Shown one piece after another: positions 1 to 64,000 of a DNA stretch of 64,000 bases. A model generated the notes under the pieces. The model saw nothing but the letters and a program-made list of their open reading frames with translations, searched no databases and was not told where the DNA came from. Numbering within the stretch: position 1 is the first letter of the stretch; every line of letters starts with the position of its first letter. The position numbers and the translations under genes are program-made. This DNA is from Aptenodytes patagonicus (taxonomy: Eukaryota > Chordata > Aves > Sphenisciformes > Spheniscidae). The stretch covers positions 22,654,101 to 22,718,100 of the forward strand of contig NC_134957.1 of assembly GCF_965638725.1 (NCBI RefSeq). The letters run 5' to 3'.

Positions 1-2800
1 GAGCAATCCATTTACACTTTGCAGACTGAATATTCAACTGTGGTTTCGGATCCTTCTTCACCGGGATCAGTTTCATATTTAGCCACTTTGCTCCTCTAAC
101 TGCCTGCTTCTGTACTAGTAGGGAAGACTATCATCCATCCATAACCTCTGAGTTATAAACTAGATTGGGGAACTGATCTATCTGGCTTAAAAAATACATG
201 CATCTATTTTAAATATGTTTATATTTTTAAAATAAAATATATTTATAGAGATTTTCACCTGGTTCATTTTTCAGATGGATCAGTATCCTGATCTGGTACA
301 CAGTTCAGCCACACAAAGAGCTGCAGACACAGCTAAGGGTTGGTGTGCTGTGTTGCAAGGGCAGGAACAAGGAGCAGGTAGGAACCAGTAATACAGCAAA
401 GGCTTCATGTCATCAAGCCACAGCCTTATTTACGATGTGGCTGCTTTTGCCTGTACTAGGAAAGAAATGAATTTCAGTTCCTTGCATTTGTGTTAGCTCT
501 GCAGAAGAGACCTGTATGTCTCTTCTGTGTCCATTTAGTAACCATGACTCAGTGTGATCCCTTTATTGGAAAGCCAAACCAAAATTCCAGCACACTTATA
601 CAATAAACTTTCACCATATCTTAATTATACATGGGCACACTGTCCACTCAGAAAAACAGGTCATCGTACATGATAAAAATCTCCAGCCAGTCCTAACTAG
701 ACAGAATTCCTAATTTTAAAGATTTGCATCCATTTGAAATTTCCCTGGGGTTTGTCTTCCTAATACCCCAAGTTCACCTACACATTTCCTGTCCTCACCG
801 ACTGAGCTGCAGGCTGCTGCATGAAGGAGAGATTTGTTCTGTGCTAAGGTTTAAACCTCTCCCCTCAAGACTGCTCCAGCTCCACAGAGCTTAGCTTAAG
901 CCTTTGCCGGTTTACACGCAAGCCAGTGTTCAATATGAGTGAATGAGTTCTGGCTTAATGTGCACAGGCTCTGGTGTGAGGTTGGCTGACAGCGCAGACA
1001 CAGCCTGATATCTCTGCACCAGGCTCTAGTGCTTGTGTCTGAGCTGGCAATGCACTTCCAGCCGTTACTCAGCTCCGGACCGCCGCTGACTGCTGTTCCT
1101 TCCCCAAACTAGAGCTTAATTGCACAGAGTCTCAGACCAGTCAAACACTTTATTGCCAAAATATTTTTTTGTTCAGAATGGTCTGAGGCTGTGATAATAT
1201 CCATCCTTCTCAGCCATCTCAGCCTTGGTGCTTCAGAGGAAATCCTATCAAACTATGAATTTAGTCTAACCAAAATCCATGGTTTTGCAAATCTAGATCA
1301 CAGTTCTCAGCCAAGCCCTACAAAAATACCTTACACTTCATGTCCTGTAGTAACATGGATCTTGTTGAACAAAGATGCGTCGCTGGTGTGCCTCGATTCC
1401 GTCGGATTTCCAACAATGATCTAAATGAAAAGAAGAAAAGGCCTTGTTGCATTTTTGGTACACGGTGCATCTCGTACAGTCTCACCTTTGCAAGACAAAG
1501 ATCCTCTCACACACGAACAAGCAGAGCCCACAGCCCCTCATTGAAAGACTTCAACAGACAAAAACAGGGAACAGAAGGATTTAGTGAGGTAGCAAAGAAC
1601 CGAAAAGATTACATAGGAAATGTAACACAGAATGGGTAAATTGAGCCAAATCAGTCCATGTCTGAAATAAAAGACAATCTCTTCTCTCTGTACTAACGTT
1701 TTTAAATAGTCTTTCTTGAATAACACAGATCCCTAGCCCTACTAAAGCAGAGAAGGTGTTTTCAGGGCATTGAAAGCACACACTCTTCATTTAGGTCTAC
1801 TTCAGCAACTATGGGACATGCCTAAATGATCAAATGCAGACAGGTGTGTGCTAGTTCCACCTGCACTACGTGTTACCTATGTTAATGTACAAACGTCCTT
1901 CCTGATAGAACCTCCTCTAAAACCGTATGTGGTTTAATGTTCTATTTTTTTCTTTATTGGCAGAAATGTCATCATCTTTATTACTTCATGACCCTTTGAC
2001 TGCAATAAGAGTATTTCCAAGGCTGAGTGATGAACCAGAGAAAGAAAATATAACCCAGAAAACACGATGGGTTGGTTTTTTTGGGGTTTTTTTGGCCTGA
2101 AACAGTTCTAGTTCACTGTGTGGACCCAAATGTGATCTGGCACAAAGAAAGGCACGATACACATCCAGGAAGGTCTCTTCCTTTGGGGGGAATTCCTAGC
2201 TTGGATGTAGAGCTAACATAGTTTGACAACTTTTAGACCCACCTGGTTTGGCATTTTGCTGGTTTGAAGCATGAGAGTTACAGGGAGCTGCCTAAAGATG
2301 AACAGGGGAAGCTGGACCTATTTAGTTTATAGTAACAGCGCAGAAATTAGCACTCTGCTGTCTCCAGTGCCATCCCTTCCCTGGCTCTTACCAGCCACGA
2401 AGCAGCACGAAGCGCCCCGTAGCACCATGGCTTCCTCCCACGGCATGACAGCTGCTTGGCGGCTGGCAGCAGGCTCACTAATTTCCTAGACTCTTACAAT
2501 TTGCCTTGCCAACAAATTAAATGCAAACGCAAGCCGAATACTTCCGAGTTGTCAGTATTTCTGTTTATGGCCCAGAAAAGCGGTCAGAATGTAAATGCAA
2601 AAAATAATTTCCTCTCAATTCTGTGTTTTTTTCAGCTGGCTGAGCTACAATTTGCTCCTTGCACTCAGAACAGCATCAGGTTTTGCTTTCTTCTATTTGT
2701 AGAGGGTTTTTTGGTAAGGCAGAGGCCTGAGGACACTGGTAGAAGGAGAGGAAACATCCCCGGGGGTGAGGAGAATCACCTCAGCGAGCAAGCAGAGATA
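1..2800. other. Upstream region, no gene recognised
   Basis: Reading both strands I see no exon with a recognisable protein, no tRNA-like or rRNA-like segment and no intact mobile element. The open frames here are short and lack codon structure or similarity to families I know. The base composition is ordinary AT-rich intergenic sequence that rises in GC toward the CpG island near 2820. It may carry regulatory DNA for the LNX-like gene or the flank of a neighbour outside the window, but nothing in the sequence shows which. Confidence 0.5.
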
Positions 2801-2819
2801 ACCCTAAACGAGAGGGGAG

Positions 2820-3560
2820 ACCGTTCCCCACAGCGCCGAGGCAGCCGGGATGAGGGGCCGGGGTCTTTCCCAGAGGTGAGCCCCCAGCACCTGTCCTCCG
2901 CGGCTGCTTCACCTGCGCACCGCGACCCAGACAGCGTGGGGAGAGCCGCCCCACGCCCGCCGCTCGCTGAGGCGGCCCCGCGAGGGCTCCGCCGGCCTCG
3001 GGCAGACCCTGAGGGGAGCGGGAGACCCCGGCGCAGGCGGCCGAGGAGAAGAACGTGCCCCGCGACGCCGCGGCGCCCTCTGGCGGGGCGGGAACGGGGC
3101 TGCTGGGGGTGTGGGCGGCCCGGGCCGGCCCGAGGAGGAGGAGGGGAGCGCGGCGGTGGTGAGGGGAGGGCAGGGCTGAGCCGTGCCGGGCGGGCGGGCG
3201 ACACCTGGGCGGCTGCTCTGCCTCCTCCTCTCACGTAGGTTTCGACTTTCTTCCCCGCCCGGAAACTTGGTGGAGGAGCCGCGTATTGCCGCCGTCGCAG
3301 GCCGAGTTGGCGCCGGGCTTCCCTCGCCTCCTCCCTCCCCTTCCCGGGGGCGAGCGAGCCCCCTTCCCGCCCCCGGCGCCTACAGGTGAGCGGTGGGGGG
3401 GGCGGGTGCGTGAGTGAGGGGCGCGGGGTTCCCGCCGCGGCTGAGGCGTCCGCTGCCGGGCTGAGGGGCGGGAGGCCGCGGGGGGTCGCGGATCAGCTGT
3501 GGAAGCGGCTGAGGGCGGCAGCTCCTGCCCCGGCGTCCAATTCTCTCAGCAGGGGGTTTC
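2820..3560. promoter_or_regulatory. CpG island, probable promoter of the LNX-like gene
   Basis: This stretch is strongly GC-rich and dense in CpG, in sharp contrast to the AT-rich flanks. It contains several GC-box-like GGGCGG or GGCGGG motifs (for example around 3082-3092 and 3112-3117), and I see no clear TATA box. It ends in a good splice donor (tacag|gtgagc at 3385|3386) on the + strand, the same strand as the LNX-like coding exons 13 kb downstream. LNX genes commonly have a noncoding first exon. The island could also drive transcription to the left, but no exon was recognised there. Confidence 0.75.
3240..3385 (+). other. LNX2-like: Probable noncoding exon 1 of the LNX-like gene (5' UTR)
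   Basis: The 3' boundary is chosen from the consensus donor tacag|gtgagc inside the CpG island. The 5' boundary is only a guess because the start of transcription cannot be read from sequence. The next + strand acceptor with a good pyrimidine tract that leads into coding sequence is at 16217|16218, so this would be a leader exon spliced over a 12.8 kb intron. A cDNA could move the start or show a different donor. Confidence 0.45.
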
Positions 3561-6500
3561 TCAGCCATGACCGAGCGAGGCCGGAGAGCAAACGTAGGTC
3601 TTTTATCGTTACGTAGGGCAGTAAGTGCGGCTAGGGCTGGGCAGTGCAGGTGAAGGCTGCCTGCCTGCCCCAAGGGTTTAGCTCTTGAACGGTCGGTCTT
3701 GCAGACACTCGGGCCGGTGCAGGACATTCCGAAGTCGGCGTTTTGGCCGCTTGCGGGGGTCGGAGGGAGGCTGTAGGGCAAAATTTCTTTGCTAGGAGGT
3801 GGAGAGGTACCAAGCTGGCGAGTTTCTGGTGCTGTGCTGGTAATTAATGCAGAAAAAGCCTATAAATAGAAGTTGAGATAACAGGCAAAGGAGAGCAACG
3901 TGACGATGTGGACGTTTTGGAAATGCCTTAAAGGTAAGAAATACAGGTGATGTTAAATATGAGGTAATGCTCTGGAGAGGTTTGTAAGCAGCTTGGAAAG
4001 AAGTGTTTAAGGGATACTATATAACTGGAATGTTTTTATTTTATTTTAGAAGTTTTTCACGAGGGCTTTAAAGCGGGGTGAGGCTGTGTGCTGCTAAAGG
4101 GATGATCCCACTGCCTCGCTGCTTGGTTGTGTGCACTTGACATCTCTCTGCTTCTGACATTAGCCTCGTTATCTGACTGAAAATGAAGAGAACAGGCAGC
4201 TGATGCCCAGCATCGGAGGTGGTAGGGGGAGCGGGACTGCCCCTTTCGGTGGCAGTGCGGGCTTAGTTTGCTTTAAGCCATGCTTGAAACTTTCAATTCC
4301 TTGAGCAATTTTTTTGGTCCTACTTTACCTTGGTAAAGTAAGGAATGCAAAATGAGTATTTCCCTGTTGTTTACCAAACAAAAAAGGGTCATATTTTCAC
4401 TTTCTGCTCCAGTTTTTTAGCCAAGGCGAAAGGACCAGAACTGTATAAAGGCTCCATAGGAAACGCTACTCCAGCTCAAGTGCAGATAATAAGTGTTAGG
4501 GGAGGTCTCTGCTGTGCAAAGGGTATGTGGGGGCAGGGTCACAGCGTACAAGCCTATGGAGATAACAGGCAGCCCAGGGAAGTTTCTGCCACTGTCACAC
4601 GGCCCCAGAGTTGTCCAGTCTAATCCTTTAGGCTCTGGAGACTCCAGAGCAGCCCAAGGTTTGGGTGGCGTGGTGTAGTTTAAAAGAACTGTAGTTATCC
4701 TCCCACAGCAATGCCAGTTGTGTGCTGTGCCTTTGAGGGACGGCGCTGACGTTTGTCCTTGATGCTTGAAGGCCAGAGCTCTTCTGGCAGTTCTCCAGCA
4801 GAGAGAAAGCAGATTGTGCACATGGCTCCTTCAAAACAAAACTTCTTTCTCTTAAGTTACACGCTCAAACTCTTCTTTTACAATGTAACTAAGCAGATGT
4901 AGTGTGTCTGCTGCTGAAAGGGGCAAAGGCAGTGGAAATATTTATTCCCTCCCCCAAAGGGATTTGCTCCCTGAACGAGCTCATGGAGTCAGAACAGCAC
5001 CAGTACTTGTGCAGGGAAAAACAAAGGGGTCATATGGCTGAGGATGGAGCAGAGAAATGATAAACAGGAGGCCAATCTTTTATGGGGTTCGCTAGCTGTT
5101 GGAAAACTCAGCTGTGCTGTAAATTCATACCTTCATTCACCTTATTTATGTGTCTGCTCTAGTATGCAAGCTTGATGCATGTGTAAATCATTTAAATAAC
5201 GGAGATGCACTAGCATAAAACACCAATGAAATGAAATTGAGAGAGGGGCCTGTGGCGTGCAGCAAAAAGGAACCTTGTCTGTTGAGAGACAAGTTTCTTC
5301 TAAAGTTTCTAACCAAATGAACAGTGAAGGAAGTGAGCAAGAGTTAAGAAACAAACCCAACCATATAGCCTGGGGAATGAGAGCTGTGAAAGGTGGAAGA
5401 AACAGCTCCAGAAGGGACCTGGCAGCTAAATGACCTCCAAAAAATCCTGTGAGGTTCAAAGATACCTGATGAAACAGGGTGAGGATTATTCTGGATAACA
5501 TTAGTGCTACCTGAATGGTGATTCCAGTAACTTCAATTAGAAATTGTAATTAATGGTTTTGTAAACCATGGTAGTGCTGTACTTCCCTAAGTATGGTTAA
5601 TAGATGAATTTATGCATGTCATGAGAGTGTAGAGTCTCAGACTTAATAGTATAAGAATAAACTTAAAAGAATAAATATAACTGCAGAATAAAATATCTGT
5701 AGTTCATGAAGCACCCCCTGCTGTATTTTGTCATTCTTCCTTGTGCATTCCCGTATATTTCTTGTTTTCTGCATTAAAAAAAAAAAAATCCTGCTGCAAC
5801 TGCTATATTGATTTCACTTTGAAAATTAAGCTGCATCATTTCATTCTGATTGTGTATATCTTGCCAGAGTAGATGCAGCTGTTGTGTTACTCACAGGCCT
5901 GAGTATGTTTTGCTGGTTTAATACAAAACCCTCTTGTTTGGCTTTTCCTTCTCAGCTTACTTTAGTGGTGCTGTTCATACAGTTGTTAGGAATTGTATTT
6001 GACAGTCCCTCATCAGTTTGTTCCCTGATTTATAACACATAAAATGTTGCTCTTGGCTTAGAAATTTCTTGACATGAATTGAGTTTGAAAATATGAAAAT
6101 ATCTGGCTTTTTTTTTTGATACTTTGGATAAGAAATTGCCCATGAGCCAGTATCTCATGAACTACCTAAAGCGTTAGAGAGGATTTAGATGAATATGAGT
6201 AGTAGGAATTACTATGCTGGTCCAGGAAAAAGTACTCAAGGCTGGAAGGAGGGAAATGGAATAAAGCTGGAGGAATTTGGAGAGATGATCAGCAGCTTAC
6301 AGGCGAAAGCTGGTTTTATGTATATATAGTGGTGCCCTGAGTTTAGAGGGTCTCTGTGCAAATATTGTTAGAAGACTGTAGTGTTCCTTATTTGGAATAT
6401 TCTGGAAGGGAAGAACTGGAAGGGATTATGTATTTACAAAACTGTGTTGTCTTGCTTTGTCTACTCTGCCTGGGCCTTTACTCATGCAAGTTTTGTAAAC

Positions 6501-7586
6501 AGCTGCAGCAGACCCTCTCTTTAAAAGCTGATTGTCTGTTAAAAAGGGGTTGAGATAAAACTTGCCCTGCTCCTCTGAGAGTTTAAGGGGCCCACCTGTG
6601 ACATCAGTTGTGTTGCAGTTGTTGAAAGTCCAGTAAATTGTGATCAGCCCTATTTGTAACATTTTCAGACTTATTAACCTCCCACCCCTACACTAATAAA
6701 TAACAGATAAATTCTTCTCACCTAGTAAGTGCTATTGCACGTCTCTAAATAGAAAATAAATAAATAAATAAAGCAGTCCCTGCCCTGAGAACCTTAGATC
6801 TGAGGATATCCTCTCTTACATGATCTCAACTGGTAGTGAACAAAAATTGCCGTATGATTATTTCAAGCAGGATACATTAAAATAAACGTAATGGCTCTTC
6901 TGGGCCTTTTTGTACTTACGATAAAAAAAAAGTTCCTGTGAGGTTAACACTCTGGGGCTACTTGGCTACTTTACTTGTAGTCTCAACAGGCTGAAAACTA
7001 AACAGAGAAAGGAGATTACCTCCCCATTCCTACCTTATACCCCGACTTAAGGTCGTTCACGGGTGGCTAAGGAAGAATGTGGTTGCTGCGTTGATTTGTG
7101 GATAGTGGAAGGACTTTGATCTGTTGTTCCAGCTCTTTTAACTGGTGAGACAGCCATGCCCATTTTTAAATTGTTTTTAGAACAAGGGAAAATATAACAT
7201 AATTATCAATTTACGTATACTGTAAATATGTGCCCAATAAGGTAAGATAACAATGGTTCTTAAAGACCTGTTTCTGATACCAGCTTGGACACAGCTTTAA
7301 ACCAGGATAAGAACTGAAAAAAATCCAAATAAAAAATGCCTCTTGCAGTTTTGTTTCCCCCTGCCTGTGAGGGTTGTTTGTTTTAAGTCTGAAGTCAACA
7401 AGATACACCAGGGCAAATTGTATGATAAAAAGGCATCTTAAACTACATGTGCAACTGTACTTAAGCTCATGAACCAGTAATACAGATGTCCTAAGCAGCA
7501 GAATGTGTCTCAAGTCTTTTAAAAATGAGCCATAATACTGTTCTGTAAATCTCTAGGGGAATGTAATTCTTAATCCAGAGATTTTA

Positions 7587-7608
7587 TTTTTTTTTTTTTT
7601 TTTTTTTT
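7587..7608. repeat. Poly(T) run, 22 nt
   Basis: An uninterrupted T run in LNX-like intron 1. It could be a simple expansion or the reverse-oriented tail of an old retroposed copy, but no recognisable element body is attached. Confidence 0.8.
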
Positions 7609-8258
7609 GGCTTCTATAGTGCTTGCTCGCTTACGAGCTGCCATCTGTGGTGAAGGGCATTTCAGCTACTGGTTGCAGCAGCTCTGTCTGCCCACAGGCA
7701 CTGGCGGGAGTTTAAGCTAACTTCAAGTTTAGCTGCACGCCACCCTGAGGAGAAGCAGTTTGAGAAGACGTGGTCTAAGGAATTAGGTGTTGGCTTTTTT
7801 GTTTAAATGAAGATAACTTGTTTTCTTTCTTTTCCCTTTACCATGATCTGATGGTAAGATGGGATATAAAGGGGAATTACAGACTTAATTATCTTAATTC
7901 AGCTTTTTTAGTTAGTGGGAACAAGCTTGGGCTAGAAAGTACTTTGCACTAAGTTTTGATAAAATGCCCTCTTACCCCGTGAAAGGAAGACTGGGGTATT
8001 ATATACTGAGCAGGGTGATACGCCCTGCTGTTGCTGATGGCATCAAGCACAGGCTGGGGCAGTCCTGAGCCGTTGAGGAAAAAAGAGACAGGACTAGGGG
8101 AAATTTGATGGTCCCTCTAGCATAGTGCTCTCAGCCATGCTGCATGTTTGTTGCTGATCATTGCTTTTATTTTGCGGAGTTTAGATTCCAGGTGCCTATT
8201 GACATAAAGGGATGCTGTCATAGATTGTGCCAAACTCTTTAACTTAAAACAGAGCACC

Positions 8259-8262
<4 letters not shown>

Positions 8263-8290
<28 letters not shown>
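8263..8290. repeat. Poly(A) run, 28 nt
   Basis: The longest pure A run in the window, followed by TATAGTGC. No target-site duplication or retrogene body was identified next to it. Confidence 0.85.
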
Positions 8291-8294
<4 letters not shown>

Positions 8295-10340
8295 GTGCTA
8301 GTGTAAGTGAGACCAAAATTTGACTTGGTGTGGGTAATGAAAAGTTCTGTGCTACTTTATCCTGCGGTAGAGGCCTAATCTGATGTTTCTGATGTTAACA
8401 ACTGTAACTATCTGTCTGTTGATAGGAAATATTTCATCATCAGGTGCAAAACTCTGCTTTCATGCTGCTGGATCGCTTATGGTAAAGTTATGTAGAAAAC
8501 AATATTTGCAAAAGTGTTGTTTGGTTTTGTGTTGTTGTTTTTGTTTTTTTTTTAACTAACCTAGAAAACAAATTATTTCATGCTTAAGGTTGAGAATAGC
8601 CAAGATTAGTTTCTTTAAACTGAAATTAATTTTATTTAATTTTAAAGTAACACTTGATAGATTGTGATAGAGATTAAAGCTTTGTAGGTCTTTCTCAGAA
8701 GACAGGCAAGGCCTAGAGCTATAGAAATACCATATGTCTACCAAAAGCAACAGTTTCTCTCTTCCCCCCCTCCCCACTTCTCACATTATTTTTAAATATA
8801 TATGATGATGACTGCCTTGGTAAGGATGTTCAAACAGTGACTTTTAAAAACATACAGTTATATAATGCACAGTCTGCTGCTTCCCTTGTATGCTTCAGAA
8901 ATTCTGTGATAAGAAAGCATCTGCTTTTTTCTGACCTATATGACAAATACAACACCCAGATCACAAATGGACAATGATGTACAGGTTTTCTTTTGTCAGG
9001 CTACTGCAAGAGTAATAGCTATCAGGGCTGGCTAATTATGAAGGCTTATATCCAAGACAAGCCTCTGCACATTACATGCTTATTTCAGATTCTGTGAACC
9101 ACGGTGCTATTTTTTTTTATAAACAAGGAATTTACAGGTAGACACACAGACAATGGTGTGGTAAGAGCATCTGGTATTCATATATAGCCAATAGACACAT
9201 GATCTTTACCTCCTGTCTTCAAAAGCAAACCCAACTCTTTGGAAAGTAAGTGTGCTACCAGATATTTAGATGAACTTAAATCTTAACATCAAATCTCCTA
9301 ATCCCTCTTTGATTTGGTTTTGGGCTTTTTGCTTTGATTGCAAGAGAAGTTTTGGTTATTAATTACAGATTAGGTCCTTTATCCTTAAATTATAGCATTG
9401 GATTCCTTCTTTCTTTGTCTATAGAAAACCTCTCCCACAAACACCAAACTGATTTTTAGGGATGGAATTGCAGATAGCTGCCAAATTCAAAATGTAGGTG
9501 AGGTGAGGGTGGAGGTAGGGGTATTTAATTTCCTAGAGAGAGATGATTAGACATAATAGAAAAAAATAAGGAACACACAAAGAAAATCCACGCGTGCTGC
9601 CAGTGGTGAAACTTCCATAGGTATCTTTGGGTCAAATTCTGCAAAGCAGCAAATTGATTTAAGTGAGTGGTACAACAGAATAATTCCTGCGAGCATAAAA
9701 CAAGCAACTTGCACGTTTGTGTGGAAGACAGGGTGTAGAAAGGATGGTGGATATAGCGGAAGCATCTATCAAAGGTGAGAAAGCTGCTTTTTCTGCAGCA
9801 CTTGTCTTCACTTCTATTTGATGGCATTTAATTTATCCATTTTTCAGAGCAGTATGTTAAAATAGTCACTGTTTAATCACCTTGGAAGAAAAGTGTAGGT
9901 GGAAAACATTTTACACCACTACTTAATTCCTTAAGAAGAAGGGAGGAGAGGGGCAATTTATTGGTTCTTGTTACCCAGATAATATTAATTGAATGATAAC
10001 ACCAGAATCTCTGGCTCTGTAGAAAGAATCAGGATTAATTGTTGAAATTACATTTGTGTAGTCCCGCTACTTTAGCATGCTAGGTCCCTGGTGAGACAGT
10101 TACTGTTCTGTGGTATCATTAACTGAGCTGAGAAGCAAATGTTAAGAGCATATGGTAGCGAGAGAAATTAATTATAAGTGCCAACTTCTTAATTTTTCAT
10201 GTCAGCTTTTCTTCCTCCTAAAATTAGGTGTATATTTGCAATTTAAGCTGTTGATTGCTAGTAAGATTTTTAAAATAAGTAATACAAAGCCAGGAGATCT
10301 TTTCTTATGTTGAACTTTTGAATATACTAATAAAAGAGTT

Positions 10341-10359
10341 AAAAAAAAAAAAAAAAAAA
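10341..10359. repeat. Poly(A) run, 19 nt
   Basis: A pure A run preceded by AATATACTAATAAAAGAGTT, which includes a variant poly(A) signal. This would fit an old processed insertion, but no source gene was recognised. Confidence 0.75.
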
Positions 10360-12859
10360 TCTGTCTTCAAGTGTATTATGTTAAAAATGGAAATCCACAT
10401 ACCATGGTGGAGAGCTGATATTGCAAAAGTTGCTCAGGAGAAAACTCCTTGGGATAGTCTTGCTCTAGTCAACCGAGCCTTTTAGCACATCTCTCAGAAT
10501 AGGGTTTCCTGGAATAATGTCTTCTCTATTCTAACAGGATAATGATTCTGATTATAATTAATGAAAATACAATTGGTTTTCTGTTTTCTGGTTAAGAAAA
10601 CAGATACTTGCCCAGAAGTTCAAGCAGATTAAATACAAAATTGTCCAACGAAGCACAGAAACACCGGGGAGTTAGAATACAACTTATTTTCAAATTTATG
10701 GTTAAAGAATGGGCATAAATGGTGGGGACGATGAAAACTTTTAAAATTGTCCATCTTCCTTTATATTGAGTACAGGAAAGCAGCTTTGATTTAGAGTTTC
10801 TCAATTGAAGTGTTCATATACGTGCTGAGCAGTTACTCCTGGAGGTGGCTTATTAGAAACCCTTTGACTTGAAGGCAAGGTTAATTAGTGAAAGGGTTGC
10901 TTCTTATTTAGCTGTATAAATTTACCATTTACAGAAGCTTTGACTTCCTACTTTTACGTTCAGTGGCCTGATCTTTAGCGTATCAGAAAACAATAAAGAA
11001 AGATAATAGGACATTGTATCACCACCTGAAACTATTCTTGGGTTCGGTATTGTGTTTTTTGTAAAAGTTGACCTACTTTGAGTATTGCTTATAAAAATCC
11101 TCTGATATTTCAACATTATTTTCTGTGCCACTACTGTAAACGAAGGACAGCTTACTCATGGTTGTGAAACACTGCAGCAGCATACTGGAAGTGTTCAGTC
11201 AGGACAGTAGTGCATTTCATATAAAACCTGTCCCATTTCACGTACGTGAAATCCTCATTCAAAGTAGCGATGAAATTCAGAAAAAAACCCCAAACTGTTA
11301 CAGAACGCTTTCACAATGTACTTCTGTCTCTAGAATGAAAAAAAAAATTGCCATTCTGTGAAACACAAAACTTCTTAACTGAGTGAAAACTGTTTGAAGA
11401 AAGTTTAGCAAAAGTTCTGCCACTTTTTCTTCTGGTTTATTGCTAGAGCACTGGGTTTGCTACGTTAGAATCCATCTTGAACTTGCTTTTATATAAGCAG
11501 GTGGGTTTTGGGTTAGTGCCCTGCTGGTGCGTGCCCTCAGTCATCTTAATCCAGAATGTGCTGGCTTTGTTTTGTCCACCCTAAAAAAATTAATTATTTG
11601 TTTAGCCTTTAGTTGGAATGTTGCATTTCCAGTCTCCCAGGAAAATGTAGCTATAAATATAATAACTGGCATAATTATTGCAGTGAACTATTACATAGCA
11701 GTATACGTGGGGCACGTGCCCTGCAATCTCAAAGCCAACTTTTATATTGGGGTTTTCAATAAAACAGCCTATATCAACATATAAGTGCTAACCTACAGGT
11801 GCATAAAAACATAAACCCATTGTATTTCCAAAATATTTTCCATAGTACAAGTAGTCTTTTAATATTGAGAACCAGTTATTTGACAGATATTTTTTTTTTA
11901 ATTATTTGTTAACTAAAGCAGTATGAGACATTCCTCTAGTCATCCTAACCTGTTAGGAAAAATTCTACACTTCTGTTTTGTGTCCTTACTACAGACTGGC
12001 TGCATATTTCTTTATTTTGCAATACAGAATGTGCTCTGGCTCACTTACCATACTTGTGGTTTTATAAATCAGTTAGTTAATAGAAACAGTCTTGATTTTC
12101 TTTTTGTTGTTGTTGTTTTTTTTCTCAGGAGCTTCCTATGTGATCTTAGGTAGGTCACTTGAGATCGTATTCAGAGATGTGTTAAATTCCCGTAAGTTGA
12201 TGCCTCTGTGGGTCTGTATTTTAGCCTCTCCTGATGTCATTTCTCAGTCTTTAAATGGGAACAGCAACAATGTTATACCTCAAAGAGATGTCATTAGGGT
12301 AAATATGTTCATGACTGAAAGTGACATGTCAAATGCTAGAATTGTGTGAGCAGACAGGCCTGGACCGAATTGTGCCATAATTTGTGCTCCACACTAACAA
12401 TGGCAGAGTGAAATGCCTTAAAAACAAGGAGCAAGAGTTGCGTTTGGAAATGCTGAGACTTCAAATGGTAAGATTGGAAGCAGGGATGTTGCTCTTGGGG
12501 TAGCCAGGTACCACAGCCACCCTTCCTTTTCAGTCACTGTGGCGCAAGTGGAGGCATGACGTTGAAAAGATTTCTTAGATAATTATGCTTTTTTAAAAGG
12601 ATTTTTTTAAAAAGCTGTAGAAGTAATTGATCAGTCCTGTTTACAAGCCCAGGGGTGCTTTGGAGACTAGTTCTGAACCGAGTTTGTCCCTCAAGAATGG
12701 TACTGAGTAGTTCGCTGTCGGTGCGGTTCTTGGCATACTCCCTTACTAGAGCTATTAACAGCCTTGTAGATGTGCAGAGGGGGCGTATATCTGAGGCTCT
12801 GTGCCCTAGCAGAGTTAAAACAAGAATAGGCAATGTGCTAATATTGTCAAGAATAGTCT

Positions 12860-12905
12860 TGCTTTGGCAGGGAAATAGATTAGACAACCTGATAAGTCTT
12901 CCTTT
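12860..12905 (+). mobile_element. Possible degenerate CR1 LINE 3' end
   Basis: The segment ggcagggaaatagattagac followed by aacctgataagtcttcc resembles the decayed 3' end of a CR1 element (pattern GGACTAGATGACCT...GGTCCCTTCC). The sequence upstream to about 12560 may be more of the same copy. Only the short terminal pattern supports the call. Confidence 0.35.
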
Positions 12906-14851
12906 AAAAAAAGAAAAAAAAGTCTATTCTTTGAGTCAGTGTTACAGTACAAGAAATCCTACTTAAAAAAAAAAAGGCCAACAGTGAGGTTTTGTTTTTT
13001 TTTTTTTTAATACAGTAAAGATAAAAGTGATCCCAAAGAAATCTTTTCTCTAGCCCACACAGGGTAAGAAACAGGGAAATATAAAGAGATTTCTGCTGGT
13101 TTATTTCCTTCAGTTCTTTGTCATGTGTAGGAATGGGGTGTATTACTTTCTAAATAATTCAGACTCCAGAGGCATTCCTTGCATTATTCTTTTAGAACAG
13201 TAGAGTCCATTAGAGTAACGTATGTATATGTCAGGCTTTAACATTTTCACGTAGTCAATAAGTAGTAACTTGGGACCAAGCTAGATCCTTATTTTATGAT
13301 TGCCTCATATTATGTGCATCGTTTGTAAGCTAAAACATGTAAGCTTTTATGTGTGAGGCCTACACAGTAGGCCTCCAGTACTATGGAGAAAGGCAGGAGC
13401 AGGGAACGTGCCACTCAAGGTGGCATTGTTGGAAAGAAGCTGGAGAGGGCGAATGGTATAACAGAAAGAGCAACACAAGAACGAAGGGGGTTGTTGGGGT
13501 TGGTCTGACCTTCAGAGGCTAGAACGAGTAACTGAAATCTGATGGAAACTGCAAAAGATTGAGTCTATATCAAACTTCACCTCCAAAGCTAGAATCCTAG
13601 GGACTCTAGACGGACTCTCTTGAAACTGGTCTATTTAAGCTGAGGGGCACCATGCCTGTTATGTTGAAACAGTGCATTTTGTAGACACTTAAAATCTGTC
13701 TTGTTGCGCTGAAGTAGCATCTTTGCTGAATAAGATGTTAGCAATTTTCCTCTTACAGAACATCTGCTTTCTGACTGAATCACTGAACAAGCGGCAGGCT
13801 TGTTTGAGCCTGCTGTCCTCCCTGTGCTGCTCACTAACTGCTGCCTTGCCGAAGGGTGTGGGCTGGGTTTCATCACAGAGGTGTCAGGCTTAGGTTCCCT
13901 GGTGTCTGCAGGAGTGTCCTCCTTATTGAAAGGACAGTGGTGTAAAAGTAAAATTTACTTTGGCGCTTTTGAACAAAATCTTCACATCTTGTTTTCGAGG
14001 ATCTAGAATTGAGAGAGCAGAACAGCTTGGAGTTACAGGGAAGAAAAAAGCAGTAAGATTGTGGTGATACTTTTATCTTCCGTGAGTTTTGAAATGACTC
14101 ATAAATGGCATTCATCTTGTATAACCTTTAAACACAGAGAGCAGAGAATGAATTTGGTAAATAATCTGAAAAACCCCCATATGAAGGTAGTTTATCAGCA
14201 AAATTACCATGGGGTTTGTTTTCACTGAGAAAGTAGGTTTGTTTAATCACCTGCCAAAGTTTTATGCAAATACTACAACCCGAAGCACAAGTATTTCTTA
14301 TTGGTAGATGTTTGCCTTGGAAGCTTGGTGTTTCATTAACTGCTGGTGCTGAGCTGATTGATTAGAATTGGTGGATGACATTAAGCGATCGTCTGATGTT
14401 GAAATGTTTCCTTTTCGTTTGTAAGATAATTATGAAGACTTTTTATAAGGCAAACAGTAGGGATGCCTGTTTCAGATGGAGGTAAGTACCAAAGAACAGG
14501 GGTATTTCTAAGAGAGCAGGGCATGGATACATCTGCTTTGTTTTGCTTGTGTGCTGTCTGTGAACTGTGCTTTCTCTTTTGGGGAGCGCTGAGTCAGTCA
14601 TGCAAGAGTTAAGGAGTGAACGCAAACAGAAGATCTAGGTTTGTAGATCCAGCCTAAGTGCTTTCCTCAAGGGGAAGATGCTTTCTGGCACTGCAGCAGC
14701 AGGAGGAGAAGCAAACAACTCATGCCCTGTACCCACCTGGAACCGTGACAGTAATGTTTTAATCTTTTGAAGTGAACAAGTTTCTATGGCTAGGTAAAAA
14801 TACGCCTGTAAAATGGCTTGATTCTGTTGGTGATACGTTATCCCTTTAATT

Positions 14852-14877
14852 AAATAGCTGACTTAAATAGCTGACTT
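14852..14877. repeat. Tandem duplication of a 13-bp unit
   Basis: The unit AAATAGCTGACTT occurs twice in direct succession. It is a simple local duplication in intron 1. Confidence 0.85.
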
Positions 14878-16217
14878 ATGCTTGACAATTAATTGGAGTG
14901 ATGTATGATTTTTATTAGAAACCCATGACTAATTTTTTCTTGCCGTTCTTGCTATCTTATTGTTCTTGCCTACCCTCCTCCAAAGTTGCTGCTGCGTGCC
15001 AGCCATGTCCTCCAGGCACTGGTGCAGACTGGTGTTCGCTCTTGCTTAGGCTTTTACCTGTTCCAGATAAAGCAATTGTTTTCAGATATTTTCCATGTCT
15101 TCAGAAATTTTCCACTTCATCACAGTTCTGCAATTTTTTTGTCTTGAAAGACTCTGGGATTTTTTACATAAACTTTTAAAAAACAAACAAACAACACCCC
15201 CCACCCCAAAACCTCACCACAACAAAAACCCCCACTGTGTTAGCTTCATCTAGTACCACATTTCCTGCTTCATTAAAATAACTGCCAGGTTAAAAAAATC
15301 CTTCCTGCAGTAGTCTGTGCCTGTAGAGTAATCTGCTAGAAAACTTAGGTGAATTTTATATTTAATTACAATAGGAAAGGTTCAAAATGGATTGGACTGG
15401 AGACATCTCTGTTAAAATCAGTAGAGCAGCAGCTACAAAGAACTCAGTTTGCCCCTTATCTTATTCTTCCTAACTGTAAGAAGCTGAAGCTCAAGCCTTT
15501 GTGTTACAACAAACTGTGATGTGGACAATTCTTTAAATTTTTTCCACTTAGAAAGCTTTAGTCTTTTTATAGGAAATTTGTTTCCATGGGTGAACTTAGG
15601 CATGGATGAGTGGGGAACAATGCATTGTTTGTTAAAACAAACTTTTTTGAAGGGAGTGGGCTTAAAAGGAAGGAAATGTGGTTTAGATTTAAGTTTCTTT
15701 TGAAATTTCTTCCTCTTCTTTTTCCTCATACCCCCCAAAAACACAAAACAAAAATCCAAACAACTAGAAGTCCCCAAACTGATGTTTCACTATACATATC
15801 TTTAAAATATTTGGTATAATCTGGAAAGTCAGAGAGAAAAATTATCAGTTTAAAAATCACTATCTTTGTTACCCTTCCCTTCCCTCTCCGGGTTGTTCTC
15901 CCTCAAGAACATGCAGCTTTTGTCTCAGCTTTTCTAGTTCATATGTTTGGCAGGGTTTTATCTAGTCTGTGTCACTGGTGTGTGTAAAGTAATTTAAGCT
16001 TCAATTTATCCATGTGCTTAAACGTTTTGCTGAATAAGGTCCTTGCATTCTCTGATCCCTGGGTTGATCATTCACAGGGTCACTGTGGAAGGAAGGGGGG
16101 TCGGTAGGGGTGAAGATACTGGGGGGAACTTAAGGCAGGAATACAATTTAATTTTTAATTGGCTAGATCTAGGGCGGACAGTTGCCTGGAAATCTCTCTT
16201 TCTCTCCCTTTCATTAG

Positions 16218-16680
16218 ACATCCTCTGTCAGACAGCTACTACGTGACAAGTTTCCTCGCTGCGGGGCCGAGAGTGCCTGATGCTGGCTATCATGGCCGAT
16301 CCTGTAGCAGAAGAACACGTGTCCCAAGCTAGTGAACTCTGCTGCGAGTGTGGTCAGTTCCACCTCTTGCTGGACAATCATCTCTACAACTTCCAGGATG
16401 AAGTGGACGATGAACTCATCTGCCATATCTGCCTTCAGCCTCTGCTCCAACCTATGGACACCCCCTGTGGACATACGTACTGTTTCAAGTGCCTTGAAAA
16501 CTTCATGCAGGAGTATAACTTTTGTCCTATGGATCGGAAAAAGCTCTCTTTCCAGCAGTGCCACAAGTCCAGCCTTCTAGTACGAAACCTGTTGGATAAG
16601 CTGATTGTCTTCTGTCCTTTCAAGGCAGAGTGTCAGCAGACAATGCAGCGGTGTGAACTAGAAGCTCATCTGCAGAACAG
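16218..16680 (+). CDS. LNX2-like: LNX-like exon 2: start codon, RING finger and second zinc finger
   Basis: The acceptor is cattag|acatcc. The 5' UTR part (16218-16279) contains an in-frame stop and no ATG, so translation starts at 16280 or 16292. The exon encodes the acidic EEVDDEL-type lead-in typical of the family (here DEVDDEL), then the RING with the HICLQPL and CGHTYC signatures, then a Cys/His cluster. The donor is aacag|gtgcat, weak after the GTG. It is accepted because joining to 19083 restores the NRCPG sequence expected of LNX proteins. Confidence 0.92.
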
Positions 16681-19600
16681 GTGCATTCCCATTTACATTA
16701 TATTACTGCTCCTTTGTATAATGCCATCTGTCTGTTGTGCTTCTGACCGGAAAGATCCATTCTCAGAACAGTTCTTAAACTGGGGCAAGATGGGACACCG
16801 AAGATGACAGTGGGTGAGGCCAGAAAGGTGGGTGGGTGAAGACAACGTAATTGTGTGTGTGTGTGTGTGTGTGTGTTAGGGAGGCCAGCTCACATGTGCT
16901 ACAGAGGCGAAGGGTGAGGTTCTTGCCTGCTTGCATGCAAGTTGTCCGCAGACACAAAACCGATCAAATGTATATAAATTTGTGTCCCCTGATCTGGGGC
17001 ACCCGACTCTAAAAATTATAAACATGCTTATTCTTGTTTCACTTGCGCAGAGAAGAAAGGCACAAAGTCAACACTCTGGAAGCAAGGGATTGTGCAGTGT
17101 TGCCAGTTTAATTGGTCCAATTAAGATGTGCAATACATAAGTCTTTGATCCAAATAATGTAAGTCCCTCCAAGCTGCACATTATGCAGTTGCTGAATCAC
17201 CTACTTATAATTCCATTATCTTCTCTCATTCTTTTGCTGAGAAAGAGAAGCAAATGAAAAATTTTTTTTTTTTCCTTTTTTCCCCCTTGTGCAGAGGAAG
17301 GGAGACTTTTTTTCTTGGGCTTGTCAGCAGAGGTGTGTTTTGGTGCTTCCACTGCTGGTTGAGCTGGTGGCAGGCAGAATATTGTAGCTTTAAATAAGTG
17401 CAGGTGACAAAGAGCTCTTGCCATGGCGCTTGAAGAACACTTGTTCCTCCCTAGTTAATGATTGCAGGAAAGGGAGCTAAGTACAAGCCCTACTGCAGAC
17501 AGAAGCAGACCTTCGCTGGCAGTGTGTATTTTGTCAGTGGGCAATGAGAAATGCAACAGGCTTGTTTCCCTAACTAACTCTTTGTCCTGCTTTCTTGTTA
17601 TCAGGCAGGGCTGAATGCGTAGACTACGGGGACAGGGCTGCCCAGTTGTGCAGTTGTCGTGTAGCTGGGACCATGGGCCATACCAGGGCTGGGCCTTCCT
17701 CTCTGCCCTGGTATCAGTAAACTTCTGTCAGTTGTTAATCCCTGTGGCACAGGAGTTAAACACAGAAGAGAGAGGCACCCTTAAATGTTTACGTTAGAGA
17801 CCTGACTGGAAACTATTTCATTCTCTTATACGTTTCATAGTTCTTTGTATATTCCTTGGGGAGGGTGTGTTCTAAAAATCGAGGCTATTTCACCTGGGCT
17901 GTGAGCATAGTTAGACTGAAAAATGAGGAGGGGAAAAATAAAAAAAAAGAAAGAAAAAAATTACACTGGGATTTGGGTCTTCCTGTTTTGGTTTTTTTTT
18001 TAGTTTTAAGTGAGATTAACTGGTAGGAGACTTAAGGAAATAAGAAGCATCTAGAAACTTGTTTTCTTGGGGGATTTCTCTGCCCTTTGCAAAATGAATT
18101 TGTTTCTTGACATCTTAAGAGGGATGTGCACAACTGGATCAATCAGTTTTCTGTCTTTAAGTTTCAGGGTCATCTTACTGCTTGGAGAATAAATGACTAG
18201 GAATGAACCAGAGGTAGTAATACCGGGATGAGACTTGTTTAGCCAGAATGTAAATAGTCAACTTTAATTTGAAAAGTGACTCTGGTAAACACCCAATACT
18301 ACTCATGTCTCTGAAAGTGATGCTTTTTCATTCATCACCCTCCTCACCTGCCACCTTTTTTATAAGTACTCTTGATAAAAGAGCTTGTTTTTCCTTGCTC
18401 GTTTTTGCTCAGATAGTCTGGCTGTGGTGTAGCTGCATACAGAGCGCATTTTGTTGAACATAGAATTACTTCTTGAACCTCTGTGTGGGGAGCAGTCAGT
18501 GGCATTATAAACTCCTCTAAATTGCTCCCATTCAAGTAGAGCCATCACCTGCGTGGACTGGAGGTGGAGTTCTGTCTGATGGTCAGGTCTCATTCAGCAA
18601 AAAAAATAAGCAAGCCTCGCTTGCTGCTCTTGCATGTTACTGGCTTGTTAAAAACAAAGCCTAATTCAGGGCTGAGCTTGAAACTTGAGCCACTTCCTTT
18701 GCATGAAGATACAGTTCATAGTCATCTCCAAAAGGTCAGAGCTAAGTATTTGCTTATATTTTAAGAGGTATTGTTTTCTTCACCTAAAGGTAAATATTTA
18801 GCAAGGGAGACTCCTGTTCCTATTACATTCTCCTTTTTTAAATAATTTGCTTAATAATTTTGAAAGTAATAAAATAACAGGCCTGCTCTTAAGCTGAACT
18901 AGTACAAGTAGATGCTGAAGGTCAAATGAGAATAAATTTTAGCATCTGTGATACAAGCTTTGCAGCTGATGAGGTCTTGAACATGCTTCTTCACATAACT
19001 TTGTCAGTCAGAGCTTGCATGTGCTGGGTTAACCACACAGGCAGAGACTAGCCACTTACAGTCATTGACAATCTCTCTCTAGGTGTCCTGGTTTCAAGAA
19101 ATACAGATCTGAACTACAGCGGAAAAAGAATCCCATTTCCAAAGGGAAGGAAGATCCTCCTACCAAGGTGGAGACAAACACACTCAAGGATCCAGAGGTA
19201 CCAAGTGGAGGATCGTCACTTGTGGCAGAAAGCTCTGCAGCTGCTGTGGTATCGCTAGGGACTGCGGAGCCTGGACTGGTTAATCCAGCTTTTGAGGAGA
19301 CTGAAGAAGGTGAGAGTTTGATACAGAAATGTAATTATGTAATTACCTCATTTTTATATCATAAAAGGTAATTATCTCAGACAATTCAATTTTTAAAGTG
19401 TCCCCAACTTTCTTAGATATCCTCAATGCTATTCAGCCATTAGTAGCCGTTGGAGTAATCTCTTTCCTCAGCTAGTCCTTGAGCAGAAGGGAGATGCATT
19501 CATGTGCATCAGGTGTGGCAGGATCTGCTCACAAGCACAAAATGGTCTGTGCAAAACAATTTGGAGAATCTCTGTTAGACTGCAGTGAATATTTGCAGTA

Positions 19601-22600
19601 TTCTTTGTAGAAACAAAGGCAGTCCCTGTCAATGGGAACATGCAGCACTTAAAGCACTTGCAGAATCCAAATAATTAGTAATTAGGAAATGTTCCAGCTC
19701 CTTCTTAATCTTGTTAAGAAAGTTAAACATACAGCCAGTTTCCTGGAGTGGTCAATACCTCCCTAATGGTGTGCAGCAAGTGTGTTTTTATAGCATAACT
19801 TATTTTTTGGATTAATAGTCAGTTATGAAACCCTTGCAGATAAAAGTAACCATCTCCACTTCAGTATAGAACCGCTTGTCTCAACCCCTGTTAGAAGGCA
19901 GCAGCGTGGAAATCTCTGTGCCTTGTTTCAAAGTTAGTCTCGGTTTCCAAGCGTGCAGGCGCTGGAGCTGGCAACTGCTGTGCCTGTGCCAGAGTTAATA
20001 CATGGGTCAGTTTAATTCTCTGTTGGCTTTTTGCCAAAGTACACTTGGGGCAGGTTTTGCATCTCTCGTGTGACAGCTGCAGTTCACCCTGACAGGCACT
20101 GCGCTTGGCTTCATTAAGAGTGTTGGGCCTGCCTAAATGTTGCAGTGCTGGTAGATTTAATAAAACTTGCTAACAACAACTGTCCTCTTCAAAGTGTCTG
20201 AGAAGCATTGCTTAGTCTTCAGTATGCTGTAAATACGTAAACATTACTCCTGTTTTACAGGGGGAATGGGAAAAGAGGAGGAAAGGAGATGAGAGGAGGG
20301 AAGTTGCAGTGAGCTGCCTGTGGTAAAGTCGCCGCAATGGCAGTAATTACAGCTCAGTAGTCCCCTTTTCTAATGGGCATCGTGGAAATTGGCATTTGTT
20401 ATGTGTGCGCTTCTAGTAGGCCAGCTGTCACAGTAGAAAAATAAATCTCTAAATGGTAAGTGAAATGCCCTTTAATAAAACTCAAGAAATAATAATGAAA
20501 GAGTTTAAATTTGCCATAAGCTAGGAGAAGATGGGGAACATTCTGGAGAAACTGTAAAGAAACAGGAGCTTTTTAAGTTTTTAATCTGACCTATTGTTCC
20601 CTCCTGATAGCTACTTTCCCTCCAGATGCTACTTTGGACACAACCTGCCAGTGTTACAAATTTTGGAGTGCTATGTGAAGGAAAATTCTATTAACGTGTT
20701 GTTTTTTCTCTTCAATTTCCACAATCAGACCTTCCTCAGAGAACTAGTCTTGTGGCTGAAACAACCACAATTGAAATTCACCGAGAAGACCCGGAGGAAG
20801 AGCTGGGGATGAGGATAGTTGGGGGTAAAGACACCCCACTTGGAAACATTGTTGTTCAGGAAGTCTTGCGGGATTCTGTCATTGCTGCAGATGGAAGAAT
20901 AGCACCTGGGGACCATATTCTTGAAGTATGTAAAACCCCACTGGTAGTCCCATTGCTTCTCTTGACTTGAGATGAGGGTTGGGGGAGGAAAGTTGTCTAG
21001 AAAAACTGGGAAATCTCTATAGCTGAGGGTTTAAAAGCACTGATCAAACTTTTGTGTGTCGGTAGCATTGTGTATCTGCTGGGGCTGCGAAGCAGACTTT
21101 TGAGGTTCCTTCCAGTCATATTCATATTTACCTTGCATATTTGATAACTTTTTGAAATTTAGACCATTTTTGATAAATTAAAAAGATTTCTATCTGATAA
21201 ATTTCACCCAGTAGCACCATTTCTCTCCAAATGACTGTGCTCTAGTTAGGAAGTCTTATAAACGCTTGCTCCACTGTGTTGCCTAAGCTGCATATTCTCA
21301 ATGGGCAGGTCCAAAGTTTAAGACCTTATGACTTGAAGTAAGCATCAGATATGTAATGTGAGTAATAAAGAGCACCAACCTCATACCGTGCTGACCCACG
21401 GCCAGATTTAGTTTCCAGATTAATCAGGTTGCATGGCAGTGGGCTAATCAAGGCAACGGAAGCTTGTATGCAGCAGTAAAGCCTACATGCAGCAAGAACT
21501 GTTAGCACCTCCCGGCTATGGCTGCCCAATCATTTGACAAGCCATAAAGACCTAATTATCCTGTTGGACTGTGGATGTCGGTGCAGACTGGCAGCCCCAC
21601 GTGCACAAGTGGCCAATACGATCTCCGAGTTGGTTTCTTAGATAGACCAATAGAGTAACTTCTATTTTATTCAGTTGAATTGTACATGTCTCAGTCGTGA
21701 CTGGGTTGTAAATAGGGCAGGTCCCCACACCTAGTAGCCCTATTAACATCCTAAAAGAAGACTGCACGGAGTCTTATGTGACAACAGACAAAGTGAAAAG
21801 TAGCTTCTCAGAGTTACCTTTGTAAAAGCATGATTAGACTGATGATTCCAGAAGCTTGTAGACTATGGACCACTCCTCAACTTAAAAGTGAGGATGGGTA
21901 GTCTCCAATTTGAGTTTTCTCCTCCAAGTGTGTATTGAACGCTGGAAGTTAAGGGAAATCAGTTCTGCGTTTCCATGGGATGGATGTAATGATTTAATAT
22001 TTTGCAGTTTCAGATTTGTCAGTTATGAGAGTTGTCCTTTCTTGTCCCTGTCCTCAGCTATTCACCATCAATTATGGTCTAGTTTCATCTGCTTTCTTCT
22101 GCATTCTTTTTTAGAAAACTCTGCTTTCTAATGTGCATCAGAAGCAGCTGCTTCAGTCACGGCATTGCACAGGGAGTTGTACATCCCGCCTCCAACTTTG
22201 TGATGTTCCGCACTGTGGACAGTGCCTAAATTATGTAGGTTCTGATTAGTGACTCTGGTATGTTTGTCTTTGTAGGTGAATGGCATCAACATCAGCAGTG
22301 TGACTCACTGCCAAGCTGTCTCCTTTCTGCGCCACCCAGGTCCTGTTCTCCACCTCATGGTCCTGCAGGAGAAGGGTTTTTCCAGTAAGACTGCACAGCA
22401 GGATTCCACTTCTGCTACAAATCGGGAAGTGATCCACGTTACCTTGATAAAGAGAGACCGATCCGAACCCTTGGGAATCAAACTGATCAGGAAGACAGAT
22501 GAGGCAGGGATTTTTATTCTAGATCTGTTAGAGGGAGGTTTGGCAGCCAAAAACGGAAAGCTGAGTCGGAATGACAGAGTCCTGTCAATAAATGGCCAGG

Positions 22601-25600
22601 ATTTGAGGCAAGGAACACCTGAGGCTGCCGCGCAGATAATACAGGTAATTTATGTTGTGGTGAGGTTGTATGGCTGTCTGCATTGATGGCAGGGTTCCTG
22701 TTCTGACCCAAGGGCTAACAGAACACACTAGAGCAAACTGCATTCCCTGAAATATCTCTGGGAAAGTGACTTCCCTGCAGATGTGTGGGAAGCATCGCTT
22801 CCAAATGAAGATAAACACGAAGAGTGGGAATCCATCATGAGTCATCTCTGACAAGTCTGAAGCGAGGCAGTTGCTCATGGCGCTTTACTTCAGCTAAGGC
22901 AACTGGATCTCCTTTGTGGTGTGGTGTTTGGAGCCTTTCTTGCAGAGTGAATATTCGTATGCGCTGTGTAGATGCATGCAGCAGAGACAAAGATTAGGAC
23001 AGCCTCTCGTGCTTCAAACAGTCAAACTGAAGGTGTTTGTTGGGAGATGTGATAGGCTGGCAGCACAGAACAGAACCCTTTTGACTGATTTGAAGCCCTC
23101 TCTCCCTGTTTTACCTGTATTTGGGAGGGGAGTCTAGAAAACAACATGAGGCACCTCAGGCTAAAAACATTCTGAAATACTAAACAGGTAGAAGAGAGGT
23201 TGTCTTTCCCTGCGCAATAGACATGCGCTCCTGTTGCAGCATGCCAAATGTTTTGGTGAAAGGAGTGGGCAAGGAATTTTGGTTAAGGATTAAGGATTGC
23301 TACGTGTGCAGCAGATATCATGTAGATCAGTTTAAATTCTTTATCTCCCTAGGCGATGACCTCCAGTTTCTGTTTTTATCTAAAGATCCTGACACAATAC
23401 ATCTCATCACATACTGTTTATATCCCGGAAAGGATCTGAGGTCAGCAGAGTGAGGGAGAGCCAGTTCTTTTCCTGGTAATCAGCAGAGGGGTGCAGTGGT
23501 ATGGGAGAAAAGAAGAGAAAGAGCAGAGTTCCAGTACTGAGATCCTTTTTTATGTGATATATATATATGATTCCATTCTATGGCCTCTTAGAATTTTGTT
23601 TGCATCCCATTAAGTGCTGCTGTATTTCTGTTGTAATGTGCAAGCATAACTCCCATGAGAGGAACTCTTTCTTGATACCACTGAAATTGGTAACCAAAGT
23701 CTCCAAACCAGCTTCAGTAGGTTTGGGCATTGAATTCCTTTTGAAGTGACATTTGTGTAAAACTGTGACAGTCTTCCAAACATTATCTGTTCTTCTGAGG
23801 GCTAATTCAAATTATTGGCTAAATGTAATTTTGATTGCAAACCATTTGCAGAAAAGAGTCCTTCTACCTGTATTGTAAAGTACCATTTACAGAGAGAGAG
23901 AGAGAGAGAGATGCACAGCCATATGTACTGTACATAAGTCTGGTAATCCTGGTTGAAGGGGAGGGCAAATCCCCATTTTAGGACATGATGTTTACAATAT
24001 ATTTTATGAAGACATGGATGTGTGCCAACTTGTCTGGAAAAAAATTGCTCTATCTGAAGTGACTTTGGAGGCAAGAGGCTTTTAAATTCTGTTTCAGAAA
24101 ACAAAAGTCTCCTGTACTAGTTTAAAAAGAAAAAAACCCAAGCCAGTTGATGCAGTCCCTCTTCTGAGGCCAGGGAATTCACTGCTGCCAGGGTGCTGTG
24201 GCACCAGGGGAACAGGGTCCCATGTCACAAAGTGAGAGAGGCAACCGTACGTCTCTCGTCCGTTGCAGGAAATGCCCCAAGTCAGCACAACACCTTACCC
24301 CAATGGAGTCCTTCACAATAAGGTTTTGTCAAATTATCTGAAAGAACAAACCAAATTAGAAGAGCAGTAACAATAGTGAATACTTTCCCTGTAGTTCTGC
24401 CAAGGCCAGACATACAGCTGGTTAAGTGTTTAATTGGCAGCAATCTTAGACAAAAGGTCATGTCTTCAGGTACTCTGGGAAAAAAATGGGTGGGAGATGT
24501 TGAACAATAGACATGGTACATAAGCTGGGAAGGAAAGAGCTTTAACAAGTTTCTTTACAATAAAAGAAAAAGCATCCAGTACTCGTACCACGGTCATCCA
24601 TCATGTGGACCAGTCAGCGTTCTAGCTCTGTTCATTTTGTATCACAACACAATATGCTATTTTGGTTATTTGTACTGAAGTGGAGGAATTAATCATCCCT
24701 TTCCACTCTCTCTTGTTTGGCATTTGTAGGGGAGGGAGGCATGAGTGAAGCCTGCCTCTACTCCTGTTCCTTCTGTCTAAAATTTGCTACTTCCTTTTTT
24801 CTCTTCACCATAGGATTCTGTGGCTCACCACAAAAAACATGGCATCGTGTTGCATAGCCCTGTTTTAGACCTTTTGTAGAAACCGACGCCAACCCTTCTC
24901 TCTCCCCAAGAAAATGACAGGGGCTGTCCCTAATTTCTAATTTATTTTTCTATTTTATTTACACTCTTCTTGTTTCTCCTGGCAGACCACTGAATCAAGA
25001 GTGAACTTTGTTGTCTTGAGGCAGCCAGGTGTACAGCTGTCGGACCCGGTGGAAGATGGCAGCACATCAAATAGCAGCAGCAGCAGCAGCAGCAGCAATG
25101 GAGGAAGCCCAGTGCACCATCGGAGACGACTAGACCAGAATCACTATAGACGAAAATCTAACTACCAGAAGGTAAGTTTTGTAAATAACGGCAAAAGCGC
25201 TGGTTATTCTTGGTCTAGCAGATCTATTATGTTTGCTCTGTGACGGCGATTTATCATACAAGACTGATGAGTAGCTCCATTTCTTCTTGAGCTATTGAAA
25301 AGCAACAGGTTTGTGGCTTTTAGTACCGGAGAACCGTATGTTTGTCATCTACTGGGAAACACAGTTTTTAGGGAAAAACGTGTCAAAATTTCTTCAAATG
25401 TCTCTAATGTTGATACAGAACCAGTGATTAGTCCTTTCTTGTCTGGAAAGGGCAATGGGAAATTTACCATCCATGAGACGCTTGGGACTTGCTTCTTGAC
25501 ATCCATCAAGCACAACACATTCAGGGCATTACACGATGACACTAAGTTACGCTTCTGGTTTGGAGCTAGAGGGCTTTATGGTACAGAAGTAGAAACTACA

Positions 25601-28600
25601 CAAATTACACGGTAGTGCTCCTGTGACTTCAGTGTTGCTTCTGCCATCCGTTTGCATATTATAAGAAACACTATATGAGCAAGAGGAGAATCGCCAGTCT
25701 GTTGTACCAAGAGAGATTTGCTCTGTGTTTAGAACTTCCATTTGAGTGAGAAAACTTGCTACAACTGCTTAGACTTTTGTGTTTAAATGTCTCTGGAGTT
25801 TAGTAACTAGCTGTCATAAATGGCTGGGGTCTGGTTCCTTGATTTAAATCCTAGAATATCATTTACATATTGTTTCTACAGCATATGCTCTAATGTGTGC
25901 TTTCACCACAACCTAAACATTTAGTAGTAGTCAGAGAGAGGTTGGTTGCTTGATATGAACGGCCTTGAAATGAGTTCATAGCTTGCTCCTCAGTGCAAAA
26001 TCGTTCTCCTCAGAGTGCGCATCTCTACGGCAAATGAATGTGAGATCATTAGGAGAGCAGTGCCTCAGTTGTGGTGGTATCACTTTGGAAATACAGGGTA
26101 GTACTTCTACCCAGAGCAAGTACGTGAGAAGCTGACTTTGCCATCCGGCAACATTGCTGAAATGTTCTTGATTAAAGATACAAGATGTTCTGTTATTTTC
26201 TTCCAGATCTGGGCTTCTCATGTTAATTGCATGAATGAAGCTGCATTTTGTACTGTCATTCCTTTGTAGGATTTACCTCAGGGATACATAAGTCATGAAA
26301 AGACAGTTGCAATAAAGAAGGAACCAAAGGAATCTTTAGGAATAACAATTGGAGGTGGAAGGGATAACAAAAACAAGCTCCCTATATATGTAACGAGTGT
26401 GCAGCCCATCGGATGCCTCTTCAGGGATGGCAGAATCAAGCGAGGTAAGGAGGCTCTCAGACCCTTTATCCTTTAGGAATGGTTTTGGTTTTTTTTTTTT
26501 CAGTGGAGGTTGGACTTGGACACTAAAGTGAGGCTGGAAACAGGGTTCCACATGAGACCTTGAGGCAGAAATGGGCATTATAGCAAAAGGTCTGTAATAA
26601 TCCTATCTTATTTAATCAACAGGAGATGTACTTTTAAGCATAAATGGCATTGATTTGACTCATCTGAACTACTATGAAGCTGTCTCAGCACTGAAATCTA
26701 ATGCAGCTTCCCACTCAGTCATACTGAAAGCCTTGGAAATCCTGTCATTGAACTCGACAGAGCCATCTCTGGACATCAAGGAGCAAGGATTCAGCTGGTC
26801 TCCCCTCTGGATCACATGGCTCGGATTGCCTAGGTATGTTTGTTCGGTGACTCTATAGAGATCGTCAACTCTGTGATTGAACAGTTCACTCAAACACTAG
26901 AAATTAACTGCTTTGTTGGTTGACTTGGAAGCATTACTGGTATTCTCATTTGGCTCTAAGGCAGTGGAAAGCCTTATTTGTCAACAAGATCACAGTATAA
27001 TGAACGCGTGAGAAACCTCTACTGCTTTTTATGGTGTGACCCATCGTTCTCCCACTTCTGTTGAACAGTAACCATATTCCAGAAGTTCCTGGAAACCTTT
27101 TCTAAGAGAACTGACACAGAAAATGGGAAGCATAGATTCTGGCATTTGAGGCATCGAGTTGACATATAGTCAACGTAGATACTTGTCTACTTGTATTTGG
27201 TCTCTGCTAAAATGTCATTAACTGAAATGACTCTGTGGCTCTTTCTGGATCGCATAACAGAAGCCAATAGATACCTGTACTGTTTTATAGCTTCTAATCT
27301 GATCATCTCAGGGGCAGGCATTCTTTCAGTCTGATTCTTTTTGGCTGTCATAATTGTGTCATCTTTAACATGAAACAGAAATGATTCTGCTTGAGTTTCC
27401 TGCTGCAAAGCTTTGGACCGTAGACTTAGCACAGATTTTAGCAGCAACATGGTAAGTTCCAGATGACAGGGTTGGGGCTTTGAAAACTTGAATTTCTATC
27501 GCCTTCCTGGAGAGGTGAACCTCTGCTTTGCTCACTTTTGCAGTTGCATCAAAATAACGTTCTGCTGTGAAAGGTAGAGTCTGTTGTTATTCTAGCTGAC
27601 TTGAGGAGGATCATGCAGGAGATACACGTGGAACAGTAAAGCCAAACCCTTCTGTGGGAAGCTCGGATTATTTACAGCCTTGTTTCTTGAGGCACCTGAA
27701 AGAAGAAATACTAACAAAGCCTGTGTTATGTTACCCTTGTGTTACGCAGCAGCCTGTAAATGCTAAACAAACAGCCCAAGGAAGGTAGCTTTTGTGTCTC
27801 AAGCAACTGTAACTTGGCTTGTATTCAGCACTGTCCTACCAGTTTCCTCTGCTCTCCCAGGGAATCAGCCTGTCTGTTCTGTGCAGGCCTGGTATGAACT
27901 AGCCTGAGCTGTACCTGGATAGCCCAAATTTGAGTACAAACCCTCAGATGCTGGCTGGTGTTTGTTCCTCATGGGTGCTCCTGCAGTGAAGTATAGCAAG
28001 GCAAAACCTGGCTGTACTTTCTCCCTTCTTCCTTTTCCAATTTATTTGGATGTCTGGTGGCTTGCAGCTTCACCACACTTTCTGCTACAGGGACTGGGCT
28101 CCACTCTTTGCTCATTGGTCACCTGTCTTCATTTCAGGAGTATACTGACATTACCTGCCATTTAATACATTGCTTGAAATTCTTTTGCTGCTGGTATTAA
28201 TGTTGCCCCCCCTTTACTTGACTGTTACTGTACCTGGCTACTGAAGCAAAAAACAGTGATTACGGATGCCCTTTCTGCTCTTCAGTCTTCCTTTCTTACT
28301 CCGAACTGAATTCAGGCATCTGAATTTGTCTGCTGTTCTTCTGTGGGTGTGAGGGTTGTTAGGAGGCACAAAGCAAGGTTATGTCACTTCAGGACCTGAC
28401 AAAATCTTCCTTCTTGTTTCCAGTAGTAAAAATGGCTGTAATTCTTACGATTCCTCACTCATTTTCCCATCCGCTCACAGTAAGACCTGGTAGCAACTAG
28501 CTGGTCGTCCATAGAATGAACGATTTCCCTAAAGCCACTAAGAATCTGCGTTTTGCAGCTAAGCAAGGTATTTATATTTGATGTTGTAGCTGGCACAATC

Positions 28601-31600
28601 AGATTATTTTTAATTATTGCTTGAGAATCTGTAAACTGAAATAGTACCCTTGTTTGTCAACTGGCAATGTTCAGGATGCCCCTACGCTAGCATTTTAGTT
28701 TGGCTCAGGAATGTGCTGTTGAAGTGAGAATCCCAGTTGTCCTCACTTGCTGTTTTTAGTTCATGTTGCAGAGAGGTCTTGACTTGCACAAGCTGGGTTC
28801 CTTTTGAATGGGACTAAACCAGAAGTGCTGCAGAGGAATGCCTGTTGCACTGTGGCACAAACAGACCCTGTGTGTACAACACCAAAACTAGATTACAGAA
28901 AATCCCCTGAAATGTACCAAAACTAGACCTTGTGTCCTCAGCACCAGTTGTTTCACTCGGATCTGTTCCTTTTGGGCTGCCCTGCTAAAGTAGACATAGC
29001 CTCAGTACACTAAAACATTTTGCAGTACAGTGTGAAAGTTTAAAGCTTATTGCTGATGGCATGTGCAATTTTTGGTTTTGTTCAGCTTCCCCCGCGCCCC
29101 CCCCCCCCCCCCCCAGTTACTACTCCAATCCAGCAGAAATATCCTTTCCTCCTTAGAAGAAACCCATGTATTTATTTCTAGTTTGAAGCCAAACTTTATG
29201 CTGAAAGACTGGAGTCGAAGTTAGTGCTCAAGGCTAGGGAAGTGTATTCAGTCGTTGCAACGCTTGAGCCCACAGTGTTTAATTCTAGCCTTGATTCTTG
29301 TATCTGTGGTTTTCTGTTTATGTCAAATACTGTCTCTCATCTCGGCACACTTGGTGATGTGCTGTTTCTGAAATGTGGGGCCCCTGTAGCCCATCTACAG
29401 AACTTGGGTTATGTGCCAGACTACCGCTGCGGAAGTGTTTTAGGAGAGACATGACAGCCCTGGTCCTGTGCCTTTCTTGGGACCCTGGGTAACAGAGGGA
29501 ATAACATGAGCATCCTGGTCACATTCTTCCTAAAAGAAAAACACTCTGTGCTCCTAAGGCTACTTTCACACCCCAGCATTTGGCGTGTAAGCTTGGAGCA
29601 TCTTCCAGCTCTGACTACAGCCAGTGCTGCGCACTTCCAATGAAGATACAAACATCCCTGTAAGAGGGACAGTGTAGTAATATTCTTCTGTCTAACCTCA
29701 GGCAACTAGTATTGGCTGTACTGAACCAGGTGGCTGGTATCTTTCTTGGATTTATTTGTCTTGTAATACAACTGCAGGTAGCTCTACTGTCCTTGTAAAC
29801 TTACTCTTTCTCTATTCTTCACTTTGTTATTAATGCTGGCGGTGAGTGTTCCGAGTTAATTGTATGCTACTACTTATTGCTACTGAATGTTTATCATCAT
29901 CACTGTATATGTCACAAAAGAGAGCACAGGAACTTTACTTGATTACTTCATAGTATTATGATACTATCAGTAGCTGGTACTGATTTAAAAAACACCATCT
30001 CAAAACGCTGGTTTGGAGAGGGTGTGTGTCCTAATTCAATGCACACTGAATCCTAAAGATACTAGAAATACCAAGTTTACAGATTGATTTATCTTTTCTC
30101 TGTAAAAAAGCTTTGACTCTTGAAAACAGTAACCGTGCACAGTGTGGCTTACGGATAATTCTCAGGGGGTGGAAAAGCAGTTTTCCTCCTGCCTTCTTGA
30201 GGTTTATCTGAAGCCGGTCTCCATGAAGTCTGAGCTCTTTCTGCAACAACTGTTTGGCGCTCCCTGCCATGGCCCCACTGGAGCGGCGCACTCGGCAAAC
30301 TCTGAAAGGGATGCAGAACTGCAAACTCAGCAGGGTGTTTGTCAGAATACAACTTGCACCTTTTAATTCCTGTAAAGTCTAAAATTCTTCTCCCACAGTC
30401 ATTGTCCATTATAGTAAATAGGGTTTTTAGGAAGAGAAACATTTTTTTCATATGGAAAACTGATTTCTAGCAAACAGCCTTTTCCAACTCTTGGAGAATG
30501 TGTCTAATGTTTTTATTTATGTTCTATGCTGATGTAGTGCTTACCGCTCTTGTTCTCTCTAGTTGCCACATACATTTCTCATAGCTGTTTTTATGCTTGT
30601 GTGGTACCTGTAGAAGAAAACCATGGAGGCATCAGTAAGCTAGAACTGGGTCTTCCAGCGTTTATGTGTGAAGAACTCATACAAAAGTAAATTACAGTTT
30701 GAAAGTAGATAATTGGATCTTTCTCGTAGTGAGAAGTTAACTGAGAAGGCTTTTGAAATCTGAAACTCATCTGCAAACTGCTCAAGCAAAGCCCTTGAGG
30801 CAAAAACGTTTATTAGGAAAAGTTTAGCTGCTGGAATACTTCAGTGGGGTGATCAGCAGCAGTTTCACACATCGTAGCTCTGGCAGCGCTTTGGTGCCAG
30901 AATGTAAGCTGACTGTGAGCCAGAGTACACGAGATGCCTGTCTGCACTCCTGCCACACCTTTTCAGACTCCTCGCAAAGGCTTTGCAGGTCTTTGTGCTA
31001 CAAACTCAAGGAGCAAGTGCTGTTAGCACTTACGTATCACATTCTCCAAGGCAGCCCTAGCATTGCAGCATACTCCAGGCTTACTGAGAAGACATAACCT
31101 CAGTGGCTGGCATTCAAAAACAGTGGCCTGTGATCTCTCTCCGAGGAGTCCAGTTTCTTACTGTACACAGCAATCCTGGGTGTAGGTCCAGGAGGAAAGA
31201 CCTTTCATACTCCGATTTGGCAGTTAGTAGAAGAAAGGCTGCCATACCTCCCATGTTTGCTTTCCATCAGTGATACATAGCTGCTGAATGCCTTCATTGT
31301 ACCAAGCGTGTGGTATATAGATAGAATTAAAAAAAGCTCTATTCTCATTAATTGCATGGGTGTAACTGCTGTTCACGACTAATTTATTTTTGTCACTAGT
31401 ACTGTGCGTGTTCATTAGTAGAATTCATGAAGTTATTCATGAATCTTTCAGGTCACAAACCCCTTTAGAGAATGGTAATTCTCTGTTAACTCTTAAACTA
31501 GCACTGACAATACTGAGAAAAGATTTCTAAAGGACTGGCATCTTCAGATTTGAGAATTATCCCTGTAACATGCCCTGCAAAGGGGTTGCCTCAAGTCCTT

Positions 31601-33308
31601 AAAAAAAGAAAATAATTCTGCGCTGTCTGCAAGGGAAAACACAATTTTCTGGTTAAGCAGTTTTCCTTGAAACACACTCATAAGCTTTCTCTGTTTCTGA
31701 CCGTGCCTGTCTTCACAGCTACCTTCACTGCTGTCAAGATATTGTCCTTAGTAAAGGTAACCTGGAAAGCTGGGGCTTCAGCATTGTTGGAGGCTTTGAG
31801 GAAAGCAAAGGAAACCAGCCATTCTTCATCAAAACCATAGTGCCTGGGACTCCTGCCTTCCGAGACAGGAAACTGAAGTACGTATGAGCTGCCCTGCGGG
31901 TCTCTGGTGTTTGTGTCAGAAACACGATCGGTACTTATGTCAGCATGCACCATTTTACTGAGGGTCTGTCTTCTACCCTTTTAACTAGCTGAGCTAAACA
32001 TTAATGACTTCTAATTCTTAGACACTCATTTGTGCAGTTAATACTGTTACCAAAGTTGTAACAAACTAAGTCCTATACTAATGAGTGTTTTAGTTTCTCT
32101 ATAAAGGTGCAACTAAAAAGAATTAAGAGTTACCTTTTAAAAGGCTGTAAAGGTTCCAGTTGACTAGAAAGGGGATGTCTGAGATGAATCGTGGAGGTTC
32201 CAGAGTATAAAATCTCCTGGATCAGGAAAAGTATCCCAATGGAAGCAACAAAAGCCCTCCTGTGCAGGAAACTTAAAATGAGCTTTGCTGACCTGTTAGT
32301 AATTGCAGTGAGTGGAGGGGAGTCAATAGTGGAGCCGGAGGACCCCACGGAATTTCTTGCAATGTTATCTCTGGGAACCAGCAGAGCTGGCTTCTCAGCA
32401 AGCATGCAGCCAGGCTGCAAGTGCAGGACTGTAAAAAACAGAAGCGAGGCTGCTGTCTTGCAGGGGATGTAGTTTCGGTGTAGGGAGCTGGGCTTTGCTC
32501 CCCCGAAAACGGTGTGAAAGAACAGAGCTGGGTCAGAGCCTTGGTGGGAGGACTGGGGTCAGCTGGGTTCCTGTTTGAGTGCTAGGACAGCAATGCACTT
32601 TCCCCATGAGACACAAGGAAGGTAGCTGGCTGGCTTCAGCACCTCTCGTCATCATAGCTGAACGGTACGACCACTCAGAAGATAGCTTGGTGTGCCGTGG
32701 AGGTGGGCAGATCAGGCAGGGCTCTGAAACCTCTATTGTATTGAGCTACAACGTGACAGCATGCTTCAGTGTTGTGAGCACTTCACCTTAGCGATTGCTA
32801 GTCAAGTAGCTGTAGGAGCAACCTTGGTGATGAGTGTGTTTATCAGCACGAATTTGTTTTCTGTAACTTTTGCCTCTGCTGACTGGCCAACTGGTCACGC
32901 TGCTGGTGACCTTCACTGCTGTGTCACTCAAGTACCAGCAGTGCCCTCCTTTTCCCTTGCCCTCTTTGACTCAGAAGCAAGACTCTGACAGCAACCACTC
33001 CCTCTGCTTGCATCCATTCCTTGCCCCTAACCTTTCATCGAGTGGAAAAAGTTGCTTCAAAAAGTTGATGATCTTGGCTCAGGGTGGGCTAGATGACCTT
33101 GGGGGTCCTAGGGTGCAGTATTAATAATAATTAAATATGTCCTGACAAGCATGTTTCCTGTCTTCTGATTAGGTGTGGAGATGAAATAGTGGCAGTAAAT
33201 GGAGTGCCAGCAATAGGAATGAGCAACTCTGAACTAATCCCAATGCTGAAGGAGCAAAGGAACAAAGTCACGCTTACTGTCGTGTCCTGGCCGGGAAGCC
33301 TCGTGTGA
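16280..33308 (+). CDS. LNX2-like: LNX-family E3 ubiquitin ligase, LNX2-like (RING + 4 PDZ), nine coding exons
   Basis: Joined exons: 16280-16680, 19083-19309, 20729-20925, 22276-22644, 24986-25171, 26270-26444, 26623-26833, 31719-31877 and 33173-33308. They total 2061 nt, or 686 residues plus stop, and every phase fits. Family knowledge: LNX proteins are cytoplasmic or membrane-associated RING E3 ligases. They bind Numb and other partners through an NPxF/Y motif and PDZ domains, and ubiquitinate some of them. Seen here: a RING with metal ligands at about C48, C51, C63, H65, C68, C71, C82 and D85; a second zinc-finger-like Cys/His cluster at 112-135; NPAF at 201-204; and PDZ1 at about 222-308, PDZ2 at 327-412, PDZ3 at 470-556 and PDZ4 at 595-681. 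The C-terminus is GSLV, a class I PDZ-ligand type. An in-frame TGA at 16244-16246 lies upstream of the first ATG (16280); a second ATG at 16292 would remove four residues. NPAF, the length and PDZ4 favour LNX2 over LNX1, yet divergence and the FIP1 neighbour suggest a further paralog. Confidence 0.93.
16681..19082 (+). other. LNX2-like: LNX-like intron 2, with open read-through after the RING exon
   Basis: A 2.4 kb intron. The reading frame stays open for 42 codons past the donor to a TGA at 16805-16807, encoding a strongly hydrophobic stretch (residues rich in I, L, C and V) followed by a charged tail. A (TG)n microsatellite lies at 16852-16876. No other exon was recognised. Confidence 0.6.
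16852..16876. repeat. (TG)n microsatellite
   Basis: A 25-nt run of alternating T and G, in LNX-like intron 2 about 170 nt after the RING exon. It is likely polymorphic in length. Confidence 0.95.
19083..19309 (+). CDS. LNX2-like: LNX-like exon 3: linker with NPAF Numb-binding motif
   Basis: The acceptor is ctctag|gtgtcc and the donor gaagaag|gtgaga. The exon encodes a basic [11 protein letters not shown] segment, a low-complexity linker rich in Ser and Ala, and the motif [12 protein letters not shown]. In LNX1 the equivalent motif is NPAY and in LNX2 NPAF, so this exon is LNX2-like. The phase into exon 4 gives an Asp codon. Confidence 0.9.
20729..20925 (+). CDS. LNX2-like: LNX-like exon 4: N-terminal half of PDZ1
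   Basis: The acceptor is caatcag|acctt and the donor cttgaa|gtatgt. It encodes the first strands of PDZ1. The ligand-binding loop is LGMRIVGG, in the place of the canonical GLGF-type loop, and the exon ends at DHILE. The boundary is in phase 0 and joins to VNGINI of exon 5. Confidence 0.92.
21090..21125 (+). mobile_element. Possible CR1 3'-end remnant
   Basis: The sequence ttttgaggttccttccagtc followed by atattcatat resembles the CR1 end (GAGGTCCCTTCCAACC...ATTCTATGA). It is short and degenerate, so it could be chance. Confidence 0.25.
22276..22644 (+). CDS. LNX2-like: LNX-like exon 5: rest of PDZ1 and most of PDZ2
   Basis: The acceptor is tttgtag|gtgaat and the donor atacag|gtaatt. At 369 nt it is the second-longest coding exon after exon 2. 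It encodes the end of PDZ1, a polar linker rich in Ser, Thr and Gln, and PDZ2 with the binding loop LGIKLIRK and the core [11 protein letters not shown]. It closes at QIIQ in phase 0. Confidence 0.93.
23891..23911. repeat. (AG)n microsatellite
   Basis: Ten AG units plus one A, in the intron between LNX-like exons 5 and 6. Confidence 0.95.
24986..25171 (+). CDS. LNX2-like: LNX-like exon 6: end of PDZ2 and serine-rich linker
   Basis: The acceptor is ctggcag|accac and the donor ccagaag|gtaagt. The exon encodes the last strand of PDZ2 ([11 protein letters not shown]), then a linker with eight consecutive serines, all AGC (25073-25096), then a basic HHRRR and HYRRK region. The pure codon repeat is a likely length-polymorphic tract. 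Confidence 0.92.
25073..25096 (+). repeat. (AGC)8 coding triplet repeat
   Basis: Eight pure AGC codons in LNX-like exon 6, giving eight serines between the PDZ2 and PDZ3 domains. It is flanked by AAT (Asn) on both sides. Confidence 0.95.
26270..26444 (+). CDS. LNX2-like: LNX-like exon 7: N-terminal half of PDZ3
   Basis: The acceptor is tttgtag|gattta and the donor aagcgag|gtaagg. It encodes [13 protein letters not shown], then the binding loop LGITIGGG and the strand [13 protein letters not shown], up to the conserved DGRIKR. In LNX2 this region is LGMTVAGG with CQEKHITVKKEP upstream, so it is recognisably the same exon. Confidence 0.93.
26623..26833 (+). CDS. LNX2-like: LNX-like exon 8: C-terminal half of PDZ3 and inter-PDZ linker
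   Basis: The acceptor is atcaacag|gagatg and the donor cctag|gtatgt. It encodes [15 protein letters not shown], the PDZ3 helix and final strand, then an acidic linker and the aromatic [12 protein letters not shown] segment. That segment is a family hallmark just before PDZ4 (WSPSWVMWL in LNX1 and LNX2). Confidence 0.93.
26834..31718 (+). other. LNX2-like: LNX-like intron 8
   Basis: A 4.9 kb intron, the longest in the coding part of the gene. It contains an uninterrupted run of 18 cytosines at 29097-29114 preceded by CCCGCG, and otherwise unremarkable sequence. No additional exon with PDZ or RING similarity was seen. The acceptor is cttcacag|ctacctt. Confidence 0.5.
29097..29114. repeat. Poly(C) run, 18 nt
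   Basis: An unbroken cytosine run after CCCCCGCG in LNX-like intron 8. Long C runs are often miscounted by sequencing, so the length is uncertain. Confidence 0.85.
31719..31877 (+). CDS. LNX2-like: LNX-like exon 9: N-terminal part of PDZ4
   Basis: The exon encodes [13 protein letters not shown], then the loop WGFSIVGGF and the strand [16 protein letters not shown]. The donor is ctgaa|gtacgt. The turn that reads DGRI or NGKL in the other three PDZ domains reads DRKL here (about residues 638-641), so the usual glycine is replaced by arginine. Family resemblance to LNX2 PDZ4 is strong. Confidence 0.92.
33060..33115 (+). mobile_element. Possible CR1 3'-end remnant
   Basis: The pattern gggctagatgacctt followed by gggggtcctaggg matches the usual CR1 terminal motif (GGACTAGATGACCTTGGAGGTCC). 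It lies just upstream of the last LNX-like exon. The match is short. Confidence 0.35.
33173..33308 (+). CDS. LNX2-like: LNX-like exon 10: end of PDZ4, C-terminus and stop
   Basis: The acceptor is gattag|gtgtgg. The exon encodes [12 protein letters not shown], the PDZ4 helix and [14 protein letters not shown], ending in SWPGSLV and TGA (33306-33308). The terminal S-L-V fits a class I PDZ ligand, so it could bind PDZ domains in cis or trans. That use is an inference. Confidence 0.94.
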
Positions 33309-33815
33309 AAGCTCAAACAAAACACACAACAGTTTCAGGTATCAGATATCAGTTGGCCATCACACAAAGCAAAACATGTGACAGATGAAGCAAGGGAATG
33401 GTGAACTCTTGCTACACAGTGTATTGCCATGGAAGACTCTTAGCTTCCGTTTTGGAGAAAACATTTCTTTACCGTGCTGAGGTTATCAACAAATCTGGTT
33501 GTTGAATTCAAAGTAATGGTTGATCCAAACAGTTGTTGTAGCTTCCTGGGCTCATTAAAGCTCTTTAGAATTGGTGTTGCAGAGAAAGCTCTTTTTCCAG
33601 TGTTTCTCTACAAACTGCCTTTGAGGCGCTTTCCTCAATTTTAGAGCTCTGTTTTCCATCTAATATTTTGAACAGGTTAAAACAGGCATGACTGTCCGAT
33701 TTCCCCTGCTAGTTTAATACAGTTCCGCTACTGATCTCTGACTGCCCTTCTTGGACATTGAGTCATTTTATATGTGCCTTTAAAAGCCACTAATAAAACT
33801 GTAAGGATGTGGACC
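33309..33815 (+). other. LNX2-like: Probable 3' UTR of the LNX-like gene with AATAAA signal
   Basis: The first good AATAAA after the stop codon is at 33792-33797 (taataaaact), followed by a GT-rich stretch (gtaaggatgtgg). This would give a 3' UTR of about 500 nt. A second possible signal, overlapping AATAAATAAAG, is at 35132-35141 and could give a longer isoform. The UTR end is inferred from the motif only. Confidence 0.5.
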
Positions 33816-36800
33816 CAAGTAAGCAGTTCCTATAGCCCCCAGTCTTGGTATTTTTAGGTTACTGAAACCTAATGAATGTGTTTATACATTAAAAAAACAA
33901 TTGTAACTCTCAGCTGACAGCTGAAGAGCTGCTAGGTTAGCATGGTGGAGGTATGTTGACTTGTATGAAGGTCCTGTCACCAGGTAGCTGTCACAAATCC
34001 TGATTTAGGATCCTGCCAACTATGCCAATTTGTTGTGAATGGCCGATTTAGACTGCTTAAAGGACCACTGTCAAAGGTATCAGCAAAAGTGGCTTCACTG
34101 AATTACGGTGTTGTAAAAGTGCAACTTCAACGACAGCAAGGTTCGCTCTTACTGCACAAAGGATGTAACAATGATTCAAAACTATCAAGACAGAAATCAA
34201 GGTTACCATAATACAAGGTTATGTGCAATGTCAGTCGCTTACCAAAGATCTGAAGTTGGTGAGAGGTCTCTCAGCCTCGAGGAGCAACATTGAGAGGCGT
34301 CCCAGCTCGAGGGGAGATCACTGCCACGCAGCCAGCTGCTTAGCAGGCAGAGCTCAAAGAAGGCTCACTTAGGCTGTCATATTTATGGAATAAAGTGGTT
34401 GGCTTGTAGTCAAATTCCAAGCGATGGAAAAGGTATGCGTGAGACTCCTTGTACCCACAACTTTCTTTGTTCCTTGGTAAATGAGTCGTGGAAAAGCCAC
34501 CCGCTGTTCATGTGGTGTTCCAAGCTCATATGCATCGATGGTCACTGCTCCTTTGTGGGTTTTCACAGAACAGATTGGACCTAGAGATGTTCTTGGCCCG
34601 GTTATGGCTTAGGCCTTTACCTCCTTTGGAGCCTGAACCAAACTACCACTAGTTTGGTTAAGGCGTCGAGTGCATCCAGCACAGTAGCCAGAGATAAGGA
34701 ATTTGTTTAATTTTCATCCCCTTCCTCAGCTCGGTCTCCCTGGTTTTATGACCTGATAAAATGACCAGCTTCTCCCACAGAAGGTAGATGATTAAGTAAA
34801 CAAACAGGCTTGTTAGAAGAAACCTCTGTCCCAGGATGCTGTCTTATTTTTACCAGTTTCCCAGTGATCAGATGCAGAGTTAAGGCAGGGGGGAGGAGGA
34901 TGTACCTGACACAGCGCCTGTACCGTCAGGCATGTGAGATGGGCTCCTGCAGTTCTGTTCACGTCCCTCTTGCAGCTGGACCAAACTATCGATTCACTGG
35001 ATCACGGTAAGCTCAGAGGGTCATTGGCTGCCTTGGCCACATTGTACCGACTGTACGAAATAAGCCACCTCCAGAAGGACAGCGTGCCCGGCTTGGCCTC
35101 AGTTCAAATCCACTGTATAGTTAAAATTTAGAATAAATAAAGTGAAGCCAAGGCAGGTTCGTTTGACCTTGTGACGCCTTGCTACGTTCCTACCTGGAAA
35201 CTCCACATAAAGCAATTCCCTCCTTTTTTAGAAGGTTGTTGATCGGCGGTAGAAGTGACAGCTTTCTCAAACCAGGTTGCACTGAGAGAGATCTTTCCTC
35301 TTGCGCTGTTTCTGCTGTACCTTTTATGGGGCCAACTCAGATTGTAAGAATCAAAGGAGTTTCTCTCCCCTGTGAAAATGCTACCTAGAACGAATGTTTT
35401 AATTCCTTGTTGTAGTGAACTGAGTGCAGGTAAGTGCCCATCACTGTCGTAAGCCGTGCTTTTCTTAGGGCTGGCTACTTCGTAATTAGCTATTGTGGCA
35501 GAGCAGAATTGTTCCTTGCTAGGTGACTGACTTTTAGTTGTTTACATGCAGAGTGACTTCACTTCCTTTGGCTGTTAGCTTAAGGCAGTATATAGCAGGG
35601 CCTGTTATCAGAGCCTATTATACAGAAATAGCTCGGGATCCAATCGTCACAAAAGCTTCCCTGGCACACGGTGTGGCCTCTTTGTTCGGTTGATAAATAC
35701 CGCTGTGGACTCTGACAGCAGAAACAGCGCGTGGCCAGCTGGGCTCCGGGGCCTTTTTTTTCCTGTTGTTCCTACTGAATGCCGAGAGCAAAATAATTCA
35801 AAAGTCAGAAAGGTGCCTGCGGAAAACTAGTCACTCGACCTCCGTCTGGCACAAAGGAACAAAAAAACCTGAAGCAATTTTTGTCTCTTTCCAATCAGTG
35901 TGCAGAGTCTGGGCCTGGTATGGAACAGTAAATATTTATGTAGATAGAGAGGGGGCGATTTCTACTGAGTAGCACCAAATATCGCTTGTATAAAGTACAG
36001 CAGGAAAAAGCCATGCAGCTGGTAGTCAGACAGTTTAAGTGAAGAGGATGCTGCAAAAGGCAGCATGATTTTTCCTATTACTCTATCTTGTTTCAAGGTG
36101 CCTTCAGCTTCACCAAAACGCCCTAGTAATTTAAGTATTGTTTCCAAGATCAGCTTGTTAATAGATGTTGAATTTGTTTTGATGCTTTTATAAATTATTG
36201 TAATACTACTGAAAAACACGGATTACAGGCGTTTTTTTAACCTTTCTTTCCCGTGTGTCACCTAATGCCCCCAGAATAGGTGGGGGGACACTGCTCAGCA
36301 CACTGCACAACAGCCACTGCTCCAAGAAACTGACCTCGTGAGGCAGGAAATAGCGTAATTGTCTTCTGCTTCTCCCAGGAAAGGAGCTGGACCATCCTGA
36401 AATACACTATGGCTGTGACTGGGAAAAAAACCTAAACAAAAGTCAGTCCCGCACACCCTTCCCCTCGGTTGTGCCCCTGCTCCTGGCCGCAGCCCACTGG
36501 TGCCTGTGGGGCTCAGAATTGACTGGACTGAAAAGCTAACCCAGGGAATAAATAAAGCTTTATTTAATGAGGCTTAACTCCCCGATTCAGCGTGCTGCAC
36601 AGCTCAGCAACTAAGAGGCAAAGCTGGGGCTGCCGCTGTTGCTCCCAGAGGGAGCTGGGGGCTGGGTTAGGTTTTGTTGTGATTTCTACTGCTGCAGTGC
36701 AGGCAGCGCAAAACATCCCTGACTGGAATGGCAGCATCTGATGGTCTGGGAGAAAGACATCATTGCCATTAACTATACGCTGCACAACCGTAATGAAGTT

Positions 36801-39260
36801 AGCCTCTCTCCTCCTCAGCGCTGTGCCCGTTTCATGCTGTCAGGAGCTGAACAACTTGCCAGAGGTTCCCCGAGCTGCCTTACACCTTCTCTCCACATTA
36901 AGCTGGCTGGCGCTTGCGTACTAAGCCTTGTGCAAGGGCTCATCTCTGGCTGCGACGTTCACCCTCTCGGCGATGCTCGGCACCTGGGGCATTCTGCGCT
37001 TAGTAACGCGCAGGCCCCTTTCTCATCTCCAGCTTTGGTCCAGTACAAGTGCTGATGCCACCAGCCCAAGAACTGGCCTCTCTTCTGAGAGCTATGAGAG
37101 TCACCGTTCAGTATCCCCAGGGAACACGACCATGAAACCTGCAGTAGTTACCTGACGCAAGTAAAGATTATTTCCAAAGCCCCACCTTTAGACTTCTCTA
37201 ATACGTTAACGGCAAACATTTCACCTCTATTTCTTTCATTAAATTAAAACCATTTCAAACTATTTCCCTTAAATTCACAGCTGCCGCTGGCAGCGTAAGC
37301 CTGCTAACATCAGTGAAGGAGTTGGGTCTGTCTGTAAAAACATGCAAAAGACACAAGAGGAAGTCACGGCACTGACTTGCCAATACAAGATTCTCCATCC
37401 CCTCTCCCGCACCACCATCAACAAGCCCAGGTGCGGAGGGCTGCAGACTGGATGCGATTGCCATTAATGATGCCTATTTACAGGCTGAGTTGCTTCTGTC
37501 GCCTCCACAAACAGAGCAAGAGACTAGGGGAGCGGATGTCGAATCGCTCTATCCACCCATGGGGAGGCACCACAAACACCTCAGCATGCAAAAATGGAAG
37601 AAACTCTACTGCCTGGGGGCCAAACCCTTGGCTTACCTTAGCCTGAAACTCTCTTGCCAGCATTTTCCCCCAATTCAAGACAGGCAAAAACCAGCTCAGA
37701 CTGGTCTGGGGGGCACTGCCTGGCCTTTCCTTTGGTGCTAGCTGCCCTGGCAATTTCAGAGTTCATGTTCTGGGAAAAAAAAACAACAAACCTACCAAGT
37801 TTCATAATCAGAGAGTACAGGCTCTTTATGGAGGCACAGGCAAGGCTGCTTGGCCCCTCTCCCACCTGACAGGCCCACGTCGTGCAGGTGAGCCTGTGCT
37901 CTGGAAGTGGAGGGGGGGCCCATTTGTCACCGCACTGCAGACAAGCCTTGCTTCCAGGGGGCACGTACCAACCAGTCTTGAATCCTTCTCCCCAGCTTTG
38001 GTTTGATTTCCTGCCCGCGCCACGCCGCAACCAGATAAAAGCAAGTTCATCCCAAGTTCCTGAAAGCTACGGGGCGATCACAGCTGAAACCCACCACCCT
38101 GACCCCAGGAGAAGCGTGCCAGGAGGTTTCCCCTCGCTCCGCCCGCTCAGGGCCAGGAGCTGGGATTCCTGCCGCCCGCCTCTCAGCGAGGCGCCGCTCC
38201 CCTCATCTGATGCCCGAAGAGGCGACCCATGAGAGATGCCGTACTCCTAAATGGCGGTGTTCTACCAGAACTCTGACATGGCTGCAGAGGGAGGAATACT
38301 TTGAAGCCCGATTCCAGGCCCTGCCCTTTAACTCTGGTTCAGTGCACACACATTTCCCATGATCTCAAAGCATGTTTAAAAAGCTAGATTGAAAACAAAA
38401 CCCAAACAAAACCCCCACTCTTTTTTCTTCTTCCCACAGGTTTTGCAGTTAATGACTCATCAAATGCGCTGCCATAGCGTATAAACTGTTACCGTAGTGC
38501 TACACTGGCTCAGGTCTCCGAGGTTGTAAGCTTCGCATGACACTCAGACTCGCAAGACTACAATGCCAAAAAAAATACGTAACATGTCAGAACCATATTA
38601 TTTTAGGGCAAAGATTTAAGATCGTTTTAAATAACAAGTCGAAGTAGTGGAAGATACTTAAAAATGAGACACTTGCGGACTCGCACAAACAGAAGTGCAG
38701 TGTCCCAAGTACTAGACATACCCCAAACCCTCAAAATTATTTCCTCTGTTCTTCCCGCCCAGAAACATCTCTGTTGCCACCCTCCCCAACCGATACTAAG
38801 TCCAAACAAACTCCGGAATTTGACTGAATTTATTTTGAGATCTAGGGGGAAGGAATGCATCGCACAGGAGTGTTGGTGGCGATAACCGAACAGAAATAAG
38901 CCAACCCCATGAGGGCAAACTGCTAGATGGGACTTCACGTTCTCTACCGTGCTAGAGTATTCAGCTCAACTCTTAGTAAAAAAAAAAACAAAAAAAAGTT
39001 AAAACTAATTAAAGAGAAGCTCATGCTCTTACTATGGGTCTTCCGTTGATTTCCCACTTGCAGGCGTAAGGTATGATGGGACTATTTTTGCAATGGATTA
39101 AAAAAAAGAAAAAAGCAGCTCGGTTTGAAGTCTTTGCACGCCCTGGGTAAACACACGTGGCAGCTCCTCAAAGCCGTCAGACCAAAGCAGGGTCTTGTGC
39201 CCCACCGGTAAGAGCAGTTCCTCCTCCCCTGCTGCCCGGCTGGCCACAGAGAAATCAGAA
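33816..39260. other. Convergent intergenic spacer between the LNX-like and FIP1-like genes
   Basis: About 5.4 kb separates the two 3' ends. I recognise no protein-coding exon or RNA gene. It holds a second LNX-strand AATAAA cluster (35132-35141), a 14-bp palindrome with AATAAA on both strands (36551-36564), a GC- and CpG-rich patch (about 37860-38235) and a possible minus-strand AATAAA (TTTATT at 38829-38834). The scattered open frames have no family resemblance and are treated as chance. Confidence 0.5.
36551..36564. terminator. Palindromic poly(A) signal, AATAAA on both strands
   Basis: The 14 bases AATAAAGCTTTATT form a perfect palindrome, giving one AATAAA on each strand. An extra overlapping GGAATAAATAAAG precedes it on the + strand. 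It lies between two convergent genes, where it could act as a back-stop for read-through from either side. Nearer signals exist for both genes, so its use is uncertain. Confidence 0.35.
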
Positions 39261-39269
39261 GACGTGTTT

Positions 39270-39826
39270 GTAGCTATAAAGAAATTTATTTGGGGATGAG
39301 ACTTTTCACTACTAGAAGCCAGACTCTAAGCTGGCTCTCGGGATCTAAACCACACTTTTCTTTGGACAATAAATTTCAAGTCGCACTTACTGTCCTAGTT
39401 TTCAAAAAGGAATGATGATGACAAAAAAATAAACAAAAACTATTACCTAAATGCGTTAGTTTCAGCTGAAGCTATCTTCCATCAGAAACCATAGGATCTG
39501 ATACAACAAAGTTCTCCCTAGGGATGTTTATGAGTAGAGTAGCTCAGTGCTTTGTATACTAGTACTGCTGTATTTTGTCTCGTATCAAAAGAAAAAAAAA
39601 AAAAAAAAAAAAAAGAGAAGTTGTTGAACTGCATGTGCAGCCTCAGCTCTCAACCCACTGCCACATGCTTCACCGCTCACCCAGAGTCAGCCTCTCTTCC
39701 CTTGGGAGAAACAAATAAAAAATAATAATAAAAAAAAATAATCAAACCCCCCAAAACAAAACATCGCCAATGCCACGCTGGTTCAAAAGGAGTAAGTTCC
39801 TCCTGAGGGCTGACGGCGGGCCTGGG
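39270..39826 (-). other. FIP1L1-like: Probable 3' UTR of the FIP1-like gene
   Basis: On the minus strand the sequence runs from the stop codon (39829-39827) through an A/T-rich stretch at 39706-39760 (T-rich with ATTATTATT on the coding strand) and a 23-nt homopolymer (A on the + strand, 39592-39614). It reaches an AATAAA, seen as TTTATT at 39285-39290. Cleavage would fall near 39265-39275, giving a UTR of about 550 nt. The end is inferred from the signal. Confidence 0.5.
39592..39614. repeat. Poly(A) run, 23 nt (poly(T) in the FIP1-like transcript)
   Basis: Lies within the inferred 3' UTR of the FIP1-like gene, where it would be transcribed as U23. Confidence 0.85.
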
Positions 39827-39959
39827 TTACTCCTTGGCGTCCTGCTCCTCTCCCTCCTGGGCGCCATCTTCACTGGCCTCCTTCTCCTCTTTGCTCCGCT
39901 TGTTCTTTTTGTGCTTGTGACGCCGATGACTCTCCCCCTCCTCGCTCTCATGTTGCTTG
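39827..39959 (-). CDS. FIP1L1-like: FIP1-like last exon: basic tail and stop
   Basis: The acceptor on the minus strand is ccgcag|caagc. It encodes [18 protein letters not shown], then NKRSKEEKE and an acidic end, with TAA at 39829-39827. The alternating basic cluster matches the C-terminus of FIP1L1 ([16 protein letters not shown] as I remember it) and contains a likely nuclear localisation signal. Confidence 0.93.
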
Positions 39960-42900
39960 CTGCGGTGGGGAAGAAGGGGGAGAAGAAAGTTACATCAGAG
40001 CCTGCATCAGCACAGCTCTGCCACAGAAGAGGCCCAAACGCACCGACTCCTCGGCATGCGCGGGGACAGGGCGCTTTGATCTAGGATAACCAGGAGACGG
40101 ATCCGAAGCGCTGAGGGCACGACGGTGCCATTGAAAGGCTTCGTCGTGTTTATTTGGGACGATCTGATACCGCGTGTGGCTGAACTAAGGGCAGGTTATG
40201 CAAACCGCTGGAGGTGGCTGCTTTACACCACATGCTGCATCAGCACACGGTCCAGGCAGGCAGCGTACTAGACAGACTGCTGTCAGAATAATTTTTGGAG
40301 AGTTTTTAAAAGCAACATCTGTGTCCTTCCCACTCCCAAGGGAGCTCGTAACAATTTTGACACATCTCAAGCTTCGATGCGAAGCACTGAGGCTGCTGAG
40401 AGAAAGAAGAGTCCTAAATCTGAGAGGCGTTTGAAACTTTCACTCCTCTGAACATCTTGGGGAAATCCCTGGACTAGAGGCAAGGAAGGGATCAATGGAG
40501 CTAGAGAAACGTGGGTTTCCTAATGGGAGGCAGATCCTGTTTCTACTTCTGCTCACTCATAAATGACCTGGCACTTCACTAGCTTGGTGCTTTAAAACTC
40601 CTCTGTCTCCTCGCCCAGAATTGTTTTCCAGATGCAGCTGGACAGCTGTGGACTTTTACACAGGATTTCTGCGACGTGGGAGAAATCCCGGCCAGAAGTT
40701 AACTCTGACTAGGTTGGGCATGCCTCCGAGCCCTGCGCCGCCGACCACAGCCAGCCGCACCGCGTACGCGCAGCGTGCCTGACAACCCCCACGCACCGAG
40801 ATCAGCCTCCGCCTCCCATCAGGGAAGGCGGAAAGGCTGGAGCTCTGGTTTTGCCCACTCTGGTTCTTGGCCCCTCCTGGGAGGAGATTTTCTGCTGCTC
40901 CTCAAAGATGCAATTATTTCTCCTCACAGGTTGAAAACCAAGCGAGGTCTCTGGAGCTGACCGTGGTGTGAAGGTGGCAGAATTAAAACTGAGCACAGAG
41001 TACAGGAAAAAGCAGACTGAATTTATCACAGGAAGACGCACGGTCACACAGTACAGACACCCAGCTCCATGAGTGGGGACAGAGTCGGGTGTAGAGACAA
41101 ATTCTTACCACAGCTGGGATACCAGTTTAGCAGCAGAGACACCTAACTGGCTGAACCACTGAAGCCCTGGCTGAAAAGCTCCTGGTTTCGAGTAATTTTC
41201 TGACTTGTTTAATAAATGGTTTCATAGTCATTAAAATGAAGAGGGGGAAAAAAAAACCAAACCAAAAAAAAAAAAGACTGCTGCCTCTCCTCAACACACC
41301 TTCAGCCACCCTGTGGACAGCAATGCGGCGGTGGCTTATGCTTGAACAATGTGACTGTCCTTTAATATTTAAACAAGCGTCAGTGATTTCCTTCAGACCG
41401 GTCAATTTGCAGCAAAGTGGAAACTACAAGGAAACCCTTTCATCTTCCTGCAAATGCCTTAAACAGGCTCAAATCTCAAAGTGCCTCAAGCAGGGACGCT
41501 GGTACGCACTCGAAGTGGCCTTAAACAAGAAGTATTCCTCCATTTGCTTTAGCTAACAAACCCTTCCCATCCTACCACTCTGAGCAAGACAGAGAGCATC
41601 TGTGTGTGGTTTCAGGGGCGGAGGAAAAGTCACCTCATTCCCACCTCACGCAGTGGCCCGGTTCTGTAAATCCAGCTCTCAAGCAGATTCTGACACTGCT
41701 TTGGTGAATTCCGTCCTGTTCATGCAGTCAGGAATCTAACGCCAGATTTCAATTCTGAGTAGAGGAAGCTGAGAAATAACCCTTAAAGCCATTGGCTTGT
41801 CAGTCTGATATCAGTTCAGCTTCCATTTGTTTTGTATTCAGTTTTGATTATGGTCCTGGCCCGTCTTCCCGTCACTTTGTTTCCAAGCAATCAGTCCTTT
41901 CTTGAAAACTTACTCATCTCCTTAAGGATGAGAACAGCCTTTTGCCTCCAGTGACTATGTAGGAGTTTTTCCGATACCAAATTCAAAATAAGGGTAGTTA
42001 CCTACAGAGCTGACGTGAATTTCATCTAAAAGAAGGAAGTAAGTTGAAGCACCAAAAAACTGAGCAAGTCTGCTCAAGTCAGGATGTAAACCGACACAGC
42101 GACCGAGCACCGCTTCAGACCAGACCTGTTGCTTTGCTAGAAGAATGCTCTCGCAGGAAGATCATCTGCGGCAAATACATTTTCTCCAGAAAAGCTGGGA
42201 TTTTAGGACATCCTGCTCTGCTCCAAAAGTGTTTCACCCTTGTCCAGATAATCATCAACCTCACTATTGGAAGCACTGGGCACGGAGCTCTGGTCATGCA
42301 GTGCTCAGCCTCCTGCTCCAAGAGGAAATTTCAGATTACAGGCTGAAGCAAGTTCTTCTCTTCTGCACAGGAACACGTAATACTGACAGCTGATGCTTCT
42401 GTTACGGTTTTGCATTTTACTTTGTGTGTACTTTCTGAACAGCGGGAGCTGGGCTGTTCCGATGCCATGTTTAGCACAGGTTAACCTCTCCTTTGTCAGT
42501 CGGTGCTGCAATTTTGTTGGCAGCGATTCGCCATCCTGCCAGCTGCCTTACTGAGAACTTACGAACGCCAAGGACTCCTCTCCCTATTACAGACAGTTCT
42601 GCCTCCGGCCCAGGTGCGTGCCCCAGCGCGCTTTCTCTCCCTGGGCGTCACATCTCAGGACATCAGCAGGTCACAGGAAGCCAGTATGACCCAGGGCGAC
42701 AGTTCACTCTGAGAACATCACCCTTCTTGTCTGCAGCTAAGGTGTGTTCCCATCAACAGCCGAGTTCAACCCTAGACAGCTCTTACCGTCTTGAAGACTT
42801 ATGCTTGCTGCTCTCCTCTTTGTCTCTGTGCCTGCGCTCTCGGTGGCGATCCTCTCGCTCCCTGCTGCGATCTCGACTCCGGCGGTAGTCACGCTCAAAG

Positions 42901-45900
42901 TCGTAGCTGCGCTCTCGGCTGTAGTAGCGGTATCGTTCGTCGTCACTTAAGAACAGAAAGGAGAAGTGAGGCAGAGGAACACACCTCTCGTGGACCTGAA
43001 GGTCAGGAGCCATGTTTACGGGACTGTAGAACCCCATCCTCACCAACAAAATCTATCACCTCTTATTATCAACAGCCTCAGGTATTCATGATGCTCCTGA
43101 AAAAACCTGTTAACAACAAGCTGCTGCTGCTTATTGAACCCAAGCTGCAACCCAATCCCAGTTTCTAACCACAGTGAAATAACTTTCTCCATTTGCCTAT
43201 TACATAGCTCATAAGCCCAAACAGTTGAATGTCACGGCTTTCTCCCGGCCTCTCAAAGCAAAGGGTTTACAAAATTTGTTCTCTGGATTTGCCACGGGAG
43301 TACCTTAGCAGCAGGCATGTGGCCAACGTCTCAGGGCTTTTGCCCTCACAATCCTTATGGAATATGTCCAAGACATCCAGCTACTTTGTTCAAAAACAAC
43401 AGAAACGTGCTCCTCTCATCATTCTGCCTCCCCTGATGCTGGATTTTACCTCACACCACTACTGTCCCAGATAACCCGTAATGCTTGTGTGTGAGTTAGA
43501 CTAAGGGACTATTTTCTTCCCCATGAGTACAAAAACTCAAATTGTGAGTATAGCTGACGTGGTCTTTCTGCCCTACACCTATCTGCCCAAGGCACCTCAC
43601 TCAATCCACACAGAGGAGCGGGCATGATGTACCCCAAATTCAGGTACGTCCCACGCTCCACTTCCCTCTACATCTCATAGTCCCTATTCAAACTTCTGAA
43701 AGCCAAAATCTAAAGGTTTAACAAGTCCCACTGTGGGAAACAGTATTCAAGACTCAGAGAAAGGAAGTCTGAAACATCGTCCTAACACTCATGGAAGCAA
43801 GCCGGACAAGTAAGTGTCCGGTATCAATCATCTGGGAGTGCTCCAAAGGACTGCACTGAGCATGGCTACTTGCCCTGCCTTGGCAAGCGCGATCTTGGAG
43901 GTCAGCATGCTCGGAAGCACCCAGAAATGCTAACAGTGTGCTCAGGAGTGCTGATCACAGGACCTGGCTGCAGCATGAACCTGCTCAAGGAAGTGTGGGA
44001 GTCTGAGCTCTTCAAACTGTCACAAGTTTGTCTTCTGTTCCTCCCCTTTCCACCCACAGGGCCCACAGGCTTGTAAGGAAAAAAAAAAAAGGAGGGGGGG
44101 GAAATAAAAAGGTTAGGAAAACGTTGCCCTGTTTGCTCACCCCCTGGGCCGGGAAGTTCCCCGGCAGGCAGCACCCCTCTGCCAGGAATGCGCATTCTGA
44201 TCATGTTTTGAATGACTATTGGTATTTCTGAGCCTGAAGCCTGCAAAACACTGACGCTACCTGTGACAGAACAAAAAAGTGATGGGTTTAGAAAGAGTCT
44301 TTGCAGCCTAGCCTTCACTTTAGCTCTCTAGATCAACGCTGGGAGGCCGACAGACTCCTTTCCCAAGTGCTCCCAGCGCTGCTGTGCCTGAGATCACATC
44401 AGTTGCCACCGAGGTGGTTGTCTCCAGCACTGCCCACAGAAAGGATTTACATTTGATGGCTGACTCCTGGTGAATGGCACTCCTTGCCCTGAAAGCCTCT
44501 ATAGGAGAGCTGAGCAAAGCACGGGTGGCTTTTCCTTTGATCTGACAGTTGCATTTAGAAGACAAGAGGTAGCAGCTTCTATGGCCAATGTTTCACACTG
44601 AGCTGTGAAATACCTAGTAAACAGAGAGGGGCTATTTCACTTACTGGCCTCACATTACAGGTGGGAGAGCAAGCGTAACTGGTTCTGCTGGATTTAAACA
44701 AAAAAACAGACACAGGAAATCAGCCAGGCACATTGGCTCCCAGTTTGTCCTCTAGTTATTGATCCAAAGTATCTCTTCCCCAGACATTGCAGAAAATTAA
44801 ACTGGTATAATCTACAATCCCATCCCTTGACCAAACACCTTCTTGCGCTCCAGGGCGAGGCCAGAGCTCCCCACTGGGTGGCTGCGAGCAGAAGCTGCCG
44901 AAAAACAGCACTCACTTGTTGTATTCACTAGTGGTCGGAGTGCGGTCTCTGTCTCTCTCCCTTTCCCTTTCCCGCTCACGTTCCCGCTCCCTCTCGCGCC
45001 TCGAGCCTGAGTATTCCCAATGGCTGCTGCTGGAACTGCTTGTGCCTTTGTCCACCGTCGTCACCCAGGGCGTGTGGGATGTGGAGATGGGTGGGTAGCT
45101 GATGAAACCTGAATCTGCAGCGAGAGAGCAGAATCCTTGTTCACCTGAAGCATTAACGCCATCCTCTCTGTCCCTCCCGTTCCAAAGATACCCTCTGGAG
45201 GTACAGCTGAATCCAAGGAGACAACAATGGCCCGGCTCCCTCCTGTCCTCACTCTCCCTTTTTACTTTCAGCAGTTTGCTGAGAACATGTGAACACCTTT
45301 TCCCTGAGGAAGGCGCAAGCAGACGTTGCTGCAAAATCTCCCCAGCCCCTTACACAGCACATTAATGCAAGGGCTACGCACTCCCCCAGCTCTCGCTCTC
45401 CATAGGTCCGGCTATATAGGGCGTGCTATAAGGTCTCCACTGAGAAAAGTTTCAATCCATCCCTCCTCCCAGACATCCTGGCTTAGAGGGCAAAGGTGCC
45501 TGCAATGCCGAGGCACCCCTCTCCCGCTGCTGAGCCAGCCGAGTTTAGCTAGCCCTAGGCTCTCGGCCACCCTCACAAGGTCTCGCTCCTCACCAGGCAC
45601 CTTCTCGCCTAAGGTGGCAGCCGGGGAGGGCCAGGGGCACCAGCTGTTAATGAAGGATGCCACCCGGTGAGCCCAGAGCCACCGGCACTTCCCCGTCCAG
45701 ACGCTGGCCTGCTGGGGCCTGCTCAGCTTGACCAGCGAGGTCGTGTCCCAAAGCAGTACCAGCTGCTGAAAAGCTGCACAATATGACAGCACCTGAGGCT
45801 CCTGTTTCTCAGGAAGGCCTCGCGCTGCCCACTCCTCCAACCACCTCCTGCAGAGGAGACAGCGCGGCGGCTGCCTGCGATTCTGTCTGCTCAGCACGGC

Positions 45901-48900
45901 GAGGAGGTGCCGCTCCAAGTGCTGGTCACTAAGGAAATGGGAGAGGACACGGGCACTGCTGGCAGGGCTGCAACGGGGAAGGAAGCCGGCTGAAATTCTG
46001 GCACTGCCTCTTCCATTACAAAACAAAAGGAGACAGATGCCTGCTCGCGGCGCGGAAGATGATGAAGTGGGGGAGGAGGGCATGCAAAAGCTCAGGGAGG
46101 AGACGCGAAGCTGATGGTTGTCCTTGTCCCTGAGGGCGGGGGGAAAAGGAAGAGAGCGTGAGTGAGTGTGAGCAAGTGTGTGTGCAAACAAGCGCAAGAA
46201 CACGCCACTGAGGCACATGGGGAAGCTCCCCTGTTGCTGAGTATCTGCGCTGAAAACGGTGATCTGAGGCTTAGCGCTCAACTACAAAATTGCAGTCACC
46301 GTTGCTGCAAAACATTCAGCTTTCCAAACACTTTACGGTGTGGTCAAACTCAGCACGCGTTTCTAGCGACTGGGGTAGTTCGGGGCACAAGCAGGACCCT
46401 GACGTTAAAGCAAGCATGATGTCCATCAGCTTAAGAAAAGCCTAAACTACCAAATACCAGAGAAGAGAGAGATAAGCAGTTTGACTGTTATCTTCAGTGC
46501 TCACCTGCAGAGTTGTAGCCAAATGGAGGAGGCTGCCTATTATTGTAGCTGGCTGGCTGGCTTTGGAGAGAGAAAAGGATGCAAGTTACTACCATCAGTG
46601 ACCCCTCGCAGGTACGTCCGTGCTGCAAGTTTACCCGACTTTTTTCTGAAGGTCTGTGGAACGTCCTCATGGGAAACCCATGGTTTCAGTGAATCTCTTT
46701 CACTTTGCATCGCGAACTGTCAGAAATGCATACAGGTGCAGTTGCTTTGCCACAGCTTCTGAAGCTGCTATAACTCAGTTGCTTGCCCTGCTTTACCCCT
46801 CCCTTCCGTAAATCAGGCAGGCTTCCTGGGAAACGACCAGCCCTTACAAAGTACCTGGAGAATCCTTATAGAAAACATCTGGAGAAACATAACACGCTGT
46901 CACCTACTCTGTGCTAGACCTAAGCACACGCCTAGATTTTATTGACTCCTTCTGGTGCCACGAACATGACAAACCAAGGTAAATGCACGGAGGATTCCCT
47001 GCAGACTCTGCTGTCCACCCCCACCCCAATCCATGACCAGACTAAGAATTACCAGCGCTGATTTCAGACCTATCCTCCACCCCTCCTCGCTAGGGAGGAG
47101 CTGTACCGATGGCTCAGCCCAGATGTGGTCTTACCCATCCAAGGTTGGAATGAGGAGAGCTGGTGGTGGTGCCAGAGGAGGCGGGAACAACCCTAGACAC
47201 AGAAGCGTAAGTCACATCACAAAGATCTCGCAGCTTGCCGTGAGGGAACAAGACTTCATTGCTGTTTACGGTTAAAAGCAGTTAAAGCATCTTTTTACTC
47301 CAAACAAGGGCCTGTTTGAAATGGAGTCATTTTCCTTCAGGGTTGTACCTCCTACCAAAATTAAAACCCTACAGCTACGTTAGTTCTGTAGGGGTATGGA
47401 AAGAAAAATAAAGGAAGAACTACCTTCTACTTTGGCTCATTCATCATAAACATAAGATTCATTAAGGAGTAAACATTAACCCTTACAGTCCTGCGGAAGA
47501 CAGAAAAGTCTGGTCCTTGGGATGCAGACACGTTGCGGCTACGGCAAAGGTTTTATCGCTCCATTGATTAAAATGAGTAACTTTGTCTCTTACAAAGCAC
47601 ATAACATAGAATTCACCCGGTTTTGTTTGTTTTTAAAGAAAGCCAATTTTCTGAGCACATACACATTTAAAAATAATGAGAAGACACAGCACCGACGACA
47701 CAGAGCGAGCTGTCTGAAAGGTCTGACACTTTAAAAATGGGCCCAGTGTCAAACTCATGAAGAGTTACTATACACAATCACAAGGCAGTATCTTCAAGAA
47801 AGCAGAATTAAGCAGAAGTTTATGAAGGCCACTTCCAGAAGTGGCACAAGCCTTGGAAGCCAAAGTCCTCAATCTTCACCAGTCTGAACGTGAGAAGGAC
47901 GTGCTGACTGCTCCTAAGGGAATTTCTTAAACTCGTATCGGTAACTATAAGCAACCATTATTTCTATAGGCAGTTACCAATGCCAACAAGAACAGACTAA
48001 CCACCCATTGGCTTGACTTTGCATAAAAATTCCTCGGTTTATTATTCAGCAAAAAAAAAAAAAAAAAAAGGAGCAAACCGTACCGATACAAAGGACAGGA
48101 GTCACCTGACTAACTGCAGTCATTTACGTTGAAGCCAAGAGCTCCAGATTCCTTTTCAAGTCCATGGCGATTGAGCCAGCATAGTCAATGAAAGGGTGGG
48201 ACAATTCATCACCTCTTACCGTGAACACCTAAAACGGGTCAGGAGAACCCCTCCCCAGAAGCGTCTCACTGCAAAAAGAGGTAGCCTGAAGTCTCCAGCT
48301 CAGCTAGTGGAGCTCTATGCTGCAAACAAGTTGGGGGACACGTCGCACTCTTAGATGCTTTTTTTTTCTCCCCCCTCCTTTTCCTAAGATCTTCCAATAA
48401 AATGCAATGCCTAGAGCATTTCAACCACACTTGCTCACCACCGGCAAGTACTTCGAAGAACTACTGTTACAAGCACCTAGCTCTAATGGTGGGGGATCAT
48501 CATCATCACAATTAGCAGGTATTGTCCCTCATCTCCCTTTCCAACCCAGCTACCTGAAGTGGAATTTCTTTGCAACAGCCTGGTCATTTCCTCCACCTCG
48601 CTCCTCCCAAACGACTTTAATCTAAACGCACTTAACTAGCAACTCGCCGCTGCAATGTCTACAATCAAGACCAGTTTGCATCCAGTTTCACTACAATATA
48701 GGTCTTCTAAATCCAAGCTTACTATGAGCAGGTTCCTTCTAGTACTGCAATGAAAACCAGCTCTGCAATATTATTGTACACTGAGAGGAGCATGAAAAGC
48801 GACATTTTAACAAACACAGGAATTTTCTCAGTCTGAAGGAGAGCCCAGCTAGCGTAGGTTTTCCGTATTTCCATTTGGGAAGCCCAGGGCAGAGCACGAA

Positions 48901-51900
48901 TACAAAAGCACGGACACAAAAGCTGTGAATCAAGTCCAACATGTCTGACAGAGCGAGGACAAGCACATCAAGTCCAAAGTGCTTTGGGTGCAGACCTTTG
49001 GCAAGTACACGAATCAAGTATACTGTGTAACACAGAGGCAGTGGCCTGACTGCATATACGCAGCCACCATCAGCCTTGGATTTTCAGACGTACGGCATCT
49101 GGTCAGAACTATCGCTCCAAACAGTCTGCTATACAAACACCTAAATTTGTTTTCCCTGCACTAGGCAAAATTTCCAGTAGGAGACAAAAAAAAAAACGTT
49201 ACAGCTAGAGGAAAGTCAGTTTTACAGTAGCTCTGAATTAGCGGGGTTCTTAACTCATGCACAAGATTGGTTGTTACATTTCTTTATTAGTATTCACCAT
49301 CTCTACTGCACACCAGGGAGCAAAGGCTTCTGATGGAAACAGCATTTGTTCTGCTCAGTCTCACACTCCAAATTCCTACACAAAGCACCAATTTGTCACT
49401 CAGACTTTTGCTGTGCAAATGCCGTTACAGGAACTGAAGCATTTCAAATCTAACTAATTGCCACCTGAAGTTCTCCATTTCACTTTCTAGATTGGTCTTC
49501 AGAGACAAAACAAGATAGCATTAAGGAGCCCTACAGATTATTATTTAGGTCCAGAATATAAGATAAGCAGCTAGAGTTCAACGCTGCATTGGAGTTTATT
49601 AGCCTTAAATTAACTGTGCTCTAAAATGGGTCTCGGTGTCATCCTATCTCGTGTTACTTAATCGAAATGCTCAGCCATTTGTGTGTTCAGAATCACCGCT
49701 GTTAGTAAGAGCAAGCGAACACCTACCTGGAATAGGACCGGGTGGTGGCAGACCTATGGAAATAAACAAGCAAGCAAAACAAGTGAGGACAACAGGTAAA
49801 GCATGTCATCTCTGTACCTCGAGCTAATCCTAAAAGCACACTTTTGAATAAACGTCACATATTTGAGCAGACAGACCAGCAGAAAAATTGGTGCTATTAA
49901 GCAGTAACTAGCCTACAAACTATATCATTTTCCCAAAAGATGAGCTCTTTACCTTTATATTATAATTTTAAACGTTGCTGCTCTCACACTGGAGAATTCC
50001 TTTTTCCAAGCATCAACACACAAACAATTGATTTGGCCTTCAGAACAACTGAAGGAGCCAGAGAGGAGAACCTGCTGCAGACGCCGGTGTGTCCTTTTGC
50101 TCGTTTGTTGTTGGTTGTGTTTTGTTTTTTGGTTTGGTTTTTTTTTTTAAACTTTTAAAAAAAAAAAAAGTCAATCATAACTGCATAGTGAAATCAGACA
50201 CCCTGGTCAACAACCAAAAGAACGAGTGAACAATTCATCTTCATTTTGCCAACCATTTTAATGGAAGGCAGTAGAAAAAGCTACCGTGGTCCACCAGCGA
50301 GTACTGCAGTAATAATCCTCCTCAGATTAAAAGCCTTGACCGTATTTTCTGTTCTGTATCTTCTGCACGTGGAGCCAGTGCAAAACGTAGGAGTTACTGC
50401 ATGATGTGCTCCCAGTGGCTTCTCAGAAGTCTGGCCGCTGCCTACAGGACCAGGGAAAGCCCAGAGCGTGGCCCTCGCTTCAACCTTCGTGCACTACTGA
50501 AGCCAGAAGCAACAGGGGCACAGACATGACTTATGTTGGATCAGAAGATGCGCAGGCTTAGTAGGAAGCGAAGACAGAAAAACGTTGGCCTTTTCAGTTG
50601 CAACGTTCTTTGTTCTCTCCACCAGTATTGCCCTATTTTGCCTGGTGCCCAGAAAGAGTACTACTGGTCTCCAAGTTGCAGATGCGTTAAGAAACTTTGT
50701 GGAAACTGAGTTATTACGTGCACAGAAGAGACAGTGAAACTGTTCTGTAACGTGGTGCTCAAGACAACTAAGTAGAAAAAAAATTAGAAATTTTACTTCC
50801 GCTACCTCGATAGGTTTCAGGGCTCAGTCTGTAACTGCAGAGGCAAAGGGCATTCCTGCAGACACAGGACTTATCTCGACAGCGTCTTCTCAAGTGCCAA
50901 GTGCTCTTAGCACAATACAAACCCATCTGGTTATTGATAAGAGCGCACAAACTTGCCTATGCTGAGGACTGACCACATCCAATGGACTAGAAACCCGTGG
51001 TAAAGACCTCATTTATATTATTCGTATTTTGCTTTTAAAATGAAGCACTGCTCTAATGTCTGCACTGGACGCTAGGCTCTTCTAGGAACAGTAAGAATCA
51101 TCCTGCAGTGGCAGTTGGTACAATAAAATGCACAGAAACAAACACAGAAAGATACAAATCTTGGTATTTCAAGGCATAAACCAACCAAGAGCTGACCTGG
51201 CTTAGGAGGAAAGCTGTTTATTAGAGCTGCTCTTGCAGAATTGCCAGTTCCAGCATCACCCTTGAAACATCTGGAATCAGGATCCTGAACTAAAGAGCCT
51301 GCTGATCTGACACAGGATAGCAATTCCTATGTTCTTGGCTTCCTCCACAGGTAATCAGGAACCCATTTCTTTACATTTATCAATAAAGCAAATGGATCGG
51401 TAGCACCCAAAGGCTCTCTCACGGAAACAAAGCCTAGAGGTTTTTTTTCCAAGGAACAGCTGCCGTTTTTTAAGTATTCAAGGGCAAACGTTAAATAGGC
51501 TGATGGAGGCACTGAACAAAGACTGGCCAGGTCTAAGGACCCGTTACCTGGTTGCTCGACTGTCCCATAGCATTTAACGATTAAACCTTTGATTTGCTGC
51601 AAGCCCGGGACGTCCTAACTTGCAGCCTCAGACTGCCGTATATCGCTGTGTGAACACATACCTGGAGGATGCAGGGGAGGTGGAACAGAAGTAACTGGTG
51701 GAGGAGGGTGGAGGAAGTGTGGTGGAGGTGGCCCAGCGAGCGGGGGAGGCGGTGGGCCTGCTGGTGGTGCGAACGGCTGTTGCTGAGGTGGCTGTTGGGG
51801 CTGTGATGGCTGCTGGGGCTGCTGTGGGGGCTGTGGCTTACTTCCGTGGTCTCCAAGGACCTTAGAAGGCAGAGGAACGAGAAGAGAGGATTTTAATCTC

Positions 51901-54900
51901 TTTGCTCCCGCAGCTAGGACCTCACTGTGCTGGCATAAAGGGAGCGTATCACCAAAGCAGGCAGCATCGTGATACCTGGAAAGACCAGGCTATGCTATAC
52001 CCAGGGGATAACACCTTTTGGAGAGGAAGGCAGGCTGATCAAAGCGATCAATATGCTTAGCAAGATATCTTCTCTTACGCAGAACAGCAGCGAGACCAGA
52101 TTCTAGCTGTATACACAACTGCGCCAGACAGCTGATATTTCAGTGTTACGACCACCTTTTGTTCACGGGGACTGCCACGGATACAGGCTTCAGATTAAAA
52201 GCTGCCGTATTCGAGGGCGACACAGTCACAGTTGGTTTGGTTTTTTTTTAAACCCAATTTATCTTTCCTGAGGGCAGCAAGAGGCCACATTCTGCTCTAG
52301 ATTGTGCCCACGTAGGTCAAAGGAAGACTGGATTCACGTCTGTCTGACAAAAGCAGGTCACATGCCCACTACTGCTGAAGGAACAATCAATACGCAGAGA
52401 GACCAGAATGACCTGGAAATACAGGTATCAGTGCTTCTAAGTGGGAAGAACGACCACCATTTCCCAGCAAATTCTTTCTCTTAGGCAAACTCTTTTTTGG
52501 GCCACTGTTGGCAACACTTGGAAAACTGACCACTAAAAAACCAAACAGACCACAAAAACACACGTAAAAACAAAACCAGGAATTGCGTCTAGACAGGGGA
52601 AAGGTTCCATATTTGGGGTTTTTTGGTGAGTTAGGAGTGGCTGGTAGGAGAAAGGTGGTTAAGAGAAGAGTTCTCGGCAGATGGTCCTCAAACCCTACAC
52701 ATAGCACCTTCCTACCTAGAAGGCAGGCAGAACATTATGGTCATACACTGGACGCGCAAGATCAGAACTGAGTCCAGCTTTAGACCCCAGGCTTTTATTT
52801 CTTATAAGGGACAAGATCCAGTAACACAGGCCCACCCTAAGTCTGAAGTGTGGGCTGCATCTAGCGATGCTTAGACTAAATGTTACTTCAACGTAAAAAG
52901 AAACACAAGCCCCAAGTAGAAGTCCTCCACTGCAGAACTGGAGATTCCAACCCGACAGTGGAGGGGAAGGGAATAATCCACACGAGAGCCTCCCAGCTAC
53001 GCGCCCCGAGGAATATTTTGGAGAGCTGATGAGAAAAGGAACTTAGGCCTTACCATTCAGATGGGAAGGCTAGTCTTTAAAGGGCAATCCCTAGCTCCTA
53101 GCAAGGTAAAGCTTTTAAAACAGAAGTTAATTCAACCTGCGGAAGGGAACGATACATGCATACGCCTCAACAGGGTTGATATGCTACCTGCTGCTTTGCA
53201 GACAGAAACAGCGACATGGGAGGTCAGGAATGCACAGACATTTGCTCAGGGTTCACTACAAGTGCAATAAAATCAGGAATTTGTCAGGACAGCGCAAAAC
53301 ATTTACCTGAATTGGGTTTTCCTCAGAGGCATGCTTATCGCGACGTCTTCCTTCTACTCTCCTAATTGTGCCTGCCTGGCCACCGATCACATCAATTGTC
53401 CCACCCAGCTTCCTGGTACAAAGCAGATGCATCTTTTTAGGCTCGAAGACATTAGAAGGAGCAGTGTTCCCCACTATTACACAGGCTTCTCTCGTGCATT
53501 CTTTTCCACCAGGGAAAAATCCCTAGAGGCAGCACTCAGATTGGACAAGAGGTGAACGAGAAGTCCTTTTTCACTTTTGAGCAATTTGAGCTCTGCTTGC
53601 AGGGGTGAGTTAGGTCTCTCTGAACACCTAGAGACATGATCCGAAGAATCACCACATACGGGTGTAATAACATGGATTGCACGCTCTGGTTCAGAGCTGA
53701 AACCCTTCACTCACTCTCCAGATTTGAATAATCATTCCCAGATCAGGCTCAGAGAAAGTGGAGAGTATTTATCAGGAGAAGCCTTTAATGTTATCAGCCC
53801 AGATTTTTGCTGCTTTCTGTCCAATCTTCTGAGTGTTGCCGATACCACTGAAGTTATTTAAAATCAGATTCTCAGACACTTTCTAGCCCACCTCCCTGGG
53901 GTCTACCCTGTTTCTAGTCAAGTCAAAAGTTTTGCCCCTGCCTTCAGTGAAATCAAGGCTAGACCCTTGAACAAAAATATATTCACGTAGCCAAGAAACA
54001 GTGCTGCACTAGTGGAAATCAGTCACAGAACCTACAATTTTCTATGTTCTTTTATCTCCATACCCAGGTGACACTTGGGGGAAGAACATTTTTTATAGGA
54101 GCTCCTTGTAAGGTCACCACAAGTAAAGGTTTGTGAGAGAGAGAAGCACCCACAACTGAAGTTTTAGAATCCCTCATCCTATATTCATCCAACAATTGAT
54201 TTGTGTTAGTATGGCCTTAGGCATGTTTTCCTGCAGTTAGGACAGAAAAACGTCAGCACTTTTCCAAGTTAGACAGAAGAATTTTCTATCTCAGTAGGAA
54301 ATTTAGACAAAATGCTGGCTAGTTGGCGAGATGAAGTTTTCTCACTGAAATTTGCTCTGTTTAAGTAAAAAAACCCAAACAACAAACAAACAACAAACCC
54401 AACTCATTGCTAAGCCCATGGTTTTGATGCTGCTGTGGTGTATGAAGATACTTGTTCTGGTCCTGACCAAAAGCTCTGCTGCAGGAACAGAATCTCGTGG
54501 GTCAGTACTTTCAAAACCAGACTGCAAGTTAGAATGGACAAAAATGCTGTATATGCAATAGCATCAGCTTATTTTGCAATGGTGTAGATTTTCAAAAATC
54601 TCAGGAGATACGCGTAACAGCTGGAAACAAACCTGACCGATTCGATGGCACTATGAAGGGGGACAGAAATGCCAGCAACGTGCTTAAATGCAAACAGACT
54701 AAGCAGAGTTTTAAAGCTTATACTTGAAGCATATAGTTGGTTCTCTCTCAGACAAAGCGGAAAGTTGGAATGCGAGACTGATTTCTGCAAGACAGGCGTG
54801 CAAAAGATGTAATGTGAATAAACCAATAGAAACACCCAAATCCCAAAGCTCTGGCTCTTCTTCATAGCTTTGTTTTTCTGAAGCTTTTGATAAAAAACCA

Positions 54901-57900
54901 CCAACCTCCTAAGGTCAAAGTGGGTTTCCCAGCAGAGGCTGCCAATCAAAATGACTCAAGCGTTTTGCTTTGTCCAGCCTTGTGGATCCTCCCTCTCACT
55001 GGAGAAAATAACTAATTGGCACGCATCAAGCAGCGTAGCATACAGGTTCAGAAACCAATAGCTCCTCTTATCAGCTGCCAAACATGTAATCCACTTCCAC
55101 TTCAGGAGGCAAAGATTAACATTGTGGGAGTAAGAATAAGCCAAGTAAGCACAAGCAGCCAGCAATGTAAGCCCTCAAAGCCGAGGTATTTGCCTTGTCT
55201 TTTCTACTCCCGGAGATGCGTCCCTTCAGCTGGGATATAGGTTTCCCTCCCTGTGCAGCACTATTCTGAGGATATCGCCAAGGAGAGGTAAACGGGTAGG
55301 CAGGGGTTGCACAACCCTCAGGAGAGCACTGCTGAAGACAACAGTTAATGAGTGGCCACAGTAGCTTCCTGTGAAGTTTAAAAGCTGCTTCTGTTTCAGG
55401 CTTGAGGCGATTCTGATGTGGCCCAGGTGGATCCCAGCTACCCCTACGAAGAACACAGTGCACCCAGGCTTTATGTCTGCATCATCTCTTACCTGTTAGG
55501 AGGAGGCCCAGCCTTCATGCGTCCTCCCACCAGAGCCAAAAAGTCTGTTTTGAATTCTGTTTTGATGATGTTGTTTTCCACTTCTTTTTCAGCATTTCCT
55601 GTTCTTCCTTGCTGAACCTATGGAAGGCAATATATAACACACGTTTAATGCCCTTACTTTCAACCGAATGTAGCATCAGATATTAACCCTCAGCAAAGGA
55701 AAAGGGCTCCCTTGAGGAACAATCACAGGGCTCTTGCAAACAAGCAACCTATTCTTCAGTCAAGGTGGCAGACAGTTCTGTAAACTAGCTGGCTATTCCA
55801 GCCCCAGCCTGCTGTCCGCTGTCCGAAAGTTTAATAATCTCGTATCCTTTTTCATGTAGTCCTGAAGTCAAAACTGGAAATAGTAATACTTGCTGTATTG
55901 ACGCTTTGGCTGAAGTTCTGATTAACAGCTGTTGGCCACCTGATGGACTTCTGCAAAGGCTGATGGCCAAAGCAGCCTCCAAACACAAACGGCAGCCACA
56001 CAACCGCAACAGTCAACAGCAACAAGTAAAACAGCCATGGATGCCCAGCTCCCCTCTCTACACCTCTCACATCCACAGGATCTTCCAACCAGACACCTCT
56101 ATAGCTGAGTAGTCTCAAAGTCAACTGGAAATTCACTTAAGTCTTGCTACTGTAGTGGTTCAAACCTGCCAGACAGCTGGAGCCATTTGTTCCAGAGAGA
56201 AAAGATTTTTAGCAGAGAGATTTAATCTTTAAAAATACATTTTTGTACTTCTCATCACTGAAAGGAACACAGAACAGTTAGGTATTAAGGTATCTTCTGC
56301 TCTTACACTCTCTGGGATTATAAAAACAAGCCCCAGTTTTATTGTAGCCACGTGCAGGAGTAACACGTCACCTACCGTGATCTTATTTTCAGTGCTGATG
56401 GGAGGAGCAGGATCCAGTCCAAGCTGAAGCCGTCGCTGCTTTTCACAATAAGCTTTCCACGTTTCTTCATTGAATCCGTAATTAAAGTAATCAGAAAGAT
56501 CAGCGCCTGACAAAGGGAGCAGAAATTAACATAGGGATTCTAGCAGACCTGCATTCTCAAATTGTCCTTTAACTGCTTAAATGAAGAGTTAAGAAAACAA
56601 AAACCTTCTAGAGAGCACAGCTTACTCTCCATTTCATTCTGTCAGAAAGCGGCTGCGTGCCACAGCGGAGATGGCTGCATCTTTCGTTGGGAGGGGGACT
56701 ACAGCCTGAACAGCAGCGGGACCATTTGGGACACAGAATACAGCACGTGTGCAGGCTATTAAAAGAGATGCTTGCAACCACTTATTCACCAACCGGATTT
56801 TTTCAGACTGGTTTCTTGCCACTGTCCAAATGAGTTTAGTGCTGGGGAGGGCACAGGAATGACGGTTCCAGCTACGACCACAAACATGGAATGGTGCCAC
56901 AGAACCGTTTTCTTGGCAGAGCTAAGCCAACACGTTCTGCTCCTGACCGTCGTTGCCTTTGCTGTTTTGAGAAGAGATTCGGGGACTCACCCATTTCGTG
57001 AAACGGGGCTAAGGTGGAAGTTTTTTTTATTGATACGTCTCAGACTACACACGTAATTACAGTTCAGTCATGATCCTAACTATAGCCTTCCAAGATTGTT
57101 ATCTTACTTTGACAGTCTTCTGTGAAACGTGCCAATTCAGCATGAGCACTTCTGAATAAGGGAGGTGGCCACAAACTGCCTGCCAAGAAAACGTAGACGC
57201 GGAGGGACAAACACAGCTGCAGCTAACTCCGTGAGGCGAACCTCACAACAGGAAGCACTGCAAAGCACCTCCTAGCCCTGCTGAGGTGTCCCTCAAACAT
57301 CCCCCTCGCAAAGGCGTTCCTAGACAGACCGATTCTAAACCAAGGAGCTGATACATTAAGGGCTAAGCAAAACGCTTTGACCACGCTGAGCTTGGATCTA
57401 TACAGCAAGGCTTAAGTTTATCTTCTAGGTAGGCTGCTCTTCCTGCTGTACCACCCAAATATGCAAATTTCACCAACACAGACTCAGCAACGTGACATTT
57501 ACATATCTATTTTATCAGCCTATATTTCAGCCCTTCATCAGTTCTTCCACACCGTATTTCTTCTTCCTCTCCCTCACTTAAGGAGACACCAACTTGCTGA
57601 ACAATTAACTGTAAAGGATATAAACCTGAAAGGCTGTTGAGTAACAAGCTACTTGCCATCTAAAATAAACTTACAGGCCACACCTCTGCAGACATCTTCC
57701 CTCTATTCGTACTTCAACACTGTTTTAAGGCTAGCTGGCTTCATTTTGGTCCAGGGATGTCAGCATGACCACAATGATTTCCATGCTTTAGCTCTGAACT
57801 TCACTTCATTGTTTTCCTTCTAACTGATTTTCTTCCTAGCCCCCTCTTTCTCACTTCACAATCGATGGGAAATCCCCTGCAGAAGAAAGGCTATGTTTTC

Positions 57901-60900
57901 TATTACGTCTGTACCAGCTACTAGTCATCACAGCGTGCTTTAGTGCTGGTTTAATACCATGACATGTTGATGTAGTTACTAGCACTGTTGTGTACTCTGA
58001 TGCCCTTCATTTCAGGTGGGCAAGAGATACCAAAAACACACCACAGACAACCTTATAAAAGCACTACTTACTTAGCATAGCAATTATTTCTGAAAGATAA
58101 ATAAAGTACAGGGGCTGGCGGGGAGAAGAATTATTTCTGAGTCGAGGCAAGTGGATTTTTTGCTTCAGTTGGCATTTCATCGTAGCATGTTTTATGAGAG
58201 TAGCACAGCAAAAATTTGGATCTCTCTGGTTCCTTCATTTACTTTTGTATCAAATTCAGATGAAAACCAGAAAGTTTATTTGTAGCATCCTACAGCTGTC
58301 ATGCAAGAGTCGCTTCCGAGCAGAAATCTCATACTACTAATCAGGAAGACAAAAGAGACCATGTACCTATTAAAACCTGCTGTGCGAAGTACTATTTGTC
58401 TGGACAAATTTGTCTAGATAATACTGTCCAGAAGAAATGCGTGAGGACTGCTCGCTCACAGTTATGCACCTAGGGGCAGAATCTAGCAAAGAATTAGGCA
58501 ATGCAGCTTTTTTAAAAGAAAAATCCTAGCCTTTCTTGTCAGAGTAGGCAGTGTTTTCCTTCCTTTTATTCAACTGTTTGCAGCAGAACTCAACACAAAA
58601 AGACAGCTTTCCTATCGCGACGTGCTCACATGGCAATTCCCACCATCGCTACCACCATCGCTGCCCTCTGCAAGGGGTACTTTCCTGCACAAGTGTGGAC
58701 ATCCCCAGGACCCAAATGAAAAGGGTGCACGGGGATGACTCTGAGCTTGGCCGTGGTGAGACAGAAGAAGCAAGCTGCTGCACACATCATCAACAGCCAA
58801 ATCTTGATCCTACTCAACTGACTTTAAGGCCAACAAACGTTATCGTATTGGTATCAGTGCAGTATTTTCTGGAACTAGGGAATTAATAAAATAGAACATT
58901 AAAAAAAATAGTTGTTCCCTTTAGGGAAGATAAATTAATAGAGTAAATGCAACCCAATTTTAGGTAGAAACATGGCTTGATCAATCAGTAAATGTCACTG
59001 ATTGTCTAGACAGGCATCAGAGGCTGAGTAATACGCGTTGTTCTGACTTCCCTGTTCCCTGGCAGCAATAAACGGACAGAAATTACATGTGAAATTAAAG
59101 ACAGACAACTAAAACTGTAGAACATATTTACCACAAGAAACTGTGAGGCCCCACCTGGTTTCCTCCACGGTTTGTCTTCAAATGAATCTAAATCCACTTC
59201 TATAACAGGCAATCCATTTATATTCCCTGCGGCATCTAAGTCAATACCTTTGGGCTGCAACTTGGCTTTAGAGAGAGAGAAACCGTTACTACTTTTAATG
59301 CAATGCCTTTAATCCACTAATTTGCTGAGCAAATTACTCCCCTCAAAAATAAAGCACCCCTGTGAATTCACTGCTGGCTTTACAGCACGTAGGTAACCAC
59401 AATCAACTTTTTAATAAAAATTTCTTCAGTCGCTCTACAAATAAATAGCCAGGGTATACAGCACTTGCAGTTGAACAGCAGAGAAGCAAATTCAGCCCAG
59501 ACTGGTACTACAGACAAACGGAGTAAATTATTAGAGCATGCATGAAATTTACCCCAAATGAAAAAAAATGCATTTTTCTCCCCAGGCAAAATAAATATTT
59601 TACCCTCCCAAGATACACACATTTTCTCATAACAAGAAACTTTTTCAGGATCAGTCTTAAGTGGACCATGTACTAAGTGGAGTCAGCAAAAATCTGTTGA
59701 GTACAGAATCTTCAAGGGGAATCTGTTCTTATTTTCTCAATCAGAAGGTAAGTCATTTCCATAACAAAATTAATGGAAGGAAGTATATGAAGCCCATGAA
59801 CAGACAGTCTCACATAGGAGGAAGGACAGAATCCAAGTCTCAATATACAGTATAAACTAAACCGAATGGTGGGGAAAATTTCATCTGCAGAAATACGCAT
59901 AGCTGATACTCAAGGCCAGAGTTTGTTTCTTTTAGTATCTCACAGTGCAAGTAGCTCAGTATACTGACCACAGAGTTAAAGTTCTTCTCCAGGCAATTTA
60001 GAATGTTTGGCCCCAGTGCAACAACAGAGTTTAGAAATATTCTGGTTTTTTACTATAAAAGTAATAATCACTGTTTTTTTTTTTTCTAGTTTAAATAGAA
60101 TTACAATCAGCTTGTTCAGTGATGGGTAATTAAATCATTCCATTGCACCCTGGACCTTCAGACTGTCCTAGGAGCACTTATCTTTAGGAAACGCACTTAC
60201 TATTCCTACTTTAAGTAAGACGCGCTAATTTTATATCCTTCCAAACAGAGACCAAGATTCAGCTGCTCCAGCTGCCAGTGCCAGGTAAATGAAATACTGC
60301 AAAAGGTGAAGGATAAAAATAACAGCAATACCTGAAGCGGATGCTCCATAGCCTCTACCCGTTTTTAAGTTTAGATTCATAGGAGTTCCCCTATATGGAA
60401 AAGAATCACTACATTGGTATTTGAACAAATTACTTGGTTGAAGATTTTCATGCAAAATATATTCAAGCCCTGACATCCTTCAGAAGATGCGTCGTTCACT
60501 TGGGTTTATTCATGCCTCTCTACGATTTTTAGTACCAAGTCTCAACACCTTAAAAGTGAGATTCATTTACCAGTTTCATAAGTTTCTCTAACCCTACAGA
60601 AACGCAACAAACGTACTTACTGACCAACAAAAGAACACAAGAGGATTGTCTTGAACATGAAGGGCAAGGTTATTTCAAAGAGTGGTAGTTCCCATTCTGC
60701 CCAGGAACGTACTTAGTATTTAAACGGAACTGAACAACACGGAAATCATAGCTGCGCATAGATCACAGAAGGAGGAGAGAAAGGTAGAAGAAGCAGATTT
60801 CGAAAAGGATGTCTGCAAAATCTTGTGAGCGTCTAACGGATGGAGCATTGCTATTCAGAGTAATCCATCAGACTGAAACCACCTCTACAAGAGAAGGAAG

Positions 60901-62944
60901 TTATCCATAAAGTGGAAAAATTAGAATATGCCGCAAAGCGCATGTAAGTCATTTCCTTAAGAGGAAGGCTGCTAGCAGCAAGCAAAAATGCTGTCTTATT
61001 ATTTTTATTCAATGCAAATTAAGTAGAATTTTAAGTCAGTGACATAATTTCCTGGTTCGCAAATCCAGCCTCACCATTTCTGAATCACGAAAATCAGACA
61101 GCTGAAAATGAGCTTATGCAAATTCTTACCAATACAGATTTTGGCTCTTGAACATTTCACAGATGATGAAGTTAAATGTAACTTCCCACCTTTGATTTTG
61201 CGCAACGAAGCATAGTAATTATTTGGTTAATTTTCCAACAGCAGACCCCTGAATTATCATTCCTATTTTATAGATGGATTCTCCAACAAGCAATTGCAGG
61301 GCAGAGCTGCCCATCAGCTTCTAATCCCGTTCTGGTGTTCTGACCATTACTCCCATGTCTCCCAGAAGACAGATCAGCTCGCATCCCCACTTTCAATCCC
61401 AATCAACACGCTAGAGCTACCTCAGATCAAAAATCAACACCATAATCAGCAATACATACATGTACGACGGTGCTCCCGTTTTAATGTTGCCAATAGTAAC
61501 TTTCACGTCATCATCATCACTGTCGCTATCGCTGTCATCTTCATCATCTTCACCACTTGGAAGGGCCTAGCAACAATAAAAGCACACAGGAGCTCATTAA
61601 TACATAAAACTGATAAATTCCCTGGGACAGTAAGCCAAATCTTACAAAGCTTGTATGATGAAGGACTACTAGAAAGAATGATTCTGATACAAAGACATAA
61701 CTTTCTACTTTCTTTTTCTATACAAAGTTGTCTCTGGAGGCAAAACCCATGGAAGTAACCAGCCTTCAACAGAAACAGACAGGCACCCACAAAGAAACTG
61801 CTACGTCCTTTGAAGAAGTGGCCCTACATGAGAATCAGGGTAAGATTTCTGAAGGTGGGGAAGGTTTAGCTCGATTCTAAGAATTTCATCATGTCCCACA
61901 GTTCCTCTCCCCTACTCTTTTTGAAAGAGCTAGGGCTTTCCTGACACATCTCCTTCACAGGTCGATGGTGAAAGTATACAATCACAAAAATCACCAAAAT
62001 ACATTCACCAGGCTTCACCGAAGAACCTTGGGGCAAATATTCTCTCATCACAACTTTTGTGGTAGGAAGCTGCTGAGGAGCTCGGCTTGGCTTATTTAGC
62101 ACAATTGGTCCCCGAGTCACTTAACTTTACACAAGAACTTTACAGCTGCCGATTCGACTCCAGTGCAGCACCACTGCTGGGGCACAAAAGCAAAGGAAGT
62201 CTTCCAGATATCCAGCAGTGCAGTTTTGCAAGATGCATGAGCTGAATTAACACCTCACCACTACAAAAGGGTATGGGGAAGGTGTTCCTAACCCTCCCTA
62301 CTTTTCCATGGCACAGGGGTTTGTCAGAACTCTGCGTGAGCCCTCTTGACATACCACAGTGGCAGAAAATAAACCCATCAAAAAGACTAGAGGAAGAGGG
62401 GGTGGAGAAGCAAGCCTCCTCCTACTCTTTCAGCACTGAGCCACTAGATTGCATTCTAAGTGGTCTGAGCCTGAATCAAAACTGATTCCAGCACTTCGGG
62501 CTTTCTATCCCAGCGTTTCCCACATTTCACTGACCCTCGAGAAGTCATACTAAGTATTGAGCTGGAGGTAGCATCGCGTTCTGCTTTTCCTGACAGACTG
62601 CAGCATCAGAGGCCCTCATCTGCCTCTTCAGTGGGCATAAGCAATACTTAGATTAGGGTTCACTACCCACTACACAAGGCAGGCTGAGAAGAGAAGCCTG
62701 TTGCTGTAGTTAGCATTAGGAATTGACTGTCGGTACACTCCTACAGTACAAATGTAACGTACTGGGCAGTACCAGCATCTTTACGCTTACATCTTTTTAT
62801 CCATGAGTATTGAGAAGCACAAAAATAACTACGTCTACCATTCGCAGTGGAACACGTACATGTTGCGACATCTCTCGGTCTTCATTGCTGACAGGCCGGT
62901 TCTCCTGAGGAGCATCTTGCAAAGGATGAGAAGATTCTGCATGT
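39827..62944 (-). CDS. FIP1L1-like: FIP1-like pre-mRNA 3'-end processing factor (CPSF subunit), fourteen exons, 5' end beyond the window
   Basis: Exons in transcript order: 62944-62860, 61566-61460, 60390-60332, 59265-59155, 56506-56376, 55617-55493, 53412-53307, 51860-51662, 49753-49727, 47192-47135, 46548-46505, 45114-44916, 42945-42787 and 39959-39827. They total 1543 nt with all phases compatible, giving about 513 residues plus stop. FIP1 is a nuclear CPSF subunit that binds poly(A) polymerase, CPSF30 and U-rich RNA. Seen in order: an acidic Asp/Ser region, the [11 protein letters not shown] motif, NLNLKTG, the conserved FIP1 core ([31 protein letters not shown]), [14 protein letters not shown] with RVEGRRR, a Gln/Pro-rich domain, an Arg-Glu/Arg-Asp region and a basic lysine-rich tail. 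The N-terminal exon or exons (about 70 residues in FIP1L1) are outside the window. Central and C-terminal segments differ from ordinary FIP1L1, suggesting a paralog. Confidence 0.92.
39960..42786 (-). other. FIP1L1-like: FIP1-like last intron
   Basis: A 2.8 kb intron between the RERE-type exon and the last exon. No further exon was recognised on either strand. It has scattered A-rich runs near 41250-41275. Confidence 0.5.
42787..42945 (-). CDS. FIP1L1-like: FIP1-like exon: Arg/Asp/Glu-rich RNA-binding segment
   Basis: The acceptor is cttaag|tgacg and the donor agacg|gtaaga. It encodes [20 protein letters not shown], then repeated [11 protein letters not shown] and [11 protein letters not shown], ending HKSSRR. 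FIP1L1 has the counterpart DEERYRYREYAERGYERHR. The Arg-rich region of FIP1 binds U-rich RNA near poly(A) sites. Confidence 0.93.
44916..45114 (-). CDS. FIP1L1-like: FIP1-like exon: divergent Ser/Tyr segment and RE-dipeptide repeat
   Basis: The acceptor is gctgcag|attca and the donor aacaa|gtgagt. It encodes [16 protein letters not shown], a serine run followed by HWEYSGSRR, about nine RE dipeptides, then [12 protein letters not shown]. In FIP1L1 this position has [24 protein letters not shown], so only the general design (aromatic patch, then an RE/RD repeat, then S/TPT) is kept. The repeat is made from mixed codons. Confidence 0.9.
45115..46504 (-). other. FIP1L1-like: FIP1-like intron with a long minus-strand open frame
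   Basis: A GC-rich 1.4 kb intron. From an ATG at 46218-46216 to the stop at 45412 the minus strand is open for 268 codons. The product has no domain I recognise and does not join either flanking exon. It is reported only because of its length. Confidence 0.4.
46505..46548 (-). CDS. FIP1L1-like: FIP1-like short exon (44 nt): [14 protein letters not shown]
   Basis: The acceptor lies in a tandem repeat ending ccagccag|ctaca, and the donor is ctgcag|gtgagc. It joins a Gly codon from the exon before and an Asp codon in the exon after, giving [20 protein letters not shown]. It corresponds to the GYDSRSARAFPYGN region of FIP1L1. Confidence 0.85.
46549..47134 (-). other. FIP1L1-like: FIP1-like intron, no further exon seen
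   Basis: A 586-nt intron with no additional exon recognised. It ends on the minus strand in a short tandem array of AGCC units at the acceptor. Confidence 0.5.
47135..47192 (-). CDS. FIP1L1-like: FIP1-like short exon (58 nt): proline-rich
   Basis: The acceptor is tgtctag|ggttg and the donor gatgg|gtaaga. It encodes [18 protein letters not shown], matching the FIP1L1 stretch FPPPPGAPPPSLIPTIES. The phase agrees with the exons on both sides. Confidence 0.88.
47193..49726 (-). other. FIP1L1-like: FIP1-like intron
   Basis: A 2.5 kb intron with a 19-nt A run (+ strand) at 48051-48069. No coding exon was recognised. Confidence 0.5.
48051..48069. repeat. Poly(A) run, 19 nt
   Basis: A pure A run in a FIP1-like intron. 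No element body was recognised beside it. Confidence 0.8.
49727..49753 (-). CDS. FIP1L1-like: FIP1-like microexon (27 nt), proline-rich
   Basis: The acceptor is tccatag|gtctg and the donor attccag|gtaggt. It encodes LPPPGPIPG, which reads in frame between the Gln/Pro-rich exon and the next proline-rich exon. It resembles the IPITVPPPG segment of FIP1L1. As a 9-codon cassette it may be skipped or included without a frameshift. Confidence 0.8.
49754..51661 (-). other. FIP1L1-like: FIP1-like intron
   Basis: A 1.9 kb intron with T- and A-rich runs near 50120-50170. No exon was recognised. Confidence 0.5.
51662..51860 (-). CDS. FIP1L1-like: FIP1-like exon: Gln/Pro-rich domain
   Basis: The acceptor is ttctaag|gtcctt and the donor cctccag|gtatgt. 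It encodes [17 protein letters not shown], continues with Gln/Pro repeats, then polyproline ([34 protein letters not shown]). FIP1L1 starts the same exon with VLSERS and lacks the glutamine-rich part, so the Gln expansion is peculiar to this copy. Confidence 0.9.
51861..53306 (-). other. FIP1L1-like: FIP1-like intron
   Basis: A 1.4 kb intron with nothing recognised inside it beyond ordinary AT-rich sequence. Confidence 0.45.
53307..53412 (-). CDS. FIP1L1-like: FIP1-like exon: IDVIGG and RVEGRRR motif
   Basis: The acceptor is gtaccag|gaagc and the donor attcag|gtaaat. It encodes [20 protein letters not shown], then [15 protein letters not shown]. The FIP1L1 counterpart is RLPGAIDVIGQTITISRVE and GRRR. 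It joins the preceding exon in frame with no need for any exon between them. Confidence 0.92.
53413..55492 (-). other. FIP1L1-like: FIP1-like intron; no counterpart of the human KWQDRYGRAESPDLR exon seen
   Basis: A 2.1 kb intron. In full-length FIP1L1 a Ser/Thr-rich exon with KWQDRYGRAESPDLR lies between the VQQGRTGN and IDVIG exons. I found nothing like it here, and the flanking phases are compatible without it. Confidence 0.5.
55493..55617 (-). CDS. FIP1L1-like: FIP1-like exon: VQQGRTGN and a divergent segment
   Basis: The acceptor is ccatag|gttcag and the donor aacag|gtaaga. It begins [16 protein letters not shown], the same start as the FIP1L1 exon, then runs [18 protein letters not shown] and [11 protein letters not shown]1L1 instead continues [21 protein letters not shown]. 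The start is therefore conserved while the middle is different, which is part of the case for a separate paralog. Confidence 0.9.
55618..56375 (-). other. FIP1L1-like: FIP1-like intron
   Basis: A 0.8 kb intron with no further exon seen. Confidence 0.5.
56376..56506 (-). CDS. FIP1L1-like: FIP1-like exon: FIP1 core motif
   Basis: The acceptor is tgtcag|gcgctg and the donor atcacg|gtaggt. It encodes [20 protein letters not shown], then [20 protein letters not shown] and KIT. This is the most conserved part of the FIP1 family, the region reported to contact CPSF30. It is nearly identical to FIP1L1 up to EKQ and diverges after it. Confidence 0.95.
56507..59154 (-). other. FIP1L1-like: FIP1-like intron
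   Basis: A 2.6 kb intron. No additional exon, RNA gene or repeat family was recognised. Confidence 0.5.
59155..59265 (-). CDS. FIP1L1-like: FIP1-like exon: start of FIP1 core
   Basis: The acceptor is tctaaag|ccaag and the donor aaccag|gtgggg. It encodes [20 protein letters not shown], then [20 protein letters not shown]1L1 reads [20 protein letters not shown] here. The [12 protein letters not shown] end is invariant in the family. Confidence 0.94.
59266..61459 (-). other. FIP1L1-like: FIP1-like introns around the 59-nt exon
   Basis: Two introns of about 1.07 kb each flank the small exon at 60332-60390. A T run lies near 60075-60087. Nothing else was recognised. Confidence 0.45.
60332..60390 (-). 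CDS. FIP1L1-like: FIP1-like short exon (59 nt): NLNLKTG motif
   Basis: The acceptor is catatag|gggaac and the donor cttcag|gtattg. It encodes [22 protein letters not shown]1L1 has [20 protein letters not shown]. The phases join TACAT of the exon before and CCAAG of the exon after. Confidence 0.92.
61460..61566 (-). CDS. FIP1L1-like: FIP1-like exon: acidic [11 protein letters not shown] region and VTIGNIKTG motif
   Basis: The acceptor is ttgctag|gccctt and the donor tacat|gtatgt. It encodes [20 protein letters not shown], then [18 protein letters not shown]1L1 reads [20 protein letters not shown] followed by DIKTGAPQY. The acidic part of FIP1 contacts poly(A) polymerase and is a likely CK2-type phosphorylation target (inference). 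Confidence 0.94.
61567..62859 (-). other. FIP1L1-like: FIP1-like intron
   Basis: A 1.3 kb intron with nothing recognised. Confidence 0.45.
62860..62944 (-). CDS. FIP1L1-like: FIP1-like most upstream exon seen
   Basis: The acceptor is tattag|acatgc and the donor caacat|gtacgt. It encodes [20 protein letters not shown], then EDREMSQH, a polar acidic linker in the place of the poorly conserved FIP1L1 ENASANPPSGIEDETAENG region. The first base completes a codon begun in an exon that lies to the right of the window. It is the least certain exon because the sequence is weakly conserved, but the splice sites and phase fit. Confidence 0.72.
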
Positions 62945-64000
62945 CTAATAAACGTGACAGATAAAAGAAAGTGGACAAAGCCCAATCTAGAGGTTCACCT
63001 ATAAACAGTTCTAAAGCATTCGTCCAGGCGACTTTCATATAATGGCTTTATTCATGTGGCGTGTTTATTCTGCTGGCAGTTAGCTCAACTGTATGACAAA
63101 AAATTAATCATCCTTGCTTGGCTTTGCTTTTGTTGGAAAGAATCGGTTTAGCGCTTCCAAAGAGCGCCTGACGGACAGCATGGCTGCCTAGCCGAACACC
63201 ACTCAACAGCTAATATGTAAGTGGCAGCTATGATAGCCTTCAGCTTTGGTTCAGCACAATCACAACTGATAGGGGTAAGACCACAGTAAGCAAAACTTCA
63301 CCTTGTCCTTAAGGATGCTAATAATTATATTTAGTAAGCAGCAAGGGCATCTGTCCCGTAGAAATTAAGGAAAAAGTGATTTTAGTGTTTCTACAAATAG
63401 CTTACGTTAATGAGTAGTTAAAATTCAGAGAAGAAAAGACAGATAATTATCTACCCAGTCTTCTCATTCATTACAAATCAGTCCTAATGCAACAATGGTG
63501 AGGTTCAGATTTAACTCCAATTAAAGAGTTCATACAAACGTTAACATTGTTTATTGCATTAGCCAAGCAAGAAAATCAAATTGGTATACACATGCTAGAA
63601 AAGAGTATGCTAAGGGTTACAAAACTAAAATACAAAGAGAGATCATTTTTCTCTAATGTCATAGGCAAAACCTACTAGAACTTCAAAATAATTCTGGCTT
63701 TTCAAAAGAGACAATTAGAACAGCCCAGGCGCAGGAAACCCAATTCTCCACCAGTACTTTGTGGGGACATTGCTATTAGTTTAAAACCCCATGTCAGATA
63801 ATAACCACACACAAGATTATCTTCGAAAAGAAACATACGTAACACCTAACAGAATCCAAACACTGGTCAGATTAAAGCCATTTCAGAGGTGGCCGGAAAG
63901 GAGACACCAAACACGTAAGCCAAAAGATCACACTAATGCAACTCAGAAAGCGGTTACTGAGCATAAAAAAGAACAAACGAACAGGAACAATTTGAGCAGT
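62945..64000 (-). other. FIP1L1-like: Upstream intron of the FIP1-like gene, no exon found
   Basis: I searched the minus strand for the first FIP1 exon (acidic stretch followed by WLYGG and WDVHVHSD-type sequence) and found none. No CpG island is present either. The promoter and the start codon must lie beyond 64000. Confidence 0.5.

Follow-up and report, generated by a model that had tools for sequence, protein, structure and literature searches.

Which LNX gene and which FIP1 gene are the two that lie tail to tail in the window, the 64 kb stretch of DNA analysed here (C9:22654101-22718100)? The LNX gene is encoded on the + strand and the FIP1 gene on the - strand, with 6,518 bp between their stop codons, in agreement with the 6.5 kb given by the initial annotation, which regarded the pair as an extra copy distinct from LNX1-FIP1L1. 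We conclude, with a probability of about 96%, that the window is the proto-X-inactivation centre of a non-mammalian vertebrate, probably a bird, comprising convergent LNX3 (LNX2B) and FIP1L2 genes that are ancient paralogues of LNX1-FIP1L1 from the ParaHox paralogon. Orthology to LNX3 and FIP1L2 rests on synteny and on published gene order. The LNX3-FIP1L2 locus is already known; the idea of an extra copy was right, and its identity was missed. A third LNX1/2-like gene, LNX2b or LNX3, has been described in fish, marsupials, amphibians, and birds, and in eutherians LNX3 is reported to have become a pseudogene that gave exons to XIST (Flynn et al. 2011, PMC3162930). The loss in mammals that had been proposed from the window sequence needs narrowing: the coding gene is reported lost in eutherians, and marsupials keep it according to the same paper. 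The resemblance of Lnx3 exon 4 to Xist exon 4, and of Fip1l2 exons to Tsx, was described in PMC2430539, and these origins of XIST and Tsx are repeated in PMC3164691, PMC12101419, and PMC3695352. The locus, its fate, and two further vertebrate paralogous clusters are likewise published (PMC5577775), and the core of the account dates from publications of 2006-2008 (Duret et al. 2006, cited there by others; PMC2430539). According to these papers, the locus would have lost its coding role in eutherians and been converted in part into XIST and Tsx. The window provides a further example, with coding frames intact, of the locus that gave rise to the X-inactivation master switch, and the placement of all three LNX clusters in one genome makes it easier to date the association of LNX with FIP1 and to reconstruct the starting point of XIST and Tsx.

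The coding sequence of LNX3 (16280-33308, + strand) comprises nine coding exons, bounded by AG acceptors and GT donors, that join into a single open frame of 686 codons and a stop. The exons of the gene are as follows.

3200..3385, + strand, LNX3 5'UTR exon (donor at 3385, then GTGAGC; matched by an intronless retrocopy; 5' end approximate)
16218..16680, + strand, LNX3 start-codon exon with RING (ATG at 16280; coding part 16280-16680)
19083..19309, + strand, LNX3 coding exon 2 with NPAF motif (joined to both flanking exons in the retrocopy)
20729..20925, + strand, LNX3 coding exon 3, PDZ1 (Rfam Xist_exon4 match at 20733-20854, model positions 1-126 of 126)
22276..22644, + strand, LNX3 coding exon 4, end of PDZ1 and PDZ2
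24986..25171, + strand, LNX3 coding exon 5, linker with a serine run
26270..26444, + strand, LNX3 coding exon 6, PDZ3
26623..26833, + strand, LNX3 coding exon 7, end of PDZ3
31719..31877, + strand, LNX3 coding exon 8, PDZ4
33173..33308, + strand, LNX3 coding exon 9, up to the stop codon

The exon carrying the start codon begins at position 16218, from which the LNX gene had been drawn. As the left end of that exon the position stands; as the left end of the gene it does not, since the 5'UTR exon lies further left, enclosed by a CpG-rich stretch at about 2.7-3.9 kb of the window. The protein combines one RING domain (zf-C3HC4, over the Pfam cut-off) with four PDZ stretches identified with Pfam, the composition of the LNX1/LNX2-type RING-PDZ ligases. 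The NPAF sequence in coding exon 2 is one of the two forms, NPAY or NPAF, of the Numb-binding motif, and a motif of the NPAF type is how LNX2 binds NUMB (PMC3162930). Like LNX1 and LNX2, LNX3 would be a RING E3 ubiquitin ligase that chooses its targets through the four PDZ domains and the Numb-binding motif, and the natural reading of RING, PDZ, and NPAF together is a putative PDZ-guided ubiquitin ligase.

The FIP1L2 gene occupies ten exons in the window, running on the - strand from 61566 down to a stop codon at 39827, with AG/GT splice sites and one frame of 442 codons and a stop.

61460..61566, - strand, FIP1L2 acidic exon, main part of the Pfam TSX match
60332..60390, - strand, FIP1L2 exon, end of the Pfam TSX match
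59155..59265, - strand, FIP1L2 exon
56376..56506, - strand, FIP1L2 exon with the Fip1 motif
55493..55617, - strand, FIP1L2 exon
53307..53412, - strand, FIP1L2 exon
51662..51860, - strand, FIP1L2 proline-rich exon
44916..45114, - strand, FIP1L2 exon rich in RE/RD
42787..42945, - strand, FIP1L2 arginine-rich exon
39827..39959, - strand, FIP1L2 last coding exon with the stop codon

The FIP1 gene had been drawn as reaching 62,944, where we could confirm no exon; it runs past the window, and its exon 1 lies some 3 kb beyond. The start codon, 2,988 bp outside the right edge, is surrounded by CpG-rich sequence. No further FIP1L2 exons were found with confidence from exon 1 to 61566. The reading frames of both LNX3 and FIP1L2, the latter with its exon 1 beyond the window, are intact. 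The FIP1L2 protein has an acidic N-terminal part, a Fip1 motif (Pfam, E=3.4e-26), a middle region rich in proline, and a C-terminal part rich in RD/RE. In a search of FIP1L2 for the equivalents of five FIP1L1 exon stretches, none was found with confidence. Because its frame closes although several internal exons of FIP1L1 have no counterpart in it, FIP1L2 may be a shorter protein. It would act as a FIP1-type subunit of the machinery for mRNA 3'-end cleavage and polyadenylation, and a putative polyadenylation-complex subunit is the natural reading of the Fip1 motif and the compositional regions.

Copy number was established by searches of the whole genome (1.35 Gb in 618 contigs). Four strong matches to the RING exon of LNX were obtained (E<1e-44; the next is at 1e-8), located in the window, at a second site on the same contig that is a retrocopy, at C1:204.507 Mb, and at C4:31.108 Mb, and a search with the full-length LNX protein gives the same loci. 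The FIP1 motif occurs at two loci only, the window and C4:31.002 Mb, so that the genome has more than one FIP1 gene. Separate LNX1 (C4), LNX2 (C1), and FIP1L1 (C4) genes, which an extra copy would lead one to look for, are all present. Because the same genome holds a separate FIP1L1-LNX1 pair on C4 and a separate LNX2 on C1, the window LNX is the third LNX gene of the genome and the window FIP1 is its second FIP1 gene. The existence of this convergent C4 pair and of LNX2 on C1 supports the reading of the window genes as extra copies; the description of a third copy of the pair holds for LNX, and for FIP1 the copy is the second.

Comparisons with known structures and among the local paralogues place the window genes apart from LNX1, LNX2, and FIP1L1. 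Against the RING structures in the PDB, the window RING scores 190 bits with LNX2 (5din) and 160 bits with LNX1 (5h7r), whereas the C1 RING is closest to human LNX2 (262 bits versus 168 for LNX1) and the C4 RING is closest to human LNX1 (196 bits versus 170 for LNX2). An unrooted tree of five RING sequences pairs human with local LNX1 and human with local LNX2 and sets the window copy apart, with both internal splits recovered in 100% of 200 bootstraps. When two PDZRN outgroups are added to the RING tree, their long branch falls inside LNX1 with weak support (57.5/54), which gives no usable root. The window LNX was also considered as an LNX2 orthologue and ruled out, since in the RING tree it is the C1 copy that groups with human LNX2. 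LNX2, at a 13q12-type locus, resembles the window gene in its RING and PDZ exons and is its closest local paralogue. Identities over stretches from seven of the nine LNX2 exons, with LNX2 coding exons 2 and 5 left out, are 334/524 for LNX2-LNX3, 319/526 for LNX2-LNX1, and 281/518 for LNX3-LNX1; the LNX3 and LNX1 proteins are 51% identical overall (329/640) and 54% identical over the shared segments. In the FIP1 core, the C4 copy is identical to human FIP1L1 at 125/136 positions and the window copy at 96/131, and the two local copies share 72% (91/127). The local LNX1 exon 2 (C4:31074559-31074800, - strand) carries NPAF; NPAY is given for LNX1 in PMC3162930.

The neighbouring genes identify the locus. 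On the contig of the window the order is a WASF relative (22.528-22.531 Mb, +), a RASL11 relative (22.618 Mb, +), LNX3 (+), FIP1L2 (-), a CHIC relative (22.731-22.734 Mb, -), and CDX (22.769 and 22.793 Mb, -), so that the CHIC, CDX, and RASL11 relatives suggested as company for an additional pair are all present beside it. We take the WASF, RASL11, CHIC, and CDX relatives to be the family members that their positions indicate, the letters and numbers of the neighbour labels (A, B, C, 1, 2, 4, as in Rasl11c, Chic1, and Cdx4) being assigned by position rather than from trees. With letters and numbers given by position in this way, the window LNX lies between Rasl11c and Fip1l2/Chic1/Cdx4, the place of LNX3 (LNX2B). 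The published order in frog is Cdx4, Chic1, Fip1l2, Lnx3, Rasl11c, Uspl, Wave4, Slc16a2, and it is described as unchanged in chicken (Elisaphenko et al. 2008, PMC2430539). The chicken chromosome 4 Lnx3-Fip1l2 proto-X-inactivation centre (PMC2430539, PMC3695352) has the same genes as the window, and its flanking genes Wasf4, Rasl11c, Chic1, and Cdx4 stand in the same order here; the comparison covered WASF, RASL11, CHIC, and CDX, with Uspl and Slc16a2 outside it. In the coelacanth, Lnx3 lies on the same clone as Cdx4 (PMC4471637).

The two other LNX clusters of the genome each share part of this arrangement. On C4 the order is RASL11 (30.778 Mb, +), FIP1L1 (+), LNX1 (-), and CHIC (31.307-31.315 Mb, -), the neighbours being CHIC2-like and RASL11B-like, and 1,616 bp separate the FIP1L1 stop codon, which ends at 31,036,121, from the LNX1 stop codon at 31,037,738. 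This 4q12-type cluster resembles the window in its convergent LNX and FIP1 genes, its nine LNX coding exons, and its RASL11 and CHIC flanks, but its gene pair has the opposite orientation with respect to the RASL11 and CHIC neighbours. On C1 the order is CDX (204.318 Mb), LNX2 (204.507-204.536 Mb), RASL11 (204.659 Mb), and WASF (204.92-204.94 Mb). The RASL11, WASF3-like, and CDX genes, none of them more than about 0.45 Mb from LNX2, are shared with the window, whereas FIP1 and CHIC are not: the genome search returned no FIP1-motif or CHIC match on C1.

The window genes also resemble the two eutherian X-inactivation centre genes, XIST and Tsx, through matches to the models of Xist exon 4 and TSX that stay below the curated cut-offs. 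Among 4,227 Rfam families searched against the whole 64 kb window, Xist_exon4 gave the best match (29.5 bits, E=0.034), which lies below the gathering score of 100 bits for this family. The match covers the full length of the model and falls on coding exon 3 of LNX3 (E=0.00024 for a 450 bp piece), which is the fourth exon when the 5'UTR exon is counted as 1 and the ATG exon as 2. LNX3 thus has an exon similar to Xist exon 4, with a score under the curated cut-off. With E allowed up to 10, the model matched neither the LNX2 nor the LNX1 counterpart of this exon; on the retrocopy it scores 18 bits (E=3.9). In a genome-wide search with the same model, only 43 of 109,065 candidates were scored, the best reached 21.5 bits, and the LNX3 exon was not listed; matches below the cut-off also arose in 3 of 14 prokaryote control genomes, so this search has no bearing on uniqueness. 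Seven other Rfam families (MIR841, MIR530, and five more) matched the window at E 0.2-4, well short of their cut-offs, and were taken as chance. The Pfam TSX model matches FIP1L2 exons 61566-60332 with E=0.00035 on a 136-residue piece and 5.9e-5 on 55 residues, at 23.7 bits, just under the curated cut-off of 25.8 and with the acidic tract included, and the corresponding part of FIP1L1 gave no TSX match at E up to 1. The second FIP1 gene of the genome thus has Tsx-like exons, again with a score below the curated cut-off. An LNX exon resembling Xist exon 4 and a FIP1 gene resembling Tsx are likewise the features of the chicken locus. In contrast to the XIST/Tsx locus, both window genes keep intact coding frames.

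LNX3 and FIP1L2 presumably originated as ohnologues in the early vertebrate genome duplications. The convergent LNX-FIP1 pair is present at both C4 and C9, and one ancestral pair before duplication therefore explains the arrangement better than an insertion of Fip1l2. We consider it likely that the tail-to-tail pair predates these duplications and that Fip1l2 is no amphibian insertion, contrary to PMC2430539. Copies would then have been lost singly, first the FIP1 gene beside LNX2 and later coding LNX3 and FIP1L2 in eutherians. If this is true, the genes that preceded XIST and Tsx were already paired when the vertebrates began to radiate. A figure in PMC5577775 presents three paralogous clusters, and priority for the pre-duplication pair is hence not claimed.

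The alternative put forward in PMC2430539, an insertion of Fip1l2 beside LNX3 in an amphibian ancestor, would make the C4 pair of independent origin; it draws on a comparison of four species in which fish are drawn as Cdx4-Chic1-Lnx3 without Fip1l2. It would require a chance landing at the same place and in the same orientation, since two loci of the same paralogon, C4 with 1.6 kb and C9 with 6.5 kb between stop codons, both hold LNX and FIP1 tail to tail; this is less likely than a single pre-duplication pair, and we regard the insertion as improbable. That the window pair is a young, lineage-specific segmental duplicate is extremely unlikely: the additional LNX copy on C9 that might suggest recent duplication is an intronless retrocopy, LNX3 differs from LNX1 and LNX2 roughly as much as those two differ from each other, the flanks hold different RASL11, CHIC, CDX, and WASF family members, and a third LNX gene is reported from fish to marsupials, with amphibians and birds included (PMC3162930). 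The reading of the window as the diverged LNX1-FIP1L1 pair of this species, which would account for the convergent layout and for a FIP1 gene adjoining LNX, is refuted by the C4 pair, a far better match to human LNX1 and FIP1L1 with CHIC2-like and RASL11B-like neighbours, and by the position of the window RING outside both human-local pairs, LNX1 and LNX2.

Beside this chicken-like locus the genome carries two CDX-like loci and, on C9, an LNX3 retrocopy fused to a CR1-like repeat. The two Caudal_act (CDX) matches (C9:22768882-22769277 and 22792981-22793379, both -) have nearly equal scores and are separated by 24 kb; since a single CDX4 would be expected here, CDX4 may have been duplicated in tandem. 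The retrocopy (C9:12544850-12548254) lies 10 Mb from the window and contains the 5'UTR exon, coding exons 1-3, and 67 bp of exon 4 with no introns. Its identity to LNX3 is 91.5-94.3% over the coding exons and 85.5% over the 5'UTR. A functional fourth LNX at C9:12.546 Mb was ruled out, as this copy is intronless, has an in-frame stop (TAG), and runs into the CR1-like repeat. That repeat adjoins the 3' side in sense orientation, has an 88% copy on C4, and carries in its last bases ATTCTATG-type units, which we take to be typical of avian CR1 3' ends; together with the genome and contig sizes, the CR1-like repeat points to a bird as the probable source of the DNA. Retrocopies of mRNA are rare in birds, and this one fits a CR1 reverse transcription that switched template onto LNX3 mRNA, which implies past transcription and splicing of LNX3 in the germ line.
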